Shown piece by piece: positions 1 through 64,000 of a stretch of 64,000 nt of DNA (positions are counted from its first letter, which is position 1; every line of letters begins with the position of its first letter). The DNA is from Limnomonas spitsbergensis (Eukaryota > Chlorophyta > Chlorophyceae > Chlamydomonadales): NCBI GenBank assembly GCA_037349105.1, contig JAYJMM010000065.1:496001-560000 (forward strand), in the 5' to 3' direction. Under the pieces are notes generated by a model. It had not been told where the DNA came from. It did not search any database and saw only the letters and a list, made by a program, of their open reading frames with translations. A program made the translations under genes and the position numbers.

Positions 1-2933
1 AGGGTCTAGTGCCCTCCCCCCTACCTGTGGCGTGACCTTGGCCAGGTTAAGGGTTTAGGGCCTAGTGCCCTCCAACCTACCTGTGGCATGACCTTTGCCA
101 GGTTAAGGGTTTAGGGTCTAGTGCCCTCCCCCCTACATGTGGCATGACCTTGGCCAGGTTAAGGGTTTAGGGCCTAGTGCCCTCCAACCTACCTGTGGCA
201 TGACCTTGGCCAGGTTAAGGGTTTAGGGCCTAGTGCCCTCCAACCTACCTGTGGCATGACCTTGGCCAGGTTAAGGGTTTAGGGCCTAGTGCCCTCCAAC
301 CTACCTGTGGCATGACCTTGGCAAGGTTAAGGGTTAAGGGCCTAGTGCCCTCCAACCTACCTGTGGCGTGACCTTGGCAAGATTAAGGGTTTAGGGTCTA
401 GCGCCCTCCAACCTACCTGTGGCGTGACCTTGGCCAGGTTAAGGGTTTAGGGTCTAGTGCCCTCCCCCCTACATGTGGCGTGACCTTGGCCAGGTTAAGG
501 GTTTAGGGTCTAGTGCCCTCCCCCCTACCTGTGGCGTGACCTTGGCCAGGTTAAGGGTTTAGGGTCTAGTGCCCTCCCCCCTACCTGTGGCGTGACCTTG
601 GCCAGGTTAAGGGTTTAGGGCCTAGTGCCCTCCAACCTACCTGTGGCATGACCTTGGCCAGGTTAAGGGTTTAGGGCCTAGTGCCCTCCAACCTACCTGT
701 GGCGTGACCTTGGCAAGATTAAGGGTTTAGGGCCTAGTGCCCTCCAAGCTACCTGTGGCATGACCTTGGCCAGGTTAAGGGTTTAGGGCCTAGTGCCCTC
801 CAACCTACCTGTGGCGTGACCTTGGCCAGGTTAAGGGTTTAGGGCCCAGTGCCCTCCAACCTACCTGTGGCATGACCTTGGCCAGGTTAAGGGTTTAGGG
901 CCTAGTGCCCTCCAACCTACTTGTGGCGTGACCTTGGCAAGATTAAGGGTTTAGGGTCTAGTGCCCTCCCCCCTACATGTGGCGTGACCTTGGCCAGGTT
1001 AAGGGTTTAGGGCCTAGGGCCCCCCCCCCTACATGTGGCGTGACCTTTGCCAGGTTAAGGGTTTAGGGCCCAGTGCCCTCCCCCCTACCTGTGGCGTGAC
1101 CTTGGCAAGGTTAAGGGTTCAGGGCCTAGTGCCCTCCAACCTACCTGTGGCGTGACCTTGGCCAGGTTAAGGGTTTAGGGCCTAGTGCCCTCCAACCTAC
1201 CTGTGGCGTGACCTTTGCCAGGTTAAGGGTTTAGGGTCTAGTGCCCTCCCCCCTACATGTGGCGTGACCTTGGCCAGGTTAAGGGTTTAGGGTCTAGTGC
1301 CCTCCAACCTACCTGTGGCGTGACCTTGGCAAGATTAAGGGTTTAGGGTCTAGTGCCCTCCAACCTACCTGTGGCGTGTCCTTGGCCAGGTTAAGGGTTT
1401 AGGGTCTAGTGCCCTCCCCCCTACCTGTGACGTGACCTTGGCCAGGTTAAGGGTTTAGGGTCTAGTGCCCTCCCCCCTACCTGTGGCGTGACCTTGGCCA
1501 GGTTAAGGGTTTAGGGTCTAGTGCCCTCCCCCCTACCTGTGGCGTGACCTTGGCCAGGTTAAGGGTTTAGGGCCTAGTGCCCTCCAACCTACCTGTGGCA
1601 TGACCTTGGCCAGGTTAAGGGTTTAGGGCCTAGTGCCCTCCAACCTACCTGTGGCGTGACCTTTGCCAGGTTAAGGGTTTAGGGCCCAGTGCCCTCCCCC
1701 CTACCTGTGGCATGACCTTGGCCAGGTTAAGGGTTTAGGGCCTAGTGCCCTCCAACCTACCTGTGGCGTGACCTTGGCCAGCTTAAGGGTTTAGGGCCTA
1801 GTGCCCTCCAACCTACCTGTGGCGTGACCTTGGCCAGATTAAGGGTTTAGGGTCTAGTGCCCTCCCCCCTACATGTGGCATGACCTTGGCCAGGTTAAGG
1901 GTTTAGGGCCTAGTGCCCTCCAACCTACCTGTGGCATGACCTTGGCCAGGTTAAGGGTTTAGGGCCTAGTGCCCTCCAACCTACCTGTGGCGTGACCTTT
2001 GCCAGGTTAAGGGTTTAGGGCCCAGTGCCCTCCAACCTACCTGTGGCATGACCTTGGCCAGGTTAAGGGTTTAGGGCCTAGTGCCCTCCAACCTACCTGT
2101 GGCGTGACCTTTGCCAGGTTAAGGGTTTAGGGCCTAGTGCCCTCCAACCTACCTGTGGCGTGACCTTGGCCAGGTTAAGGGTTTAGGGCCTAGTGCCCTC
2201 CAACCTACCTGTGGCGTGACCTTGGCCAGGTTAAGGGTTTAGGGCCTAGTGCCCTTCAACCTACCTGTGGCGTGACCTTGGCAAGGTTAAGGGTTCAGGG
2301 CTTAGTGCCCTCCAACCTACCTGTGGCGTGACCTTGGCCAGGTTAAGGGTTTAGGGCCTAGTGCCCTCCAACCTACCTGTGGCATGACCTTGGCCAGGTT
2401 AAGGGTTAAGGGCCTAGTGCCCTCCAACCTACCTGTGGCGTGACCTTGGCCAGGTTAAGGGTTTAGGGCCTAGTGCCCTCCAACCTACCTGTGGCGTGAC
2501 CTTTGCCAGGTTAAGGGTTTAGGGCCTAGTGCCCTCCAACCTACCTGTGGCGTGACCTTGGCCAGGTTAAGGGTTTAGGGCCTAGTGCCCTCCAACCTAC
2601 CTGTGGCGTGACCTTGGCCAGGTTAAGGGTTTAGGGCCTAGTGCCCTCCAACCTACCTGTGGCGTGACCTTGGCCAGATTAAGGGTTTAGGGTCTAGTGC
2701 CCTCCCCCCTACCTGTGGCATGACCTTGGCCAGGTTAAGGGTTTAGGGCCTAGTGCCCCCCTACCTGTGGCGTGACCTTGGCCAGGTTAAGGGTTTAGGG
2801 TCTAGTGCCCTCCCCCCTACCTGTGGCGTGACCTTGGCCAGGTTAAGGGTTTAGGGCCTAGTGCCCTCCAACCTACCTGTGGCGTGACCTTGGCCAGGTT
2901 AAGGGTTTAGGGCCTAGTGCCCCCCCCCCCTAC
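1..2933. repeat. 56-bp minisatellite seeded by a SPY exon-donor junction
   Basis: About 52 copies of a 56-bp unit with few mismatches. On the minus strand each unit reads the last ~24 nt of SPY exon n (codons for LAKVTPQ), then GTAGG and ~30 nt of intron ending in CCCTAAACCCTTAA. Every copy therefore carries a potential 5' splice site. Sub-variants alternate (CCAACC or CCCCCC; TTGGCC or TTTGCC) in a pattern suggesting repeated block duplication. The array runs off the left edge of the window. Confidence 0.97.
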
Positions 2934-3083
2934 CTGTGGCGTGACCTTGGCCAGATTGTTGAAGGAGCCAAAGGTGACGTATCCGTTGATCAGGGCTGGC
3001 AGCTCCGAAACCGAGGGCACGTCAGGGGAGGGCGTGTAGCAGAGGAAGCAGCCGGGCAGCCGCACCAACTGCTCCGCATACGT
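2934..3083 (-). CDS. SPY: SPY exon n (catalytic region, last in window)
   Basis: 50 codons: YAEQLVRLPGCFLCYTPSP to YVTFGSFNNLAKVTPQ. Plant SPY has VEELVRLPDCFLCYTPSP and FVTFGSFNNLAKITPK. Acceptor CCATTGCAG, donor GTAGGG. The last eight codons plus donor are the seed of the 1-2933 array. Confidence 0.96.
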
Positions 3084-6000
3084 CTGCAATGGGAAGGTGA
3101 GAGAGAAGAGAGGGGGGGGTGGTAGGGGAGGCAGTATATGGTTCATGGTTCAGGGATATAGTGGTTTAGGGTTCAGGGATATAGTGGTTCATGGTTCAGG
3201 GATATAGGGGTTTGGGGTTCAGGGATATAGGGGTTTGGGGTTCAGGTATATAGTTGTTTGGGGTTCATGGATATCGGGGTTTGGGGTTCAGGGATATATG
3301 AGTTTAGGGTTCAGGGATATAGTGGTTTGGGGATCAGGGATATAGGAGTTTAAGGTTCAGGGATATAGGGGTTTAGGGTTCAGGGATATAGTGGTTCATG
3401 GTTCAGGGATATAGGGGTTTGGGATTCAGGGCTTAGGGGTTTGGGGTTCAGGGATATAGGGGTTTGGGGTTCAGCGATATAGGAGTTTAGGGATAGGGAT
3501 ATAGTGGTTTGGGATTCAGGTATATAGTTGTTTGGGGGTCAGGGATATGGTGGCTCATGATTCAGGGATATAGTGGTTCATGGTTCAGGGATATAGTGGT
3601 TTGGGGTTCAGGGATGTAGTGGTTCATGGTTCAGGGATTTAGTTGTTTAGGGTTTAGGGATATAGTGGTTCATGATTCAGGGATATAGTGGTTCATTGTT
3701 CAGGGATATAGTGGTTCATTGTTCAGTGATATAGTGGTTCATGGTTCAGGGATATAGGGGTTTGGGGTTCAGGGATATAGGAGTTTGGGGTTCAAGGATA
3801 TAGGAGTTTGGGGTTCAGGGATATAAGGGTCTGGGGCTCAGAGTTATAGGGGTTTGGGGTTCAGGGATATAGGAGTTTGGGGTTCAGGGATATAGTGGTT
3901 TGGGGTTCAGGGATATAGGGGTCTGGGGCTCAGAGTTATAGGGGTTTGGGGTTCAGGGATATAGAAGTTCGGGTTTCTTTCACCCCCCCCATGACTCACC
4001 CCTCCCCTGGTCACCTGCAGCGTGTCCTCAGGGTCGCAGGTGATGTCTGTAATCCGGTAGTCCACTGCCTCCAGGCCGGTGGAGTTGGGATAACCAATCC
4101 ACGTCGCCTGCAGGGGAGCAGGCTTCATGGCCATAACCCCTAGCCGGTTGTTGGCAGTATGGCCTGAAAGGGGGGTTAGTAAATTTTAGTACATTTCAGT
4201 ACATTTAGCTTCATGGCCATGACCCCTAGTTGGCAGTATGGCCTGAAAGTGGGGTTGAGGACATTTTAGGACATGTCAGCGAGTACATTTAGTATATTTT
4301 AGCGAGGGGGGGGCAAAAACAAAAAAAATCGACCCCATCCCCCTATTTTGTAGAGCTGAACGAGAGCGTTCCATAGCTGGTATTGTAATGTGTTTTGGCT
4401 GAGGGGGATGGGAGATATGGGGGGGCAAAGTTGAGGGGGGGGGGGGGGGCGGTGGATGGTCCCCCCCCAAAATCCAAATATTTATTTTCTTCCAAACTCC
4501 GTATCTTTTTTCTGGAGGTCTGTTGAGGCTGACTGCGGCACCTATGTGTTCTCCTTGCCAACACGAGTCCATTTACATCCTAAAATGTTGCTTGAACCAC
4601 CACATGACCCCCTGCCCCCCCACACTGAGGGCTCCATTGGACACACCCCGAAACCAGCTGAGTCATTCTTAGGAAAGGTATTATACGCATTCTGGAAACA
4701 TGTGATCGCTATTGAGCAGCAGTCGGTAGTCGATAGCCTGGCTGAGCTCAGTACCCAAATTGACTGTTAGCATGAATTGTGATCGCTAGCGAGCATTGGT
4801 CGGTACTCAATAGCCTGGCTGAGCCCGGTAACAAAATTAACTGTTGGCCTGTCATCACCTAACGAATTGAGATATACCAGTAGAAGCACCCTGACAAGCT
4901 GATAAAAAAAATCACACCTTACGTGCCTTGTAATTTTGAATTTTGACCGAGATATTTGAATTTCAATGGGTCCCGGAGGCGGGGTGGGTGGGTGGGTGGC
5001 TGGGTGGGTGACTCGTTGGGTGTTCGTTTTTTGGGGGGGGGGATGGGGTCAAGTTTGTAGTACAACTACATTGTAGTATAACTACATTTGTAGCACAACC
5101 ACATTGGAGTGCAACTACATTTGTAGTACAACTACATTTGTAGTACAACTACATTTGTAGTACAACTACATTTGTAGTACAACTACATTTGTAGTACAAC
5201 TACATTTGTAGTACAACTACATCTTGAGGGATGTGTTTAAAAATTGTGTTATTTTATGGTGGGATTTTTATAAGCCTGAGCATAAAGCGCTCGCGTGGCT
5301 CAGTGCAGGCAGTCACTGACTGCAGTCATGACTGCGGCTGTGCCCATCTACAAGAATCTCTTGACCAAGTACTCCATCAACACAGACTATAAGACCATGA
5401 AAACATGTGCCTTTCACTCTCTTCCTCCTCAAGACATGATCACGAAAAAGGAAGACACAGCTGGCCTTCTCAACTGCAGCGCCTGCCTCGTTCCAGTACA
5501 ACATGTCATTCGTCACCGCTTTGGCATCACTGTCGAAGACAACTTCAACAACGTCCGGGTATTGTACCAATGAGTTTTTTAAAATGAGTTTTTTTAGAAT
5601 GATAGGCAAGTTAGCGACATGACGGTAGCGCACCCTGGACGTTTTTTTGTGGGGTGGTATTCAGTTTTTTCGGGGGGGGCATTTCAGGGTTTCCCCCTGT
5701 CCAGAAATTCGGTCCCCAGCCCTAAGGATCAACATGCAAATCACATAGAGAAAGGCGGGGTACCAAAACCCCCTGAACCCTGAACCCAACCAAGCCATGG
5801 ACCTAAACCCTAGTAACCCACACGCGAGCTCCACCAACTCATACACCGGACCAGAATTCACATAAGGAAGAAATACTGAAAGAAAGCTACGCCTCGTGTG
5901 GGGCGTGAGAGCTCAGGAAACAGCGCAGCCTGGGCCAAAGCCATCATTTACTTTCCACGCACCGACAAAACCGACCAATCGACCTACCCCCTGTAAATAA

Positions 6001-9000
6001 ACCCTAAACCCACAACCGAACCAGTCGACCTTCCCCCTATAAAGTAACCCTAAACCCACAACCGAACCAGTCGACCTACCCCCTGTAAACAAACCCTAAT
6101 CCCACAACCGAACCAGTCGACCTTCCCCCTGTAAATAAACCCTAAACCCACAACCGAACCAGTCGACCTACCCCCTGTAAATAAACCCTAAACCCACAAC
6201 CGAACCAGACGACCTACCCCCTGTAAATAAACCCTAAACCCACAACCGAACCAGACGACCTTCCCCCTGTAAATAAACCCTAAACCCACAACCGAACCAG
6301 TCGACCTACCCCCTGTAAATAAACCCTAAACCCACAACCGAACCAGTCGACCTACCCCCTGTAAACAAACCCTAATCCCACAACCGAACCAGTCGACCTA
6401 CCCCCTGTAAATAAACCCTAAACCCACAACCGAACCAGTCGACCTTCCCCCTGTAAATAAACCCTAAACCCACATCCGAACCAGTCGACCTTCCCCCTGT
6501 AAATAAACCCTAAACCCACAACCGAACCAGTCGACCTTCCCCCTGTAAATAAACCCTAAACCCACAACCGAACCAGTCGACCTACCCCCTGTAAATAAAC
6601 CCTAAACCCACAACCAAACCAGTCCACTTCACCCCCTCATAACCTACCCGTGAGCTCCACCAGTATGTCGACGCGGTCCGACCGTACCATTGCCGCCAGA
6701 TCCGCTTCGCTCACTCGCGCGACGTCCCTCCACACGCCCCCCGCCCCCTCCACACCTCGCCTCAGACGCGCAGTCTTGACGTCCTGCTTGAGCGCGCAGC
6801 AGTAGACGATATGCTGCACGTGAGTGGAGGTCCTGCAATGAGGGTGGGGGGGAAGGTGGTTGGAGTGTGGATGGCATTTACATGTGTGGGGGTGCAGTAG
6901 ACGATATGCCGCACGTGAGTAGATGTCCTGCAATGAGGGTGGGGGGGAAGGTGGTTGGAGTGTGGATGGCATTTACATGTGTGTGGTGCAATAGACGATA
7001 TGCCGCACGTGAGTAGAGGTCCTGCAATGAGGGTGGGGGGGGAAGGTGGTTGGAGTGTGGATGGCATTTACATGTGTGTGGGTGCAGTAGACGATATGCT
7101 GCACGTGAATGGATGTCCTGCAATGAGGGTTGGGGGGAAGGTGGCTGGTGTGTGTGTGTGGGGGGGTGTATAGTTGGGGAGGGGGGAGTGGTTGGAGGGT
7201 GTGTGTGTGTGGGGGGGGGGGGGGGGGGAGTGGGGAGGAGGTGGTTGGTGTGGTGTGTGTGTGTGGAGAGTGGGGTGGGGGGTGGAGTGGGGGGGAGGGG
7301 GTTGGTGTATGGATGGGGCGCAGAAGTATACCACATGGCATTGCCATGAGTGGGGATGCAGTAGATTCGAATTGCCTTCCCCTATCATAAACGTTGATGA
7401 GGGGCGAGGGATGCATTGAAATACGCAATTTTGCCTTGACAACGCCAGTTTTAGTTGGAAATCTAGAGTTCCCCCCTCCATACTACCTCAGTTGGAAATC
7501 TAGAGTTCCCCCCTCCATACTACCTCAGTTGGAAACCTAGAGTTCCCCCCCCATACTACCTCAGTTGGAAACCTAGAGTTCCCCCCCCATACTACCTCAG
7601 TTGGAAACCTAGAGTTCCCCCCTCCCCCCATACCACCTCAGTTGGAAACCTAGAGTTCCCCCCCCCATACTACCTCAGTTGGAAACCTAGAGTTCCCCCC
7701 CCCCATACTACCTCAGTTGGAAACCTAGAGTTCCCCCCCCCATACTACCTCAGTTGGAAACCTAGAGTCCCCCCCCCCCCCCCCATACTACCTCAGTTGG
7801 AAACCTAGAGTTCCCCCCTCCCCCCATACTACCTCAGTTGGAAACCTAGAGTTCCCCCCCCATACTACCTCAGTTGGAAACCTAGAGTTCCCCCCTCCCC
7901 CCATACTACCTCAGTTGGAAACCTAGAGTTCCCCCCCCCCCCCCATACTACTTCAGTTGGAAACCTAGAGTTCCCCCCTCCATACTACTTCAGTTGGAAA
8001 CCTAGAGTTCCCCCCTCCCCCCATACTACCTCAGTTGGAAACCTAGAGTTCCCCCCCCCCTCCATACTACTTCAGTTGGAAACCTAGAGTTCCCCCCCCC
8101 ATACTACCTCAGTTGGAAACCTAGAGTTCCCCCCTCCATACTACTTCAGTTGGAAACCTAGAGTTCCCCCCCCCCCATACTACCTCAGTTGGAAACCTAG
8201 AGTTCCCCCCTCCATACTACTTCAGTTGGAAACCTAGAGTTCCCCCCCCCATACTACTTCAGTTGGAAACCTAGAGTTCCCCCCTCCATACTACTTCAGT
8301 TGGAAATCTAGAGTTCCCCCCCCCCCCCATACTACCTCAGTTGGAAACCTAGAGTTCCCCCCCCCCCCCCCCCCCCCCCATACTACCTCAGTTGGAAACC
8401 TAGAGTTCCCCCCCCCCCATACTACCTCAGTTGGAAACCTAGAGTTCCCCCCTCCATACTACTTCAGTTGTAAACCTAGAGTTCCCCCCCCCCATACTAC
8501 CTCAGTTGGAAACCTAGAGTTCCCCCCCCATACTACCTCAGTTGGAAACCTAGAGTTCCCCCCCCCCCCCCCCCCCCCATACTACCTCAGTTGGAAACCT
8601 AGAGTTCCCCCCTCCCCCCATACTACCTCAGTTGGAAACCTAGAGTTCCCCCCCCCCCCCCCCCATACTACTTCAGTTGGAAACCTAGAGTTCCCCCCTC
8701 CCCCCATACTACCTCAGTTGGAAACCTAGAGTTCCCCCCTCCCCCCATACTACCTCAGTTGGAAACCTAGAGTTCCCCCCTCCATACTACCTCAGTTGGA
8801 AACCTAGAGTTCCCCCCCCATACTACCTCAGTTGGAAACCTAGAGTTCCCCCCCCATACTACCTCAGTTGGAAACCTAGAGTTCCCCCCTCCCCCCATAC
8901 TACCTCAGTTGGAAACCTAGAGTTCCCCCCCCCATACTACCTCAGTTGGAAACCTAGAGTTCCCCCCTCCATACTACCTCAGTTGGAAACCTAGAGTTCC

Positions 9001-12000
9001 CCCCTCCATACTACCTCAGTTGGAAACCTGGAGTCCCCCCCCCCCATACTACCTCAGTTGGAAACCTAGAGTTCCCCCCTCCATACTACCTCAGTTGGAA
9101 ACCTAGAGTTCCCCCCTCCATACTACCTCAGTTGGAAACCTGGAGTCCCCCCCCCCCATACTACTTCAGTTGGAAACCTAGAGTTCCCCCCCCCCATACT
9201 ACCTCAGTTGGAAACCTAGAGTTCCCCCCCCCCATACTACCTCAGTTGGAAACCTAGAGTTCCCCCCCCCATACTACCTCAGTTGGAAACCTAGAGTTCC
9301 CCCCCCCATACTACCTCAGTTGGAAACCTAGAGTTCCCCCCCATACTACCTCAGATTGAAACCTAGAGTTGGAAATTATTTGCTTTCTCCATATGACGGT
9401 CTTGAGGGATGCATTGAATAATCAATTTATTCACACCTGAGGTAATTCAAATACACAGTACTGTCCACACCCCACACCTGCAACACCCATACCCACCAGC
9501 TGTCACACACACATTCATTTTTTTGGCCATGCCTGCCAGCTGTCACGCACATTTACCAGCTGTCACATACCTGTGCCTGGACAGGGGCGCCTCCGCAAAG
9601 TATGAAACCGAATGTGTGAACAAATCCGGCGACACGTAGCCCACCACCAGGCAGCGCTCGGGTCGCAGATCTAGATCCGCACGAGGCGTGGGGGGGAGGC
9701 GGGGATGCTGCCGCTGGAATTCCCGCCCCCACTCCGAGTGGGCTTTGCAAACAATAGGGTCCTCGCCTTAGGAACAGGGAAAAAAACAGGGAAGAGGGGG
9801 GGAGAGGGGGGATAAGGAATGAAGAGGGAATAAAGACGGAGCAGGGAATAAAAAGGAAATGAAGAGGGATGAGGGAAGAAAGAGGGAGGAGGGTAAACAG
9901 AGGGAATGAAGAGGGAATGCAGAGGGAACAGGGAAGAGAGGGGTTGCGGGGGAACAGGGCATGAAGAGGGAATACAACAGGGAAGAGGAAAGAGCAGGGG
10001 GGGGAGGGGGGGGGGTATAAAAGAGGAAAGAGGGGGGAGAGGGGGGAGGGAGGAGGGAGGAGAGGGAGTAGGCATGGCCGGGGGATATAGGCGGGAGGAG
10101 GCAAGAGCGGGGGGCAGGGAGGTGTTAAGAGAGGGCGGTGAGAGAGGGGGAGAGAGAGGAGGCATGGGTTGGGGATAGGCGGGAGGAGGCAAAAGGGGGG
10201 AACAGGTAGCTGTGAAGAGAGGGCGGTGACAGAGGGGGAGAGGGAGGAGGCATGGGCGGGGGATAGGCGGGAGGGAACAGCGGGAACAGGGAGGTGTGAA
10301 GAGAGGGCAGTGAGAGAGGGGGGGAGGGAGGAGGGAACAGCGGGGAAGTATGAGGGGGGGAGAGGGAGGAGGGAACAGCGGGGAAGTATGAGGGGGGGAG
10401 AGGGAGGAGGGAACAGCAGGGAAGTATGAGGGGGGGAAGAGGGAGGAGGGAACAGCGGGGAAGTATGAGGGGGGGAGAGGGAGGAGGGAACAGCGGGGAA
10501 GTATGAGGGGGGAAGAGGGAGGAGGGAACAGCAGGGAAGTATGAGGGGGGAAGAGGGAGGAGGGAACAGCGGGGAAGTATGAGGGGGGGAGAGGGAGGAG
10601 GGAACAGCGGGGAAGTATGAGGGGGGGGAAGAGGGAGGAGGGAACAGCGGGGAAGTATAAGGGGGGGAGAGGGAGGAGGGAACAGCGGGGAAGTATGAGG
10701 GGGGGAGAGGGAGGAGGGAACAGCGGGGAAGTATGAGGGGGGGAGAGGGAGGAGGGAACAGCGGGGAAGTATGAGGGGGGGAGAGGGAGGAGGGAACAGC
10801 GGGGAAGTATGAGGGGGGGAGAGGGAGGAGGGAACAGCGGGGAAGCATGAGGGGGGGAGAGGGAGGAGGGAACAGCGGGGAAGTATGAGGGGGGAAGAGG
10901 GAGGAGGGAACAGCGGGGAAGTATGAGGGGGGGAGAGGGAGGAGGGAACAGCGGGGAAGTATGAGGGGGGGAGAGGGAGGAGGGAACAGCGGGGAAGTAT
11001 GAGGGGGGAAGAGGGAGGAGGGAAGAGCGGGGAAGTATGAGGGGGGGAAGAGGGAGGAGGGAACAGCGGGGAAGTATGAGGGGGGGAAGAGGGAGGAGGG
11101 AACAGCGGGGAAGTATGAGGGGGGGAAGAGGGAGGAGGGAACAGCGGGGAAGTATGAGGGGGGAAGAGGGAGGAGGGAACAGCGGGGAAGTATGAGGGGG
11201 GGAAGAGGGAGGAGGGAACAGCGGGGAAGTATGAGGGGGGAAGAGGGAGGAGGGAACAGCGGGGAAGTATGAGGGGGGAAGAGGGAGGAGGGAACAGCGG
11301 GGAAGTATGAGGGGGGAAGAGGGAGGAGGGAACAGCGGGGAAGTATGAGGGGGGAAGAGGGAGGAGGGAACAGCGGGGAAGTATGAGGGGGGAAGAGGGA
11401 GGAGGGAACAGCGGGGAAGTATGAGGGGGGAAGAGGGAGGAGGGAACAGCGGGGAAGTATGAGGGGGGAAGAGGGAGGAGGGAACAGCGGGGAAGTATGA
11501 GGGGGGAAGAGGGAGGAGGGAACAGCGGGGAAGTATGAGGGGGGGAGAGGGAGGAGGGAACAGCGGGGAAGTATGAGGGGGGAAGAGGGAGGAGGGAACA
11601 GCGGGGAAGTATGAGGGGGGGAGAGGGAGGAGGGAACAGCGGGGAAGTACGAGGGGGGGGAGAGGGAGGAGGGAAGAGCGGGGAAGTATGAGGGGGGGAG
11701 AGGGAGGAGGGAACAGCAGGGAAGTATGAGGGGGGGAAGAGGGAGGAGGGAAGAACAGGAACATTGAATGCATATTAAACATGTGCAAGAGATAAACCAG
11801 CATGGACAGTGGCCACCAGGGGGGGAGGGGGGCAATTAGCGGGTCCGGGGCGGGAATTTTTGTCACTTTAGCCAGGCTCAAGCCTGGCTCAGACAAGCTT
11901 CAAATATTAAGATGTTTCATTTCCTAGCTTCCAATTTGCAAATTACATGCTTTGACAAAATTTCCAGCCCTGGAACCCCTGGTTGCCCCCCCCCCCCCTC

Positions 12001-13140
12001 GTGCTGACATGTGCATTTTACGATTAGCCGGTATATATACCATCATGCCATTATCCCGAATAATGCAATCAAGTAATTTATTCCAGAGGTAAACAATACG
12101 AGTTTGCCTGTTCTCGTGTCCATGCCCTGAGCTTAGGCCCCCCCACTTCTAAACCCTAAACCCTACCCACCCCCCTCCCTCTCACCCGGGTAAATGTAAT
12201 TGAGGGCCAGCAAGCGGTTCTGTCCGGCATTCCTGGATCCCGGCGACAGCTCCAGAGAGCGGCTGTAGGACTGAATGGCCTCACTAATAGCACCCACGTC
12301 ACGCTGCATGGGGGGGGAGGTGTGTGTGTGTGGGGGGAGGGGGCATGGGAGCTGTGTGTGTGGAGGAGGGGGGGGGCAGAAAGGCCTCATTAATAGCACC
12401 CACGCCATGCTGCATGGGGGGGTGTAGCTGTGTGTGTGGGGGGGGGGGATGCATGGGGGCTGTGCGTGGAAGGAGGGGGGGGGGGCTGAATGGCCTCACT
12501 GATAGCACCACGTCACGCTGCATGGAGGCAGAGGGGGGGGGGGCTGAATGTGGGAGGAGGAAGGGACTGGAGGAGGAGGGGTGAGGAAGGTTATGAATGA
12601 CCTCAGTAATAGCGCAGTATCACGGGGCATGGTAGATTTGAAGCTTTGTGGACTTTTTACAGTCCAACAGAGCATCACATTTGATACATGGGACTTGTGC
12701 CAGAAAACAAGACAGGCACTTAATACACTAGGACGATACGTTGGTTTAACAGGGTACGATTTTTTTAAGCGGTGGGGTACGGTGCATAAAACAATACGGT
12801 ATAAGGGCCCCAATTCATGGTCGGGGTTAGGGTTTACGGTGGGTGGCTTAGGGCTTAGGGTTCTAGGTGTTGATGGGGGTGTATAGGGTTTGGGGGGGCA
12901 TGGTATAAGGGGGGGGGGGGGCATTCCTTACTCGGTTCTATCGAATAATAATAAACAAGGTACTGCCATTCATCATGAACAGGTGTGGGATGCAAGAAGG
13001 AGCACATACCCTCCTTGCCTGCATGACCTCCTAACGCCCTCCCTCCACCCCCCCTCTACTCACCATGTAATGCCCCCCCCCCCCCCTCTCACCTGCAGTA
13101 CTCCTAGATTTTGATGCCCCGCCCCCCCTGCTTCCCCCCG

Positions 13141-13181
<41 letters not shown>

Positions 13182-16100
13182 CTCCTCCCCTCCCCCTCCC
13201 CTGCTCACCTGCAACACTCCCAGGTTGTTATGAGCCTCGGCATAGTCTGGACTGGCATGAATGGCCGCCACCAGGAGAGCCAGTGCCTCATGCGCCCGGC
13301 CCATGGACGTGTACACCACGCCCAGGTTGTTCAGGCTCTGAGAGCAACAGGAGGCAGTACGGGAGGTACAGTGTGTATCACACATTACATGCGTAAAAGT
13401 ACGGGCAGCACACCGTGCACACCACTCATCAAACAAATTGTGCCAATACAATGTGGACCACTCGCCAAACGAGCAGTACATTGTTTTCAAACATCAACAC
13501 CCATAGGGTGTGCAGCGTAACATGTATCATACATTACACGGGCAGTACAGTGTGTATCTTACATCACACTAGCAGTACAATGTACATCTCATACAACACA
13601 AGTGAAGTACGGTTGTAGGGGTAATGCGTGTTGGACAATACTCTAGAGACAAGCCTTGGGAGATACACAGGACACCCAGATTGTTGCAGATCTGAGAAAA
13701 GGGGGTAACCGTACAAGCAGTATGACCACCTTATGCCTCGTACTGCTGGTGAATCACTTCATGACTTATAGTGCCTACTAACCTGGATATCGCACAAGTA
13801 GTACAACACGCAAGCAGTACACCACAAACAGTACAGCACTCAATAAGTACAACACACAGGACTTCATATTCCTCACCCCAGGTACATCACCCGAGGTACA
13901 TTGCCTGAGGTACATGAACTGATGTACATCGCCTGAGGTACATCACCTGAGGTGTGTACATCACCTGAGGTTTGCACTCCACCGCACGCTCCACGTTGTC
14001 CCGCTCCCGGTACATCCCACCCACCCAACTGGTCCACCCACAAGCAGTACAAAGCAGTGCATTGTGCTCCTCACCTGAGGAAAGTTTGGCCGTATCGTGA
14101 GTGCGGCCATGTAGCACTCCACCGCTCGCTCCAGATTGTCCCGCTCCTTATACAGCACGCCGAGGTTATTGTGTGCCTCCACGCAGAGTGGGTTAAAGTA
14201 CAGCGAGAGCTCATACATGAACAACGCTTTGTCCAGCTGTCAGGGGGCAGGGGGGCAGGGATCAGGGTTCAGGGGGGCAGGGATCAGGGTTCCAAGGCTT
14301 TTGATTGGTTACTTTCAAGTGCAGAAGAAACAAGGTACGGCAAAGAAATTTCAAATAACCTGAAATCTTGCAAATTGTACCGCTTTTCAGATGTACAGGA
14401 TCAATACGGCATGTTCACTTAAAGTCAAAGGTTAAGCGAGGGACATAGGTCAGACCAACCAAAATAAGTAAACGCCCGATGCCTTCTCTGTCTCACTAAG
14501 AAGTAAACGCCCGATTCCCTTCTCTGTCTCACCAAGCATATTCAGGATTTCAGGGTTTCAAACGAAAAGAGGAAAAACAGGAAAAAGAAAGAAAGAAAAC
14601 AACGCCCCGCAGGGGCGTGAGGGTTAAAGGAACAGTGCGGCATGGGCCCGGGCCGCGTCCGCGCCGGTACCATCATAACATGAGAAAATTCATAAAAGCT
14701 ACGGTGGCTTGCGCTTCCGGCTGTGTTTGGCTGGCTGGCTGGTAAATCAGCATGCTGGGGAGTACTCTACGTCTAATCTGCACAAAACAGTGTAAGAGTT
14801 TCTAGCATGCACATGCATTTTTACGGTTACCATGCAGGAGAGAGCAAGCCATGGATTGCTGTCAGAGAGGTGAAACAATTAAGTTGTTGACAGTCTATAA
14901 ATTTAAAACATCCAACCGACATCCAATCTCCCTCCCACCCGCCATGATCACCATCCCAACCAACTTGTCGTACATCCCAACCGCCATGATGTACATCACA
15001 CCCACCCACCTGGCCTGTTTCTGAGAACGCAACACCCAAGTTGTACATTGCATCCGAGTACTTTGGGTTGTGGGCCAGCGCCCGCTCGTACAGCGCGATT
15101 GATTCGGCAACGAGTCCCTCCATCTTGATGCGCGTCCCTAGGTCAGTCAGGGCGATCGCCAGATTGACCTGACCAGAGAGGAGACAGCAGGGGGGTGTAA
15201 ACCCTTAACCCTTAACCCTTAACCCTTAACCCTTAACCCTTAACCCAACACCGTGCAACCCACAACCCTTAATGTGCGTCTCTGCAGCTCTATGTCCCTA
15301 GATCTGTCAGCGCAATAGCCAGGTTGACCTGAGCGGGGAGGAGACAGCAGGGGGGTGTAAACCCCGAACCCTTAACCCCTTTAAGCTTGATGCATGCCCC
15401 TAGGTTTGTCAGGGCGATCGCTAGGTTGACCTGATCAGGGAGGACACAAGGGGGGGGGGGGTCAACAGTGTCCGTCTGTACTACATAGCCCTTTAGTACC
15501 GCTTAACCCTGAAGTACTGCTTAACCCTTTACTACCGCTAAACCCCAAAGTACTGCTACACCCTCATGTACTGCTTAACCCTTAAATACCGCCAAAACAT
15601 TGAGTAGTGATAAACCCTTAGCGCCAAACCCTTATGTACCGCTGAGCCCCAAACAACCAGTACACCCTTAATGCTGGCAAGCACTCAACCCTAACCCCTG
15701 GCCGCACCTTGACAATGGTGAAGTTGGGGGATGCCTCCAACGCCCTCTCGTAGCAGGCAATGGCGCGCTCCAGGTCACCGCGCTCCTTATAAATCACGCC
15801 CATGTTGCAGTGGGACTGGCAGAGGGGGAGGGGGAGGGGGGGGGAGTCAAGCCCATGTTGCAGTGGGACTGGCAGAGGGGGAGGGGGAGGGGGGGGGAGT
15901 CACGCCCATGGTGCAGTGGGACTGGCAGAGGGGGAGGGGGAGGGGGGGGGAGTCAAGCCCATGTTGCAGTGGGACTGGCAGAGGGGGAGGGGGGGGGGGT
16001 GGGGTGGCTGAAAGGGGGGCACAGGGGGGGGGTACAGGGGGGGGGGTGCAGGGGGAGGGAAGTAGGGACTGGCAGGGGGGCACATGGGGGGGTACAGGGG

Positions 16101-19100
16101 GGGGGGTGCAGGGGGAGGGAAGTAGGGACTGGCAGGGGGGCACAGGGGGGGGGTACAGGGGGGGGGGGTGCAGGGGGAGAGAAGCAGGGACTGGCAGGGG
16201 GGCACAGGGGGGGGGGGTACAGGGGGGGGGGGGTGCAGGGGGAGGGAAGTAGGGACTGGCAGGGGGGCACAGGGGGGGGGTACAGGGGTGTGTGTGCAGG
16301 GGGGGGGGTGCAGGGGGAGGGAAGTAGGGACTGGCAGGGGGGCACAGGGGGGGGGGGTACAGGGGGGGGGGGGTGCAGGGGGAGGGAAGTAGGGACTGGC
16401 AGGGGGGCACAGGGGGGGGGTACAGGGGTGTGTGTGCAGGGGGGGGGGTGCAGGGGGAGGGAAGTAGGGACTGGCAGGGGGCATAGGGGGGGGTACAGGG
16501 GGGGGGGTGCAGGGGGAGGGAAGTAGGGACTGGCAGGGGGGCATAGGGGGGGGTACAGGGGGGGGGGTGCAGGGGGAGGGAAGTAGGGACTGGCAGGGGG
16601 GCATAGGGTGTGAGTGGTAGGGAGGTCTAATTTCTTAACATGAAAAGTGTACCGAGTCAAGCCTCATCTTCAGGGATCATAGAAAGAAAGACTACTCCTC
16701 CGCCGAAGCAGGAGGCGTGAGACCGCTCGACCCACAGCAGTTCTATCCTACCAAGGATAGCCCGCTCACGACATTCTAAGGGGCACATCTTCAGAGATCA
16801 TAACATTGAAATACCTTGAGCGACCTTGAGCGACCATTTGCGTTTATTTTAGTCATATGTTTATATAGGGCGGCTGGCGAGGTGTTCACCTGGGAGTAGC
16901 TGGGCAGAAGCTGCACAGCGCGTTGGTAGTGCTCAAGGGCTCGGTCGTACTGCGCATGGCGTGAAGGTGGAAGGAAGGTGGAAGAGCGGGGAGGAGAAGG
17001 TGGGGAGAAGATGGGGGGAGGTGAGAGGAAGGTGGCGTGAAGGTGAGAGGAAGGTGCCCTAGTGGGGCATATTTTTTCTTGCCTCCTTGCTTCCTTGCTT
17101 GTACCAGCAACTGACTAATCCTTTACCGCAACTGCTCTGCCAACCCGTCACATCTCGCTGGCGGGAGCTCCAAGGTCAAATGGTGACGGTGCGGACGTGG
17201 CCTTCGCAAGGGCCAGAGTAGCCCGATACGGAAATACGGTACGGTCAAATGGTACGGTACGTTTTTTGGTGCGGTCCGGACAAAATGGACAGCCTGGTAA
17301 GAAAATGACTGATTCGTTTCCTTCACACTGTGCAGTATTGCTAAACAGTGTGGTGCGGTGAACTGAACGGGGATTTGGGCCCATACGGCCGTACTGGGTA
17401 ACCGTGGGACGTGATCTTTGCCCATGCCCGCACTGTGCCCAACACCTTCACGCCCTTTGCGGAGCCCAGTCCTCATCATTTTTCACACATTTATCAGTGC
17501 GCATGTGGCCTTGGCCCATGCTGCACTGCTCCCTTCAACTTCATGTCCCTGCCGGGCGTAGTTTACGCCTGAAAAAAAACGCTAAACCCACGCCCTTCAC
17601 AATTCTTACGCCCTCCGCAGGGGCATGGAGGTGAATGAGGGTTTAGCTGACCCTTGAAGCTATACCCGAAATGAGGTTTCAGCTTCAAGGGCACGCTGAA
17701 CCCTAAATTAGCTTTACTCTGTAAGCGCATTAGGGTTAAGCTTAAACCCTAGGCTACACCCTGCGTGGACGTTTTTTTCCTTCTTGCTCACCTGCTGCAT
17801 CTCGCTGGTCAGCATGCCCAGGTTGCAATGAGCCGCACTGTTTCCTAGACTCGAACGCCCCTAGGGGGGGTCATAGTTTCCTTCCTTCTTGCTCACCTGC
17901 CGCATCTCGCTAGTCAGCACCCCCAGGTTGTAATGAGCCGCCGCACAAGTGGGACATACCTACGCCTCAGGGGGGAAATGTTTTTTCAGGAAGCAGATCT
18001 GGGAAACCAGATCTAGGTTCAGACGGCGCAAATGGGACAATCCTGTTTTTAGGGATATTAGGGTTTTCAGGAGGCTGATCTAGATATGGGAAACTAGATC
18101 TAGGTTCAGTCCCAGGTATTGATATCGGTGGAAGTGGGACACACCCGGGTCTTGGGAAATCAGGGTTTTCAGGAAGCAGATCTAGATCCAGCTCATTAGA
18201 TCCAGGTCCAGACCCAGATCTTGATACAGGGGCAATGAAGGTGCACCAGGCGCAAGTAGGGCGCACCTGCATCTCAGAAAATGTACCGTTTGCAGGAAGC
18301 AGAAGCAGATGCAACAGGAAATGGATCCAGATCCAATCAGGCTGGGTCCAGATCAGAAATGATGATAGGGTACATTTCCGAAGAGGGTACATATCCCGAT
18401 AGGGTTCATATCCAAATTTCGAACAGGGCACTGTATTAAGATGCATGACTTCAATGTTAAGAAAGATGTCCCACCCACACCCTGAACCGTAACCGTAACC
18501 GTAACCGCAACCGTAGCCGTAACCGCAACCATAACCGCAACCATGACCGCAACCGTAGCCGTAACCGCAACCGTAACCGCAACCGCAACCGTAACCGTAA
18601 CCGCAACCATGACCGTAACCGCAACCATAACCGCAACCATGACCGCAACCGTAGCCGTAACCGCAACCGTAACCGCAACCGCAACCGTAACCGTAACCGC
18701 AACCATGGCCGTAACCGCAACCATAACCGCAACCTTGGCCGTAACCGCAACCGTAACCGCAACCGCAACCGTAACCGTAACCGCAACCGTGACCGTAACC
18801 GCAACCGTAACCATGACGGTAACCATAACCATAACCACAACCGACCCTTTCGTAAGAAGTAAGAAGTACGTATGGTTTCTAATCCTTCGTGCTTATTAAC
18901 GAATCCCTAGGTATAGGCGATCCCAAGGGACAGACCTTACCGTACAGGATCTGCACATAGTGTATGAATCACTCACAGGTACCTCAGAGATTTTTTAAGA
19001 AGTACGTATGGTTTCTAATCCTTCGTGCTTATTATCGAATCCCTAGGTATAGGCGATCCCAAGGGACAGACCTTACCGTACAGGATCTGCACATAGTGTA

Positions 19101-22100
19101 TGAATCACTCACAGGTACCTCAGAGATTTTTGCGATTTCCCTCCCGACCAACTACGGCATTTCACGCTAAGAGGTTTGAAACCAATCGATCAGGTGACTC
19201 CAGTGGGATTCGAACCCGCATCCCCATTCTTTGCAGAATGATGCTCTACCAAAAGAGCTACTGAACCACCCTAATTATTCCTCCTCATACCTGTACTGCT
19301 TGCAGATACTTTGCCATGGCCTCCACTGTGCTACCGGCCGCCTTGAGCTGGGTGCCTAGATCTGCAAGGACCAGCGCCAGCGCCTCACTGACTTGTAAAT
19401 TGTCTGCGAGCAGCGGGGAGGCGGGGGGGGGGGGTAGAAGGGTGGGGCGGGGAGGGGTGGATTGGATTGAGTCATGACAGATGGTTATACATTGGTGGGT
19501 GGAAGGGTGGGTGGAAGGGTGGGTGGGTGGAAGTGCATGTGGGTGGGTGGGTGGGTAGGTGGAAGGGTGGGTGGAAGGGTGGGTGGAAGGGTGGGTGGAA
19601 GGGTGGGTGGAAGGGTGGGTGGGTGTGAGTGCATGTGGGTGGGTGGGTGGGTAGGTGGAAGGGTGGGTGGGTGGAAGTGTATGTGGGTGGGTGGGTGGGT
19701 AGGTGGAAGGGTGGGTGGAAGGGTGGAAGGGTGGAAGGGTGGAAGGAGGCATTGTACGGAAGAAAATCCACACCCTGAGGTGTGGATAAAGGAAGGCACC
19801 CGTCCGGCCGTAGCACTGGGTCGCCTACCATGTAGCTTTGTGTGCGGCTAACCAGCACCCGGGCATACCAGAGGTTTGTATCGAGTTATGACAAACGTTA
19901 TCCAATGGGTGACTCGGTGGAAGGAAAGGTGGGTGAATGGGTCGGTGGGAGGAAGGGTGGATGGCAGCATTGTATCGAGTTGTCACACCTTCACATAGGG
20001 GTGAGCATACTTGCTTTGCCTTCCCTTTTAGAGAAAGTTCTTTGGGGTTGGGATTCATGGATGTACGGATTCTAGATTGTCGATGCCAGATTTCAATCGG
20101 AAGTGAAGAGTTTTGGCGACAACTTTCCCTGACGGCAGCATCAAAATAAACCATTTATTCCCGCGGGAAGGCAAATCAGATCAAATATAATGTAATCAAA
20201 TCAAATACAATTAAATTAAATCTACAGCATTGAGTATGCCTCCAGCACATCCAGCAGCATGGTTCCGCTTAACTACTTAACCCCTCGCTCGACCCTGTCA
20301 GATATCTGTAGACCTCCCCACCATATATATTTAGGCATCGGCAATATGACATCATATTATATAGTATATAAAGCACATTGTACATGATATCATATATATT
20401 CGAATTCGGCATATCAGATTTACTTAATATCAAGAAGGGAAAATCACGAAGGTCGCGACTGAAAACGCGGAAATACGGCATTTCAGCTACTTTCGGCTAC
20501 TTGTGAGACACGCGCAGGCGTTCTCGTCCGATTCTAAACTCTCATAATAATCGTGTGGCCTGGAAAGTAAAATATCTATGATTTCATTTTAAGCTGTCCT
20601 CAGGGCAGACTGTCGAAACAAACATTTAATATCTGACTGATGACTCGCAACGGAAATCTTCAAGCATCCCTCAACCCCAAACAACGTTCATTATGAGGGA
20701 AGGCAGAGCGACTCTACGGTAAATAAAATCTCTCCTTAAACATAAGATCTCCTTGTATCTCGAAGCCCCTCGGATCTACTCAGATCTACTCGGATCTACT
20801 TGGATCTACTCACCTGGGGCGATCTCATGCGCTGTGGAATACGCCGCCAGCGCATCCAGCAGCATGGCCCTGCCCTTGTACAACGCCCCAACCGACATGA
20901 CGGTTGGGAGGTGGGAAGGGTTGAGGGTCAGGGCGGACATGAAGGTGGCAAACGCCTGAGCGGAGAAGTTACGGTTAGGGGGGCAGGAATGGCAGTTAGG
21001 GATGAGGGTGTGGCGGTTAGGGATGAGGGTAAAAATGCATGATCAAACGAGTGACGGTTAGGGGTGCAGGAATGGTGGTTAGGTATGAAGGCGTGGCGGT
21101 TAGGGGCACAGGAGGGGCGGATAGGGATGACGTCGTGGACATTAAGGGATGAGAGTTTGGCGGTTAGGGATGAGGATGAGGCGGTTAGGGATGAGGGTGT
21201 GGCAGTTAGGGATGAGGGCGTGGCGGTTAGGGGCACAGAAGGGGCGGACAGGGATACCGTTGTGGCCATAAGGGATGAGAAAGCGGCGGATAGGGATGAG
21301 GGTGCGGCGTTTAGAGATGAAGAGGAGGCGTTTAGGGATAAAGAGGAGGCGGTTAGGGATGAAGAGGAGGCGGTTAGGGATGAAGAGGAGGCGGTTAGGG
21401 ATGAAGAGGCGGTTTGGAATGAGGGTTTGGCGGTTAGGGATGAGAATGTAGTGGTTAAGGATGAGCATGAGACAGTTGGGGATGAGGATGAGGCGGTAAG
21501 GGATGAGCATGCGGCGGTAAGGGATGAGGATGAGGCGGTTAGGGATGAGCATGCGGCGGTAAGAAATGAGGATGAGGCGGTTAGGGATGAGAATGTGGTA
21601 GTTAAGGAAGAGCATGAGGCGTTAAGGGATGAAGGAGTAGCGGTTAGGGATGAGGGTGTGGCGGTTAGGTTTGAGGATATAGCGGTCAGGGATAAGGATG
21701 AGGCGGTTAGAGATGAGGGAGTGGCGGTTAGGGATGAGGGAGTGGCGGTAAGGGATGAGGGAGTGGCGGTTAGGGATGAGGGAGTGGCGGTTAGGGATGA
21801 GGGAGTGGCGGTTAGGGATGAGGGAGTGGCGGTTAGGGATGAGGGAGTGGCCGTTGGGGATGAGGGAGTGGCGGTTGGGAATGAGGGAGTGAAGGTTAGG
21901 GATGAGGGAGTGACGGTTAGGAATGAGGAAGTGGCGGTTAGGGATGAGGGAGTGGCGGTTAGGGGTGAGGGAGTGACGGTTAGGGATGAGGGAGTGGCGG
22001 TCAGGGATGAGGGAGTGGCGGTCAGGAATAGAGGGGTGGCATGAAATACATACGAAAAACTGTACAATTGATTGGACCCAGGTACAAATGTCTTTGGTCG

Positions 22101-23700
22101 GAGCTCTCCGCACCTCAGGCCTGGGAAATTTCTCAGGGGAATTCTGAACACTAAAAACAAACGACCAGGTGTCCCCAATACCCCCTACCCCCTGCTCCTA
22201 GTGTATATTTGTCATGACTCAGCTACATGTCAACTACTCAGTTACATGTCAGCTAATCAGCTACATGTCAGCTACTCAGCTACATGTCAGATAAACTTCG
22301 GCCGCTGGCCGGAGGCCCCAGCTGTGGCCAGCCTTGATGCATTGGGACTAGTTATAGGCCGATTCAGGTTTGGTCTCGACTGGGCCTTTGGCGGCCAGCC
22401 TGCGGAAGTTGGACTTTTGCCCGGGAAAAAAGTACCTCCTCCCCAAAGGTAACGGCGCGGATGTGGCTTCGGCCCAGGCTGCACTGTTTCCTTACTCTCA
22501 CGCCACCCACGGGGCGTAGCTTTCTTTCTTTCCTCCACAAGCAGCCAGCTTCATCTCACCGCCGACACACTACCGCGCGCCTCCATAAACCCTCAACCTT
22601 CAACCCACCGCCAGCACCGTCCCGCACACCTCCAGGCAGCGCGCTCTAAGGTGCCCCTTGTTGGACTTCTACGCAGGGAAAACTACCTCCTACTCCAGCT
22701 TCATGCCACCGCCAGCACGCTCCCGCACGCCTCCATAAACCCTTTACCCTAAACCCTAGACCCACCACAGGCACGTTCCCACGCGCCTCCAGGCAGCTTC
22801 ATCTCTTAACCTTAAACCCTAAACCCAAAACCCTTAACCCACCGCCGGCACGTTACCGCTCGCCTCCTTGAACCCTAAACCCTAAACCCACCGCCGGCAC
22901 ATTCCCGCACGCCTCCAGGCAGCGCGCTCGAAGGTGCCCTTTCTTGGACTTCTAGCCGGACGGGAGAACTACCTCTTCCCCAAGCTTCATCTCGCCGCCG
23001 GCACATAAACGCACACCTCCCTAAACCCTAAACCCTTCTCACCGCCGGCACGTTACCGCACGCCTCCAGGCAGCATGCTCGAAGGTGCCCTTTGTTGGAC
23101 ATCTACCCGGGGGGGTAGGGGGATCTACCTCCTCCCCAAGCTTCATGCCACCACCGGCACGTTACCGCTCGCCTCCCTGAACCTTACACCCTAAAACCAC
23201 CACCGGCAATTACCGCACGCCTCCCTGAAGCCAAAGCCCTAAACCCACTGCCGGCACGTTACCGCACGCCTCCAGGCAACGCGCTCGGAGGTGCCCCTTG
23301 CTGGACTTCTACCCAAGGGGGGGGGGACTACCTCCTCCCCAAGCTTCATCTCACCGCCGGCACGTTCCTGCTCGCCTCCAGGCAGCTTCATCTCTTACCC
23401 TTCTACCCTAAACCCTAAACCCTTAACCCTTAAACTACTGCTGGCTCGTTCCCGCACGCCTCCAGGCAACTTCATCTCTGAACCCTAAACCCACCGCGCG
23501 CATCCCCGAACCCTTAACCCTAAACCCACCGCCGGCACATTCCCGCACGCCTCCAGGCAGCGCGCTCGAAGGTGCAGGAGCTCTGGACTGCTGGGGCTCA
23601 GCACAAGCACCTTCTCAACATGCATGATGGCCTCCTGGGGTTTGCCTCGGGCCAGCAGGGTCTCTGCAAGCCGCACGCTGAACACGGCCCGACCAGCCAC
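2934..23700 (-). CDS. SPY: SPINDLY-like TPR glycosyltransferase (GT41), partial, 14 exons
   Basis: Minus-strand gene. Exons in transcript order: 23539-23700, 20814-20955, 19291-19403, 17897-17959, 16890-16949, 15708-15815, 15010-15168, 14075-14236, 13209-13337, 12186-12303, 9571-9766, 6648-6832, 4015-4163, 2934-3083. Each has AG/GT borders and the phases join without a break. The product aligns with plant SPY from the first TPR to the middle of the catalytic region: TPRs such as NNLGVLYKERDNLERAVECY, then NAGQNRLLALNYI, GYVSPDLFTHSVSYF, ILVELTGHTANNRLG, ATWIGYPNSTGLEAVDYR and LVRLPGCFLCYTPSP. Plant SPY is a nucleocytoplasmic O-fucosyltransferase related to O-GlcNAc transferase, with TPRs binding substrates such as DELLA proteins. 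The WIGYPN..G..AVDYRITD and CFLCYTPSP motifs fit SPY better than SEC/OGT. The first exon(s) upstream of 23700 were not found, and the C-terminal GT exons lie beyond position 1. The gene exceeds 20 kb because its introns hold large tandem arrays. Confidence 0.93.
3137..3970. repeat. ~24-bp minisatellite in SPY intron m-n
   Basis: About 34 degenerate copies of GGTTCAGGGATATAGTGG with TTTGG or TTTAG variants. It contains TTTAGGG/TTCAGGG telomere-like words and fills the intron between exons m and n. No link to either exon edge was seen. Confidence 0.9.
4015..4163 (-). CDS. SPY: SPY exon m (catalytic region)
   Basis: Reads HTANNRLGVMAMKPAPLQ, then ATWIGYPNSTGLEAVDYR and ITDITCDPEDTLQ. This is the most conserved SPY/OGT segment (plant VTWIGYPNTTGLPTVDYR). 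Acceptor CCTTTCAG, donor GTGACC. A partial copy of the 5' edge with its acceptor lies at 4208-4250. Confidence 0.96.
4208..4250 (-). repeat. Copy of SPY exon m 5' edge with acceptor
   Basis: The minus strand repeats TTTCAG followed by GCCATACTGCCAA and GGTCATGGCCATGAAGC, the start of exon m, with an internal deletion that puts TAG in frame. It also repeats part of the upstream intron. Confidence 0.85.
5059..5222. repeat. 17-bp minisatellite
   Basis: About ten copies of TAGTACAACTACATTTG in the SPY intron between exons l and m, the first few diverged. No gene was seen in it. Confidence 0.9.
5295..5573 (+). CDS. Small unrecognised open frame nested in a SPY intron
   Basis: A 92-codon frame. 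The stretch from about codon 11 (MTAAVPIYKNLLTKYS) to the C-terminus has ordinary composition and C-ending codons (ATC, AAG, CTC), unlike the low-complexity frames around it. It contains a CSAC pair and lacks a signal peptide or membrane segment. I do not recognise it. It could be an exon or retrocopy fragment on the strand opposite SPY, or chance. Confidence 0.3.
   Translation: MAQCRQSLTAVMTAAVPIYKNLLTKYSINTDYKTMKTCAFHSLPPQDMITKKEDTAGLLNCSACLVPVQHVIRHRFGITVEDNFNNVRVLYQ
5874..5965 (-). repeat. Short dispersed repeat, family 1 (SINE-like)
   Basis: On the minus strand it reads GGCCCAGGCTGCGCTGTTTCC, CTCACGCC and GGCGTAGCTTTCTTTC. Relatives lie at 14580-14680 (minus), 22449-22535, 31279-31362, 59252-59338 and, more diverged, 17498-17575 (plus). 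Copies end in a (CTTT)n-like tail, and the CACGCC...GGCGTAG part can form a hairpin. Confidence 0.7.
5990..6617. repeat. 46-bp minisatellite with CCCTAAA words
   Basis: About 13 copies of a unit containing ACCAGTCGACC, CCCCCTGTAAATAA and ACCCTAAACCCACAACCGA, in the SPY intron between exons l and m. It ends about 30 bp from the exon l donor. Confidence 0.93.
6648..6832 (-). CDS. SPY: SPY exon l (catalytic region)
   Basis: Reads HVQHIVYCCALKQDVKT, GGVWRDVARVSEADLAAM and VRSDRVDILVELTG, matching plant YKVVVYS..DAKT, GGVWKDI and REDKIDILVELTG. Acceptor TCATTGCAG, donor GTAGGT. An insertion of several Gly/Ala codons precedes GGVW. The 5' edge is repeated three times upstream in the transcript (6890-7130). 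Confidence 0.93.
6876..7135 (-). repeat. Three tandem copies of SPY exon l 5' edge
   Basis: Units of roughly 83-106 bp each repeat, on the minus strand, CATTGCAG, then GACATCTACTCACG and the codons for HIVYC. The true edge is at 6832 and copies start near 6926, 7016 and 7120. GT-rich microsatellite follows to 7330. Confidence 0.92.
7137..7330. repeat. GT/G-rich low-complexity tract
   Basis: Runs of GTGTGTG and G8-G14 in the SPY intron between exons k and l. The small open frames here on both strands are composition artefacts. Confidence 0.8.
7450..9370. repeat. ~37-60-bp minisatellite with variable poly-C
   Basis: About 45 copies of CAGTTGGAAACCTAGAGTT, a C run of 6 to over 20, and ATACTACCT. 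Length variation lies almost wholly in the C run. It occupies the SPY intron between exons k and l. Confidence 0.95.
9571..9766 (-). CDS. SPY: SPY exon k (start of catalytic region)
   Basis: Frame runs EDPIVCKAHSEWGREFQR, then RCLVVGYVSPDLFTHSVSYF and AEAPLSRH. It matches the plant block from FEAHRDWGWRF to GYISPDFFTHSVSYFIEAPL. Acceptor TTCCTAAG, donor GTATGT, phases 1 and 2. Long minus-strand open frames across this exon and the neighbouring array read it in the wrong frame. Confidence 0.92.
9775..11755. repeat. G-rich purine minisatellite, ~38-bp core
   Basis: Core copies of GGGAACAGCGGGGAAGTATGA plus a G/A run from about 10320 to 11750, preceded by a degenerate G/A tract. The unit is not a multiple of three but lacks stops, so overlapping minus-strand frames of 760 and 741 codons exist; they are not convincing genes. 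It lies in the SPY intron between exons j and k. Confidence 0.95.
12186..12303 (-). CDS. SPY: SPY exon j (last TPR into linker)
   Basis: Contains SRNAGQNRLLALNYIYP and ends in phase 1. This is the highly conserved junction before the SPY catalytic region (plant: SRNAGQNRLLAMNYINEG). Acceptor CCATGCAG, donor GTGAGA. Confidence 0.95.
12304..12640 (-). repeat. Tandem copies of SPY exon j 5' edge
   Basis: Three copies of the acceptor and first ~35 nt of exon j (CATGCAG, then codons resembling RDVGAISEA) lie near 12380-12415, 12488-12525 and 12598-12635, separated by GT/G-rich spacer. Confidence 0.9.
12640..13208. other. SPY intron i-j remainder; poly-C tract
   Basis: Holds no gene that I can see. 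13140-13178 is an uninterrupted C run of about 39. 13088-13115 carries an extra exon i 3' edge (codons NLGVLQ then GTGAG). Confidence 0.7.
13209..13337 (-). CDS. SPY: SPY exon i (TPR)
   Basis: 43 codons, SLNNLGVVYTSMGRAHEAL to YAEAHNNLGVLQ. Plant SPY has SLNNLGVVYTVQGKMDAA here. Fragments of both edges occur in the adjacent introns: NLGVLQ plus donor at 13090-13112, and AG plus ICNNLGV at 13675-13698. Confidence 0.94.
13338..14074 (-). other. SPY intron h-i with two exon-edge copies
   Basis: Contains an exon i 5'-edge copy (CTTTTCTCAG plus codons ICNNLGV) near 13675-13700 and a shortened exon h copy at 13965-14012. The rest is enriched in AGTACA-type words (AGCAGTACA, GAGGTACAT). Confidence 0.75.
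14075..14236 (-). CDS. SPY: SPY exon h (TPR)
   Basis: 54 codons running from LDKALFMYELSLYFNP through EAHNNLGVLYKERDNLERAV. It matches plant SPY FHFNPHCAEACNNLGVLYKD. A shortened copy (MYRERDNVERAVEC, then KPQ and a GT) lies at about 13965-14012. Confidence 0.94.
14240..15000. other. SPY intron g-h; dispersed repeat family 1 inside
   Basis: Apart from a family 1 copy on the minus strand at about 14580-14680 and a tandem dimer near 14460-14535 (AAGTAAACGCCCGAT), no gene or array was seen. Confidence 0.6.
15010..15168 (-). CDS. SPY: SPY exon g (TPR)
   Basis: 53 codons starting VNLAIALTDLGTRIKMEG and ending YSDAMYNLGVAFSETGQ. It matches NNMAIALTDLGTKVKLEG and YADAMYNLGVAYGEM of plant SPY. Its 5' edge is copied at about 15290-15345 and 15375-15440. 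Confidence 0.93.
15180..15450 (-). repeat. Copies of SPY exon g 5' edge plus CCCTTAA tract
   Basis: 15196-15245 is a (CCCTTAA)n telomere-like tract. 15290-15345 and 15375-15440 each repeat, on the minus strand, the exon g acceptor region and the codons VNLAIAL followed by DLGT or NLGA. Confidence 0.9.
15450..15707. other. Degenerate GTACTGCTTAACCCT repeats
   Basis: About nine imperfect copies of a 20-25-bp word (TACTGCTTAACCCT/TACCGCTTAACCC) next to the exon f donor. No gene was seen. Confidence 0.6.
15708..15815 (-). CDS. SPY: SPY exon f (TPR)
   Basis: 36 codons containing CNMGVIYKERGDLERAIACY, nearly identical to plant SPY CNMGVIYKNRGDLEMAITCY. The acceptor CTGCCAG and first codons (SHCNMG) recur just upstream in the transcript at 15850-15985. 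Confidence 0.93.
15816..16610 (-). repeat. Array derived from SPY exon f acceptor edge
   Basis: 15850-15985 holds three ~52-bp copies of the exon f start (CTGCCAG then SHCNMG or SHCTMG codons). 16020-16610 continues as seven ~80-bp G-rich units, each ending in GGGACTGGCAG, the same acceptor core. Long frames here are low-complexity. Confidence 0.88.
16682..16790 (-). repeat. Short dispersed repeat, family 2 (SINE-like)
   Basis: Its reverse complement resembles 63084-63215: CCCC.TAGAATG.CGT, AGCGGGCTA, GATAGAACTGC, CGCCTCCT.CT and a (CTTT)n end. The two copies are in opposite orientation. Confidence 0.6.
16890..16949 (-). CDS. SPY: SPY exon e (20-codon TPR helix)
   Basis: Encodes YDRALEHYQRAVQLLPSYSQ, exactly 20 codons in phase 0. 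It corresponds to the YDNALSCYEKAALERP block of plant SPY. Acceptor CATGCGCAG, donor GTGAAC. Confidence 0.87.
16950..17791. other. SPY intron d-e; diverged family 1 repeats
   Basis: 17190-17290 has GGTACGGTACG-type repeats. 17420-17575 has two diverged family 1 pieces. No gene was seen. Confidence 0.55.
17792..17850 (-). pseudogene. Duplicate of SPY exon d
   Basis: Encodes AAHCNLGMLTSEMQQ followed by GTGAGC, a near-copy of exon d lying between d and e. It has lost the upstream part of the exon. If spliced in with a cryptic acceptor it would add half a TPR. Confidence 0.75.
17897..17959 (-). CDS. SPY: SPY exon d (21-codon TPR exon, duplicated)
   Basis: Encodes AAAHYNLGVLTSEMRQ, matching APAYYNLGVVYSEMMQ of plant SPY, with acceptor GGCGTAG and donor GTGAGC. 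A second near-copy with its own donor lies at 17792-17850 and a diverged third near 18260-18290. Confidence 0.82.
17960..18479 (-). repeat. Diverged ~85-115-bp repeats around exon d
   Basis: Four diverged units share CAGGAAGCAGATCTAG, ATCTAGGTTCAG and GTGGGACA. One (18255-18290) retains the codons TFSEMQ plus GT, a third trace of exon d. Confidence 0.65.
18480..18845. repeat. CCGTAA/CCGCAA hexamer array
   Basis: About 60 tandem hexamers arranged in a higher-order ~114-bp pattern (CCATGACCGCAACCGTAGCC). Open in several frames only because of the period. Confidence 0.97.
18861..19131. repeat. Two ~136-bp tandem direct repeats
   Basis: The pair starts at 18861 and 18997 (AAGAAGTACGTATGGTTTCT) and differs at about two positions. 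The base composition is lower in GC than the surroundings, and it abuts the tRNA-like sequence. Confidence 0.93.
19195..19267 (-). tRNA. tRNA-Cys-like sequence (possibly pseudo or organellar)
   Basis: 73 nt on the minus strand. It has a D arm GCTC TTTTGGTA GAGC, the loop CTGCAAA with GCA after U33, and the T arm GCGGG TTCGAAT CCCAC. All segment lengths are canonical. The acceptor stem has three Watson-Crick and three wobble pairs. The anticodon stem pairs badly in register, while CATTC/GAATG would pair with a 6-nt loop. It may be an organelle-derived or decayed copy. Confidence 0.5.
19291..19403 (-). CDS. SPY: SPY exon c (TPR)
   Basis: Begins with two bases completing a split Asp codon, then NLQVSEALALVLADLGTQLK, matching the ECLAIVLTDLGTSLK block of plant SPY. 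Acceptor GCTCGCAG, donor GTATGA. A tRNA-like sequence lies 23 bp beyond the donor, inside the intron. Confidence 0.9.
19480..19752. repeat. GGGTGGGTGGAA minisatellite
   Basis: Units of GGTGGGTGGAAG and GTGGGTGGGTGGGTAGGTGG in a higher-order pattern in the SPY intron between b and c. G-quadruplex-prone. A related word recurs at 19915-19970. Confidence 0.93.
19860..20813. other. AT-richer SPY intron b-c remainder
   Basis: Contains ATCATATTATATAG-type palindromes (20340-20410), CAAATCAAATA words (20170-20225) and a short GATCTACTCG repeat next to the exon b donor. No gene was seen. Confidence 0.6.
20814..20955 (-). CDS. SPY: SPY exon b (TPR)
   Basis: Starts AFATFMSALTLNPSHLP and ends in HEIAP plus one base (phase 1). 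It corresponds to plant SPY FDCFSEAIRLDPHN. Acceptor TCCGCTCAG, donor GTGAGT. Confidence 0.88.
20985..22045. repeat. 21-bp minisatellite in SPY intron a-b
   Basis: About 50 copies of GCGGTTAGGGATGAGGGAGTG. Because 21 is a multiple of three and the unit lacks stops in several frames, a 326-codon plus frame (VAVRDEG repeats) and a 416-codon minus frame (SLTATPS repeats) arise. I regard both as by-products. Confidence 0.95.
22215..22445 (+). repeat. Dispersed repeat, family 3
   Basis: Starts with CAGCTACATGTCAGCTA words and continues into GGCCGATTCAGGTTTGG and GGCGGCC. Relatives lie at 24560-24745 and 62546-62710 (plus) and, inverted, at about 63585-63685. Confidence 0.65.
22449..22535 (+). repeat. 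Short dispersed repeat, family 1
   Basis: Reads GCGCGGATGTGGC, GGCCCAGGCTGCACTGTTTCC, CTCACGCC, GGGGCGTAGC and TTTCTTTCTTTCC. It is nested directly after a family 3 copy. Confidence 0.7.
22590..23535 (-). repeat. Array of SPY exon a 3'-edge copies
   Basis: Roughly nine irregularly spaced copies of CGCCTCCAGGCAGCGCGCTCGAAGGTGC-type sequence, the reverse complement of the codons HLRARCLEAC at the exon a donor end. They alternate with CCGCCGGCACGTTACC, CCCTAAACCC words and a CTACCTCCTCCCC.AGCTTCA spacer. Confidence 0.9.
23539..23700 (-). CDS. SPY: SPY exon a (first recognisable TPR exon)
   Basis: 54 codons, phase 0 at both ends. It reads as a TPR helix pair with RLAETLLARGKPQEAIMHVE and LRARCLEACGN. 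The acceptor is CCCCGAATAG and the donor a weak GTGCCG. Both edges occur as tandem copies in the flanking introns (22590-23530 and 23770-24530). Confidence 0.85.
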
Positions 23701-23769
23701 CTATTCGGGGTATGGTGGTTCCTTGGTTGGAGTGTGGTGGTTGACAGTGTATATTTTTCGAGACTCAGC

Positions 23770-24530
23770 TACATGCCGGCTTTGCCAGCCACCTGGTCGG
23801 GGTATGGTGGTTATGATGTAGGGTTAAGGGTTAAGGAGCATGTGCCAGCGGGGGACGCATGCTGAGCACGGCCTCACCAGCCACCTGGTCGGGGTATGGT
23901 GGTTACGATGTAGGGTTAAGGGTTAAGGAGCATGTGTCAGCGGGGGACGCATGCTGAGCACGGCCTCACCAGCCACCTGGTCGGGGTATGGTGGTTACGA
24001 TGTAGGGTTAAGGGTTAAGGAGCATGTGTCAGCGGGGGACGCATGCTGAGCACGGCCTCACCAGCCACCTGGTCGGGGTATGGTGGTTACGATGTAGGGT
24101 TAAGGGTTAAGGAGCATGTGTCAGCGGGGGACGCATGCTGAGCACGGCCTCACCAGCCACCTGGTCGGGGTATGGTGGTTACGATGTAGGGTTAAGGGTT
24201 AAGGAGCATGTGTCAGCGGGGGACGCATGCTGAGCACGGCCTCACCAGCCACCTGGTCGGGGTATGGTGGTTACGATGTAGGGTTAAGGGTTAAGGAGCA
24301 TGTGTCAGCGGGGGACGCATGCTGAGCACGGCCTCACCAGCCACCTGGTCGGGGTATGGTGGTTACGATGTAGGGTTAAGGGTTAAGGAGCATGTGTCAG
24401 CGGGGGACGCATGCTGAGCACGGCCTCACCAGCCACCTGGTCGGGGTATGGTGGTTACGATGTAGGGTTAAGGGTTAAGGAGCATGTGTCAGCGGGGGAC
24501 GCATGCTGAATACGGCCTTGCCGGCAACTT
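23770..24530 (-). repeat. 92-bp tandem array of SPY exon a 5' edge
   Basis: Seven near-identical 92-bp units plus diverged ends. On the minus strand each carries CATACCCCGACCAG followed by the codons VAGEAVLSMR, a copy of the exon a acceptor and start (true edge at 23700), then GTCCCCCGCTGACACATG and CCTTAACCC. Confidence 0.95.
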
Positions 24531-24559
24531 GGTTGAATTGTGGTGGTTGACAGAGTTTC

Positions 24560-24745
24560 TTTTTCGTGACTCAGCTACATGTCAGCTACATGCCGGCCTC
24601 TGGCCGGTGGCTGCATTTGAAACCCACACGTTGATGCTTTTGCCACCAGCCGCAGGCCGGTCCAGGTTTGGGCCACATCGACCCTGTGGCGGCCCTGGGC
24701 GGCCGACCAAAGGAGGACTCGTAACCGAAATAACAAACGCTGACA
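24560..24745 (+). repeat. Dispersed repeat, family 3
   Basis: Contains CAGCTACATGTCAGCTACATG, GGCCGGTCCAGGTTTGGGCC and GGCGGCCGACCAAAGGAGG, as in the copies at 22215 and 62546. Confidence 0.65.
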
Positions 24746-24839
24746 CTTGTGAAGTTGATTTCAATCCAGCGGGGCATCACATTTCATGGATGGGACAGGT
24801 GCCCGCAAACCAATTTGAGTACAACATGAAACCTGACAG

Positions 24840-26215
24840 GTTAGGGTTCAGGGTTCAGGGTTCAGGGTGCTTCAGCTACAGGTGTTTGTGGGGTATAAGC
24901 GGGACAGTAGGCCACAGGTTTGTAAGGATCAAGGGTGAGGGGGATGAGGAGGTGGGAGGTAGGGCAAGGGGGTGAGGGGTGTGAGGGGGGGGGGGGGTAA
25001 GTATGGAGCGCAAGCCACTGCGGACATCGTGCGCAAGATGTTCGCAGTGGTTTTGCTCCACTTTTCAACAGGGGGTAAATGGATTGAGGGTGGGAGGGCA
25101 AGAGATAAAGGGGGGGGGGGGGGGGGGTGAGGGGTAGAACCACGTGGGTGAGGGGTGTGAGGGGGTGCGGGATGGGGGTGAGAGGGTGTAAGGTATCCAT
25201 CCAATTGGGCCAATGCTGCATTATTTACGTCGAAACATTTACGCTATCCCCTAATTTCCGTTTTCGAGAGGGCCAGGCACCACGGACCGGGGGCTTGCAT
25301 GGCGCAGGAAACCTGGGGGGCGATCGATCGCCGGAAGGGGACAGCACGGCCCATCGTGGCGTGGTCATCGTGACTAATCATGATTCATGCTAATCAAATG
25401 CGCACACAGACACACAGAAACAGCCATGCACAGGCTAGCATTCTACATTGCTGATGGTTCCCGCGCTAATGTGGGTTATTTCGCGCATAGCAAAACCTGC
25501 TCGCTGCTGGCAGTCCGCGTGTCAGTACCTGCTGCGAGCAGTCCTCAGCTGACTGAGAGGATAGAGTCAGGAAGCTTGGGAGCACATATGGTGCCGATGT
25601 CGCTGTCGCTGCTGCATCGTCCATGGGGGCGATATGGGTGCCTAGTAGGCGCCAGGTCCCTCCGACCCTACGGGATGTATGATGTATCCCCGCACTGTGG
25701 CTGCTGACGTCGGTGTTGTGGGTGGGAGCTGAACAGGCCGGCAAGGACGGATTTGAACTTGAGGGCGACCGTTCGGCTATTTGAGAAGTGGGACAGCTCT
25801 GCCCAGACTGAGCGTGAGCAGTCACAGCAAAACGTTTGAAATACGACCGGGACGCACGGCCCCCTGGACGTTTGGGAGATGACGCAAATGTAACTTCTCA
25901 AAGAGGTAGCAGCTGCCAGTAGAAAATAACAGCGATGCGCTTAGGAGGGTACACTATGCACATGTCAGACGATTCCTTGCTCGTTCGGATTGGAGTTTTA
26001 GGGTTTCGGGGTGCAAATCTGGGGGGGTGGGCAACCATCGGTTCCGGGGCGTAAGATTTCGGTGGTATCACACTAGATAGGGTGAGCAACTTCTGTGCCG
26101 ACCCTAGGGAGAAGTTGGTATCAACCTGTGAGCAACATTCAAACCTGAGCAAACGCAGTCTTCTGCATTTTTCATTAACCTCTGCATCTCCAACATATTC
26201 TACAATGAAATTCTA
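24840..26215. other. No gene recognised
   Basis: 24841-25200 is G-rich low complexity with GGGTGAGGGGTGTGAGG words. 25200-26215 has ordinary composition without a frame I recognise. The missing first SPY exon(s) could lie here. Confidence 0.5.
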
Positions 26216-26223
26216 ACGGGGCC

Positions 26224-26625
26224 ATGACATTCGGCAGACTGTCCTACCCCTATTCGGATAAAGGAGGGGCACCTGTGCGATCTCTGTCCCTGGAATTGAG
26301 GGGTGCAGTAATATACAATACTGAATTAGGGGTAGGATACGCGGAGGAACCTGGCAAAACGCTAAACCTTGACTTGGTCTTTCTCGATATTCGCTCCGCG
26401 CTGCTGTCACGTGGAAGAGGGACAAGCATGGTATCCATGGGCCGAAGCCCGTCCAGAAGTACCTGTCCAGCGGCGATCTCACAGTCGAGCTAGCTCAGCA
26501 GATGACGAGCAGGGGCAAGACGACGACCGCCTGGGACGAAGCCCTGCAGTTCTACAGGCTAGTGATAAGAATGCTTTGAGTGATGCATCAGACATTCCCC
26601 TTCCATGCATGCTCCCATCTAGTGG
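26224..26625 (+). pseudogene. Upstream partial copy of the repeat-protein gene
   Basis: One frame reads HGIHGPKPVQKYLSSGDL and SRGKTTTAWDEALQFYRL. Its last part resembles GRTTDWDAMAREFN of the downstream gene, followed by the same 72-bp repeats. Frames are broken. It looks like an older duplicate or a missed exon set. Confidence 0.35.
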
Positions 26626-26639
26626 TCCATGCCCTCCAG

Positions 26640-27060
26640 TGGTCAAAACTGGAGCCCAGGGCAGCATGCAGCAACATGGAGGTGCCGCCTCCCCCCTGTC
26701 TCAGCTGGCCTAGGCCTGCTGGAGCCCAGGGCAGCATGCAGCAACATGGAGGTGCCGCCTCCCCCCTGTCTCAGCTGCCTAGGCCTGCTGGAGCCCAGGG
26801 CAGCATGCAGCATCATGGAGGTGCTACCTACCCCCTGTCTCAGCTGCCTAGGCCTGCTGGAGCTTAGGGCAGCATGCAGCATCATGGAGGTGCTGCCTCC
26901 CCCCTGTCTCAGCTGCCTAAGCCTGCTGGAGCTTAGGGCAGCATGCATCATCATGGAGGTGCTGCCTCCCCCTTGTCTCAGCTGCCTAGGCCTGCTGGAG
27001 CTTAGGGCAGCATGCAGCAACATGGAGGTGCTGCCTCCCCCCTGTCTCAGCTGCCTAGGC
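26640..27060 (+). repeat. 72-bp repeats, upstream block
   Basis: About six copies of the unit encoding SMQQHGGAASPLSQLPRPAGA, with TAG stops and one-base shifts (GGAGCTTAGGGCAGC). Same family as the coding block at 27530-27970. Confidence 0.92.
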
Positions 27061-27168
27061 CTGCTGGATCCCACAATAGCATGGGCCTTGTACCTGATGG
27101 CTAGGGCTGCTGGAGCTCTGGTCATGCTTCAAAGCCTGGAGCTGCTGCCACCCACTTCAGCTTAGCAA

Positions 27169-28787
27169 GCTAAGGTTACCCTGCCATTCCCTGGCATCGT
27201 TGACATGCCTGAAACTGAGGAGTTGTTCCTGTACGAGTACCTTGACCGTCAGCTGCTCCCAGCGGGTGTGTCTGATGTGGCAGAGCTGATCAAGGAGACT
27301 AAGCAGCTCTTCAGATCGCGCCGGGGAGCACCGGCAGCATGGCGCCCTGCCCCCCCCTCCTCCCTCCAGGACTTGGGACAGCACAGGGGGCCCACTGTCT
27401 CTGACATCCTTGCTGCATTGGCAGCAACACGTGATGACCCCCACAAACTTATGCTGCTAGCTGATCATGCTGCAAGCCAGCTTGGAGATGCCGCCTCCCC
27501 CTTGTCTCAGATCCCTAGGTCTGCTGGAGCCCAGGGCAGCATGCAGCAGCCTGGAGCTGCTGCCACCCCCCTGTCTAGGCCTGCTGGAGCCCAGGGCAGC
27601 ATGCAGCAGCCTGGAGGTGCGGCCTCCCCCTTGTCTCAGCTGCCTAAGCCTGCTGGAGCCCACAGCAGCATGCAGCAGCCTGGAGCTGCTGCCACCCCCC
27701 TGTCTAGGTATGCTGGAGCCCGCAACAGCATGCAGCAGCCTGGATCTGCTGCCACCCCCTTGTCTCAGCTGTCTAGGCCTGCTGGAGCCCGCAGCAGCAT
27801 GCAGCAGCCTGGAGCTGCTGCCACCCCTATGTCTCAGCTGTCTAGGCCTGCTGGAGGCCACAGCAGCATGCAACAACATGGAGCTGCTGCCACCCCCCTG
27901 TCTCAGCTGTCTAGGCCTGTCGGAGCCCACAGCAGCATGTTGCAGCCTGGAGCTGCTGCCACCCCTTTGTACTTGATGGCTAGAGCTGCTGGAGCTCAGG
28001 TCATGCTTCAACAGCCTGGAGCTGCTGCCACCCCCCTTGGCCTGCCATCTTCGTTGGACAGCCAGGTCCTTTTACAGGAGTGCCCTAGGCTCAAGAGGCA
28101 TGCTCCTCAGGATAAGGCACCCAACAAGCCAAGGTGGGTGTGGTCAAGTCCAATCAGAGGAAAGGGCTGTGGCTCAGGCACCATGTGGGGGCTAAGCGTG
28201 CTACATTGTCATCAGCATGCACGCCTATCAGTACCCCATCAGAGATATCCTTGTTCAACCAACTCTTTCCCAAGTTCTCCAGCAAAGGACGGACGACAGA
28301 CTGGGATGCAATGGCTAGGGAGTTCAATAATGAGGTGGTTCATGCCCTGGGCCAACAGCAGTCCGCAGGGGCCCACGGCAACGGCCTCAGACCAAAGACC
28401 TCGAGGCAACTGCTTGAATTCCAGAAGAGGGTCACCAATGAGCTGTGTAGGAGGGACATTGCTGCTTTGAGTGAGGCACTGAGCTGCACATCCATGCAGC
28501 CCCCTCCCTTCACTTCTGGTGTGCAGAACGCCATCGACGCCATCAGCCTGGTTCTGGATGCAGCCAAGGCCATCAAGAGGATGGAAAGGGCTTCTCCAGC
28601 ATTAGCTGCTGCTCTTATTGTGTCCAGGAAGCAGTTTGCCAGCAAGGCCAAGGAGAACAAGGGCACACGGCAGGGGGAGGGACAGAAGAGGTGTGCTGCT
28701 TGCAACACGATGCCTAAGGATGGTGTCGGGTTGTATCAGCACCGGGCCACTTGTGAGGCATACCAGGCAAAGTATGGGAAGAAGTAG
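27169..28787 (+). CDS. Unrecognised protein with 24-aa repeats and C2HC-like tail
   Basis: An apparent exon after CAAGCTAAG at about 27175 reads VTLPFPGIVDMPETEELFLY. The open frame to 28470 carries eight or nine 24-residue repeats (SRPAGAHSSMQQPGAAATPL). A second frame (about 28134-28787) continues with LFNQLFPKFSSKGRTTDWDA and helical sequence, and ends with CAACNTMPKDGVGLYQHRAT..C, a possible C2HC zinc site. The switch between 28050 and 28134 needs an intron or a frameshift. It could be an alga-specific protein or a transposon product. The function is unknown. Confidence 0.5.
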
Positions 28788-28789
28788 GG

Positions 28790-29250
28790 TGTGTTCTTCA
28801 CTTCTGCAACCTCTACTCATGCTTCAGAATGCTGACTGATTCATTTGGTATTTGAGATCAATTATGGATTCAGACAGGATGAACAAGGAGCATGATTGCC
28901 AGCATACTTGCTATTTTGTTTGCCTTGTTAATTTGATTTTAAATTTAGAACAACCAGGAACATTGGCAGTAGTTTCCTGTACTTTTTGGAATGTGTGAAT
29001 TGGATTTGTCTGATCAGGCCATGTAGGAGCCTGAGTGTGGATGAGAAGCTTTGCATGAAGCTGGAGAAAAGAACGGCTCGTTATCTTGGTTTGTTTCATG
29101 GCTGACCTGCAATTTTTTCTGTGCATGCATGCTGCCTACAGAGTGAGAGGTGTGACTGTGTATCCCGAGTGTGGGATGTGAGGCCGCTGCCACTTTTTGT
29201 CGTCTGATGACCGACAACTGGCATGCATAAGCAGAATATATTTAAATAGC
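28790..29250. other. Downstream of the repeat-protein gene
   Basis: AT-richer sequence, plausibly its 3' untranslated region. No RNA gene or second frame was recognised. Confidence 0.4.
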
Positions 29251-29579
29251 AAGTTCAATGACAACTGGGTTGCCCTCGAGGCCCACTGCAATTCGACGGT
29301 CGGTACATGCAACTTCCCCCTTGAGGCAGATCACGTGCTGCAACTTCTCCCATAGATGCGCCTACGGTCTAAGAAGTTGCTCTGTTAATATCGTCTCCCT
29401 ATTTCCCCCTACTTCCACACATTCTCTCCCTATGAGTTGCTATTTTCCCCACACCCCTGATTTAATTGTGTTCTAGCTTTTGTTCTAGCTTTTATATTTT
29501 TGGATCCAGGCCTGGAGTGCGTAGCTTGCAAGTTCGAGGCTGCGACGTGAAATATATTATTACTGGCAGCTAGTTCGAT

Positions 29580-30560
29580 CTTTCGCGCTTCCCTCTTCCT
29601 TCCGGTTTTGGCTAAGCTAATCTGCTTCCCTTGCCCTCCACGTTCCTTGCAACATGACCCTCTGCCCTGCATGCCACGGTCGACATTCAGCCTTACGCCC
29701 CATCTTGTCCCCTCTATTAACACGATAAGCCGTTCCGGGACAACGATTGCTCCGCCATCATGGGTGCGGCTTTCTTTAGAGCTATGGACACCACGACCTA
29801 TACTGTCCACCCTGAAGGACGAGCTGATACCAGCACTATTACACGGGCTAAGCTTGCTGGTATCCATGCAGCCCTCACTCATGTCGCCCTACACCACACC
29901 TGCGATCTCCGTCATAATTTTCTCCGATTCCTTCGTTTATCTATATGATACCCGAGAGGCCATTCGCCCCTCATACTTAACTTGAATGCAAACATGCCCC
30001 CCTCCTCCTTGACATTCGTGCTCTCATTCTTACAAGGCCGCGCCTCCGCCACAATGTCCCCCTATATAAGGTCGAATCACACATCGGCATCACCGGCAGT
30101 GACCTTGCCGATTAGGGTGCCGCTCTGGCACCGGCATCTCCCGAAGCCGTTGACTTAACTTGTGAATCGGATGTCCAACATTTCGCGTACCTACCTGCAT
30201 GGCCATGCCTCCTCCGCCTGCTGCAACTGACGAACCGTGGTTTGCATCGGATCTCACCCATGCCCACCCATAACGCTGGTGGCATCCATCCCCAAATGTT
30301 GAAGGGTCGAACTGACAGACGGTCCTCTCTCTCCCCCTGTCTAGATCGCCGGGTTCCATGTTCCTGCCCCCCTCATATAGGAGAATGGCATGACAGCACC
30401 ATGGCCCAGGCTGTGCATGGTAGCTGGAATTGACCGTAGTCATTCCCTACCAGTCCCAATCAACCAAGCGTTCAGCAGGGTCCAGCGGGTATGCACTGTT
30501 CTAAACCCCTTATCTTCAGGATCACATGTCCCGGAACTGCTGTCGCGGGCTGCGCTAGCA
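29580..30560 (+). mobile_element. LINE remnant (RNase H part)
   Basis: The plus strand encodes ADTSTITRAKLAGIHAALTH near 29825-29885 and KVESHIGITGSDLAD then TAG near 30068-30115. These resemble the start and end of the RNase H domain of plant/algal non-LTR retrotransposons. Frames are broken by stops and shifts, so it is dead. Confidence 0.65.
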
Positions 30561-30589
30561 GAATGACTGCGCAAGTACGGTATACAATA

Positions 30590-30725
30590 CAATTTCAATA
30601 GAGCCCCCCCTTCACTGCCCTTTCTAAGCTTCTCTCACCGATGGTCTCACCCATGGTCTCTAAAGTCTCAATAGAGCCCCCCCTTGACTGCCCTTGTTAA
30701 ACTCCTCTCACCTTTTGTCCCACTT
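30590..30725 (+). repeat. Tandem dimer AATAGAGCCCCCCCTT
   Basis: Two ~75-bp copies (AATAGAGCCCCCCCTTCACTG and AATAGAGCCCCCCCTTGACTG ... CTCTCACC) inside the LINE wreckage. Confidence 0.8.
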
Positions 30726-30959
30726 CTCCAGTCTTACGGTACCCCTTCGCTATGTCCGCATGCAAGCCCTCATTGCCTCCGCCCTTGCTTCTTACCTCCC
30801 AACCCTTAAGCCTTCTTGTACATTTGGCCCAGTGGTATAACGTCATTGAGATGGGCCTACCGTTCAGCGATATTCGTAGCATCCTCAAATCTCGTACCAA
30901 AATCTGATTGGCAGCATCTACAGCCCCTCATATGAACCGCCCTTATAAAACAGACGTTT

Positions 30960-31160
30960 TCAGAGGCTGGAACATACCCTTGTCTTACTTTTCTAGCCTG
31001 TTTTCTTTCCCTTCACTTTATTTCCCACTTATTCTCCTTTCCACCCCCCTGCCCCCCCCTGTGTTTCTTTCGTTCTTTCCTCCCAGCCCCTAAGTTAGGC
31101 GCCCACGCGGCCAAGCCTTCTTGAGCAGGGCCCAGAGGGGTTATGTCATCCACACGCACC
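30960..31160 (+). repeat. LINE 3'-end family copy
   Basis: Pyrimidine-rich stretch, then AGTTAGGCGCCCACGCGGCC, AGCCTTCTTGAGCAGGGCCC and AGAGGGGTTATGTCAT. Relatives at 31405-31530, 54165-54345 and 55185-55215 suggest a shared 3' end of non-LTR elements. Confidence 0.6.
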
Positions 31161-31944
31161 CCCACTGAATGCCCTATATGTTCTCATCCCAACGACACTC
31201 CTGGCCGTTTCCTTGGCGGTTGCATGCGCACATTCCTCAGTGTTGACCGCCTACATTGCTCGCCACAAACGGCGCGGTATGGTAACGGCGCGGATACGGC
31301 TACGGCTGCGCTTTTTCCTTTACCCCGACACCCTAATTGGGTGTAGCTTTCTTTCTCTCTCGCCACAACCCAGCGGTCTGCTTAATCCAATCTCCTAATG
31401 CCAATGGCTCCTCTTGCAATCTCCTTCTTTCCCTGTTTCCCTAAGTTCCCTTTCTCACAACGGGACAGTTGGGAGCCCATGCAGCCGAGCCTTCTTAGAC
31501 AGGTTCTAGGGGTGTTATGTCATTCAGGGTTATCCAGTACTGCTGTATTGGGTACCCGTACCGTATGCCGTACCGTACCGATTGACCGTACCGTACCATT
31601 CGGAACTACTGTATAGTCCATTTTGTTACATTATGTCCGTACCGTACTCGTAACGTACCGTATTCCGTACAGGGTTACCCTGATGTCATTGACCCCTGAC
31701 AATCATGGATGCCTCCTCCCTTGCTCATCTCACCTTCGGTGTTTATGACAGCCGTCTTCCCCGCTGGATGGTTACCAGAAAACCTCCTTTCTCGACTCCT
31801 ATGTTTGTTAAAAACCTCGCCCAGATCTGCTTCTTGTCCAAGGCCTCCCGCATGCTGATGCTTTGCGCCCTCAAGCTGCGGGTCAGCTCTCCGGCTCAGA
31901 CACCTTATCCCGTCTTTGACAGACTTGCATTGTGCTTGTCATGA
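31161..31944 (+). mobile_element. LINE C-terminal remnant split by nested repeats
   Basis: 31167-31260 encodes CPICSHPNDTPGRFLGGC and AYIARHKRR, resembling the zinc-knuckle tail of algal LINE proteins. A family 1 repeat (31279-31362) and a 3'-end copy (31405-31530) interrupt it. 31705-31944 reads MDASSLAHLTFGVYDSRLPR, a plausible continuation. Confidence 0.5.
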
Positions 31945-31949
31945 ACCTG

Positions 31950-32880
31950 TGGTCATACCTCCGAATTATTCTCGAACAGTGCCACGCACACACGTAAAAG
32001 CCACCAGCACTCCCAACTCATCCACCTGCTACGACATAATGGTTAGACCGTTACTCTAGCACCTGTCCAACCTCCCACCCTGCCCCTTGGTCTCCCACCC
32101 ACCATAACCATTTCAACCCCGACCCATTCTCGTACACATGTCACCCTTTTTGGCACTCCTGGGTTCCCAGCCGGACTGGACTCCAGCTGATACCGTCCTT
32201 GCCTGACGTGGTCGGTGTCTCAAAATAGGCCGGCGGTTCCATCCTCGGCGTACATCCTCCGTGACAAGAACACAAGGTCTATATTCTATTTCCGGTACAG
32301 AGAATGAATGCTGCTATGTAGACATAACGAGAGAGCACATACAAGGAACCTTAAGCACACTCAAGCATGTGGTTGTGGCGTTTTGTGTTAGTTTTGAAGG
32401 TCCCGCAGTGCATCACATTCGATGCATTAGACACATGCCCATAAACTGGTACATGCACTAAATAATACGCTAGGAGAGCGAGAGAAACCAGTGCTCCCCT
32501 GGCCAAGCAACCAACACGCAACCACCGTCAAGCATGTGACTAATCAAAATGACGATGAAAGCCATCAAGCATGCATGCATAAGAACATACTATGAACATA
32601 CAGGGCCGGTCAGAAACAAACGTTGTACCCGTACATCAATCTACCTCGTAACGACGGATCAGCAGACGACGGCAAAATCAGCGACGACGGCAAAATGTTC
32701 TGGGAGGTGTGATGGCCTCCCATAACCGTAGGCAGCCACGGCCTCTCTCACAATTCACAGCCGGGGAGAGTGATTTATTGTTACCTTTTATTTCGTAGCA
32801 AGGACCCAAACATATTTGTCAGTACCCAGCTGCTGACTGCAGTGAATGTATAGGCGCATCTCAGCGCCTTGACGGCACAT
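31950..32880. other. No gene recognised
   Basis: Mixed sequence of moderate GC. No frame, array or RNA gene that I can support. Confidence 0.4.
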
Positions 32881-32884
32881 CAGT

Positions 32885-33200
32885 AGTACAACAGCGGTAG
32901 ACGGCACTAGCAAGTACATCGCGGTGGCTGTACCCCCAACACCTCAGTGGTACACCGCCGAACATCAGCAGTACAATTTTGCCAGCAAGATAAGCACCTA
33001 CACCGCGACAAGTAAAACCCTGCACCTCAGCACTGGTACATCTGCCGCAGCACATCAGCGGTACATCAACGGTACAGGTAAGTCAGCGCGATCAGCATGT
33101 ACACCGCGATGAGCTGCACCCCCAGCACTTGAGCAATACATCAGCGGTACAGATACGTCAGCGCAATGAGCTGCACCCTCAGTACCTCAGCAGTACCGCA
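32885..33200 (-). repeat. Copies of the CAX last-exon end
   Basis: On the minus strand 33066-33130 reads LGVQLIAVYMLIALTYLYR then stop, and 33145-33185 a shorter LQLIALTYLYR-like copy. More diverged GCGGTAC/CAGCAGTAC units continue to 32885. They lie downstream of the exon stop, so would be in the 3' untranslated region. Confidence 0.8.
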
Positions 33201-33219
33201 GTGGTACACCCAAGATATA

Positions 33220-33349
33220 TCAGCGGTACATGTACATCAGCGCGATGAGCATGTACACGGCGATGAGCTGCACCCCCAGCAGCCAGTGCGATGTTGCGTC
33301 CGAGGTGACGTTGTTGCAGTGGATGACCGCCAGGGTGAGACACGGGGCA
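33220..33349 (-). CDS. Last exon of a CAX-like cation/H+ exchanger (partial)
   Basis: After the acceptor CCCCGTGTAG the frame reads CLTLAVIHCNNVTSDATSHW then LLGVQLIAVYMLIALMYMYR and stop. The SDATSHWLLG loop followed by a final transmembrane helix is typical of the C-terminus of vacuolar Ca2+/H+ antiporters (CAX; plants have DGKSNWLEG). No upstream exon was found; LINE and gypsy insertions begin within 1-2 kb. It may be the live end of a large gene or a fragment. Confidence 0.6.
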
Positions 33350-33359
33350 CTACACGGGG

Positions 33360-33685
33360 AACAACGACAGGGTCAAAGGCGAGGGTTAAGGGCTAAGGAT
33401 ATTACAAACGGGGTCAACGGCGAGGGTTTAGGGCTAAGGCTATTACAAACGGGGTCAACGGCGAGGGTTTAGGGCTAAGGCTATTACAAACGGGGTCAAA
33501 GGCGAGGGTTTAGGGCTAAGGATATTACAAACGGGGTCAACGGCGAGGGTTTAGGGCTAAGGATATTACAAACGGGGTCAAAGGAGAGGATTTAGGGCTA
33601 AGGATATTTCAAACGGGGTCAAAGGCGAAGGTTTAGGGCTAAGGCTATTACAAACGGGGTCAAAGGCGCGGGTTTAGGGCAGTGC
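33360..33685. repeat. ~41-bp minisatellite next to the CAX exon
   Basis: Eight copies of ATTACAAACGGGGTCAA plus GGCGAGGGTTTAGGGCTAAGG, starting within 15 bp of the acceptor, so in the last intron of the CAX-like gene. Confidence 0.95.
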
Positions 33686-33689
33686 ACTG

Positions 33690-34690
33690 GGAGCCACGAC
33701 GCAGCACAAACACATGATGTGTCGGACGTGGCCGGGCTTCATTTCAATATGGCCCAGAGGTGAAACATCATGAACATGATGTGACCAAACACACTTAGAT
33801 CAGGTGTCGGGAGCAGGGTGGCCACAGGAGGACAACGCCACAACAGGCAGAACGCTATATGTCAGGTCAGACGCCAGGACTAAAAGAGCTGCAAGAGGGG
33901 GAAGGCACACGAAACGCATAGTCGATGTGCCGGGTGGTGTGTGAGGACAGCGCGACAACAGGCAGGACGATAGATTACAGGGCAGGCGTCAGGCCCATGG
34001 CAATGCAAAGGGGGGGGGTGCCATAACGGAAAACACAAATCAAGGTCAGGCGTCAGTCCCAGGACAATGCATAGGGGGGTAGGGATGCCATCACGAAAAA
34101 ACAAATCAGCTGTCCATATCCTCGCCGCTCGTGCGCTCCCTATCCCGCCGCGACTACGACCTAACAAGTGACAACGCCCGAAACCGCTGCATCTCGATTG
34201 CACTTTGATTCACGAGGCGCTGTTGACGACCCAATGATTTCCCAATGGACTTTTATGTGCATCCACTAAATTCCGTTGAGCACTGACAGGCGGGTCCAGG
34301 CAGGGTTCAGGGCTCATGTGACAGATCGAACGGAAGGCCTCCATTTCCGACCCCCCCCGTCGAAATTCGACCCCCTCCGCGGTACTCCCTCCGCCCCCCC
34401 CCTCCGGCCACGCCCACCCCTGGCAGGCCGTAGCCGTCGATTCTTATTCTTCCATGCTAACCGGCACCGAACGCCTGGCTTCCCCGTTTGTAAGATAACA
34501 AGAATGCCCCTCTTCACTTGATCGGCCAACTTCCCCAAAATGCGGACTAACTTTTCCCACCATGTGGACTGGTTACTTCTTTGCTCACCCTCCTTTCAAG
34601 AAATTAATCTTTATATATCGAAGCAGCTCAATGGCTATTGGATGGTTATCTCCTCCCAACTCAACACTCCTCCGGACCAACGTGCACAAT
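33690..34690. other. No gene recognised
   Basis: 33780-34110 has short diverged duplications (AGGACAACGCCACAACAGGCAG / AGGACAGCGCGACAACAGGCAG) but nothing codes convincingly. Confidence 0.5.
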
Positions 34691-34694
34691 CATC

Positions 34695-35160
34695 TTGGTT
34701 CCATCTTGGCGCTCCTTTGCCGTCCACTCCCTCTACCGTATTATGTGTAGGGTCATGGAGACATGGACTGCCCGAATCGGTTAGCGGCTTATAATGCCAA
34801 GGTCGAGGTCAGGGCTGGGGATAATCACCGTCGAAGGGAGTGTGCCTACGTGCGGCTCGGCACTCGAGGACGGCGTAGCGGTCAGCAGCGTATCAGACGG
34901 TGCTGTCAACAGTGTTGGGCAAGGGGAGATGGCGAGCATGTGGAGGATGTGCTGCATGTCTGCTTCCAGTGCCCTAGTGTGAAGGAGAGGCTTAGGGAGA
35001 GAGGTTGGGCATGCCCCCCCGGTAGGCGCCACAGACCGTTCAACAGTTGTACACTTGTACCGGGGCATGCTTGGATGGGAGGCTCTAACTTTTGTTGAGG
35101 ACGTCGTGCGCTTTGTTGAGGCCAAGTTTTGTTTCCTTTCTTTGCCTTCTTGCAGGATAG
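34695..35160 (+). mobile_element. LINE 3' remnant with zinc-knuckle-like tail
   Basis: Frame from about 34763 contains CCQQCWARGDGEHVEDVLHV then CFQC, the C-x2-C...H...C pattern at the end of many LINE reverse transcriptases. GACTGCCCGAATCGGTTAGCG within it recurs at 56237-56257. The gypsy element is inserted just after it. Confidence 0.55.
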
Positions 35161-35164
35161 GCTT
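35161..35164. other. Target-site duplication, left (GCTT)
   Basis: GCTT precedes TGTCGCACC at the left end of the retrotransposon. The same GCTT follows ACTGTGACA at 53830-53833. Confidence 0.75.
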
Positions 35165-36024
35165 TGTCGCACCATAAAGCAGTAAACGTGCCAATATGGT
35201 AAATACCGTAAACTCCGGTCAGGACACCTTAGAGAGGTGTCCTCTACTCACAAACACGGTACATCACCGTACACTCATGCTCCTTGTACTTCAGACAAGA
35301 GTGTGTCAACAAGATAACTGTATCTGGAAGTCCCTAACTGGATATCTCTGCCTGGAAGTCTCCGTCTCGTGGGTACCGCCCCTACTACTTTACTCGCGAG
35401 GTGCGCTTCAGGTCCGTGGCGGACTTCTTTCCTCACTGCAGTGACGGACGCCTACGGGCAGGCTCAGTGACTATTCACTGGCTGCGAGTGCTCTTCGAGT
35501 TAAGCAGCTAGGTGGAATTGTGTATATATAGCAACTGACTTTGGGGGCATAGGCCTTCTGGCCGTCTGGTCGCGATCCAGCAGGGCTATGTTAAGGACAC
35601 TTACCGCGTAACACGCGGAGAGACGGACGGGACGAGGCTGCGTACTTCTTCTTCTGCAGAGTCTCGGTTCTCTTACTGGGGTACTTGGCTCCAGCTAGAT
35701 CAGCGGAGGCTGAGCTAGGCTTGACTCGAGTTAAGGTACTGACTTATATGGAAGCTGCTGGTCTCAAAGACTGCCGGTGCTTGTTACAGATAGAGGTCTG
35801 TCCTTTAGAAAGGGACGAAGTAACTAGCCAAGGCAATTGCCGGGATACAGGGACCCGGCAGGCCCAATACAGAGTACGGTAGAATCTGTCAAACTTATCC
35901 TGCGTAAGCGGGTTTCTAGGTCTCAGCTCAAATCCGGAGACTCCGCAGATAAGCTGCGGAGGCTCCGCGGCCGCTAACTGCGGTCTAAACGGTTCTGTCA
36001 CGTATACGGTAATATACTGTGACA
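35165..36024 (-). repeat. Complete LTR (860 bp)
   Basis: Begins TGTCGCACC and ends TGTGACA, a short inverted terminal pair. It consists of segment B (35165-35397), also present at 36027-36259, and segment A (35395-36024), also present at 53200-53829. It contains a TATA-like CTATATATAC on the minus strand. Confidence 0.9.
35522..35531 (-). promoter_or_regulatory. TATA-like box in LTR segment A
   Basis: The minus strand reads TTGCTATATATACAC. The copy in the 5' partial LTR is at 53328-53337. A start about 30 bp downstream would put most of segment A in U3. Confidence 0.35.
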
Positions 36025-36026
36025 GC

Positions 36027-36259
36027 TGTCGCACCATAAAGCAGTAAACGTGCCAATATGGTAAATACCGTAAACTCCGGTCAGGACACCTTAGAGAGGT
36101 GTCCTCTACTCACAAACACGGTACATCACCGTACACTCATGCTCCTTGTACTTCAGACAAGAGTGTGTCAACAAGATAACTGTATCTGGAAGTCCCTAAC
36201 TGGATATCTCTGCCTGGAAGTCTCCGTCTCGTGGGTACCGCCCCTACTACTTTACTCGC
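36027..36259 (-). repeat. Partial LTR, segment B only
   Basis: A 233-bp copy of 35165-35397, separated from the full LTR by GC (giving the palindrome GACAGCTGTC). It abuts the polypurine tract. It shares the three bases CGC with the segment A edge at 53200. Confidence 0.95.
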
Positions 36260-36272
36260 CCCCCGCTCCCCA
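36260..36272 (-). promoter_or_regulatory. Polypurine tract
   Basis: The minus strand reads GGGGAGCGGGG directly before segment B, the position where plus-strand DNA synthesis is primed in LTR retrotransposons. Confidence 0.65.
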
Positions 36273-36961
36273 GCGTTAAGCCCTCCAGGCATGCGCGGGG
36301 AGCCGGAAAAAGGGGTGGTACTGAAATAAACTTCTGGAAAAATATGTACGTAGAAGCTCAAATCATCATCTGCAAATATGCCTGGTTCAGGCCTTCTACA
36401 AATCTGCCTGGTTCGGGCCTTCTAAAATCTGCCTGGTTCAGGCCTTCTTCAAATCAGAAATAAAAAAATCAACCGAGTTTCAGCTGAAGCGCAATGCGCA
36501 GAACCCTACAAACTCAAGCTGTTCAGCCCACTACTGGCTAGCAAACAGTGAAATTTCAAAGTTATCAGGTCAAGCTAAGAACAACCGCTGCTCTCGCCCC
36601 ACTGCGCCATAGCCGCCTGGTCTTTAAAGGCCACAGAAAATGTGCGCCGTAGCAGCGTGATCTGCCCCCTGCTGTGCTATAATTGCTCGAGTTGACTAAT
36701 TCTCCTCGCTCATCATTTTCACAACTTATGTACTACTGTAGCCTTGCTGCCACGGTATTTGAGAAACAAATTTTCATTAAGCTGACGTAACTCTACTCCT
36801 GCATCTTCCGTTTTCGGTCCGCTGGCTGCCGGCCCGCTGCCTACTGGGTACTAGGACAAGCCGCACTGCGTCTGCATTTCTGCTCTGTAGGTGCCTGCCC
36901 GCTCCTTGCCAGCTACGGCGTGGGTGACGTCACGTGCTCAGCGGCCCTGCCGCTCCGGGCT
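36273..36961 (-). other. Retrotransposon 3' untranslated region
   Basis: Between the pol stop and the polypurine tract. Three tandem copies of GCCTGGTTC.GGCCTTCT lie at 36380-36450. No frame of note. Confidence 0.7.
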
Positions 36962-39900
36962 TCAGGTCCCGGTAAAATCCTCAAGGGCTGACTCCTCTTC
37001 CTCCCTTGCTGCTTCTTTGGCCACCTTGGCCCTTCTTGTAACTGCTCTCGGGGTGACATTGGCCTCTCCCCGGCCAGTGGTGTACGAGATGTCATACAAC
37101 CCGTTCGCCATTGGTCTTGCGATGCCCCGCTCCATTTGCCTTGTTGCTGGGTTGGTGGCCATGACTTCCACCTCAGGCCTGTCCATGACGTCGGCCTCCT
37201 GGGCTGTCCTGGCAGCCGCTCTGGCCGCTGGGCTCGGTCGCCCCTGGACCTGTAAACTGCGCTCCTCTGTGGGGGGCCCTGCTACTGCAGCGGGCCCAGC
37301 TCCCTTGTCTTCCGGCGTGCAGTGTGGGCACAACCACTCGCCCTCAGGCACCTCCTCGAGTACTGGTACCAAGCAGTCCATGTGCCAACCTGTATTGCAG
37401 GCATCACACAAAAGCATCACCTCTCCGCGATCGGGCAGCTGGCACACCTCGCATGACAGGCTGTTATTGGGTCTGGTTCCACTGAAATCAACCACTCCCC
37501 TGAGGTTGGGCAAGTGGCATGGGGAACAATTGACTGCATTCTCTGTAACTGTGAGGCCATCTGCCCCTTCCAGCACCAAAGTTCCCGTCGCCCCCAGTGT
37601 TTTTACCCTGAGGATCTCAGGCCTGGCCTTGGGATCGAGGCTACGTCGCTCTGACGAATACTTCACATACACGTAATCTCCCTCTGCAAAACGCCTGACC
37701 TGGGGGACATACCCTCCCCCACGAATGCGTGCATATCGCAGCTTGTCGCGGTGCTGCGCAATTTTTAGATGCTCACCCGCGACTGGCAGTGCCTCTTTGA
37801 TCCTGGCCACTCTGGCCAAAAGCAGGTCTGCTGCCTCCTCTGCCGTTGCCACCTTGGCTGTGCTCCAGAGGTCCGCTCCCACTCTGGAGGGGAAGGTAGG
37901 TCTCTGTCCGAACAGCACCTCGTACGGCGCCATGCGCGTGGCCTGCTGCGGCGAGCATCGGAAGCCAAGGGCTACCCAGGGCACCATCTTGTCCCAGGAC
38001 TCGTCGCTGCTGCCCTCCTCGCAGCACTTGCGCAGGCCTGCCTTGAGGGTCTGGACAGCCCTCTCGGAAAGCCCGTCTGCCTGGGGGTGGTTGGCAGAAG
38101 TGGTGCGATGGTCAATGAAGCAGTCCAACAACATGTCCTGAAATTCACCCTGGAACTCTGTTCCCTGGTCTGTCACCACCTCTGCGCATCCCCCGAATCG
38201 TGCAACAACATTTTGAAAGAATGCCAAGGCCGTCACATCAGACGCCTTGCTTGGAATGGGGATCAACTCCACCCATTTGGAGTAATGCTCCACACACACC
38301 ATCACAAACCGATTTCCCCTGGAAGTGGTCGTGAATGGACCACACAGGTCCACTCCCCACCGGAAAAACAACCCCTCAATGGGTAGCGGGTGCAGGTTGG
38401 GCTGTATGTGATTGAACGTGGATGCCCTGGCCCTGTCACACACACCGCATTCCTGCACCGCCTTCTTGACTGCTGCTCGAAGCCCCCGCCACCAATGCTG
38501 CTGCATGACCATGAAAGCCGTGCGGTGGCTGCCGAAATGGCCCGTACCTGCATGCGCTGTCTGGATCACTGCTAGCCTGTCTTCTGGCCTGGGCACCACA
38601 CAACGTCTACCATCAGGCATGAGTCTCATCAGGACTCCTCCCTTCTCTGATTCCCACTGGAATGGCGCTGCTCTGCGCTGTATTCTAGTCTGTTCTCCTA
38701 GCTCTGTTCCCTGGACATAAGTCTTTTCACGGAGAAACCTCAAGACGGGCTCATCTGCCCACACATCAACCCTAGCCGACGGTCCTGCAGGACAACCTGG
38801 CTGGTCCTTCTCACTCTCTATTTCCCTGGTTACTCTGATTTCAACATCAACTTGTGCCTCAGACGCGTTCCCACCTGGTTCCTGTGCCGCGTCGGCCCAG
38901 TCTGCCGCGGCCGATTCTCCCAGGCACTGTCTGTATGACGCGGCCGCTTCCCCGCTGCCAGAGCACGCGTTTCCTGCAGTAGCAAGGGCATAGTGGCTGG
39001 ACATTAAAGTCGCCCCCAGCACTGGGTCCCTGTCCTGGCTTGGCAGCTTTGCCCTGCGTGTCAATTCTGCTGGCATGATTTTAGCCCACTCAAGTGCCAC
39101 ATTGAGCCATGCACTCAGTGCCCATGAATCCATGCACCTGCCCAAGGCTGCCCGTCTGGCTGCCTCAGGGAAATCTGGGCGTGGCAATGTGGACCCCACA
39201 GCGTACCCCATGGCTCGCTCACGCTCGTTTGCGTTGGGCTCCTGCAAGTCCCCCATGGGCCTGTACACCATCCCATTTTGCCCGTTCCGGAAAGCATATG
39301 ATGAGGGCGTGGCCATCAAACACGGCAGCACCTTCCTGGGTTGCCCTGTGACATTGATGCGGTACCCCCCATTGTCCGGACATGATACTACCTGGGCCTT
39401 GCTGCCCTTGTCCAGAATGTCGTCTACAATCCCCTCGTGGGGTCTGGTCGACGCACGAATCACAAATTCAATATCTGCTGCAGGGGCAATATTCCCCCAA
39501 TAGTTGCGGGTGCGGTGGGCGTAAGACCCCACCTGCGCTGCGTCAAACAACGCCGGTGTCCCTAGAATCCTGCACACTTCCTGAAAAGCCTCAACACTGG
39601 CCTTCTCACTCTTCTGATGCAATTGCATTGCTACATTCTCAATCAGGTACGCTGGCGGCCTAGGTCCCTGCAGGAACTGTAGAGTACCCAACAGCTTGAC
39701 TAACGGGAAGAAAGACTTGCTTCTCTCTCCCGCTAGCCCCCGCCCCTTGCCAGCTGACGAAAGGTCCTGGCACTCCCAGCCTGCTACCATGAACCACTGG
39801 CGCCCCTCCTGGGCACCCGCCTCCTTGAGGTGTTCTGCCGTAATGGCATACACATCTTGCGGCAACGCTCTGAAAGCCTTATCAAACGCTCTGACCGGAA

Positions 39901-41710
39901 GCAACTGGGGGAATCTCTTGTGCAACTGCAACAGGCGACCCCCTGCGATCTCTCTGACTTCCTCACTGATATCTGCATACAAGTACTGCACTACTGGGAT
40001 ACCTGCTCTGAGTACCATTTCCAGCCCTGAGCACATACCTCCAAAAGGCTCGAAGAGGACGACTCCTTCGGTCTCCATGGCCCGCACAGCCCCACTTGAC
40101 AGGCAAGCTGTATCCAGGCCTGCAAGGGAATGAGGGGGCGTCACCCGAGGCAGGTCAGCAAGAACATCACTGATCATCGTCCTGGATCGCTCCCTGTTGC
40201 TGAACGCCTGCTCTGCTGTACTGACAGGCTGCGCCTGTTCATCATCGTCAGTGGCGGCAGAGGATATCTCCTGCCCCACCGGTGCTGTCACGCAAGCTGC
40301 CTCTGCAGCTCGCAACATCTGTACTCTCCTTCTGCCCTCCTGCGCCATGCGCACTATCTGGTCTGCATGCCACTGGTTCACTCTGCCCAACCCTGTGAGC
40401 AAAGCTACTTGCTTCCCACTTGCCTCCTCCCTGGCTGCTGGCTCGGGCGCGACTGTATCAAGCCTGGCCCCTGTGCGGTCAGCTGAGGATGGGAGGGGGG
40501 ATCTGGACGGGATGTCTGCATTCTGGTGGCATGCTCCTGAGCGGTGGACAATGGTAATGTCTAGCTCTTGAAGCATGAGAGCCCACCTAGCGTGCTGGCC
40601 TACCAACGTCTGGTTGTCCATGAGGTAAGTGAGCGGCTCATGGTCAGTGATGAGATGCACCTTGCACCCAAACAGCATGTGGCGGTATGTGCGTGCTGCA
40701 TACACTGCGGCCAGCATCTCCCCCTGGAACGAGGAATAGTTCCTCTCGCTCTTGTTCAGGGATCTGGATGTGCATGCCACCATATACTCCCGCCCGCTGT
40801 CATCACACTGCCCTAGCACTGCGCCTATGCCTTGCTTAGAGAAATCTGTGTACAACAAGAACGGCCTTGGCGGCCCCTTGCCGTCTGGTCCTGTCCCACT
40901 GTAATCTGGTCTGCGCAGGACTCTCCCGCCCTCGCACATCTCTGTCTTAATCAACTGGAACGCCTGCGACTGCTCTGGCCCCCACACAAACGGGACCCCC
41001 TGGACCAGCAATGCGTTAATGCATGCTGCCTTTTTCGAGAAGTCCGGGACGTAGCACCGGTAGAAATTCAAGAATCCCATGACCTCCTGAATGTTTTTCA
41101 CCGATGCGGGCTCTGGCAGCGCCATAACTGCTGCTATCTTAGCAGCGTGCGGCGTGAGCCCCTGGGCCGACACATTGTGACCCAGGTACTCTACTGTTGC
41201 ACACCCAAACAGGGACTTGTCGGGGTGCGCCCTTAATCCTACACTGTGGAGCATGTCCAACATCAGCTCCACATGCCTGATGTGTTCTGCCGGTGTGTCA
41301 CTGTACACTAGCAAATCGTCAATGAATGCTACGCAGAACGCACTCAGGCCTGCCCTGGCAATCTCCTCTTCCATCATACGCTGAAAGAAAGGAGGCCCGT
41401 TGCGCAGACCGAAATTGAGCTTTGTGTACATCCACAGCTCAGGTCCCATCCAGAAAGCTGTCTTAGGCTGGTCCTCGACCTTTATAGGGATCCGCATGAA
41501 CCCCGACCGGAGATCAACCTTGCTGAATATCTTGGCAGTGCCCAGGTTCTGAAAAATAGTCTCCATCCTGGGGATGGCAAATTCCTGCTTGGCTGTACGC
41601 AGGTTTAACCTGCGCATATCGTGCGCTATTCGATGGTCTGTCCACTCCCCAGTTTCAGCACTCTTTTTGGCTGCTACTACTGAGTTGGCCGCAAACTTGA
41701 TAGGCCCCCC
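36962..41710 (-). CDS. Pol: RT, RNase H, DNMT, integrase, PHD finger
   Basis: Open from about 41710; the first ATG at 41617 gives 1551 codons. Counted from that ATG: RT with FSKVDLRSGF (~30), LNFGLRNGPPFFQRMM (~70) and FIDDLLVYSD (~100); RNase H with LYTDFSKQGIGAVLG (~255) and ITDHEPLTYL; DNMT (~514-846); integrase with an H2C2 site (GHFGSH...CGVC, ~1020-1060), D in WGVDLCGPF, D in VTDQGTEF and E in HPQADGLSERA; then PHD (~1388-1432). The upstream RT part (IKFAANSVVAAKKSAE) is in this frame but lacks a start, so the protein should begin in the preceding frame, one base shifted at a G7 run (41705-41711). Confidence 0.93.
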   Translation of the reverse strand, partial: GGPIKFAANSVVAAKKSAETGEWTDHRIAHDMRRLNLRTAKQEFAIPRMETIFQNLGTAKIFSKVDLRSGFMRIPIKVEDQPKTAFWMGPELWMYTKLNFGLRNGPPFFQRMMEEEIARAGLSAFCVAFIDDLLVYSDTPAEHIRHVELMLDMLHSVGLRAHPDKSLFGCATVEYLGHNVSAQGLTPHAAKIAAVMALPEPASVKNIQEVMGFLNFYRCYVPDFSKKAACINALLVQGVPFVWGPEQSQAFQLIKTEMCEGGRVLRRPDYSGTGPDGKGPPRPFLLYTDFSKQGIGAVLGQCDDSGREYMVACTSRSLNKSERNYSSFQGEMLAAVYAARTYRHMLFGCKVHLITDHEPLTYLMDNQTLVGQHARWALMLQELDITIVHRSGACHQNADIPSRSPLPSSADRTGARLDTVAPEPAAREEASGKQVALLTGLGRVNQWHADQIVRMAQEGRRRVQMLRAAEAACVTAPVGQEISSAATDDDEQAQPVSTAEQAFSNRERSRTMISDVLADLPRVTPPHSLAGLDTACLSSGAVRAMETEGVVLFEPFGGMCSGLEMVLRAGIPVVQYLYADISEEVREIAGGRLLQLHKRFPQLLPVRAFDKAFRALPQDVYAITAEHLKEAGAQEGRQWFMVAGWECQDLSSAGKGRGLAGERSKSFFPLVKLLGTLQFLQGPRPPAYLIENVAMQLHQKSEKASVEAFQEVCRILGTPALFDAAQVGSYAHRTRNYWGNIAPAADIEFVIRASTRPHEGIVDDILDKGSKAQVVSCPDNGGYRINVTGQPRKVLPCLMATPSSYAFRNGQNGMVYRPMGDLQEPNANERERAMGYAVGSTLPRPDFPEAARRAALGRCMDSWALSAWLNVALEWAKIMPAELTRRAKLPSQDRDPVLGATLMSSHYALATAGNACSGSGEAAASYRQCLGESAAADWADAAQEPGGNASEAQVDVEIRVTREIESEKDQPGCPAGPSARVDVWADEPVLRFLREKTYVQGTELGEQTRIQRRAAPFQWESEKGGVLMRLMPDGRRCVVPRPEDRLAVIQTAHAGTGHFGSHRTAFMVMQQHWWRGLRAAVKKAVQECGVCDRARASTFNHIQPNLHPLPIEGLFFRWGVDLCGPFTTTSRGNRFVMVCVEHYSKWVELIPIPSKASDVTALAFFQNVVARFGGCAEVVTDQGTEFQGEFQDMLLDCFIDHRTTSANHPQADGLSERAVQTLKAGLRKCCEEGSSDESWDKMVPWVALGFRCSPQQATRMAPYEVLFGQRPTFPSRVGADLWSTAKVATAEEAADLLLARVARIKEALPVAGEHLKIAQHRDKLRYARIRGGGYVPQVRRFAEGDYVYVKYSSERRSLDPKARPEILRVKTLGATGTLVLEGADGLTVTENAVNCSPCHLPNLRGVVDFSGTRPNNSLSCEVCQLPDRGEVMLLCDACNTGWHMDCLVPVLEEVPEGEWLCPHCTPEDKGAGPAAVAGPPTEERSLQVQGRPSPAARAAARTAQEADVMDRPEVEVMATNPATRQMERGIARPMANGLYDISYTTGRGEANVTPRAVTRRAKVAKEAAREEEESALEDFTGT
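37315..37455 (-). other. PHD finger domain at the integrase C-terminus
   Basis: Cys/His order is C-x2-C (CEVC), C-x2-C (CDAC), H (GWHMDC) and C-x2-C (CPHC), the C4HC3 PHD pattern, with the usual Trp two residues before the last Cys pair (GEWLCPHC). PHD fingers often read histone H3 tails. Placed where chromoviruses carry a chromodomain, it could steer integration; that is inference. Confidence 0.9.
39080..40075 (-). other. DNA (cytosine-5) methyltransferase domain within Pol
   Basis: Lies between RNase H and integrase. Motif I FEPFGGMCSGLE, motif IV GWECQDLSSAGKGRGLAGER with the catalytic Cys, motif VI IENVAM, motif VIII AHRTRNYWGN, motif IX-like RKVLPCLMATPSSYAF, and NERERAMGY near the C-terminal motif. 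The AHR.R.YWGN block resembles DNMT3-like enzymes. The usual Pro before the catalytic Cys is Glu here. All key motifs being present suggests an active enzyme. Captured DNMTs are known in some dinoflagellate and charophyte retrotransposons. Confidence 0.92.
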
Positions 41711-43690
41711 CTGGGCACCTTGACTATGATGCCTGCCTCAATCATCGGCTGACACTTTTCCTTAAAAATTGCTGCTTTAGGCGGTGGCATATCCCTGGAC
41801 TTCTGAAAGCACGAACTGACCTCGTCTTCTAAAGCCAGTGTAAACTCACCCTGCGTGCCGCAGTAGCCTGGTAGATCCTCCATGGAGTAAGCGAATGCTC
41901 CTTGGCGATCCCTGAGGCTCTGCTCCAGGCTCTCCTGCTGCTCCGCAGTGAAGTCGGGGTGCTTGCCCAGCAGCCATCCCTCCTTGGTCTTGACGTACTC
42001 TGCAGGTGGCTCCACTACTCCCCCCGGCTGGAACATGTCGATCACCACAGCCGCCTGCGGGTCGTCCACCGCGGGCAGCTCTTCCTCGCCAGTGGTGTTG
42101 CCGTTGTGCCATCTCTCCTGCTGGCTGCATGCGCCCCTCCCGCCGGTGTCCCTCATGGAGCTGACAGCCGGTGGGCGCAACCATCCAGACGACAGCTTTG
42201 CTGCTGCCTCCCTGCCAGAAACAAAAGCACCTTGGCCTGCTGTAAATCCTCCTCCTCGCACTCCCTGCCCGGTAGCTCGCGCCCCCGGCACACACACCGA
42301 CAGCAGAAGCCACACCAGTATCAGCTGGAGCGCCCCCGTAAGGATCCCTTTAATTGCTGTACAGGTGAGGAGTCCTCTGCACGCTGTCGTCTTCCTCATG
42401 GGTTGCTGCGGTAACTGTTCTGCGGGCTGAACGCCTGGCTCTGCAATCTGCGCTGGCGGCTGCTGTCCTCTGGCCCACGTGATCTCCAGGTCTACCTGGC
42501 TGATCCTGAGTGGCAGGGTTGGGCAGTCCATTCCTGGCCTGCTGCCACGGTTCCTGTCCGTGGCCGCCCTCTGCGCCTTTCCTGCACGTCGCCTGGCCTT
42601 CTTTGAATTTTTTCCTTGCAACTTGGCAGTGTCAGCCCAAATCGCACTGGCCCTTTCTGGCCCTGCTCCTGGGATCTGTCCTGTGCTGCACTGTGCCATC
42701 CTCTCCTGCCTGTGGTTGGCGCGCTGCACAGCCTCGCTGTTGCCTGCACCCGCGGGCTCATCTTGCCCACAGCCCCGTCGTATGGTTTCCCGCGCGCCGG
42801 CAACCCTTCTGGCGAGGTCCTCGCCCCTGCCGGTTTGGGCTTGTCTGCTGCGGCTGTCCGACGGCTGTTGGGTGTCCGCTCCTTCTGCTCTCCTCGTGTA
42901 GAGGGCTGATACTCTCTCCGTCAGCTCCTCCTGTAGCTCCCTGACTGCCCTGCTGTAACCTCCCATCCTGGGGTCCGGATCGGGCTGTGGTAGCATTTTA
43001 AGTCGGAACAGCAGGCTAGCCTCCTGGCCCGCCTCTTGCTGCCCCATGTCCTGCCTTCGTAGCACGTCCAGCTGATCTACAAAGTTCCTGAGCACTGCAA
43101 CCCAGCGTCCCGTGCTGTACGCTGCTGGGTCACCCCAAGGCCCCTGTGCCGCTGTCTGTGCTGGCGGGCTGATCTGGGGGTCTCCTGGGCGCCCGTTGCT
43201 CTCCTTGCCTGCTGCTGCCCCCTCGGTCCTGCAAGCGCGCTGGTCTGCTGCCTGCTGATGGCTGATCCCCGCTGTGACCTGGTTTGCCTCCTCCTCCAGC
43301 GTGATCCCGTTACCGAGCTCTATAGCGGCCCTCCTGCTTCCGCGCTCTTTCATTGCTGCCTGCTCCTGAAAGATGCCGCGCATCCACGCGCGCCTCAGCT
43401 CTGGCAGCTCTCCCACCATGCCGTACCTTGGACTTCCTGGTCCTGGGCCGCTGTCTGCTGGCATGTAGTTGCCCTCTGCATCCCGAGCCTCTGCTCTGGT
43501 GACGCTATCCTGGTCCGAGGGCCTGGCTCCTGCTTCGTGCCACTCCTCATCTGACTCGGTGATCTCAACCAGTGGTGGTGGGCCCTCTGAAACGTTGTCG
43601 CTGAGCTCTGGGATCCTGCTGTCTGAGTCCTCCGTGGGCGATGTGCCGACACTGTCCAGGGGCGCCTGGGGCTCTGCCCGTCCCTAGGCT
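41677..43690 (-). CDS. Pol segment before RT, ending at RT N-terminus
   Basis: From ATG 43464 it has 595 codons, and the frame is open up to about 43690. The first ~450 residues are polar and unrecognised, apart from one hydrophobic helix (LQLILVWLLLSVCVPGA). The end reads FAYSMEDLPGYCG, GEFTLALEDEV and AAIFKEKCQPMIEAGIIVKV, the start of a gypsy RT. It stops at 41677, but RT continues in the -1 frame after G7, so this is one polyprotein with a frame break. Confidence 0.75.
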
Positions 43691-45047
43691 CAGCCTCCAG
43701 TGCTGATACCCCCAAGTCGTCCACATACTCCAGCAGCTCCCATGAGGCTGCTGCCGCCCCAAATGTTACAAATGCCGCCTGGGTCCATTCCGGCTCCTCA
43801 TCCTGGACGGGGCCGTCGGTGGCTGCCGCTGGCTCCTCTGCATCGGCGCCTCGCCTGCCCACCGGCCCATGTCCCCTACTCGGCTGGTTCCTCAAGTCCT
43901 CCAACTCCTCCTCGATGCCTACTTCCCCTGCTCCTCTGAACAGAGGGTGCAGCGTGCGCACCCCTGCTGGGTGCGCTTGTCTCCACAACTGCGTCGTTAT
44001 GACGTCAGCCTGCCAATAGGGCAGCACGCTGCTGGCCCTGTTGTCGTGCCACGCCCTCCGCTCCTGACGCACCCACTGGTGCACATATGATGCCAGGCGT
44101 TCTACTGCGAACGGCGAGCTCGCCAGCTCTTCCTCTCCTTCCCACATGGCTCCTGATGCTGGCGACTGCTGGGGTCCGTAAGGCCATGTTGGACAGGTTG
44201 TTACCTCTGTAGGCGCCCACTGATCCTCTACGCCCCACACATGCCGCATGGCCGCTGATCGCTGTCCTGGGAGCAGGACCCTCTGCAGCGCCATTAGCAT
44301 GAGCGTCCACACTGCCGGGTCTGCTCCCCTAGCGTAGGTATAGGCATGGAACTCCGCCTCGTCTACTGACGCGCACTTAGTGACTGCCACGTCCTGCTGG
44401 TGCCTTGCAAACAGGTAGACGGGCATATCATCGTGAGTCGCGTGCATGTGGATCCATGCCGATGAAACGGGCAACTCCTCATCAGCCATCTCCTCATAGT
44501 AGTAAGTTACTAGCTGCTGGACTGGAATGGCTGCCCTGGCGTCCCCTGGCGCTGGCCCCCACGGCACTGCTTGTCCTGCGACCGTCCTGGGGATGACGAT
44601 GGACGCCTCTATGGTCGCCTCACACCGCCCTGGCCTGCCTGGGTGACACAGCCCTGCCCTCACTGGGGCCTGCTCTGTTGTTTCCACAAATCTCGCGAAC
44701 TCGCCCATGGCTTGGACTGGCACATAAAATGCGCGGTCTCTGAGGGCTGGGTGCCCCATCAGCTCACGGACACAATCCATCGCCCACGGTGTGCGCATGA
44801 ATCCTGGCTGCGCGCCCTGCCACATCCCCTCGGCTGGCGCAATGTCTGGCATGTCCGGGTGCGCCCAGCATGCTGCATCCACCGCTGTGATGCCTGCTGC
44901 AATGGCGAGACTCACCATCTCGCTAACGCAGTATGCATTGTGGGGTGCCGCGACCATCCCCTCTGCATGTAATCTGCTATATTTGTGCTGGGCAGGATGT
45001 ATCCTTTGAGCGCAGCGCCCAGCATGACAGCTGTCACTGCGTCCCAC
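43395..45047 (-). CDS. Pol segment, unrecognised
   Basis: 550 codons. The frame becomes convincing after AGGGGATGG (~44960) with MVAAPHNAYCVSEMVSLAIA and stays so to about 43690, where the acidic sequence continues in the next frame. It contains LVTYYYEEMADEELPVSSAW and other globular-looking stretches. No family recognised. Confidence 0.55.
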   Translation of the reverse strand: MGRSDSCHAGRCAQRIHPAQHKYSRLHAEGMVAAPHNAYCVSEMVSLAIAAGITAVDAACWAHPDMPDIAPAEGMWQGAQPGFMRTPWAMDCVRELMGHPALRDRAFYVPVQAMGEFARFVETTEQAPVRAGLCHPGRPGRCEATIEASIVIPRTVAGQAVPWGPAPGDARAAIPVQQLVTYYYEEMADEELPVSSAWIHMHATHDDMPVYLFARHQQDVAVTKCASVDEAEFHAYTYARGADPAVWTLMLMALQRVLLPGQRSAAMRHVWGVEDQWAPTEVTTCPTWPYGPQQSPASGAMWEGEEELASSPFAVERLASYVHQWVRQERRAWHDNRASSVLPYWQADVITTQLWRQAHPAGVRTLHPLFRGAGEVGIEEELEDLRNQPSRGHGPVGRRGADAEEPAAATDGPVQDEEPEWTQAAFVTFGAAAASWELLEYVDDLGVSALEAEPRDGQSPRRPWTVSAHRPRRTQTAGSQSSATTFQRAHHHWLRSPSQMRSGTKQEPGPRTRIASPEQRLGMQRATTCQQTAAQDQEVQGTAWWESCQS

Positions 45048-45997
45048 GGGAAAATCATCCTGGCAACTGCCTGCATGGCTGCTGCCCTGTCAACACATGT
45101 CTGCTCTCCGCCGTCCAGGAGCCTATGGTTCTGCAACCGACATGGCCCGTCCCTGCACTCCCCTGGCATAGTCAGCATGGCCCCGGAGGTGGACGCCTCT
45201 GGCATCTCTTCCCCCAGGCGGAAGTACTGCACAAAGGGTTCGCCTGCTGGCAGCGACTGCGGGAACGGCTGTATGTAGATGCGTTCTCTGCTGTAGGACC
45301 TGTCTCTGCTGAAGGACTGGTCAAGCTGCCTGTCCTCGCCCCTTGCGTCAGACCTCCCTTCCCTCTCGCTGCCGTGCTGTGTCTCTCCGTCCTCGTCGAT
45401 TCCTCCCCAAGCATTGCACCGAGAGCTGGTGCCTTTATGGGTCCTAACGGGCCCCGCCCGAGCGTCCAGCTGGCTCCCTGCTGCGGTCCCTCTGGCCGCT
45501 GGGAGTCGCGACCCCGCTCTGTGTGGCTCCTCTGTCTCGGCGGCTGCTCCCGCTACCCCTCTGCCTGTGTCTTGATTGCCCTCCGGGGTACCTGGACATA
45601 ACACGCCAAACTCTCTTTCATGCAAGGGCGAGGGTTCCTGAGGCTCATATCTGCCTGCTGAAAGGTTGGATCCTGAATCGGTATCCCACCCGTCTACGTC
45701 GTGCTGGGGTACTGCCTCCCGCTCGCGTCTCTCAAACTCATCCCACTGCTCATCATACTTGTCCCATTCCCTGTCTAGGAACCTCTGCATCAGATTTGGC
45801 CATCCTACACACGGAGCTGGGCACCCCCTCCTCTGGAGATCCTTCAAGAACTCCAACGCATGTGCTACGGATCTGGCCGACCCTGCAGGCATAGTCCCAT
45901 AATGGTTCATGGCTAACGCCTCTACAGCCATCGCCCAGTGGTTTACCTGACTGGCTACCTGCCCTTCTGGCACCCTCTGAGGGGCCACCTGAACTGG
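44912..45997 (-). CDS. Pol segment directly in frame after the Gag stop
   Basis: In the same frame as the upstream ORF, separated only by TGA (45998-46000), so readthrough would join them. The first candidate start is GTG at 45988; 358 codons. It includes VNHWAMAVEALAMNHYGTMP and acidic and Arg-rich stretches. It ends in a frame break near 44960. No family recognised. Confidence 0.55.
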   Translation of the reverse strand, partial: PVQVAPQRVPEGQVASQVNHWAMAVEALAMNHYGTMPAGSARSVAHALEFLKDLQRRGCPAPCVGWPNLMQRFLDREWDKYDEQWDEFERREREAVPQHDVDGWDTDSGSNLSAGRYEPQEPSPLHEREFGVLCPGTPEGNQDTGRGVAGAAAETEEPHRAGSRLPAARGTAAGSQLDARAGPVRTHKGTSSRCNAWGGIDEDGETQHGSEREGRSDARGEDRQLDQSFSRDRSYSRERIYIQPFPQSLPAGEPFVQYFRLGEEMPEASTSGAMLTMPGECRDGPCRLQNHRLLDGGEQTCVDRAAAMQAVARMIFPWDAVTAVMLGAALKGYILPSTNIADYMQRGWSRHPTMHTALARW

Positions 45998-48900
45998 TCA
46001 TGCCTGACTGACCTCAGCCTGGTAGGCATCTCTGTCCTGGCTAATTTCCATGTGGCCTGTCATGAAGCACGTGTGGCCTCCTGTCCCCTCCCACCTTGGT
46101 TGCTCGCCCTCCGGTGGTTCCTGTCGCGCTGGCGGTTCTGGCCACGCGCTGGGGCCTGCTGCCCCCTGCTGGAAGTCCCTTGCACTGGGAGTTCCCATGG
46201 CAGTATCAAAGGTCCTGCGCCTGCTCTCCATGGGCATCCCCTGGCCCCTGCCTGGGCCCCAGGTTCCATAGCCCCGTGCTGGGCCTGCAGGTGCCCCTGG
46301 CCTGTCGCCTGTCAGCCCGGCCTGCTCCGGGTTGGTGCACTCGTTGGCAAAGTGCCCCGGCTGATTGCACTTGAAGCACAATCCACCATGGCGCGGTCCC
46401 AGGTGACGCCTAGGCTCTGCCGCCCCGCTGCCCTCTGCCAGGGTTCTGTTTGTCGGCCCGGGGCCTGGGCCTCTCTGGTGCTCCTGCCCCTGCCTGTAAG
46501 GCCTGGCAACCTCAGCATGGTGCCGTTCCCTGGATCTGCCCCTGGGCTGGTCCCTGCATGGTGACCGCTGTCTGCGGTCCTTGCTCCTTTCCTCGCTGTT
46601 GCTGCGCCTCCCTGCGCCCTGCCGCTGGGTCCTGGCTGCCGGCGTTGGCACCGCCCCTTGGCGCTCCTCACTGATGGCCCTTTGCGCGCTTCTGCTGCGC
46701 CGTCGTAGCCTTCTGTCCCCTGAGCCGCTCTCGTCGCTGCTAGAAGGACTGCGCTTCTTCGGCTCCTCCATGCCGGAATGCTCGCTGTCCACGTCTCGTA
46801 GCGGGGACGGAGTCGCCAACATTGCCCTGACGCACCCCGCCAACTCTGGGTCTGTTTCAAACGGGAGTGGCTGCCCGTGGTTTGGCGGCCCCCCCAAGTG
46901 TTGTAGTCCCAGGGCCTCCTGCAGCCCGGTCAGCTCCTCTGCCCGCAGGATGTACTCTCGCTGGACCGTTGTCATGACCTGCTGACCATCCGTGATGACC
47001 TTCCACCCGGCCAGCTGGCCTTTCAGGTAATCCACAAATTCTGCTGACTGCTTCCACATTTGCCGCTCTCTCCATCTTAGAGCCTTTTTCAGCCCGTTGA
47101 CTTGCCCTGCCAGCCTGTTGATTTGCCTGTCTTGTGGGCTGGTCCCTGGCTCTGGAACCTTCTCTACGCTGCAATCTTCCTCCTCCTCTGCTTCCTGCGC
47201 CTCATCTTCGCTGTTGCTGGCTGATTGCGCGGGGGCCCTTGCCGCCCCTGGCTTTCCTTGCCCCTGCTGCTGTTGCGCCTGCCTACCCTTGCCGCTGCTG
47301 GCCTGCTGCACTCTAGGCCCTGCCACCTGCGGTTGCTTTTGCAGCTGCTGCTGTTGCTGCTGCTGCTCTCCCCTGCTGCGCGTTGAAGTTGCCTGTGCAG
47401 CTCTATCGGCTGCAGCTGTGCCGTATCCCCTCCTCTGCGCTGCAGGCGGCCCTGCCTGCACCGCAGGCGCTGTTTCGGGTGTCCGCGAAAAGTCCTGAAT
47501 CCTCCTCTCACACTCCTCCACCGCGTGCTTGTCTGGTTTTCCGCACAAGGCGCACGGGTAGGCGGGGCATGCTGGCATGAAGTCCCTGACCGCCCTCTTC
47601 TCAACGTCAGAGAGTTCCGCGGCTCTGCGCGCTCTTGCCATCTCCTCTGCGGTTGGTGTGGCGGTCTCTTCCACTGCTGCTTCGACTGGCACCGGCCTGC
47701 GCCTTTGTAGCCTGGGGTTTGGCTCGCTGCTGGGTCCTGCGCCCTGTTCGGCCCTCATAGCGGTACCTGCGCGTGTGGCCATGGAATGCTGTAAGAGCGG
47801 TTCGTGCTCTGTTTCAACTGTTGCAGCTGGCCACCCCTCTCTTTCTGCGAATCCACACTGAATTCCTGCCCATGCCACTGCTGCTGCCTGGTACCCCCCT
47901 GCCGGAGATGCCCGCAGGAGTGGCAGCGTAAGGTCCTTGACCCCTTGCACTCTCTGTGGGCCCTCTCTGGGCCGTAAGGTCAGCCTTCCTGCTGCCTCTA
48001 AGACCCCGTTATACTTGAGGAACTCTGGGTTCCCTACCAAGTGCTCATATGCATCCGGTGGTGTCTTAACGACCCTGACCACCATGGGCTCCATAATGGC
48101 ATTGGGCCCTCCGTATCCATACACCACATAAATGAACAGTACTCCATACAGATCTGCCCCTGCATTGTCTGTGGTACGAATCTTCTCGTCTGTACGCACC
48201 AGCTCCGCCCCCATGGCAACTAATTGCTCTGCAATATTGACAGTGATAACATGGCACGTGCATGCGGAGTCCATGAGTGCTTTCTGAGCCACCAGGACCT
48301 TCCCATTGACCATAAGTCCCACACACTGCTCCAGGTTGCTTCTGTCATTTTTGAAATACTGCAGCTTGGGTGCAGCCGTCACCGTTCTACCCTCTGGCCT
48401 GGTGTTACTAGTCTCACCCCTGTGGCCGGTGTTGTCTCCTCCCATGGGCATCGTGGTGAACGACAGCGCTGAGAGCCGCTCGTTCAACTTGAACACCTGT
48501 AGGCGGATGTCAGACATATCGTCAGCTAGTTTACTCAATACCAGCCTCTTTGCTCCCTTCCTGGAGGGTTGTACCGTGAATCCTGGTACTGGTTCCTCCT
48601 CCTGCAAAGGTTCTGGCAAAAACGACTTAGGGCGGGCGTTATGAACTGCCTGCTTGAAACCTGCAGGCTTGGGTACCAGCCCAACCTGCGTCATGAGTGC
48701 TACGGACTCGCTGAGCATCTCTGCCATGGTCTGGTGCCATCCCTCTGGCTCAGCCTGCCCCGTTGCATTGCTGAGATGCGACACGTGGGCTGCCTGCTGC
48801 GCCTGACCTCCCTGGCCAGGCCCAGGCCTAGGATACTGTCTATTGTTCTGATTCCTGTCATACGACCTGCCTGCCGCCTGTCCCTGCTGCGGCCTTGGCG

Positions 48901-51900
48901 GCAGGGGATACTGCTGTTGCTGCGGATACTGCTGTTGCTGCGGATACTGCTGTTGCGGCTGTCTGGCCGGTCCAGGTGTGATGTCTGTAACCAGGGGCAT
49001 AGGTCTGCGCTCATCCCTGGCCCTGGGCGCCCTGCAATCCCTGGCTAGGTGCGACGTACTACCGCACTGGTAGCATGCCTTGGCTGCGCTTGAGCCACCC
49101 TCAGCGTTGTAATTTGCCGCCCCTGCTTGGTCCGCCCAGGTAACTCCTCTGGGTTTACCATCCATCCGCGCCTGTGGTACTGCTGCTGAGCCTGTGGGGT
49201 GCACAATTCCATCAAGGCGTGTTCGCATCTCCCACTGTCCTGCTCTCTCTCTCCTGCCCCTGTTGGGCTGTGCCTCTCCCTGGCCAGGCCCGCTGTTGGT
49301 TATCTGCCTGAAGCCGGTACCTCCCAGGTCACCCATTTCCAGGGCAAACCTCTCCCACAGCACCACCTGCTGCGTGAGTACTGCGATTTGGTCTTCATCG
49401 CTCATGCTGAGATACCCTGGCACCGTCATAACGAACTTGCTCAGCTTGGCTCTAGCAACCGCTGGGAGTCCGTCATGGAACATGCGCGAGACCGAGTGGC
49501 TTCTGCCGAAGTGATCTACTGCATCCCTTGAGATCTGCAGCAACTCTGCCGTTGTCAGTACTCTGTGAGCAAATGCTTCCACCGTCTCCTCTGGCTTGAC
49601 GTCCGGGTCTAGAGTAGTTTTTACTCCTAGCCTGAGGTTGGTGATGGCCGTCCTCTCCTCTGAAGTTGGCTTTCCCACCTCCTCCTGGACCACCCTGATC
49701 CACAACGTGAGTAGCGAAGCTTCGCAACCCTGCTGCTCCGCTGGGGCTATCCACTGCTGTCCGATCCGCTCCACCTCTCTGGCAATTCTGTTTCCTGCGT
49801 GGGGCGCTGCCCTGATGGCTGCCATCAGCGGCCTCATGCTGGCAGGCTTGCTGTCCCACAGCTTGACCAGCGACTTGATCAGCAACGTCATAGCTGACGG
49901 CGACTGGCATGATCCAGCTATTTCACCTGCCACCACGGCCAATGCTGGTTGGTCATCTGACATTGCCAACCTGTTGTGCGATCCCCAATACCCACACGCC
50001 TGGCAATACTTTCTGGCTGCAACCGCTCCTGGGTGTGACATATCCAGGACTGGTACGTTGCCTTGGATGGCTGGGATCTTGGCTACCTTGGCTACCCCTG
50101 CCAGCTGCAATACCATCTGTTGCTGCAGCTGCAGGTTCACCCTCGCCTGCTCCCGATCGAGCCTTTTCATTTCCTGGTCGCTGGACTCCTGTCTGGCTCC
50201 CGGCCTGCGTCTGTCCGCTCCCCCTGGTCCCGAATCTACTGACCCTGACCGCGACCTAGGTCCTCCACTGCCGCCCCTCGATGGGCTGCGGCCTGAATGA
50301 TACCTGTCATGTCTGTTATAATCCTCATCATGATCGTGAGCGTCTCGTGATGGCTGTCTGCCCGCTCTGCCTGCCGAGCCTCTACTTCCTTCGGGTGGCA
50401 GTCGTTCTGGTTCGCTTCTGCTTGGTCTGCTGTCAGATCCAGGTCTCCAAGGCTGTGCTCTACCGGGCTCTGCCTGTCCCATGGGCAGCTCCTGGTCTTG
50501 CCATTCCTGCCGCACACCTCTGCTGCGTTCCGCTGGTCCCCTTAATTGCTCCTGGCTCTGCTGGCTTGGCTGTTCCCTGCCCTCTGCCTGTCCTCTGGGC
50601 AGCTCTTGGCTATGCTGGTGAGGTTGTTCCCTGGAGTATGCCTGCCCCCTGGGCGGCTCCCGGCTCTGCCGACCTGGCTGCGTCCCGCCTGTGTAATTCC
50701 TGGCGTAGGAATCAAACTGTGTTTCCTCTTTGGTCTCCTGTATTTTTGGGCCACTGCTCTGTGCGCTGCCTGCAGGCTCATTCCTCCTAGCTCCTCTTGC
50801 CGCGCCTGGCTGCCTGTTCCTCAGGAATTCCTTGATGTAATCCACCTGGGTTTCCTGGTATGCGTTCTCTTTGTCCTCGACTATGCGCAGCAACTCATAA
50901 GACTCTTGCCTGCTTGCTCTGCGTGTCGCTGTGCTTTGCTCTGCCATTCTGGCAAGTGATTGGCTAGTCAATTCCGCCCTTTCGCTGGCGGCTGGACTGC
51001 TGGCTCTGGGTGCTTCCCTGCCCCTTGGCCGTCCTCTGAGGCTGGGCTCGCTGCTGACCTCGAAGGCTGCAGATCTGAGTGTTGGTGTTGGCGCGGCTCC
51101 TGCCTGCTGCTGCCACCTTTGCACCTCCCTGATCCCCTCAGGCCGCTGCACCCCTGTTTCAAATCCTTCCCACACCTGGTCCTCCTCATCCTCTGGTTCT
51201 GACCCAGGTTCCTCCTGGTCTCCTGTGACCTCTTTGCACCATTCGTCTGCGAAGGCTTTAACAGCCCTGGCTGCTTCGTGTCCCGTCCTTCCCTTGGATA
51301 CCTGTCCAAGGGCGGCTAACAGTAGCGCCCTGTCCAGACCTGTGTGGGGGATACCCAACATGGCCTTTGTTGCCCATCCCCGCAGATGATGGGCCTTGAA
51401 CTCATCAATGGCTGTGACCTGGTCCTGGAAATGCAAGAACGTCCTGGAGCACACTTGCTTCCACAGGTCTGTTGCCCACTGCACAATTCCTGCCCAACCG
51501 ATCGGCCCTTCTACCTCCTCATTTCCGCACGCGACTCCCCCGGTCTCCGAGCGCTCTGGCTCTCTCTGCCTCTGGCTGCCAGATCCCTCCTTGGACGTCT
51601 GCGCAGGTCTGTTCACGCTGGGTGGAAAACTGGACAGCGGTGTGCCGAAGACTGTGGATCCAGCTCCTCTTCTAACCAGTGCCTTGCGCGGCTGCAGCTG
51701 CTGCACGGGACGCAGTTCTGCTGTAGTCTGCTGCCCCTGCTTTTCCTGAACTGGGTCTGGCTGTTCTTCCTCGGATAGATCAGCCCAAGGCTTCCCTACC
51801 GGCTCAGCTGGTTTCTCCCTGTCCTTGCCTGCCTGCGAGCTCTGTCTGCCTGCTGCTGGCTGTGGCTCATCTTCCTCGTGTTTGACCTCTGCAGGCACAA

Positions 51901-52540
51901 CCCTGGCCCCATCTCCCTCCGTCTTTATTCGAGGTTTGACTTCGCAGGTCTTATGCCAGCCTGCAAACTTGTCTGAAGCTGCGGCTACTTCTGCCCTTAG
52001 ACCCGATTGGCTGGGATCTTTTTCAACCTGCTGTGTAACACTTGCCACCCTGGGCAGGCTCTGCTGCGGCTCGGCCTCAGGTGCACTGCTCTGTCGCGTG
52101 TCACAGCTCTGGGATGCTTCCGTTGCTTGATCCAAGATCAACTCTGGGGTTCCCGCTTGAGTCTGCCCCTGCTCGAAATTCAGACAGCTGTCGGAACCAG
52201 CGGGCAACGGACCCCCTCGACCAATGCCTTTTCGTGTTACTAGTACTGCACCATCTGCTTGCGCCCCTGCCCCTCTGGGTGGTACACGGTCTGGCTCACG
52301 TACCCTGCAATCCTCTGCGGGCGGTTCTACTGGCTCTGACAGCTTTTCCGCTATCAACAGGGCCTCTGCCACAATCTCAGCACTAGCATTTTTTAGGTCT
52401 ATTCCCGGCTCCAGCCCCCTCAGACGCTCACTCCTCCGTTGGACGTCAGGGTGCTGGTGCCTATCGGGGTTTAGATCTATGCCTGTCATCTCTACAGGCA
52501 TTTTACGAACCGCACTGTTCTGCAGGCGTGCTGGCGACAC
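45998..52540 (-). CDS. Gag-protease polyprotein
   Basis: 2180 codons from an ATG near the 5' end. Residues 1-800 are low-complexity, Q/E/R-rich. Residues ~880-1080 are helical and capsid-like (SASLL-type helices, TLDPDVKPEETVEAFAHRVL). A CCHC knuckle CYQCGSTSHLARDC is at ~1160. An aspartic protease-like MDSACTCHVITVNI at ~1425 is followed by NAGADLYGVLFIYV. Then another CCHC (CALCGKPDKHAVEEC, ~1660), a coiled coil (INRLAGQVNGLKKALRWRER, ~1790), an Arg/Ser-rich tract (~1960) and a third CCHC (CFKCNQPGHFANEC, ~2055). Ends ...EVSQA then TGA. Unusually long for Gag; the second half looks like an extra nucleic-acid-binding module. Confidence 0.85.
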   Translation of the reverse strand: MSPARLQNSAVRKMPVEMTGIDLNPDRHQHPDVQRRSERLRGLEPGIDLKNASAEIVAEALLIAEKLSEPVEPPAEDCRVREPDRVPPRGAGAQADGAVLVTRKGIGRGGPLPAGSDSCLNFEQGQTQAGTPELILDQATEASQSCDTRQSSAPEAEPQQSLPRVASVTQQVEKDPSQSGLRAEVAAASDKFAGWHKTCEVKPRIKTEGDGARVVPAEVKHEEDEPQPAAGRQSSQAGKDREKPAEPVGKPWADLSEEEQPDPVQEKQGQQTTAELRPVQQLQPRKALVRRGAGSTVFGTPLSSFPPSVNRPAQTSKEGSGSQRQREPERSETGGVACGNEEVEGPIGWAGIVQWATDLWKQVCSRTFLHFQDQVTAIDEFKAHHLRGWATKAMLGIPHTGLDRALLLAALGQVSKGRTGHEAARAVKAFADEWCKEVTGDQEEPGSEPEDEEDQVWEGFETGVQRPEGIREVQRWQQQAGAAPTPTLRSAAFEVSSEPSLRGRPRGREAPRASSPAASERAELTSQSLARMAEQSTATRRASRQESYELLRIVEDKENAYQETQVDYIKEFLRNRQPGAARGARRNEPAGSAQSSGPKIQETKEETQFDSYARNYTGGTQPGRQSREPPRGQAYSREQPHQHSQELPRGQAEGREQPSQQSQEQLRGPAERSRGVRQEWQDQELPMGQAEPGRAQPWRPGSDSRPSRSEPERLPPEGSRGSAGRAGRQPSRDAHDHDEDYNRHDRYHSGRSPSRGGSGGPRSRSGSVDSGPGGADRRRPGARQESSDQEMKRLDREQARVNLQLQQQMVLQLAGVAKVAKIPAIQGNVPVLDMSHPGAVAARKYCQACGYWGSHNRLAMSDDQPALAVVAGEIAGSCQSPSAMTLLIKSLVKLWDSKPASMRPLMAAIRAAPHAGNRIAREVERIGQQWIAPAEQQGCEASLLTLWIRVVQEEVGKPTSEERTAITNLRLGVKTTLDPDVKPEETVEAFAHRVLTTAELLQISRDAVDHFGRSHSVSRMFHDGLPAVARAKLSKFVMTVPGYLSMSDEDQIAVLTQQVVLWERFALEMGDLGGTGFRQITNSGPGQGEAQPNRGRRERAGQWEMRTRLDGIVHPTGSAAVPQARMDGKPRGVTWADQAGAANYNAEGGSSAAKACYQCGSTSHLARDCRAPRARDERRPMPLVTDITPGPARQPQQQYPQQQQYPQQQQYPLPPRPQQGQAAGRSYDRNQNNRQYPRPGPGQGGQAQQAAHVSHLSNATGQAEPEGWHQTMAEMLSESVALMTQVGLVPKPAGFKQAVHNARPKSFLPEPLQEEEPVPGFTVQPSRKGAKRLVLSKLADDMSDIRLQVFKLNERLSALSFTTMPMGGDNTGHRGETSNTRPEGRTVTAAPKLQYFKNDRSNLEQCVGLMVNGKVLVAQKALMDSACTCHVITVNIAEQLVAMGAELVRTDEKIRTTDNAGADLYGVLFIYVVYGYGGPNAIMEPMVVRVVKTPPDAYEHLVGNPEFLKYNGVLEAAGRLTLRPREGPQRVQGVKDLTLPLLRASPAGGYQAAAVAWAGIQCGFAEREGWPAATVETEHEPLLQHSMATRAGTAMRAEQGAGPSSEPNPRLQRRRPVPVEAAVEETATPTAEEMARARRAAELSDVEKRAVRDFMPACPAYPCALCGKPDKHAVEECERRIQDFSRTPETAPAVQAGPPAAQRRGYGTAAADRAAQATSTRSRGEQQQQQQQLQKQPQVAGPRVQQASSGKGRQAQQQQGQGKPGAARAPAQSASNSEDEAQEAEEEEDCSVEKVPEPGTSPQDRQINRLAGQVNGLKKALRWRERQMWKQSAEFVDYLKGQLAGWKVITDGQQVMTTVQREYILRAEELTGLQEALGLQHLGGPPNHGQPLPFETDPELAGCVRAMLATPSPLRDVDSEHSGMEEPKKRSPSSSDESGSGDRRLRRRSRSAQRAISEERQGAVPTPAARTQRQGAGRRSNSEERSKDRRQRSPCRDQPRGRSRERHHAEVARPYRQGQEHQRGPGPGPTNRTLAEGSGAAEPRRHLGPRHGGLCFKCNQPGHFANECTNPEQAGLTGDRPGAPAGPARGYGTWGPGRGQGMPMESRRRTFDTAMGTPSARDFQQGAAGPSAWPEPPARQEPPEGEQPRWEGTGGHTCFMTGHMEISQDRDAYQAEVSQA

Positions 52541-53199
52541 CCCCTACAAAACCTGCTAACGTTTAGGCTTCTGCTCCTTATCCTTACTGCAACCTGGTGA
52601 GGATCTGCTAGTCAAGGCTGGACGGCAGGTACAGCAATTTTGCGCGATAGGCCTTGCCCTCTGCTTTTATGCTCACTAATATTTGTATCTGGCGGAATCC
52701 TCCTTCGCCCTTTTTTAGCCCCTTCCCACCTTTGCTGGCTGGGCTGCCTCTAGCTGGCGCACGTCCCCTGCGGATGTCTGCCTCCTGGCGGATCTTGCGC
52801 TGTGTCAGTTCCTCTCTGACACCTGCGGGGATCCTTTGGTACACCACAAAATTTTAACCTTGGATGATCTGTCAACAAGTTTACTTCTGTCAATGATGAA
52901 TGATTGGATCCACCTGATCTCAATCTGCAGTCATACAGGAATTATCTGCTGGGTGTATAAATCCACAGCCAGATCCTCAAGCCTCTCCTGGACTCAACAC
53001 TAAGTTGCCACTCTTAGTGATTCTCAGGGCTTAACTTGGCACTCTCTATGGAGATTACCACAGCAAAGTGCAATTCATATGCTGTCCAAGGTTGTTTGCA
53101 TACAAACAAAATTCCAATCTCGCTGCACAAGCACCTTTAGCAGGAATTGGCAAATCAGGCTGATCAGGCTAGATCTACTTCGTCCCTTTCTAAAGGACA
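52541..53199 (-). other. Retrotransposon 5' leader
   Basis: Untranslated region between LTR segment A and Gag. 53176-53199 is the exact reverse complement of 53604-53627 inside LTR segment A (and of 35799-35822). No canonical tRNA primer site starting TGG follows the LTR. Confidence 0.75.
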
Positions 53200-53829
53200 C
53201 GCGAGGTGCGCTTCAGGTCCGTGGCGGACTTCTTTCCTCACTGCAGTGACGGACGCCTACGGGCAGGCTCAGTGACTATTCACTGGCTGCGAGTGCTCTT
53301 CGAGTTAAGCAGCTAGGTGGAATTGTGTATATATAGCAACTGACTTTGGGGGCATAGGCCTTCTGGCCGTCTGGTCGCGATCCAGCAGGGCTATGTTAAG
53401 GACACTTACCGCGTAACACGCGGAGAGACGGACGGGACGAGGCTGCGTACTTCTTCTTCTGCAGAGTCTCGGTTCTCTTACTGGGGTACTTGGCTCCAGC
53501 TAGATCAGCGGAGGCTGAGCTAGGCTTGACTCGAGTTAAGGTACTGACTTATATGGAAGCTGCTGGTCTCAAAGACTGCCGGTGCTTGTTACAGATAGAG
53601 GTCTGTCCTTTAGAAAGGGACGAAGTAACTAGCCAAGGCAATTGCCGGGATACAGGGACCCGGCAGGCCCAATACAGAGTACGGTAGAATCTGTCAAACT
53701 TATCCTGCGTAAGCGGGTTTCTAGGTCTCAGCTCAAATCCGGAGACTCCGCAGATAAGCTGCGGAGGCTCCGCGGCCGCTAACTGCGGTCTAAACGGTTC
53801 TGTCACGTATACGGTAATATACTGTGACA
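53200..53829 (-). repeat. Partial LTR, segment A only (5' end of element)
   Basis: 630 bp matching 35395-36024, with outer end TGTGACA followed by GCTT. Segment B is absent here and present in excess at the other end. Confidence 0.95.
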
Positions 53830-53833
53830 GCTT
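53830..53833. other. Target-site duplication, right (GCTT)
   Basis: Matches 35161-35164 and brackets the whole 18.7-kb element. Confidence 0.75.
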
Positions 53834-54164
53834 GAAAGGGGCAAGGGTACTTCGGGCCTCGCTTCGGGTTGCCTTTTCCTGTTGGGGGCTTGTAACAGAG
53901 CTGGCACCTAGCTAGGAAGTGCCATGCTAATGCCTATCAGAGATGGCAGTAGCTAGGATGCCATGCTTTTAGTCATGCTAGTTCGCATATTTCTCTGTGC
54001 GGATTGAAGCTCGTTTCCGTGTGTGTTTGTTCTCTATAGCTTCCTTCCGAAGTTCAGTGATTACTTTAGTTGCCATGACTAGTAGTGACACGGTAGCCAT
54101 GGCACTATGACTGTGCCCATGACTCTTTTATGCATGGTAGTAATTCTGATTTATCATAGACTAG

Positions 54165-54345
54165 GGCATGCCTTGTCTGCCCCGTCTTCTTATACTGAGA
54201 CTCTGACCTTTTTTGGGGGGGGGGGGGTATTTCTTTCTCTTTGTGTTCTTCTCCTTCTTTCCCTCTTGCCCTATGTTTTTTTTCTTTCAACGGGACAGTT
54301 GGGCGCCCAATGCGGCGGAGCCTTTTTGAGCAAGGTAGCAACATA
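54165..54345 (+). repeat. LINE 3'-end family copy
   Basis: Pyrimidine-rich run followed by AACGGGACAGTTGGGCGCCC and GCGGCGGAGCCTTTTTGAGC, as at 31085 and 31455. Confidence 0.6.
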
Positions 54346-55250
54346 TAGCCAATCGGTAGGCCAATCTAAGCAGCAAATGGTCAACCAAATGATGATAATT
54401 GGTCTACCTACAGGTAAATATGGTAGCGACAGTAATGCAATCGGTAGGCCAACAAGGGGCAAAAATGGTAGCCAAGGAGTATATATTTTGGTAGGTTCTG
54501 GGCCTACCGAAATTTAAACCTACCAGAATGCAAATCGGTACATGTCGCGTTTTCGGTCGATTAAACGTACCAAAAGCCTTACCAATTCACCTACCATAAT
54601 CATTTTAGGGGCCTTGTCCAAATGATGTGTTTGCCTTGAAACTGGTAGGTTTTCTGCTTACCAAAACATGGGGTTTGAGTAGTAGTGTTGTCTTTGGGGC
54701 CATCATATCATATCAAATCGGCAATATGATATGATATAGTACAATATGATGTGATATGGACAATATGGTATCAACTTCTCCATGCATGGGCATGGGAATG
54801 GTGAATTGTATTGAGTTGGGAAAAGTGCTTTTCTGCCATACCGACCGTTCCACGCCAGAATAGCCAGAATGGGCCTAGTTGTGCAAGATTTTGCGACACA
54901 TAAAGCATTTACCATGGAAACATGTGGATGCATGGACGCATGGTGACCCTTGGGCCGTAGGGGTCAGTGGGACTGCTCGCTTGCTGCATGCTTCCATGTC
55001 AGTATCAATGTATTAGAATGGGGTCAAGGGCAGTGCACCTGCCAACTGCATAGGCTTGCCCTTTGTAAATTCTGCAGTTGTTAGGCTAAACTCATTTTTG
55101 ACTGCAAAATATGATATGGTCAACACACCATATCATATTAAATGCATATCGTGCTACCTTGTTTTTGAGCTACCTGAGCCCAGAGGTGTTATGTATGTTA
55201 TGTCATTGACCCGGCTCGGCACCCGTCCGCGCATCCTCCAGCAAGCTAGA
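54346..55250. other. AT-richer repeats, no gene
   Basis: 54340-54620 has many inverted GGTAGG/CCTACC words (ATCGGTAGGCCAA, GGGCCTACCGAAA), possibly a degraded palindromic element. 54700-54775 and 55105-55145 hold ATATGATATG palindromes. Confidence 0.5.
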
Positions 55251-55251
55251 A

Positions 55252-55340
55252 CACGCGTTAGCACCACCATGTGCGTTAGCACCACCATATGCGTTAGCAC
55301 CACCATACGCGTTAGCACCACCATGCATACGCATTAGCCC
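55252..55340. repeat. 18-bp minisatellite
   Basis: Five copies of GCGTTAGCACCACCAT. Confidence 0.9.
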
Positions 55341-55741
55341 TTCCAGAAGCGGCTGCTAATGCCCCACTACACTGAAAATGATGTCAGAGTGGCAGAGAAG
55401 TGGTAGCCAGCTTAGTCACCATGGTTGTCACACACCCATAATCCACAATCCGGATTCCCGTAAGCGTTTTCGGAAAGATGTGTTAGATTTGCGTTAGCTA
55501 GCTTATATTGTTCGTGGTGTGAACAAATAGGTCTGTACTACAAGCAAAAACCGCCATTTAACCGCCATTTACGATCGCGATTTCAGGTCGTTCAGCTTGG
55601 ATCGCACGGCCAGGATTAGCGTGACAAAGATGATTTCTAGCATTCGTACACGCTGACAACGTCAGTCGACGGCCGTCACCGTGGGGCCGTCACCTCGCGT
55701 CGAGCGCAAACCTGCTTGGCTCGACTGTTTCTTGGCCAACG

Positions 55742-55915
55742 ACGGCTTTTCACCAATGCCGGCTTTTGCCAATGCCGGCTTTTGAATAATGCCGGCTTTT
55801 GCCAATGCCCAAAAGCCGGCATTGGCAAAACCCGGCATTGGTCAAAAGCCGGCATTGGCAAAAGCCGGCATTGGTGAAAAGCCGGCATTGGCAAAAGCCG
55901 GCATTGGCACAAACG
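55742..55915. repeat. Large inverted array of GCCGGC units
   Basis: Left arm repeats CCAATGCCGGCTTTTG and right arm its complement CAAAAGCCGGCATTGG, about four and six units, meeting near 55805. Able to form a long hairpin or cruciform. Confidence 0.93.
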
Positions 55916-56329
55916 GCATTCCTGCCATGTTTCCAACTGTCCATGCTCAAATCCGCTATTTTTAGTGAATGTACCCGGTGCATTCCCGGTGTCCTGTAAT
56001 CTGAACTCATCAGCTCCCGACGGACCCATTCCCATTTGCAGGATGACGACAGTGGCGTACTGCCGTACTCGACAACAATTGAATGCACGCATCCAGGCAA
56101 AAACAGGTGGGTGTTTGACGAAGTGGAAGTCATGCTTACCCAAGCACCATATACGATATGCGACACGCACGCTGATACCCACTGATCTCTTAATGAAGGG
56201 TAACAGTGATCAGGTAATCAAGTTGCATCGAGGTGGGGACTGCCCGAGTCGGTTAGCGCTTTAGATTGCTGAGGTCGAGGTCAGGGCCCTAAGGTCGAGG
56301 TGAAGGCCCTGAGGTCAGGGTCAGGGTTG

Positions 56330-56381
56330 TTATCCCATACCTGACCGAGGGCGGGGAAGCCCTCGGTCAGGTATGGGATAA
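56330..56381. repeat. Perfect 23-bp inverted repeat, 6-nt loop
   Basis: Arms 56330-56352 and 56359-56381 (TTATCCCATACCTGACCGAG... and its exact complement) with loop GGGGAA. Confidence 0.95.
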
Positions 56382-56384
56382 TAG

Positions 56385-57560
56385 CATCCCGGGTTGTGAA
56401 AGCTCCTCCATTAGGGCTGCTTTTATTGTTTGCTCTGCTGCCGCCTCATGCTGGCATTAAAAAGACCATGGTCTGGCCTGTATGTGCCATGGCATCATGG
56501 GACCTTCGACCTAAATTGATTTTCTGTTTTGCAGCTTTGCTGCCGCCTCGGGCACAAATACTATCCTGCCATTCCGGTATTCAATTCACTGGCATTAATA
56601 CACAAACCGCGCAGCAAACCCAGGACGCATGCTTGCACAAGCACACGACCCAGACATACACCACAGACACGTCGGACAAAAAGAACATGCCCATGCCCTA
56701 GAGTTGACGTTCCACCTCACCAATCGCAAATCTCTCTGTGCCAACAGTACATGTCGCCAATTAGCCAGGCTGGCAGCAGTGGTGTGACCGTGTCATCAGG
56801 CCGGACAGCGTATGGCGCACGTGCTTTCCGGGCTGGTGCGCTCGATACCAGTGGGCTTTCGGGCGACTTCACTAAATGTGTCGCGTACTCACGTAAGCTA
56901 TCATGCTCGCTGTCCGAGCGGGTTCGTGCTTGGAAGGGAACGGACGGAGAATCGGCCAGCAGGTCTCAGGTGGCACATGGATAAAATGAAATATAGGAGA
57001 CGTCCCAGAGACATCCCAGATTCCCAGGTGGGCGTCCCAGGTGGGACGTGGAATGCCTCTGGGACGGCCTGGGACGAGTGGTCCTTTTGCGGAGTGCACT
57101 TCAAGATTTTGCCCCACGGCATGTGCAGATTTTGCAGATCGCGGTCTTTGCAGGCTTGCTGATTTTAGTGATTTGGCCACGCGCGCAGACTGACCCCGAC
57201 CCCAAAGCCAGGTAACCGAGGCAGGTATGCTTTTCTTGGCCGTGCTTCATTCTAGATACATCTCAGCTATATTTCAGCCGCAATTCAGCTACATTTCAGC
57301 TGCATTTTCAGGCAGTCTTACGACCTGGCCCCATAGATAGTAGCCAGGTCAGACATGATTTTATTTGCTGGTATGTCTATGTTGAAGATGCATTTCAGCC
57401 ACAATTCACCTACTATATTTCAGCTGCATTTGTAGGCAGTCTGGTGGCGTGACCCCCCAAGGTTAACTTGGCAGGCATACCTTTTCTTGGCCGGGCTCTT
57501 GCATTTGTATGCAAGTAAGTTACAATTCAGCCACTATCATGATTGATTCTGCCCACATGC
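56385..57560. other. No gene recognised
   Basis: 56990-57080 repeats CCCAGGTGGG/GGGACG palindromic words; 57250-57320 repeats TTCAGCTACATTTCAGC. CTGCTGCCGCCTC at 56438 and 56541 might be decayed exon pieces. Confidence 0.4.
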
Positions 57561-57569
57561 TCCTCTCAT

Positions 57570-57958
57570 GATGCCAGGCAGACTGTATGGAGGAGGGGTC
57601 CTTAATGGCTGCTGCTGCGGGGGGGGCACACCAACATTTTGCTAGGCAGAAAAACGATTGATTATGCCCACTTGCTCTGGTCATGCTGATCCCATGCTGA
57701 TCCCATGCTCATCTCATATTACCAGGCGGGCTGCACGGAGGAGGGGGCGTTAATGGCGGCAGCCGCAGGGGGCCACACCGACATGCTGCTAGGCAGAAAA
57801 ATGATTGATTACACCCACTTGCTTTTCCCGTGCTGCTCCCACGCTCTTCTCATATTACCAGCTGGACTGCGGAAAACGACATGCTGCTAGGCAGAAATCG
57901 ATTGATGATGCCCACTTGCTCTTCTAATGCTGCTCTCATGTTGCTCTACTTCTGCCAG
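57570..57958 (+). repeat. Copies of an ankyrin exon 5' edge
   Basis: Units of about 140 bp at 57577, 57725 and (shortened) 57862 repeat CCAG, then G.GGACTG.ATGGAGGAG and TTAATGGCTGCTGC, the start of the exon at 57959, with the branch/acceptor region. Confidence 0.9.
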
Positions 57959-58239
57959 GTGGACTGTATGGAGGAGGAGGCCTTAATGGCTGCTGCTGCG
58001 AGGGGCCACGCTGAGCTGGTCCACCTGCTCTTGGAGCGCAGCTGTCGGGGAGCCCCCGTGGGCTCAGGAGGCCTGATGGCTGCCGTGGCTGTGCCCCGGG
58101 CGGACTGTTTGGATGGCTGGGGTGATGTCGTGGCGGCGGCGGGTGGGCACGATAATGTGTTGCTGACACAGCTGGAGTGGGAGCAGTTTCCGCCTCAGGC
58201 AGACAGCAGGGACGGGCTGGCGCTCACCGAAGCGGCAAG
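57959..58239 (+). CDS. Ankyrin-repeat protein, exon 1 seen
   Basis: Acceptor CTTCTGCCAG, donor GTAAGC, phase 0 to 2. Reads EEEALMAAAARGHAELVHLL, ADCLDGWGDVVAAAGGHDNV and ADSRDGLALTEAA, recognisable as diverged ankyrin repeats (D..G..AL..AA..GH...V..LL). Ankyrin repeats mediate protein binding; the specific role is unknown. The gene start is not identified. Confidence 0.75.
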
Positions 58240-58688
58240 GTAAGCAGCGTATGAACACGTGTGAAACCCGAAATCGTATCGAGCATGAGGATGCATATTA
58301 ATGATATTATGCATTATAAGCCGGGGGATTGTCGGGGGACTGGCGGCGGCTGCGTCCTGAGCGTAGCGTTTGGGAGGTTGGGTCTCGGTGATCGTAGCGG
58401 CGGCATGCTGCACCAGGCTGCCATATCCATGGTACCTGAATTGTAGCCAAAGCCCCTTCAAATAAACAGCTAAACATAGCGCAGATTTATTTTGCCCTCT
58501 GGCGGGTATGCATGGATTCTTTATTTCAATGCTGCCCTCGACGGGAACTTGATTAGTCGAGTTCTACTTTTGGTACTTCCAGGTCAAATTTATTTATCCA
58601 ATCCAATCCCACGGCTCAGGAATTCGCTCCGGAATTCGGGGAAGTTCAGTGTCATACGCCTCGACTAAAGCTCCTGACCGTTCCGTAG

Positions 58689-58894
58689 GCCGCCCAGAAC
58701 GGTCGGTGCTCCACACTGAAGCTGCTGCTCCAGTGGCATGAGCATGCGTCCTTGTCCAACTGTCAGGACAGCGCTGCGCTCATCTCCACCGCCAGCCTTG
58801 GACACGATGACGTCATGCGGCGGCTGCTGACGTGGGAGGAGAATGCGCCGCATACGGACTGCAGGAATGGCGACGCACTGACATGGTCAGCAAG
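58689..58894 (+). CDS. Ankyrin-repeat protein, further exon
   Basis: Reads AAQNGRCSTLKLLLQWHE, SAALISTASLGHDDVMRRLL and TDCRNGDALTWSA, ending in phase 2 at GTGGGT. The likely acceptor is TTCCGTAG. Its start phase does not match the end of the previous exon, so another exon may intervene. Confidence 0.65.
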
Positions 58895-59250
58895 GTGGGT
58901 GAAGTTGTGTGAAGTTTTTACAGTCCAGCGTGGCCTCACATTTGACTGGGGTCACAGTGACGGTGTAGCTAAGTGTGTGTGTGAATGCGGGTGGGAGTGG
59001 ATATGGCCGTATGGGCCGTGGCGGGGGACAGCATGGTAGGGAGGGCGGAGGGCATGGGTGTGCATGTGTGTGGGGGTGGGATGGAGTCCATAATGGGATC
59101 TCAGTTTGGGTCATTTCAGCTTCGGAGGGCTGTTAAAGGCTTGATGGGGACAATTGTTCACCTCTGCCCAGGCATGGGTGTCCATGTGTGTCGGGCTGGG
59201 GTGGAGTTCATAATGGGATCTCAGTTTGGGTCATGTCAGCTTCAGAGTTA
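58895..59250 (+). repeat. Duplicated ~105-bp intron segment
   Basis: GGCATGGGTGT.CATGTGTGT ... CATAATGGGATCTCAGTTTGGGTCAT occurs at 59050-59140 and 59170-59250. Otherwise intron-like. Confidence 0.8.
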
Positions 59251-59251
59251 A

Positions 59252-59338
59252 CGTTGAGGATGTGGCTTCAGCCCAGGCTGCGCTGTTTCCTTAACTCTCA
59301 CGCCTCCCACGGGGCATAGCCGTCTTTCTTTCTTTCTT
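59252..59338 (+). repeat. Short dispersed repeat, family 1
   Basis: Contains GCCCAGGCTGCGCTGTTTCC, CTCACGCC, GGGGCATAGC and TTTCTTTCTTTCTT. Confidence 0.7.
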
Positions 59339-59454
59339 AGCGTAAGTTAAAGCGTAAGCGTAAGTTAAAGGCCCGATGGGACAAAGTATTGCTTCGCACA
59401 TGGAGCCTCCGGAAAAGGATGAAATGAGCCGAACTTAAGCCAGGCCACAAAAAA

Positions 59455-59970
59455 AGTAACATGTGTCACGTCAGACAAGGGCTAATCTGTATGTCACGTG
59501 GCAGATCACTGAGCTGTGCCATGTGTGACCAGTGAGCTGTCACATGTGTGGTGGGTGTGACACGTGAGCTGTCACTTGTCATACCACTGAGCTGTGCCAT
59601 GTGTAAAATGTGTGACCTGTGACCAATCGAAGCAAGTGTTTGTTTTCTTTCTGATGCCGGGTTTGCGTTCAAGACAGGACAGATTTACGGCATGCAGAAG
59701 CTAGGCTTTATGTGGCCTGCCATATCACTGACCTGTGACCAGTGTGACATGTGTGACCTGGATGCTGCCATACGTGTGACCAATCCAAAGTCCATTCCTT
59801 ATTTCCTTATGATGCCGGGTTTGCGTTCAAAGCGGGGCACTTCCACGGCAGGCAGGGGCTAATCTGAATGCTGCCTATATCACCGATCTGTGACTAGTGT
59901 GACATGTGTGACACGTGAGCTGTCCTCAGTGTGACCTGTCACCGGTGTGACCTGTCTGTTCGTTTTTCTT
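59455..59970. repeat. Diverged GTGACCTGTGA repeats
   Basis: Imperfect TGTGACATGTGTGAC and CACTGAGCTGT words plus a duplicated ~120-bp block (TTATGATGCCGGGTTTGCGTTCAA at 59647 and 59808). No gene seen. Confidence 0.7.
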
Positions 59971-59984
59971 GTTTGTACAGCTGT

Positions 59985-60780
59985 CGGGATTATGTGCAGG
60001 GCGGGACACATCCACGTGGCTATCGGGATTATGTGCAGGGCGGGACACATCCACGTGGCTGTCGGGATTATGTGCAGGGCGGGACACATCCACGTGGCTA
60101 TCGGGATTATGTGCAGGGTGGGACACATCCACGTGGCTGTCGGGATTATGTGCAGGGCGGGACACATCCACGTGGCTGTCGGGATTATGTGCAGGGTGGG
60201 ACACATCCACGTGGCTGTCGGGATTATGTGCAGGGCAGGACACATCCACGTGGCTGTCGGGATTATGTGCAGGGCGGGACACATCCACGTGGCTGTCGGG
60301 ATTATGTGCAGGGCGGGACACATCCACGTGGCTGTCGGGATTATGTGCAGGGCGGGACACATCCACGTGGCTGTCGGGATTATGTGCAGGGCGGGACACA
60401 TCCACGTGGCTGTCGGGATTATGTGCAGGGTGGGACACATCCACGTGGCTGTCGGGATTATGTGCAGGGTGGGACACATCCACGTGGCTGTCGGGATTAT
60501 GTGCAGGGCGGGACACATCCACGTGGCTGTCGGGATTATGTGCAGGGTGGGACACATCCACGTGGCTGTCGGGATTATGTGCAGGGCAGGACACATCCAC
60601 GTGGCTGTCGGGATTATGTGCAGGGCGGGACACATCCACGTGGCTGTCGGGATTATGTGCAGGGCAGGACACATCCACGTGGCTGTCGGGATTATGTGCA
60701 GGGCGGGACACATCCACGTGGCTGTCGGGATTATGTGCAAGGCGGGACACATCCACGTGGCTGTCGGGATTATGTGCATG
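59985..60780 (+). repeat. 39-bp array resembling an ankyrin exon start
   Basis: About 20 copies of TTATGTGCAGGGCGGGACAC plus ATCCACGTGGCTGTCGGGA. One frame reads AGHIHVAVGIMCR, ankyrin-like, each preceded by a possible acceptor (TGTGCAG). It is open in all forward frames because 39 is divisible by three. It follows a good pyrimidine tract and acceptor (TTTTTCTTGTTTGTACAG) at 59985. Whether it is coding or an intronic edge array is unresolved. Confidence 0.9.
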
Positions 60781-61579
60781 GGGGGTTTAAAGAATGGGGT
60801 GTTTGTTTGAGGGATTGGGGATTAGGGTTGAAGAATTGGGTTTCCGTTATTGGGGGTCAGGTTTCAGGGACTGAGTTATAGTTTTGAGGGATTGGGTTTC
60901 AGCGATTGGGGTCCAGGCTGAAGGGATTGGGGTGTCGGGTCAGGGGATTGGGATGAAGGGATGAAGAGATGAAGGGATCAGAGTCTATGTTGAAGCGCGC
61001 TAACATCTTGATGGCGGCCTGTCAGGTCCGCCCCGTTAAGGGTCGAGGGATGAGGGGGGTGCGCAATGACATTGACAAGATTGGGTAAGGGCTGATAGCA
61101 GCCTCTCGTGCGGAAGCATGACAAACGGGAACGAGCATGTCCTTGCTGCCCTGTCTAAGACAAGCGCAGTCCCTTTTCCGGGTAAAGTTCCCCACCCTCA
61201 GGCAGCCCTGCGGCAGCCAAAGGTCCAATTTGCGACGAACCTTGACCAGCCTGCTTACATAGGCTCAAGCAGCATGCCTGGCTGCGCATGGGGCCGTCGG
61301 TCAAGGGCCGGAACTTACCTGAAACGTACCGGAAATGCACTGGAAATGTACTGGAATGGTACCGAACATGTAGCTTAATTATCGCTGAAGTATGTTTGAA
61401 AGAGAGCTTGACTTTATCGGAAATGTGGCTGAACTATACCAGAAATCTGGCTGAAATGTGGCTGAAATATACTGAAAATATCCAGAAATGTGGCCGTAAT
61501 GTAGCTGCAACGCAGCCGAGCTTGAAGATGAATAATGTATGTGCCTGATTGTGATGTCGCCCTGGCCTGACTGCTGCAG
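60781..61579 (+). other. Intron-like; one possible ankyrin exon end
   Basis: 60790-60990 has GGGATTGGGG words. ANILMAACQ followed by GTCCGC at 60990-61025 would join in phase to the exon at 61580. 61330-61500 repeats GAAATGTGGCTGAA. No other gene. Confidence 0.45.
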
Positions 61580-61677
61580 TGTGGCCATGATGAGCTCATC
61601 CGCCTGTTGCTCTCTAGCCTTGAGGGAGCGGTGCATGCAGACTGCCGGGAGGGCGCTGAAATCATATGGGCTGCCAG
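61580..61677 (+). CDS. Ankyrin-repeat protein, exon
   Basis: Acceptor GACTGCTGCAG. Reads CGHDELIRLLLSSLEGAVHA then DCREGAEIIWAA, phase 0 to 2, donor GTGACG. It joins in phase to the exon at 62792 as ...WAA-R-SGHATT. Confidence 0.75.
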
Positions 61678-61679
61678 GT

Positions 61680-61935
61680 GACGGGAGGGGGGGGGGAGAG
61701 GGGCCGCTTCTCAGGGAGGAGGGACGGGAGTGGGGGAGGCCGCTTCTCATGGGGGAGGGGGGGGGGAGGGCGCTTCTCAGGGGGGGGGGGGGGAGGAGAG
61801 GAGGGGGGGGGTGGGGAGGGGCAGGGAGGCCGCTTCTCAAGGGGGGGGGGGAGGGGAGGAGGGTGCTTCTCGAGGATTGGGGAGGGGAGGGCGCTTCTCA
61901 GGAGGGCGGGGAGGGGGGGAGGAGGGAAAGGGAGG
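61680..61935. repeat. G-rich repeats with GCTTCTC
   Basis: Irregular units of GGGAGG.CGCTTCTC(A) and long G runs in the ankyrin-gene intron. No gene. Confidence 0.85.
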
Positions 61936-62049
61936 GAAAGCAGTTGGCACGGTGGAATAGTGTGGATGTAGAGAGATCCCCTGGAAATGCCTGGTTTGCA
62001 TCATGCCCCCCCCCCCGCCACTCCCTGCAGCCTCACCTAGACCCTCCCA

Positions 62050-62791
62050 CTGCAATCACCTAAGGGATTGGTAAAATCTCTTGGCGTGAAATGCCGTACA
62101 GTTCAGGTCTTGAGTTAAATCGCACAGAAATGCCGAGGTTCCGTTGAGTGCTTGATACACAACTGCAATGACACGGGGAAGAGTGCACGTTACCTGAAGG
62201 ACCAGGTATAAACGGCTATACCCTAAAGGTCCGTTAAACATAACGAAAGATTGTAAACCACACGTAGTTCTTACTTGGATGGGGAGGGGGCCGAAGGGAG
62301 CGAGTTTTGAGAGCTGCAATAAGGGAAGGGCAGAACAGGGTGGCGGGTGGGGCTGAGGAAGGAGGAGGCTGGAAATGGCGGAGTGGGGTGGGATAGGAAA
62401 GGAAAGGGGAGGAAAGGAAAGGGGAGGCAGGGCAATGTGGGGTGGCAACATTTTGGGACTCCTAAGCCAGATCAGTGACTCTCTGGTGATACCTCACCCT
62501 GTATTTTAAATATATGATTCAAGTCACCAGTGTTTCTTTTTTATGACTCAGCTACATGTCAGCTACAACCCGGCTTACCTCCAGAGGCCCCAGGTTTGAC
62601 CAGCCCCGCTGTGTGGGCTTCCGGTCGTAGGCCGGTCTAATATTGGTCTTAATCGTGCTCTCTGACGGCTGCGGGACCTCCCCTGCTGATTGTGGCCTCG
62701 TAACCGGAACAAAAATACTGCAGGTCGGAATCTACCGGGCGACTCCCCACCCTGTACCCTAACCCTTTCATGGTGCCTCCCTCTCTCTCAG
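62050..62791. other. Intron-like; family 3 repeat inside
   Basis: 62330-62430 is G/A-rich. 62546-62710 is a family 3 dispersed repeat (CAGCTACATGTCAGCTACA, GTAGGCCGGTCTAA). Confidence 0.55.
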
Positions 62792-62906
62792 GTCCGGCCA
62801 TGCGACGACAGTGCTGCTTCTGCTCAGCTACCCCGAATACGCGCCTAGGGCTGACAGCCAGGATGGAGAGGCGCTGGTCATGGCAGCTCAGTACGGCCAC
62901 ACACAG
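62792..62906 (+). CDS. Ankyrin-repeat protein, exon
   Basis: Acceptor CTCTCTCTCAG. Reads SGHATTVLLLLSYPEYAP then RADSQDGEALVMAAQYGHTQ, phase 2 to 0, donor GTAGAG. A clear ankyrin unit. Confidence 0.8.
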
Positions 62907-63004
62907 GTAGAGGCAAAAGCAGGGGGGCAGGAGCATGCGCTTCATGTGCTTCAGGGAAGTTATACCTGGGGAGTGGTTACTGGGAATAAGATAATCCCTG
63001 TAAT

Positions 63005-63475
63005 CGGATGGGGAGGCGTTGGTCATGGCAGCTAAGTACGACCACACACAGGTAGGGATGGGAGAAAACGTCTGGCGCTTCGTGGAAAGCGCCCCGTAGA
63101 ATGCAGTAAGCGGGCTAGCCTACTTGACGATAGAACTGCCAAGGGCCGAGTGGTGCATCGCGCCTCCTTCTGAAGCAGAAGTCTTTCTTTCTGTCTTTCT
63201 TTCTGTCTTAGAGACAAGGGCATGGGCTTGTGGGGACTGATAATAGGGGAAAAGTCTTATTCAATAAGACATTCACTGCAATTGGATGGGGAGGCGTTGG
63301 TCATGGCACAGCTCAGTACGGCCACGCATAGGTAGAGGCAAGAGCAGGGGGGCAAGAGTGTGTGCTTCAGGGGACTGGTGACTGGGAAAAAGACTAGCAC
63401 TGCGATTGGATGCCTACTGGGAAATGGCTGAACAGGATGGAGAGGCGCAGGTACGGCCACACCCAGGTAGGGACA
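63005..63475 (+). repeat. Copies of the ankyrin exon 3' edge with donor
   Basis: The exon end GGAGAGGCGCTGGTCATGGC ... GGCCACACACAG|GTAG recurs at about 63010-63055, 63285-63335 and 63436-63470, each followed by similar intron sequence. Confidence 0.92.
63084..63215 (+). repeat. Short dispersed repeat, family 2
   Basis: Matches the reverse complement of 16682-16790 and ends in (TCTTTCTG)n. It sits between two exon-edge copies. Confidence 0.6.
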
Positions 63476-63833
63476 GGAGTATGTGCTTTAGTGGACTGAC
63501 AACTGGGAATAAAGCAGTGCCTCTTTTTCGGCTAAAAGGCCACCTTCGACAACAGGACGGCCCCCAAGGGCCCGATTGGGACCAAAACTGGATCGACCTA
63601 TGAGTGGTGGCCAAAGTAGCATGACTGGCCACAAACGGGACCTCCGGCCTGAGTCTCAAATGTAGCTGACATGAAGCTGAGACACTAAAAACGAAACACT
63701 GGAATAATCACTGCAAGTTGAGGCTAACTGGGAAAAGGCTGGACAGTAAGGTTTATTCCGTTGCATATGCATCGAGGTGGCGGAGCTGCTATTTTGTCTG
63801 ACATGTGCGCCAATTCATCATCTGTGCCAGTAG

Positions 63834-63905
63834 GTGGTTGACCTACTCCTCGCCTGGAGGGGACTGGAGGCTGCATCTCATGGCTGCTGTTTCCATACCG
63901 TATAT
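63834..63905 (+). CDS. Possible next ankyrin exon
   Basis: After GCCAGTAG the frame reads VVDLLLAWRGLEAASHG, joining YGHTQ in phase. Its real end is unclear; TAA follows after 24 codons. Partial copies precede it (63772, VAELLF) and follow it (63950, WAAASDGCYF). Confidence 0.45.
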
Positions 63906-64000
63906 TAATTATTGATTGTCTGACATGAGCTGCTCATCTCCTAGAAGGGCTGGGCCGCTGCTTCTGATGGTTGCTATTTTCCTATATGAATTACTTCATT

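Follow-up and report, generated by a model that had tools for sequence, protein, structure and literature searches.

Why should the ends of exons, complete with their splice sites, recur in the introns next to them? The question is raised by a window of 64,000 nt from the green snow alga Limnomonas spitsbergensis (contig JAYJMM010000065.1, positions 496001-560000, in a genome of 260,226,709 bases and 124 contigs), in which the original prediction saw such copies in three genes and attributed them to a single recurring process starting at exon-intron borders. Exon-edge copies in neighbouring introns were confirmed, in SPINDLY, in ankyrin-type exons and in other genes too. The interpretation was supported in part: the straddling of junctions, the recurrence and the locality of the two units searched genome-wide stood, but nucleation at the borders was not established.

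Gene models in the window

The first gene lies on the minus strand, and its concatenated exons match plant SPINDLY structures best (PDB 7y4i and 8dtf). The exons were delimited with a custom spliced aligner (GT-AG introns) and a guide sequence; the model uses 18 of them, 14 within the window (a to n) and four outside, and excludes one more terminal piece of 31 nt. Alignment of the protein guides runs through the outer splice sites of the copied junctions. The second gene, on the plus strand, comes from exon prediction and inspection; we call it ankyrin-type, a putative name given by eye and after the original prediction. These are two of the three genes first proposed. The third, a CAX-like gene whose last exon was said to carry edge copies, was not found by motif scans, nor among the exons predicted from 23.7 to 37 kb and from 52 to 58 kb.

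The window also contains long open frames of a retroelement (36965-52543, minus strand), one of which combines reverse transcriptase, RNase H and integrase with a PHD finger and part of a C-5 cytosine methylase domain (24.7 bits against a cut-off of 22), a zinc knuckle lying in another frame; a 1-kb piece overlapping its end (36001-37000) has at least 40 genomic matches of 95-100% identity. The window holds 150 occurrences of four telomere-like heptamer words, where 24 would be expected under a second-order Markov model, and 120 of the 150 lie inside tandem arrays; in the random loci described below, 87 are inside arrays and 52 outside. The telomere repeat TTTAGGG was found at two of the seven contig-end stretches examined (L037 and L039). 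A tRNA match in an intron region (19195-19267, minus strand; 35 bits, Rfam RF00005) was not called by ARAGORN.

Exon-edge copies in SPINDLY

Each exon edge was compared with its own intron by blastn, on the same strand only. Junction-spanning copies were found in the adjacent intron at 17 of the 34 junctions by this search, and at 16 of the 34 by a stricter self-comparison. The features concerned are the following (a slash marks the splice boundary).

1..2948, continuing to -6184 outside the window, minus strand: 56-nt array of exon n donor-edge copies (TRF, 52.8 units)
2934..3083, minus strand: SPINDLY exon n (spliced alignment, GT-AG)
4015..4163, minus strand: SPINDLY exon m (spliced alignment)
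4208..4294, minus strand: single exon m acceptor-edge copy, 45 nt of intron and 42 nt of exon, 80% identity (blastn)
6648..6832, minus strand: SPINDLY exon l (spliced alignment)
6799..7154, minus strand: 95-nt array of exon l acceptor-edge copies, 34 nt of exon, AG intact (TRF, blastn)
9571..9766, minus strand: SPINDLY exon k, no edge copies listed (spliced alignment, blastn)
12186..12303, minus strand: SPINDLY exon j (spliced alignment)
12374..12633, minus strand: three exon j acceptor-edge copies, 32-36 nt of exon (blastn)
13040..13200, minus strand: exon i donor-edge copies, 13-24 nt of exon with donor and intron (blastn)
13209..13337, minus strand: SPINDLY exon i (spliced alignment)
13974..14021, minus strand: copy of exon h interior (nt 76-123), then a degraded exon end (blastn)
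14075..14236, minus strand: SPINDLY exon h (spliced alignment)
15010..15168, minus strand: SPINDLY exon g (spliced alignment)
15294..15464, minus strand: two exon g acceptor-edge copies, 35 and 45 nt of exon (blastn)
15708..15815, minus strand: SPINDLY exon f (spliced alignment)
15794..16004, minus strand: 53-nt array of exon f acceptor-edge copies, 22 nt of exon (TRF, blastn)
17771..17836, minus strand: single exon d donor-edge copy, 45 nt of exon and 21 nt of intron, 89% identity (blastn)
17897..17959, minus strand: SPINDLY exon d (spliced alignment)
22600..23468, minus strand: exon a donor-edge copies, 13 blastn hits, outer limit approximate
23536..23700, minus strand: SPINDLY exon a, putative 5' edge at AATAG/GTGGCTGG (reading frame and copies)
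23785..24518, minus strand: 92-nt array of eight exon a acceptor-edge copies (TRF, edge matching)

Junction-spanning copies were borne out by blastn at the donors of exons a, d and n and at the acceptors of exons a, f, g, j, l and m. For exon i, where both edges had been named, the donor copies were confirmed but no acceptor copy was found, the best match (16/24) being equal to the shuffle threshold; for exon h, a copy of nt 76-123 is indeed present but does not itself span the junction, the degraded end CTCAG/GT following it. Beyond the edges named at the outset, weaker copies were seen for the acceptors of exons b and d and for the donor of exon l, the best copy of which has no GT, and exons p, q and r, outside the window, also score edge copies. 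The exonic part of the copies, put initially at 15-50 nt, spreads more widely, with a median of 36 nt and a range of 11-117 nt over 55 junctions in 16 gene models.

For exon a, the spliced alignment had set the 5' edge at 23663, and the acceptor was moved to 23700/23701. All eight copies in its acceptor array read CAG/GTGGCTGG and the exon-adjacent site (23701) reads TAG/GTGGCTGG, so that the decoys look stronger than the presumed real site. Several TRF arrays end about 3-11 nt from an exon edge without entering the exon (6637/6648, 13206/13209, 14236/14240 and 20811/20814).

The largest array is that of exon n, each unit of which joins 24 nt of exon (LAKVTPQ) to the GTAGG donor and intron sequence. 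Its donor edge has 162 matches, the original included, over about 9.1 kb, and 53 of them lie inside the window; the maximum of about 52 copies given in the original prediction is thus right for the window, whereas the full array adds 161 copies to the original. Assemblies are prone to errors in arrays, so one may ask whether repeats were collapsed or inflated in assembling or polishing the PacBio data. We consider this extremely improbable: many copies are single or few and have diverged by 10-30%, and about 9.1 kb is well under the read L50 of 32.9 kb given for the L. spitsbergensis assembly in the portion of PMC11228838 consulted.

The ankyrin-type gene

In the second gene, two of eight junctions are spanned, and the edge copies expected for the exons at 57959 and 62792 were found, in two and three copies, respectively.

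57546..57772, plus strand: two 79-nt copies (32 nt of intron and 47 nt of exon) of the acceptor edge of the exon at 57959 (sequence comparison)
57959..58237, plus strand: putative ankyrin-type coding segment, start CCAG/GTGG, end approximate (inspection, exon prediction)
59980..60785, plus strand: 39-nt array with internal CAG/GG, 20.7 units (TRF)
62792..62906, plus strand: putative ankyrin-type exon ending CACACACAG/GTAGAG (exon prediction)
63006..63479, plus strand: three donor-edge copies of exon 62792-62906, starting at 63006, 63286 and 63433

The 39-nt array had been taken as a probable further case, and no parent exon was found for it.

Exon-edge copies in other genes

Outside the window, we sampled 17 random 10-kb loci and five loci with housekeeping genes. 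Guide-based models were built for VMA1, CDC48 (two paralogues), EF2 and HSP90, and an exon predictor was trained on SPINDLY and four guide-modelled genes; its sensitivity on those four, which are its own training genes, was 43/49 for donors and 42/49 for acceptors. It produced 14 chains from 19 sources, ten of which were kept, the others being dropped by eye as retroelement-like (L012-, L015- and L025+) or as a low-score antisense chain (L013+). At one locus (L029) only the gene next to VMA1 was retained, and at six random loci (L016, L018, L019, L022, L023 and L026) no exon chain was predicted. Low-complexity hits (trinucleotide entropy under 3) were excluded from the junction, repeat and retention counts and from the simulations.

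The pattern, which should have been absent from other genes had it been peculiar to the window, is present at 31 of 250 junctions in 14 gene models outside it. For all 16 gene models (146 introns), 49 of 292 junctions are spanned, or 33 of 258 when SPINDLY is left aside; EF2, two of the predicted chains (L021 and L024) and the VMA1 neighbour have no junction-spanning copies. Both boundary types are affected (24 donors and 20 acceptors among 266 junctions), copies of donors lying downstream of donors and copies of acceptors upstream of acceptors. In a search of the same strand only, 27 of 31 junctions have their nearest copy 53-200 nt away (22 of them within 160 nt), the rest having it farther off, and the splice dinucleotide survives in the best copy for 14 of the 17 donors and 9 of the 14 acceptors. 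Among the 96 repeat families in the 146 introns, 49 span a junction and five hold exon sequence without spanning. The two units that were searched for genome-wide occur only at their home locus: all 70 matches of the exon n array stretch are there, and the exon j region matches its own locus only.

The CDC48 paralogues (L030 and L033, on different contigs) allow a comparison in time. Their exons are 84-93% identical, and nine of 12 introns have no alignable shared sequence. When any match with 10 nt of exon or more was accepted, whether or not it spanned the junction, edge copies occurred at eight and five of 24 junctions. The paralogues thus differ at most of the affected junctions, and the two in common, donors 7 and 10, have their copies at different offsets. 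From these differences, copies appear to come and go on the timescale of paralogue divergence.

Are junctions hot spots of duplication?

One possible reason for the pattern is that junctions are true hot spots, at which breaks linked to transcription or splicing, R-loops or template switching would initiate duplications. Such nucleation at borders was first backed by a permutation of repeat families over introns, in which 44 spanned a junction where 17.5 were expected to do so; the corresponding observed and expected numbers were 27 and 8.2 for the five genes modelled with guides, 17 and 9.3 for the ten chains from the predictor, and 8 and 2.3 for families with a best identity of at least 90%. 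The permutation is biased, however, because exonic halves are spared mutation and distinct arrays within an intron are counted as a single family. Moreover, the background level of repeats is high, tandem repeats making up 31.7% of the random loci (170 kb). Plain repeat coverage increases on passing from exon to junction to intron and has no peak at the junction (junction, 0.18; 60-100 nt, 0.25; 200-300 nt, 0.38; deep intron, 0.57), which argues against a hot spot. Copy-weighted coverage at the junction (0.053), by contrast, exceeds that of the deep intron (0.039), although it is lower than across the 60-400 nt zone (0.066-0.081, with 0.066 at 60-100 nt and 0.075 at 200-300 nt), and coverage at identities of at least 88% is slightly raised at the junction, where it reaches 0.035, compared with 0.025 immediately within the intron.

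The original prediction had offered a mid-exon control, namely that interior segments should be copied less often than edges. This is what was found: they match the adjacent intron in three of 16 SPINDLY exons tested (b, h and p), fewer than the edges. Selection alone, however, predicts the same outcome; a tandem copy of adjoining exon sequence that leaves the exon intact must straddle the junction, and the control therefore cannot separate border-seeking from selection.

A null was simulated in which tandem duplication, deletion and substitution had no preference for junctions, changes harming exons or splice sites were rejected, and the same detector was applied. The unit length, expansion and deletion parameters were of our choosing, with a rate adjusted to match the observed amount of repeats, simulated and observed values being 52.6 and 53 for repeat-bearing introns, 65 and 71 for families, and 0.32 and 0.276 for coverage. 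In the 129 non-SPINDLY introns, 24 runs gave 16-36 spanned junctions (mean 24.8); the observed 33 lies inside this range and is reached by four runs. As a share of families, the observed spanning (33/71, or 0.465) favours hot spots more, the null having a mean of 0.373 (0.25-0.53) and reaching it in one run of 24, but among non-SPINDLY families with a best identity of at least 88% there is no excess (7/16 span, against a null mean of 7.2/17.7). Families that hold exon without spanning were similarly few in the simulation (a mean of 1.4 of 65) and in the data (five of 96). When SPINDLY was simulated at a comparable coverage, between 4 and 15 of its 34 junctions were spanned in 24 runs, and the observed 16 is above them all, an excess that needs caution because the gene was chosen for showing the feature. 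Earlier simulations at other rates (11 runs) gave 6-38 spanning families of 24-97, and earlier SPINDLY simulations at lower rates (18 runs) gave 1-9 of 34 junctions at a coverage of 0.18-0.57, below the observed 0.71.

Summed over genes, 49 spanned junctions compare with about 34 under the null, so that an excess of about 1.4-fold may exist, to which SPINDLY, chosen for the feature, contributes a part. CDC48 donors 7 and 10 also look as if hit twice. With the plain coverage, the non-SPINDLY count and the most similar families on the other side, we hold it rather unlikely that junctions are hot spots. The data support copies that straddle junctions and recur at many junctions and in many genes; a start at the borders is not established, there being no peak in plain coverage and, outside SPINDLY, a count within the null. 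Nucleation at borders is a notion that we have mostly withdrawn after the coverage profile and the simulations, and it is mostly not needed.

Are decoy splice sites kept by selection?

The original prediction further suggested that selection keeps decoy splice sites. U1 docking at decoy donors might guard long, repeat-rich introns against premature cleavage and polyadenylation; alternatively, the copies might serve as spare splice sites. In donor copies, the frequency of an intact GT is 0.90; the remaining internal dinucleotides are intact at 0.66 (26 junctions) and GTs elsewhere at 0.58 (25 junctions). Paired testing had indicated strong decoy selection, and this was weakened once the simulated baseline excess of 0.09 was applied: an excess of at least 0.24 has a P of about 0.015 against the simulation, whose null was run on non-SPINDLY structures only. 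Retention of the donor GT is slightly above expectation and constitutes a lead. The remainder of the donor consensus, however, is hardly raised: the match is 0.82 at -3 to -1 and 0.81 at +3 to +6, compared with 0.82 for the exon side and 0.75 for the intron side in general. Acceptor copies retain AG at 0.78 against 0.58 for other AGs (18 junctions, P = 0.07), but at 0.71 against 0.63 when all internal dinucleotides are considered (21 junctions), which is not significant. The suggestion thus survives as a weak hint for donors, and we judge it very unlikely that decoy donors are maintained by selection.

The two ideas could also be combined. Junctions would then genuinely initiate duplication, exceeding the unaimed rate about 1.4-fold or more, and by a larger factor in some genes, and donor copies would be selected, introns lengthening by stacking spare 5' splice sites that still serve the pre-mRNA. 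This we regard as distinctly unlikely.

A probable explanation: unaimed duplication and protection of coding sequence

Our preferred reading, which we believe to be probably correct, is that unaimed local tandem duplication together with protection of the coding sequence explains the junction-spanning copies. Non-coding DNA would undergo frequent local tandem duplication, mostly of stretches of 50-200 nt, by slippage or unequal exchange, and some duplications would later expand into arrays. Breakpoints would not, or hardly, be directed at junctions. A duplication wholly within an exon would harm the protein and be lost; one straddling a junction would be tolerated, because the unit adjacent to the exon keeps the exon and the outer splice site, and spare exon ends would remain in the intron, their inner sites presumably being ignored by splicing. 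As the exon half is conserved by selection, edge copies should stay recognisable for longer than pairs of intron segments.

Comparison with known systems

Introners copy themselves into many genes. The alga's copies resemble them in being repeated intronic sequence tied to splicing, but differ in dispersal, the two units tested being confined to their home locus.

A closer parallel is provided by the 'mirage' minisatellites of amphioxus, reportedly first described by Canestro et al. in 2002. As presented in the sections of PMC3087553 available to us, mirages occur in the amphioxus Adh3 and globin genes, have units of 10-160 bp lying over exon-intron boundaries at both 5' and 3' exon ends, keep the splice dinucleotide in many but not all copies, leave regular splicing unaffected and vary in length between haplotypes or somatic cells; their mechanism is termed unclear. 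Set against this description (PMC3087553), the alga likewise has units spanning the boundary (49/292 junctions, 16 gene models), copies at both donors (24) and acceptors (20), nearest offsets that stay within 160 nt for 22 of the 31 junctions, with longer ones at the rest, and a splice dinucleotide preserved in the best copy for most donors (14/17) and acceptors (9/14). Judged from sequence, the anatomy is the same as that of amphioxus mirages. The differences from PMC3087553 are that the host is a green alga, that 33/258 junctions outside SPINDLY and 16/34 within it are affected with up to 161 copies, and that the amphioxus work includes allele and RNA data, the comparison for the alga being made on genome sequence. 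Intron gain by tandem genomic duplication, as outlined in the part of PMC3443670 at hand, also involves a splice-like AGGT and can leave exons intact; there, an exonic segment is doubled and the new intron arises between the copies, whereas in the alga an existing junction is doubled and the intron grows.

In the literature searched, no report of such repeats in green algae was found, which is weak evidence as subscription papers were mostly outside its scope; the excerpts of the Haematococcus literature do not mention them, and a Plasmodiophora report concerns, by its accessible portion, the mitochondrial genome. New here are the occurrence in an alga, at about one junction in eight outside SPINDLY, and the turnover between paralogues.

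Boundary-spanning minisatellites are therefore not just an oddity of amphioxus, about an eighth of the sampled junctions of a green alga having them. Since exon-edge specificity alone arises from unaimed duplication plus purifying selection, claims of hot spots need a simulated null. The copies offer a concrete route for the lengthening of introns and the build-up of decoy splice sites, for which paralogue pairs, such as the two CDC48 genes, provide a ready clock of intron turnover, and genomes of this kind are a natural setting in which to study the choice of a splice site among dozens of near-identical donors.
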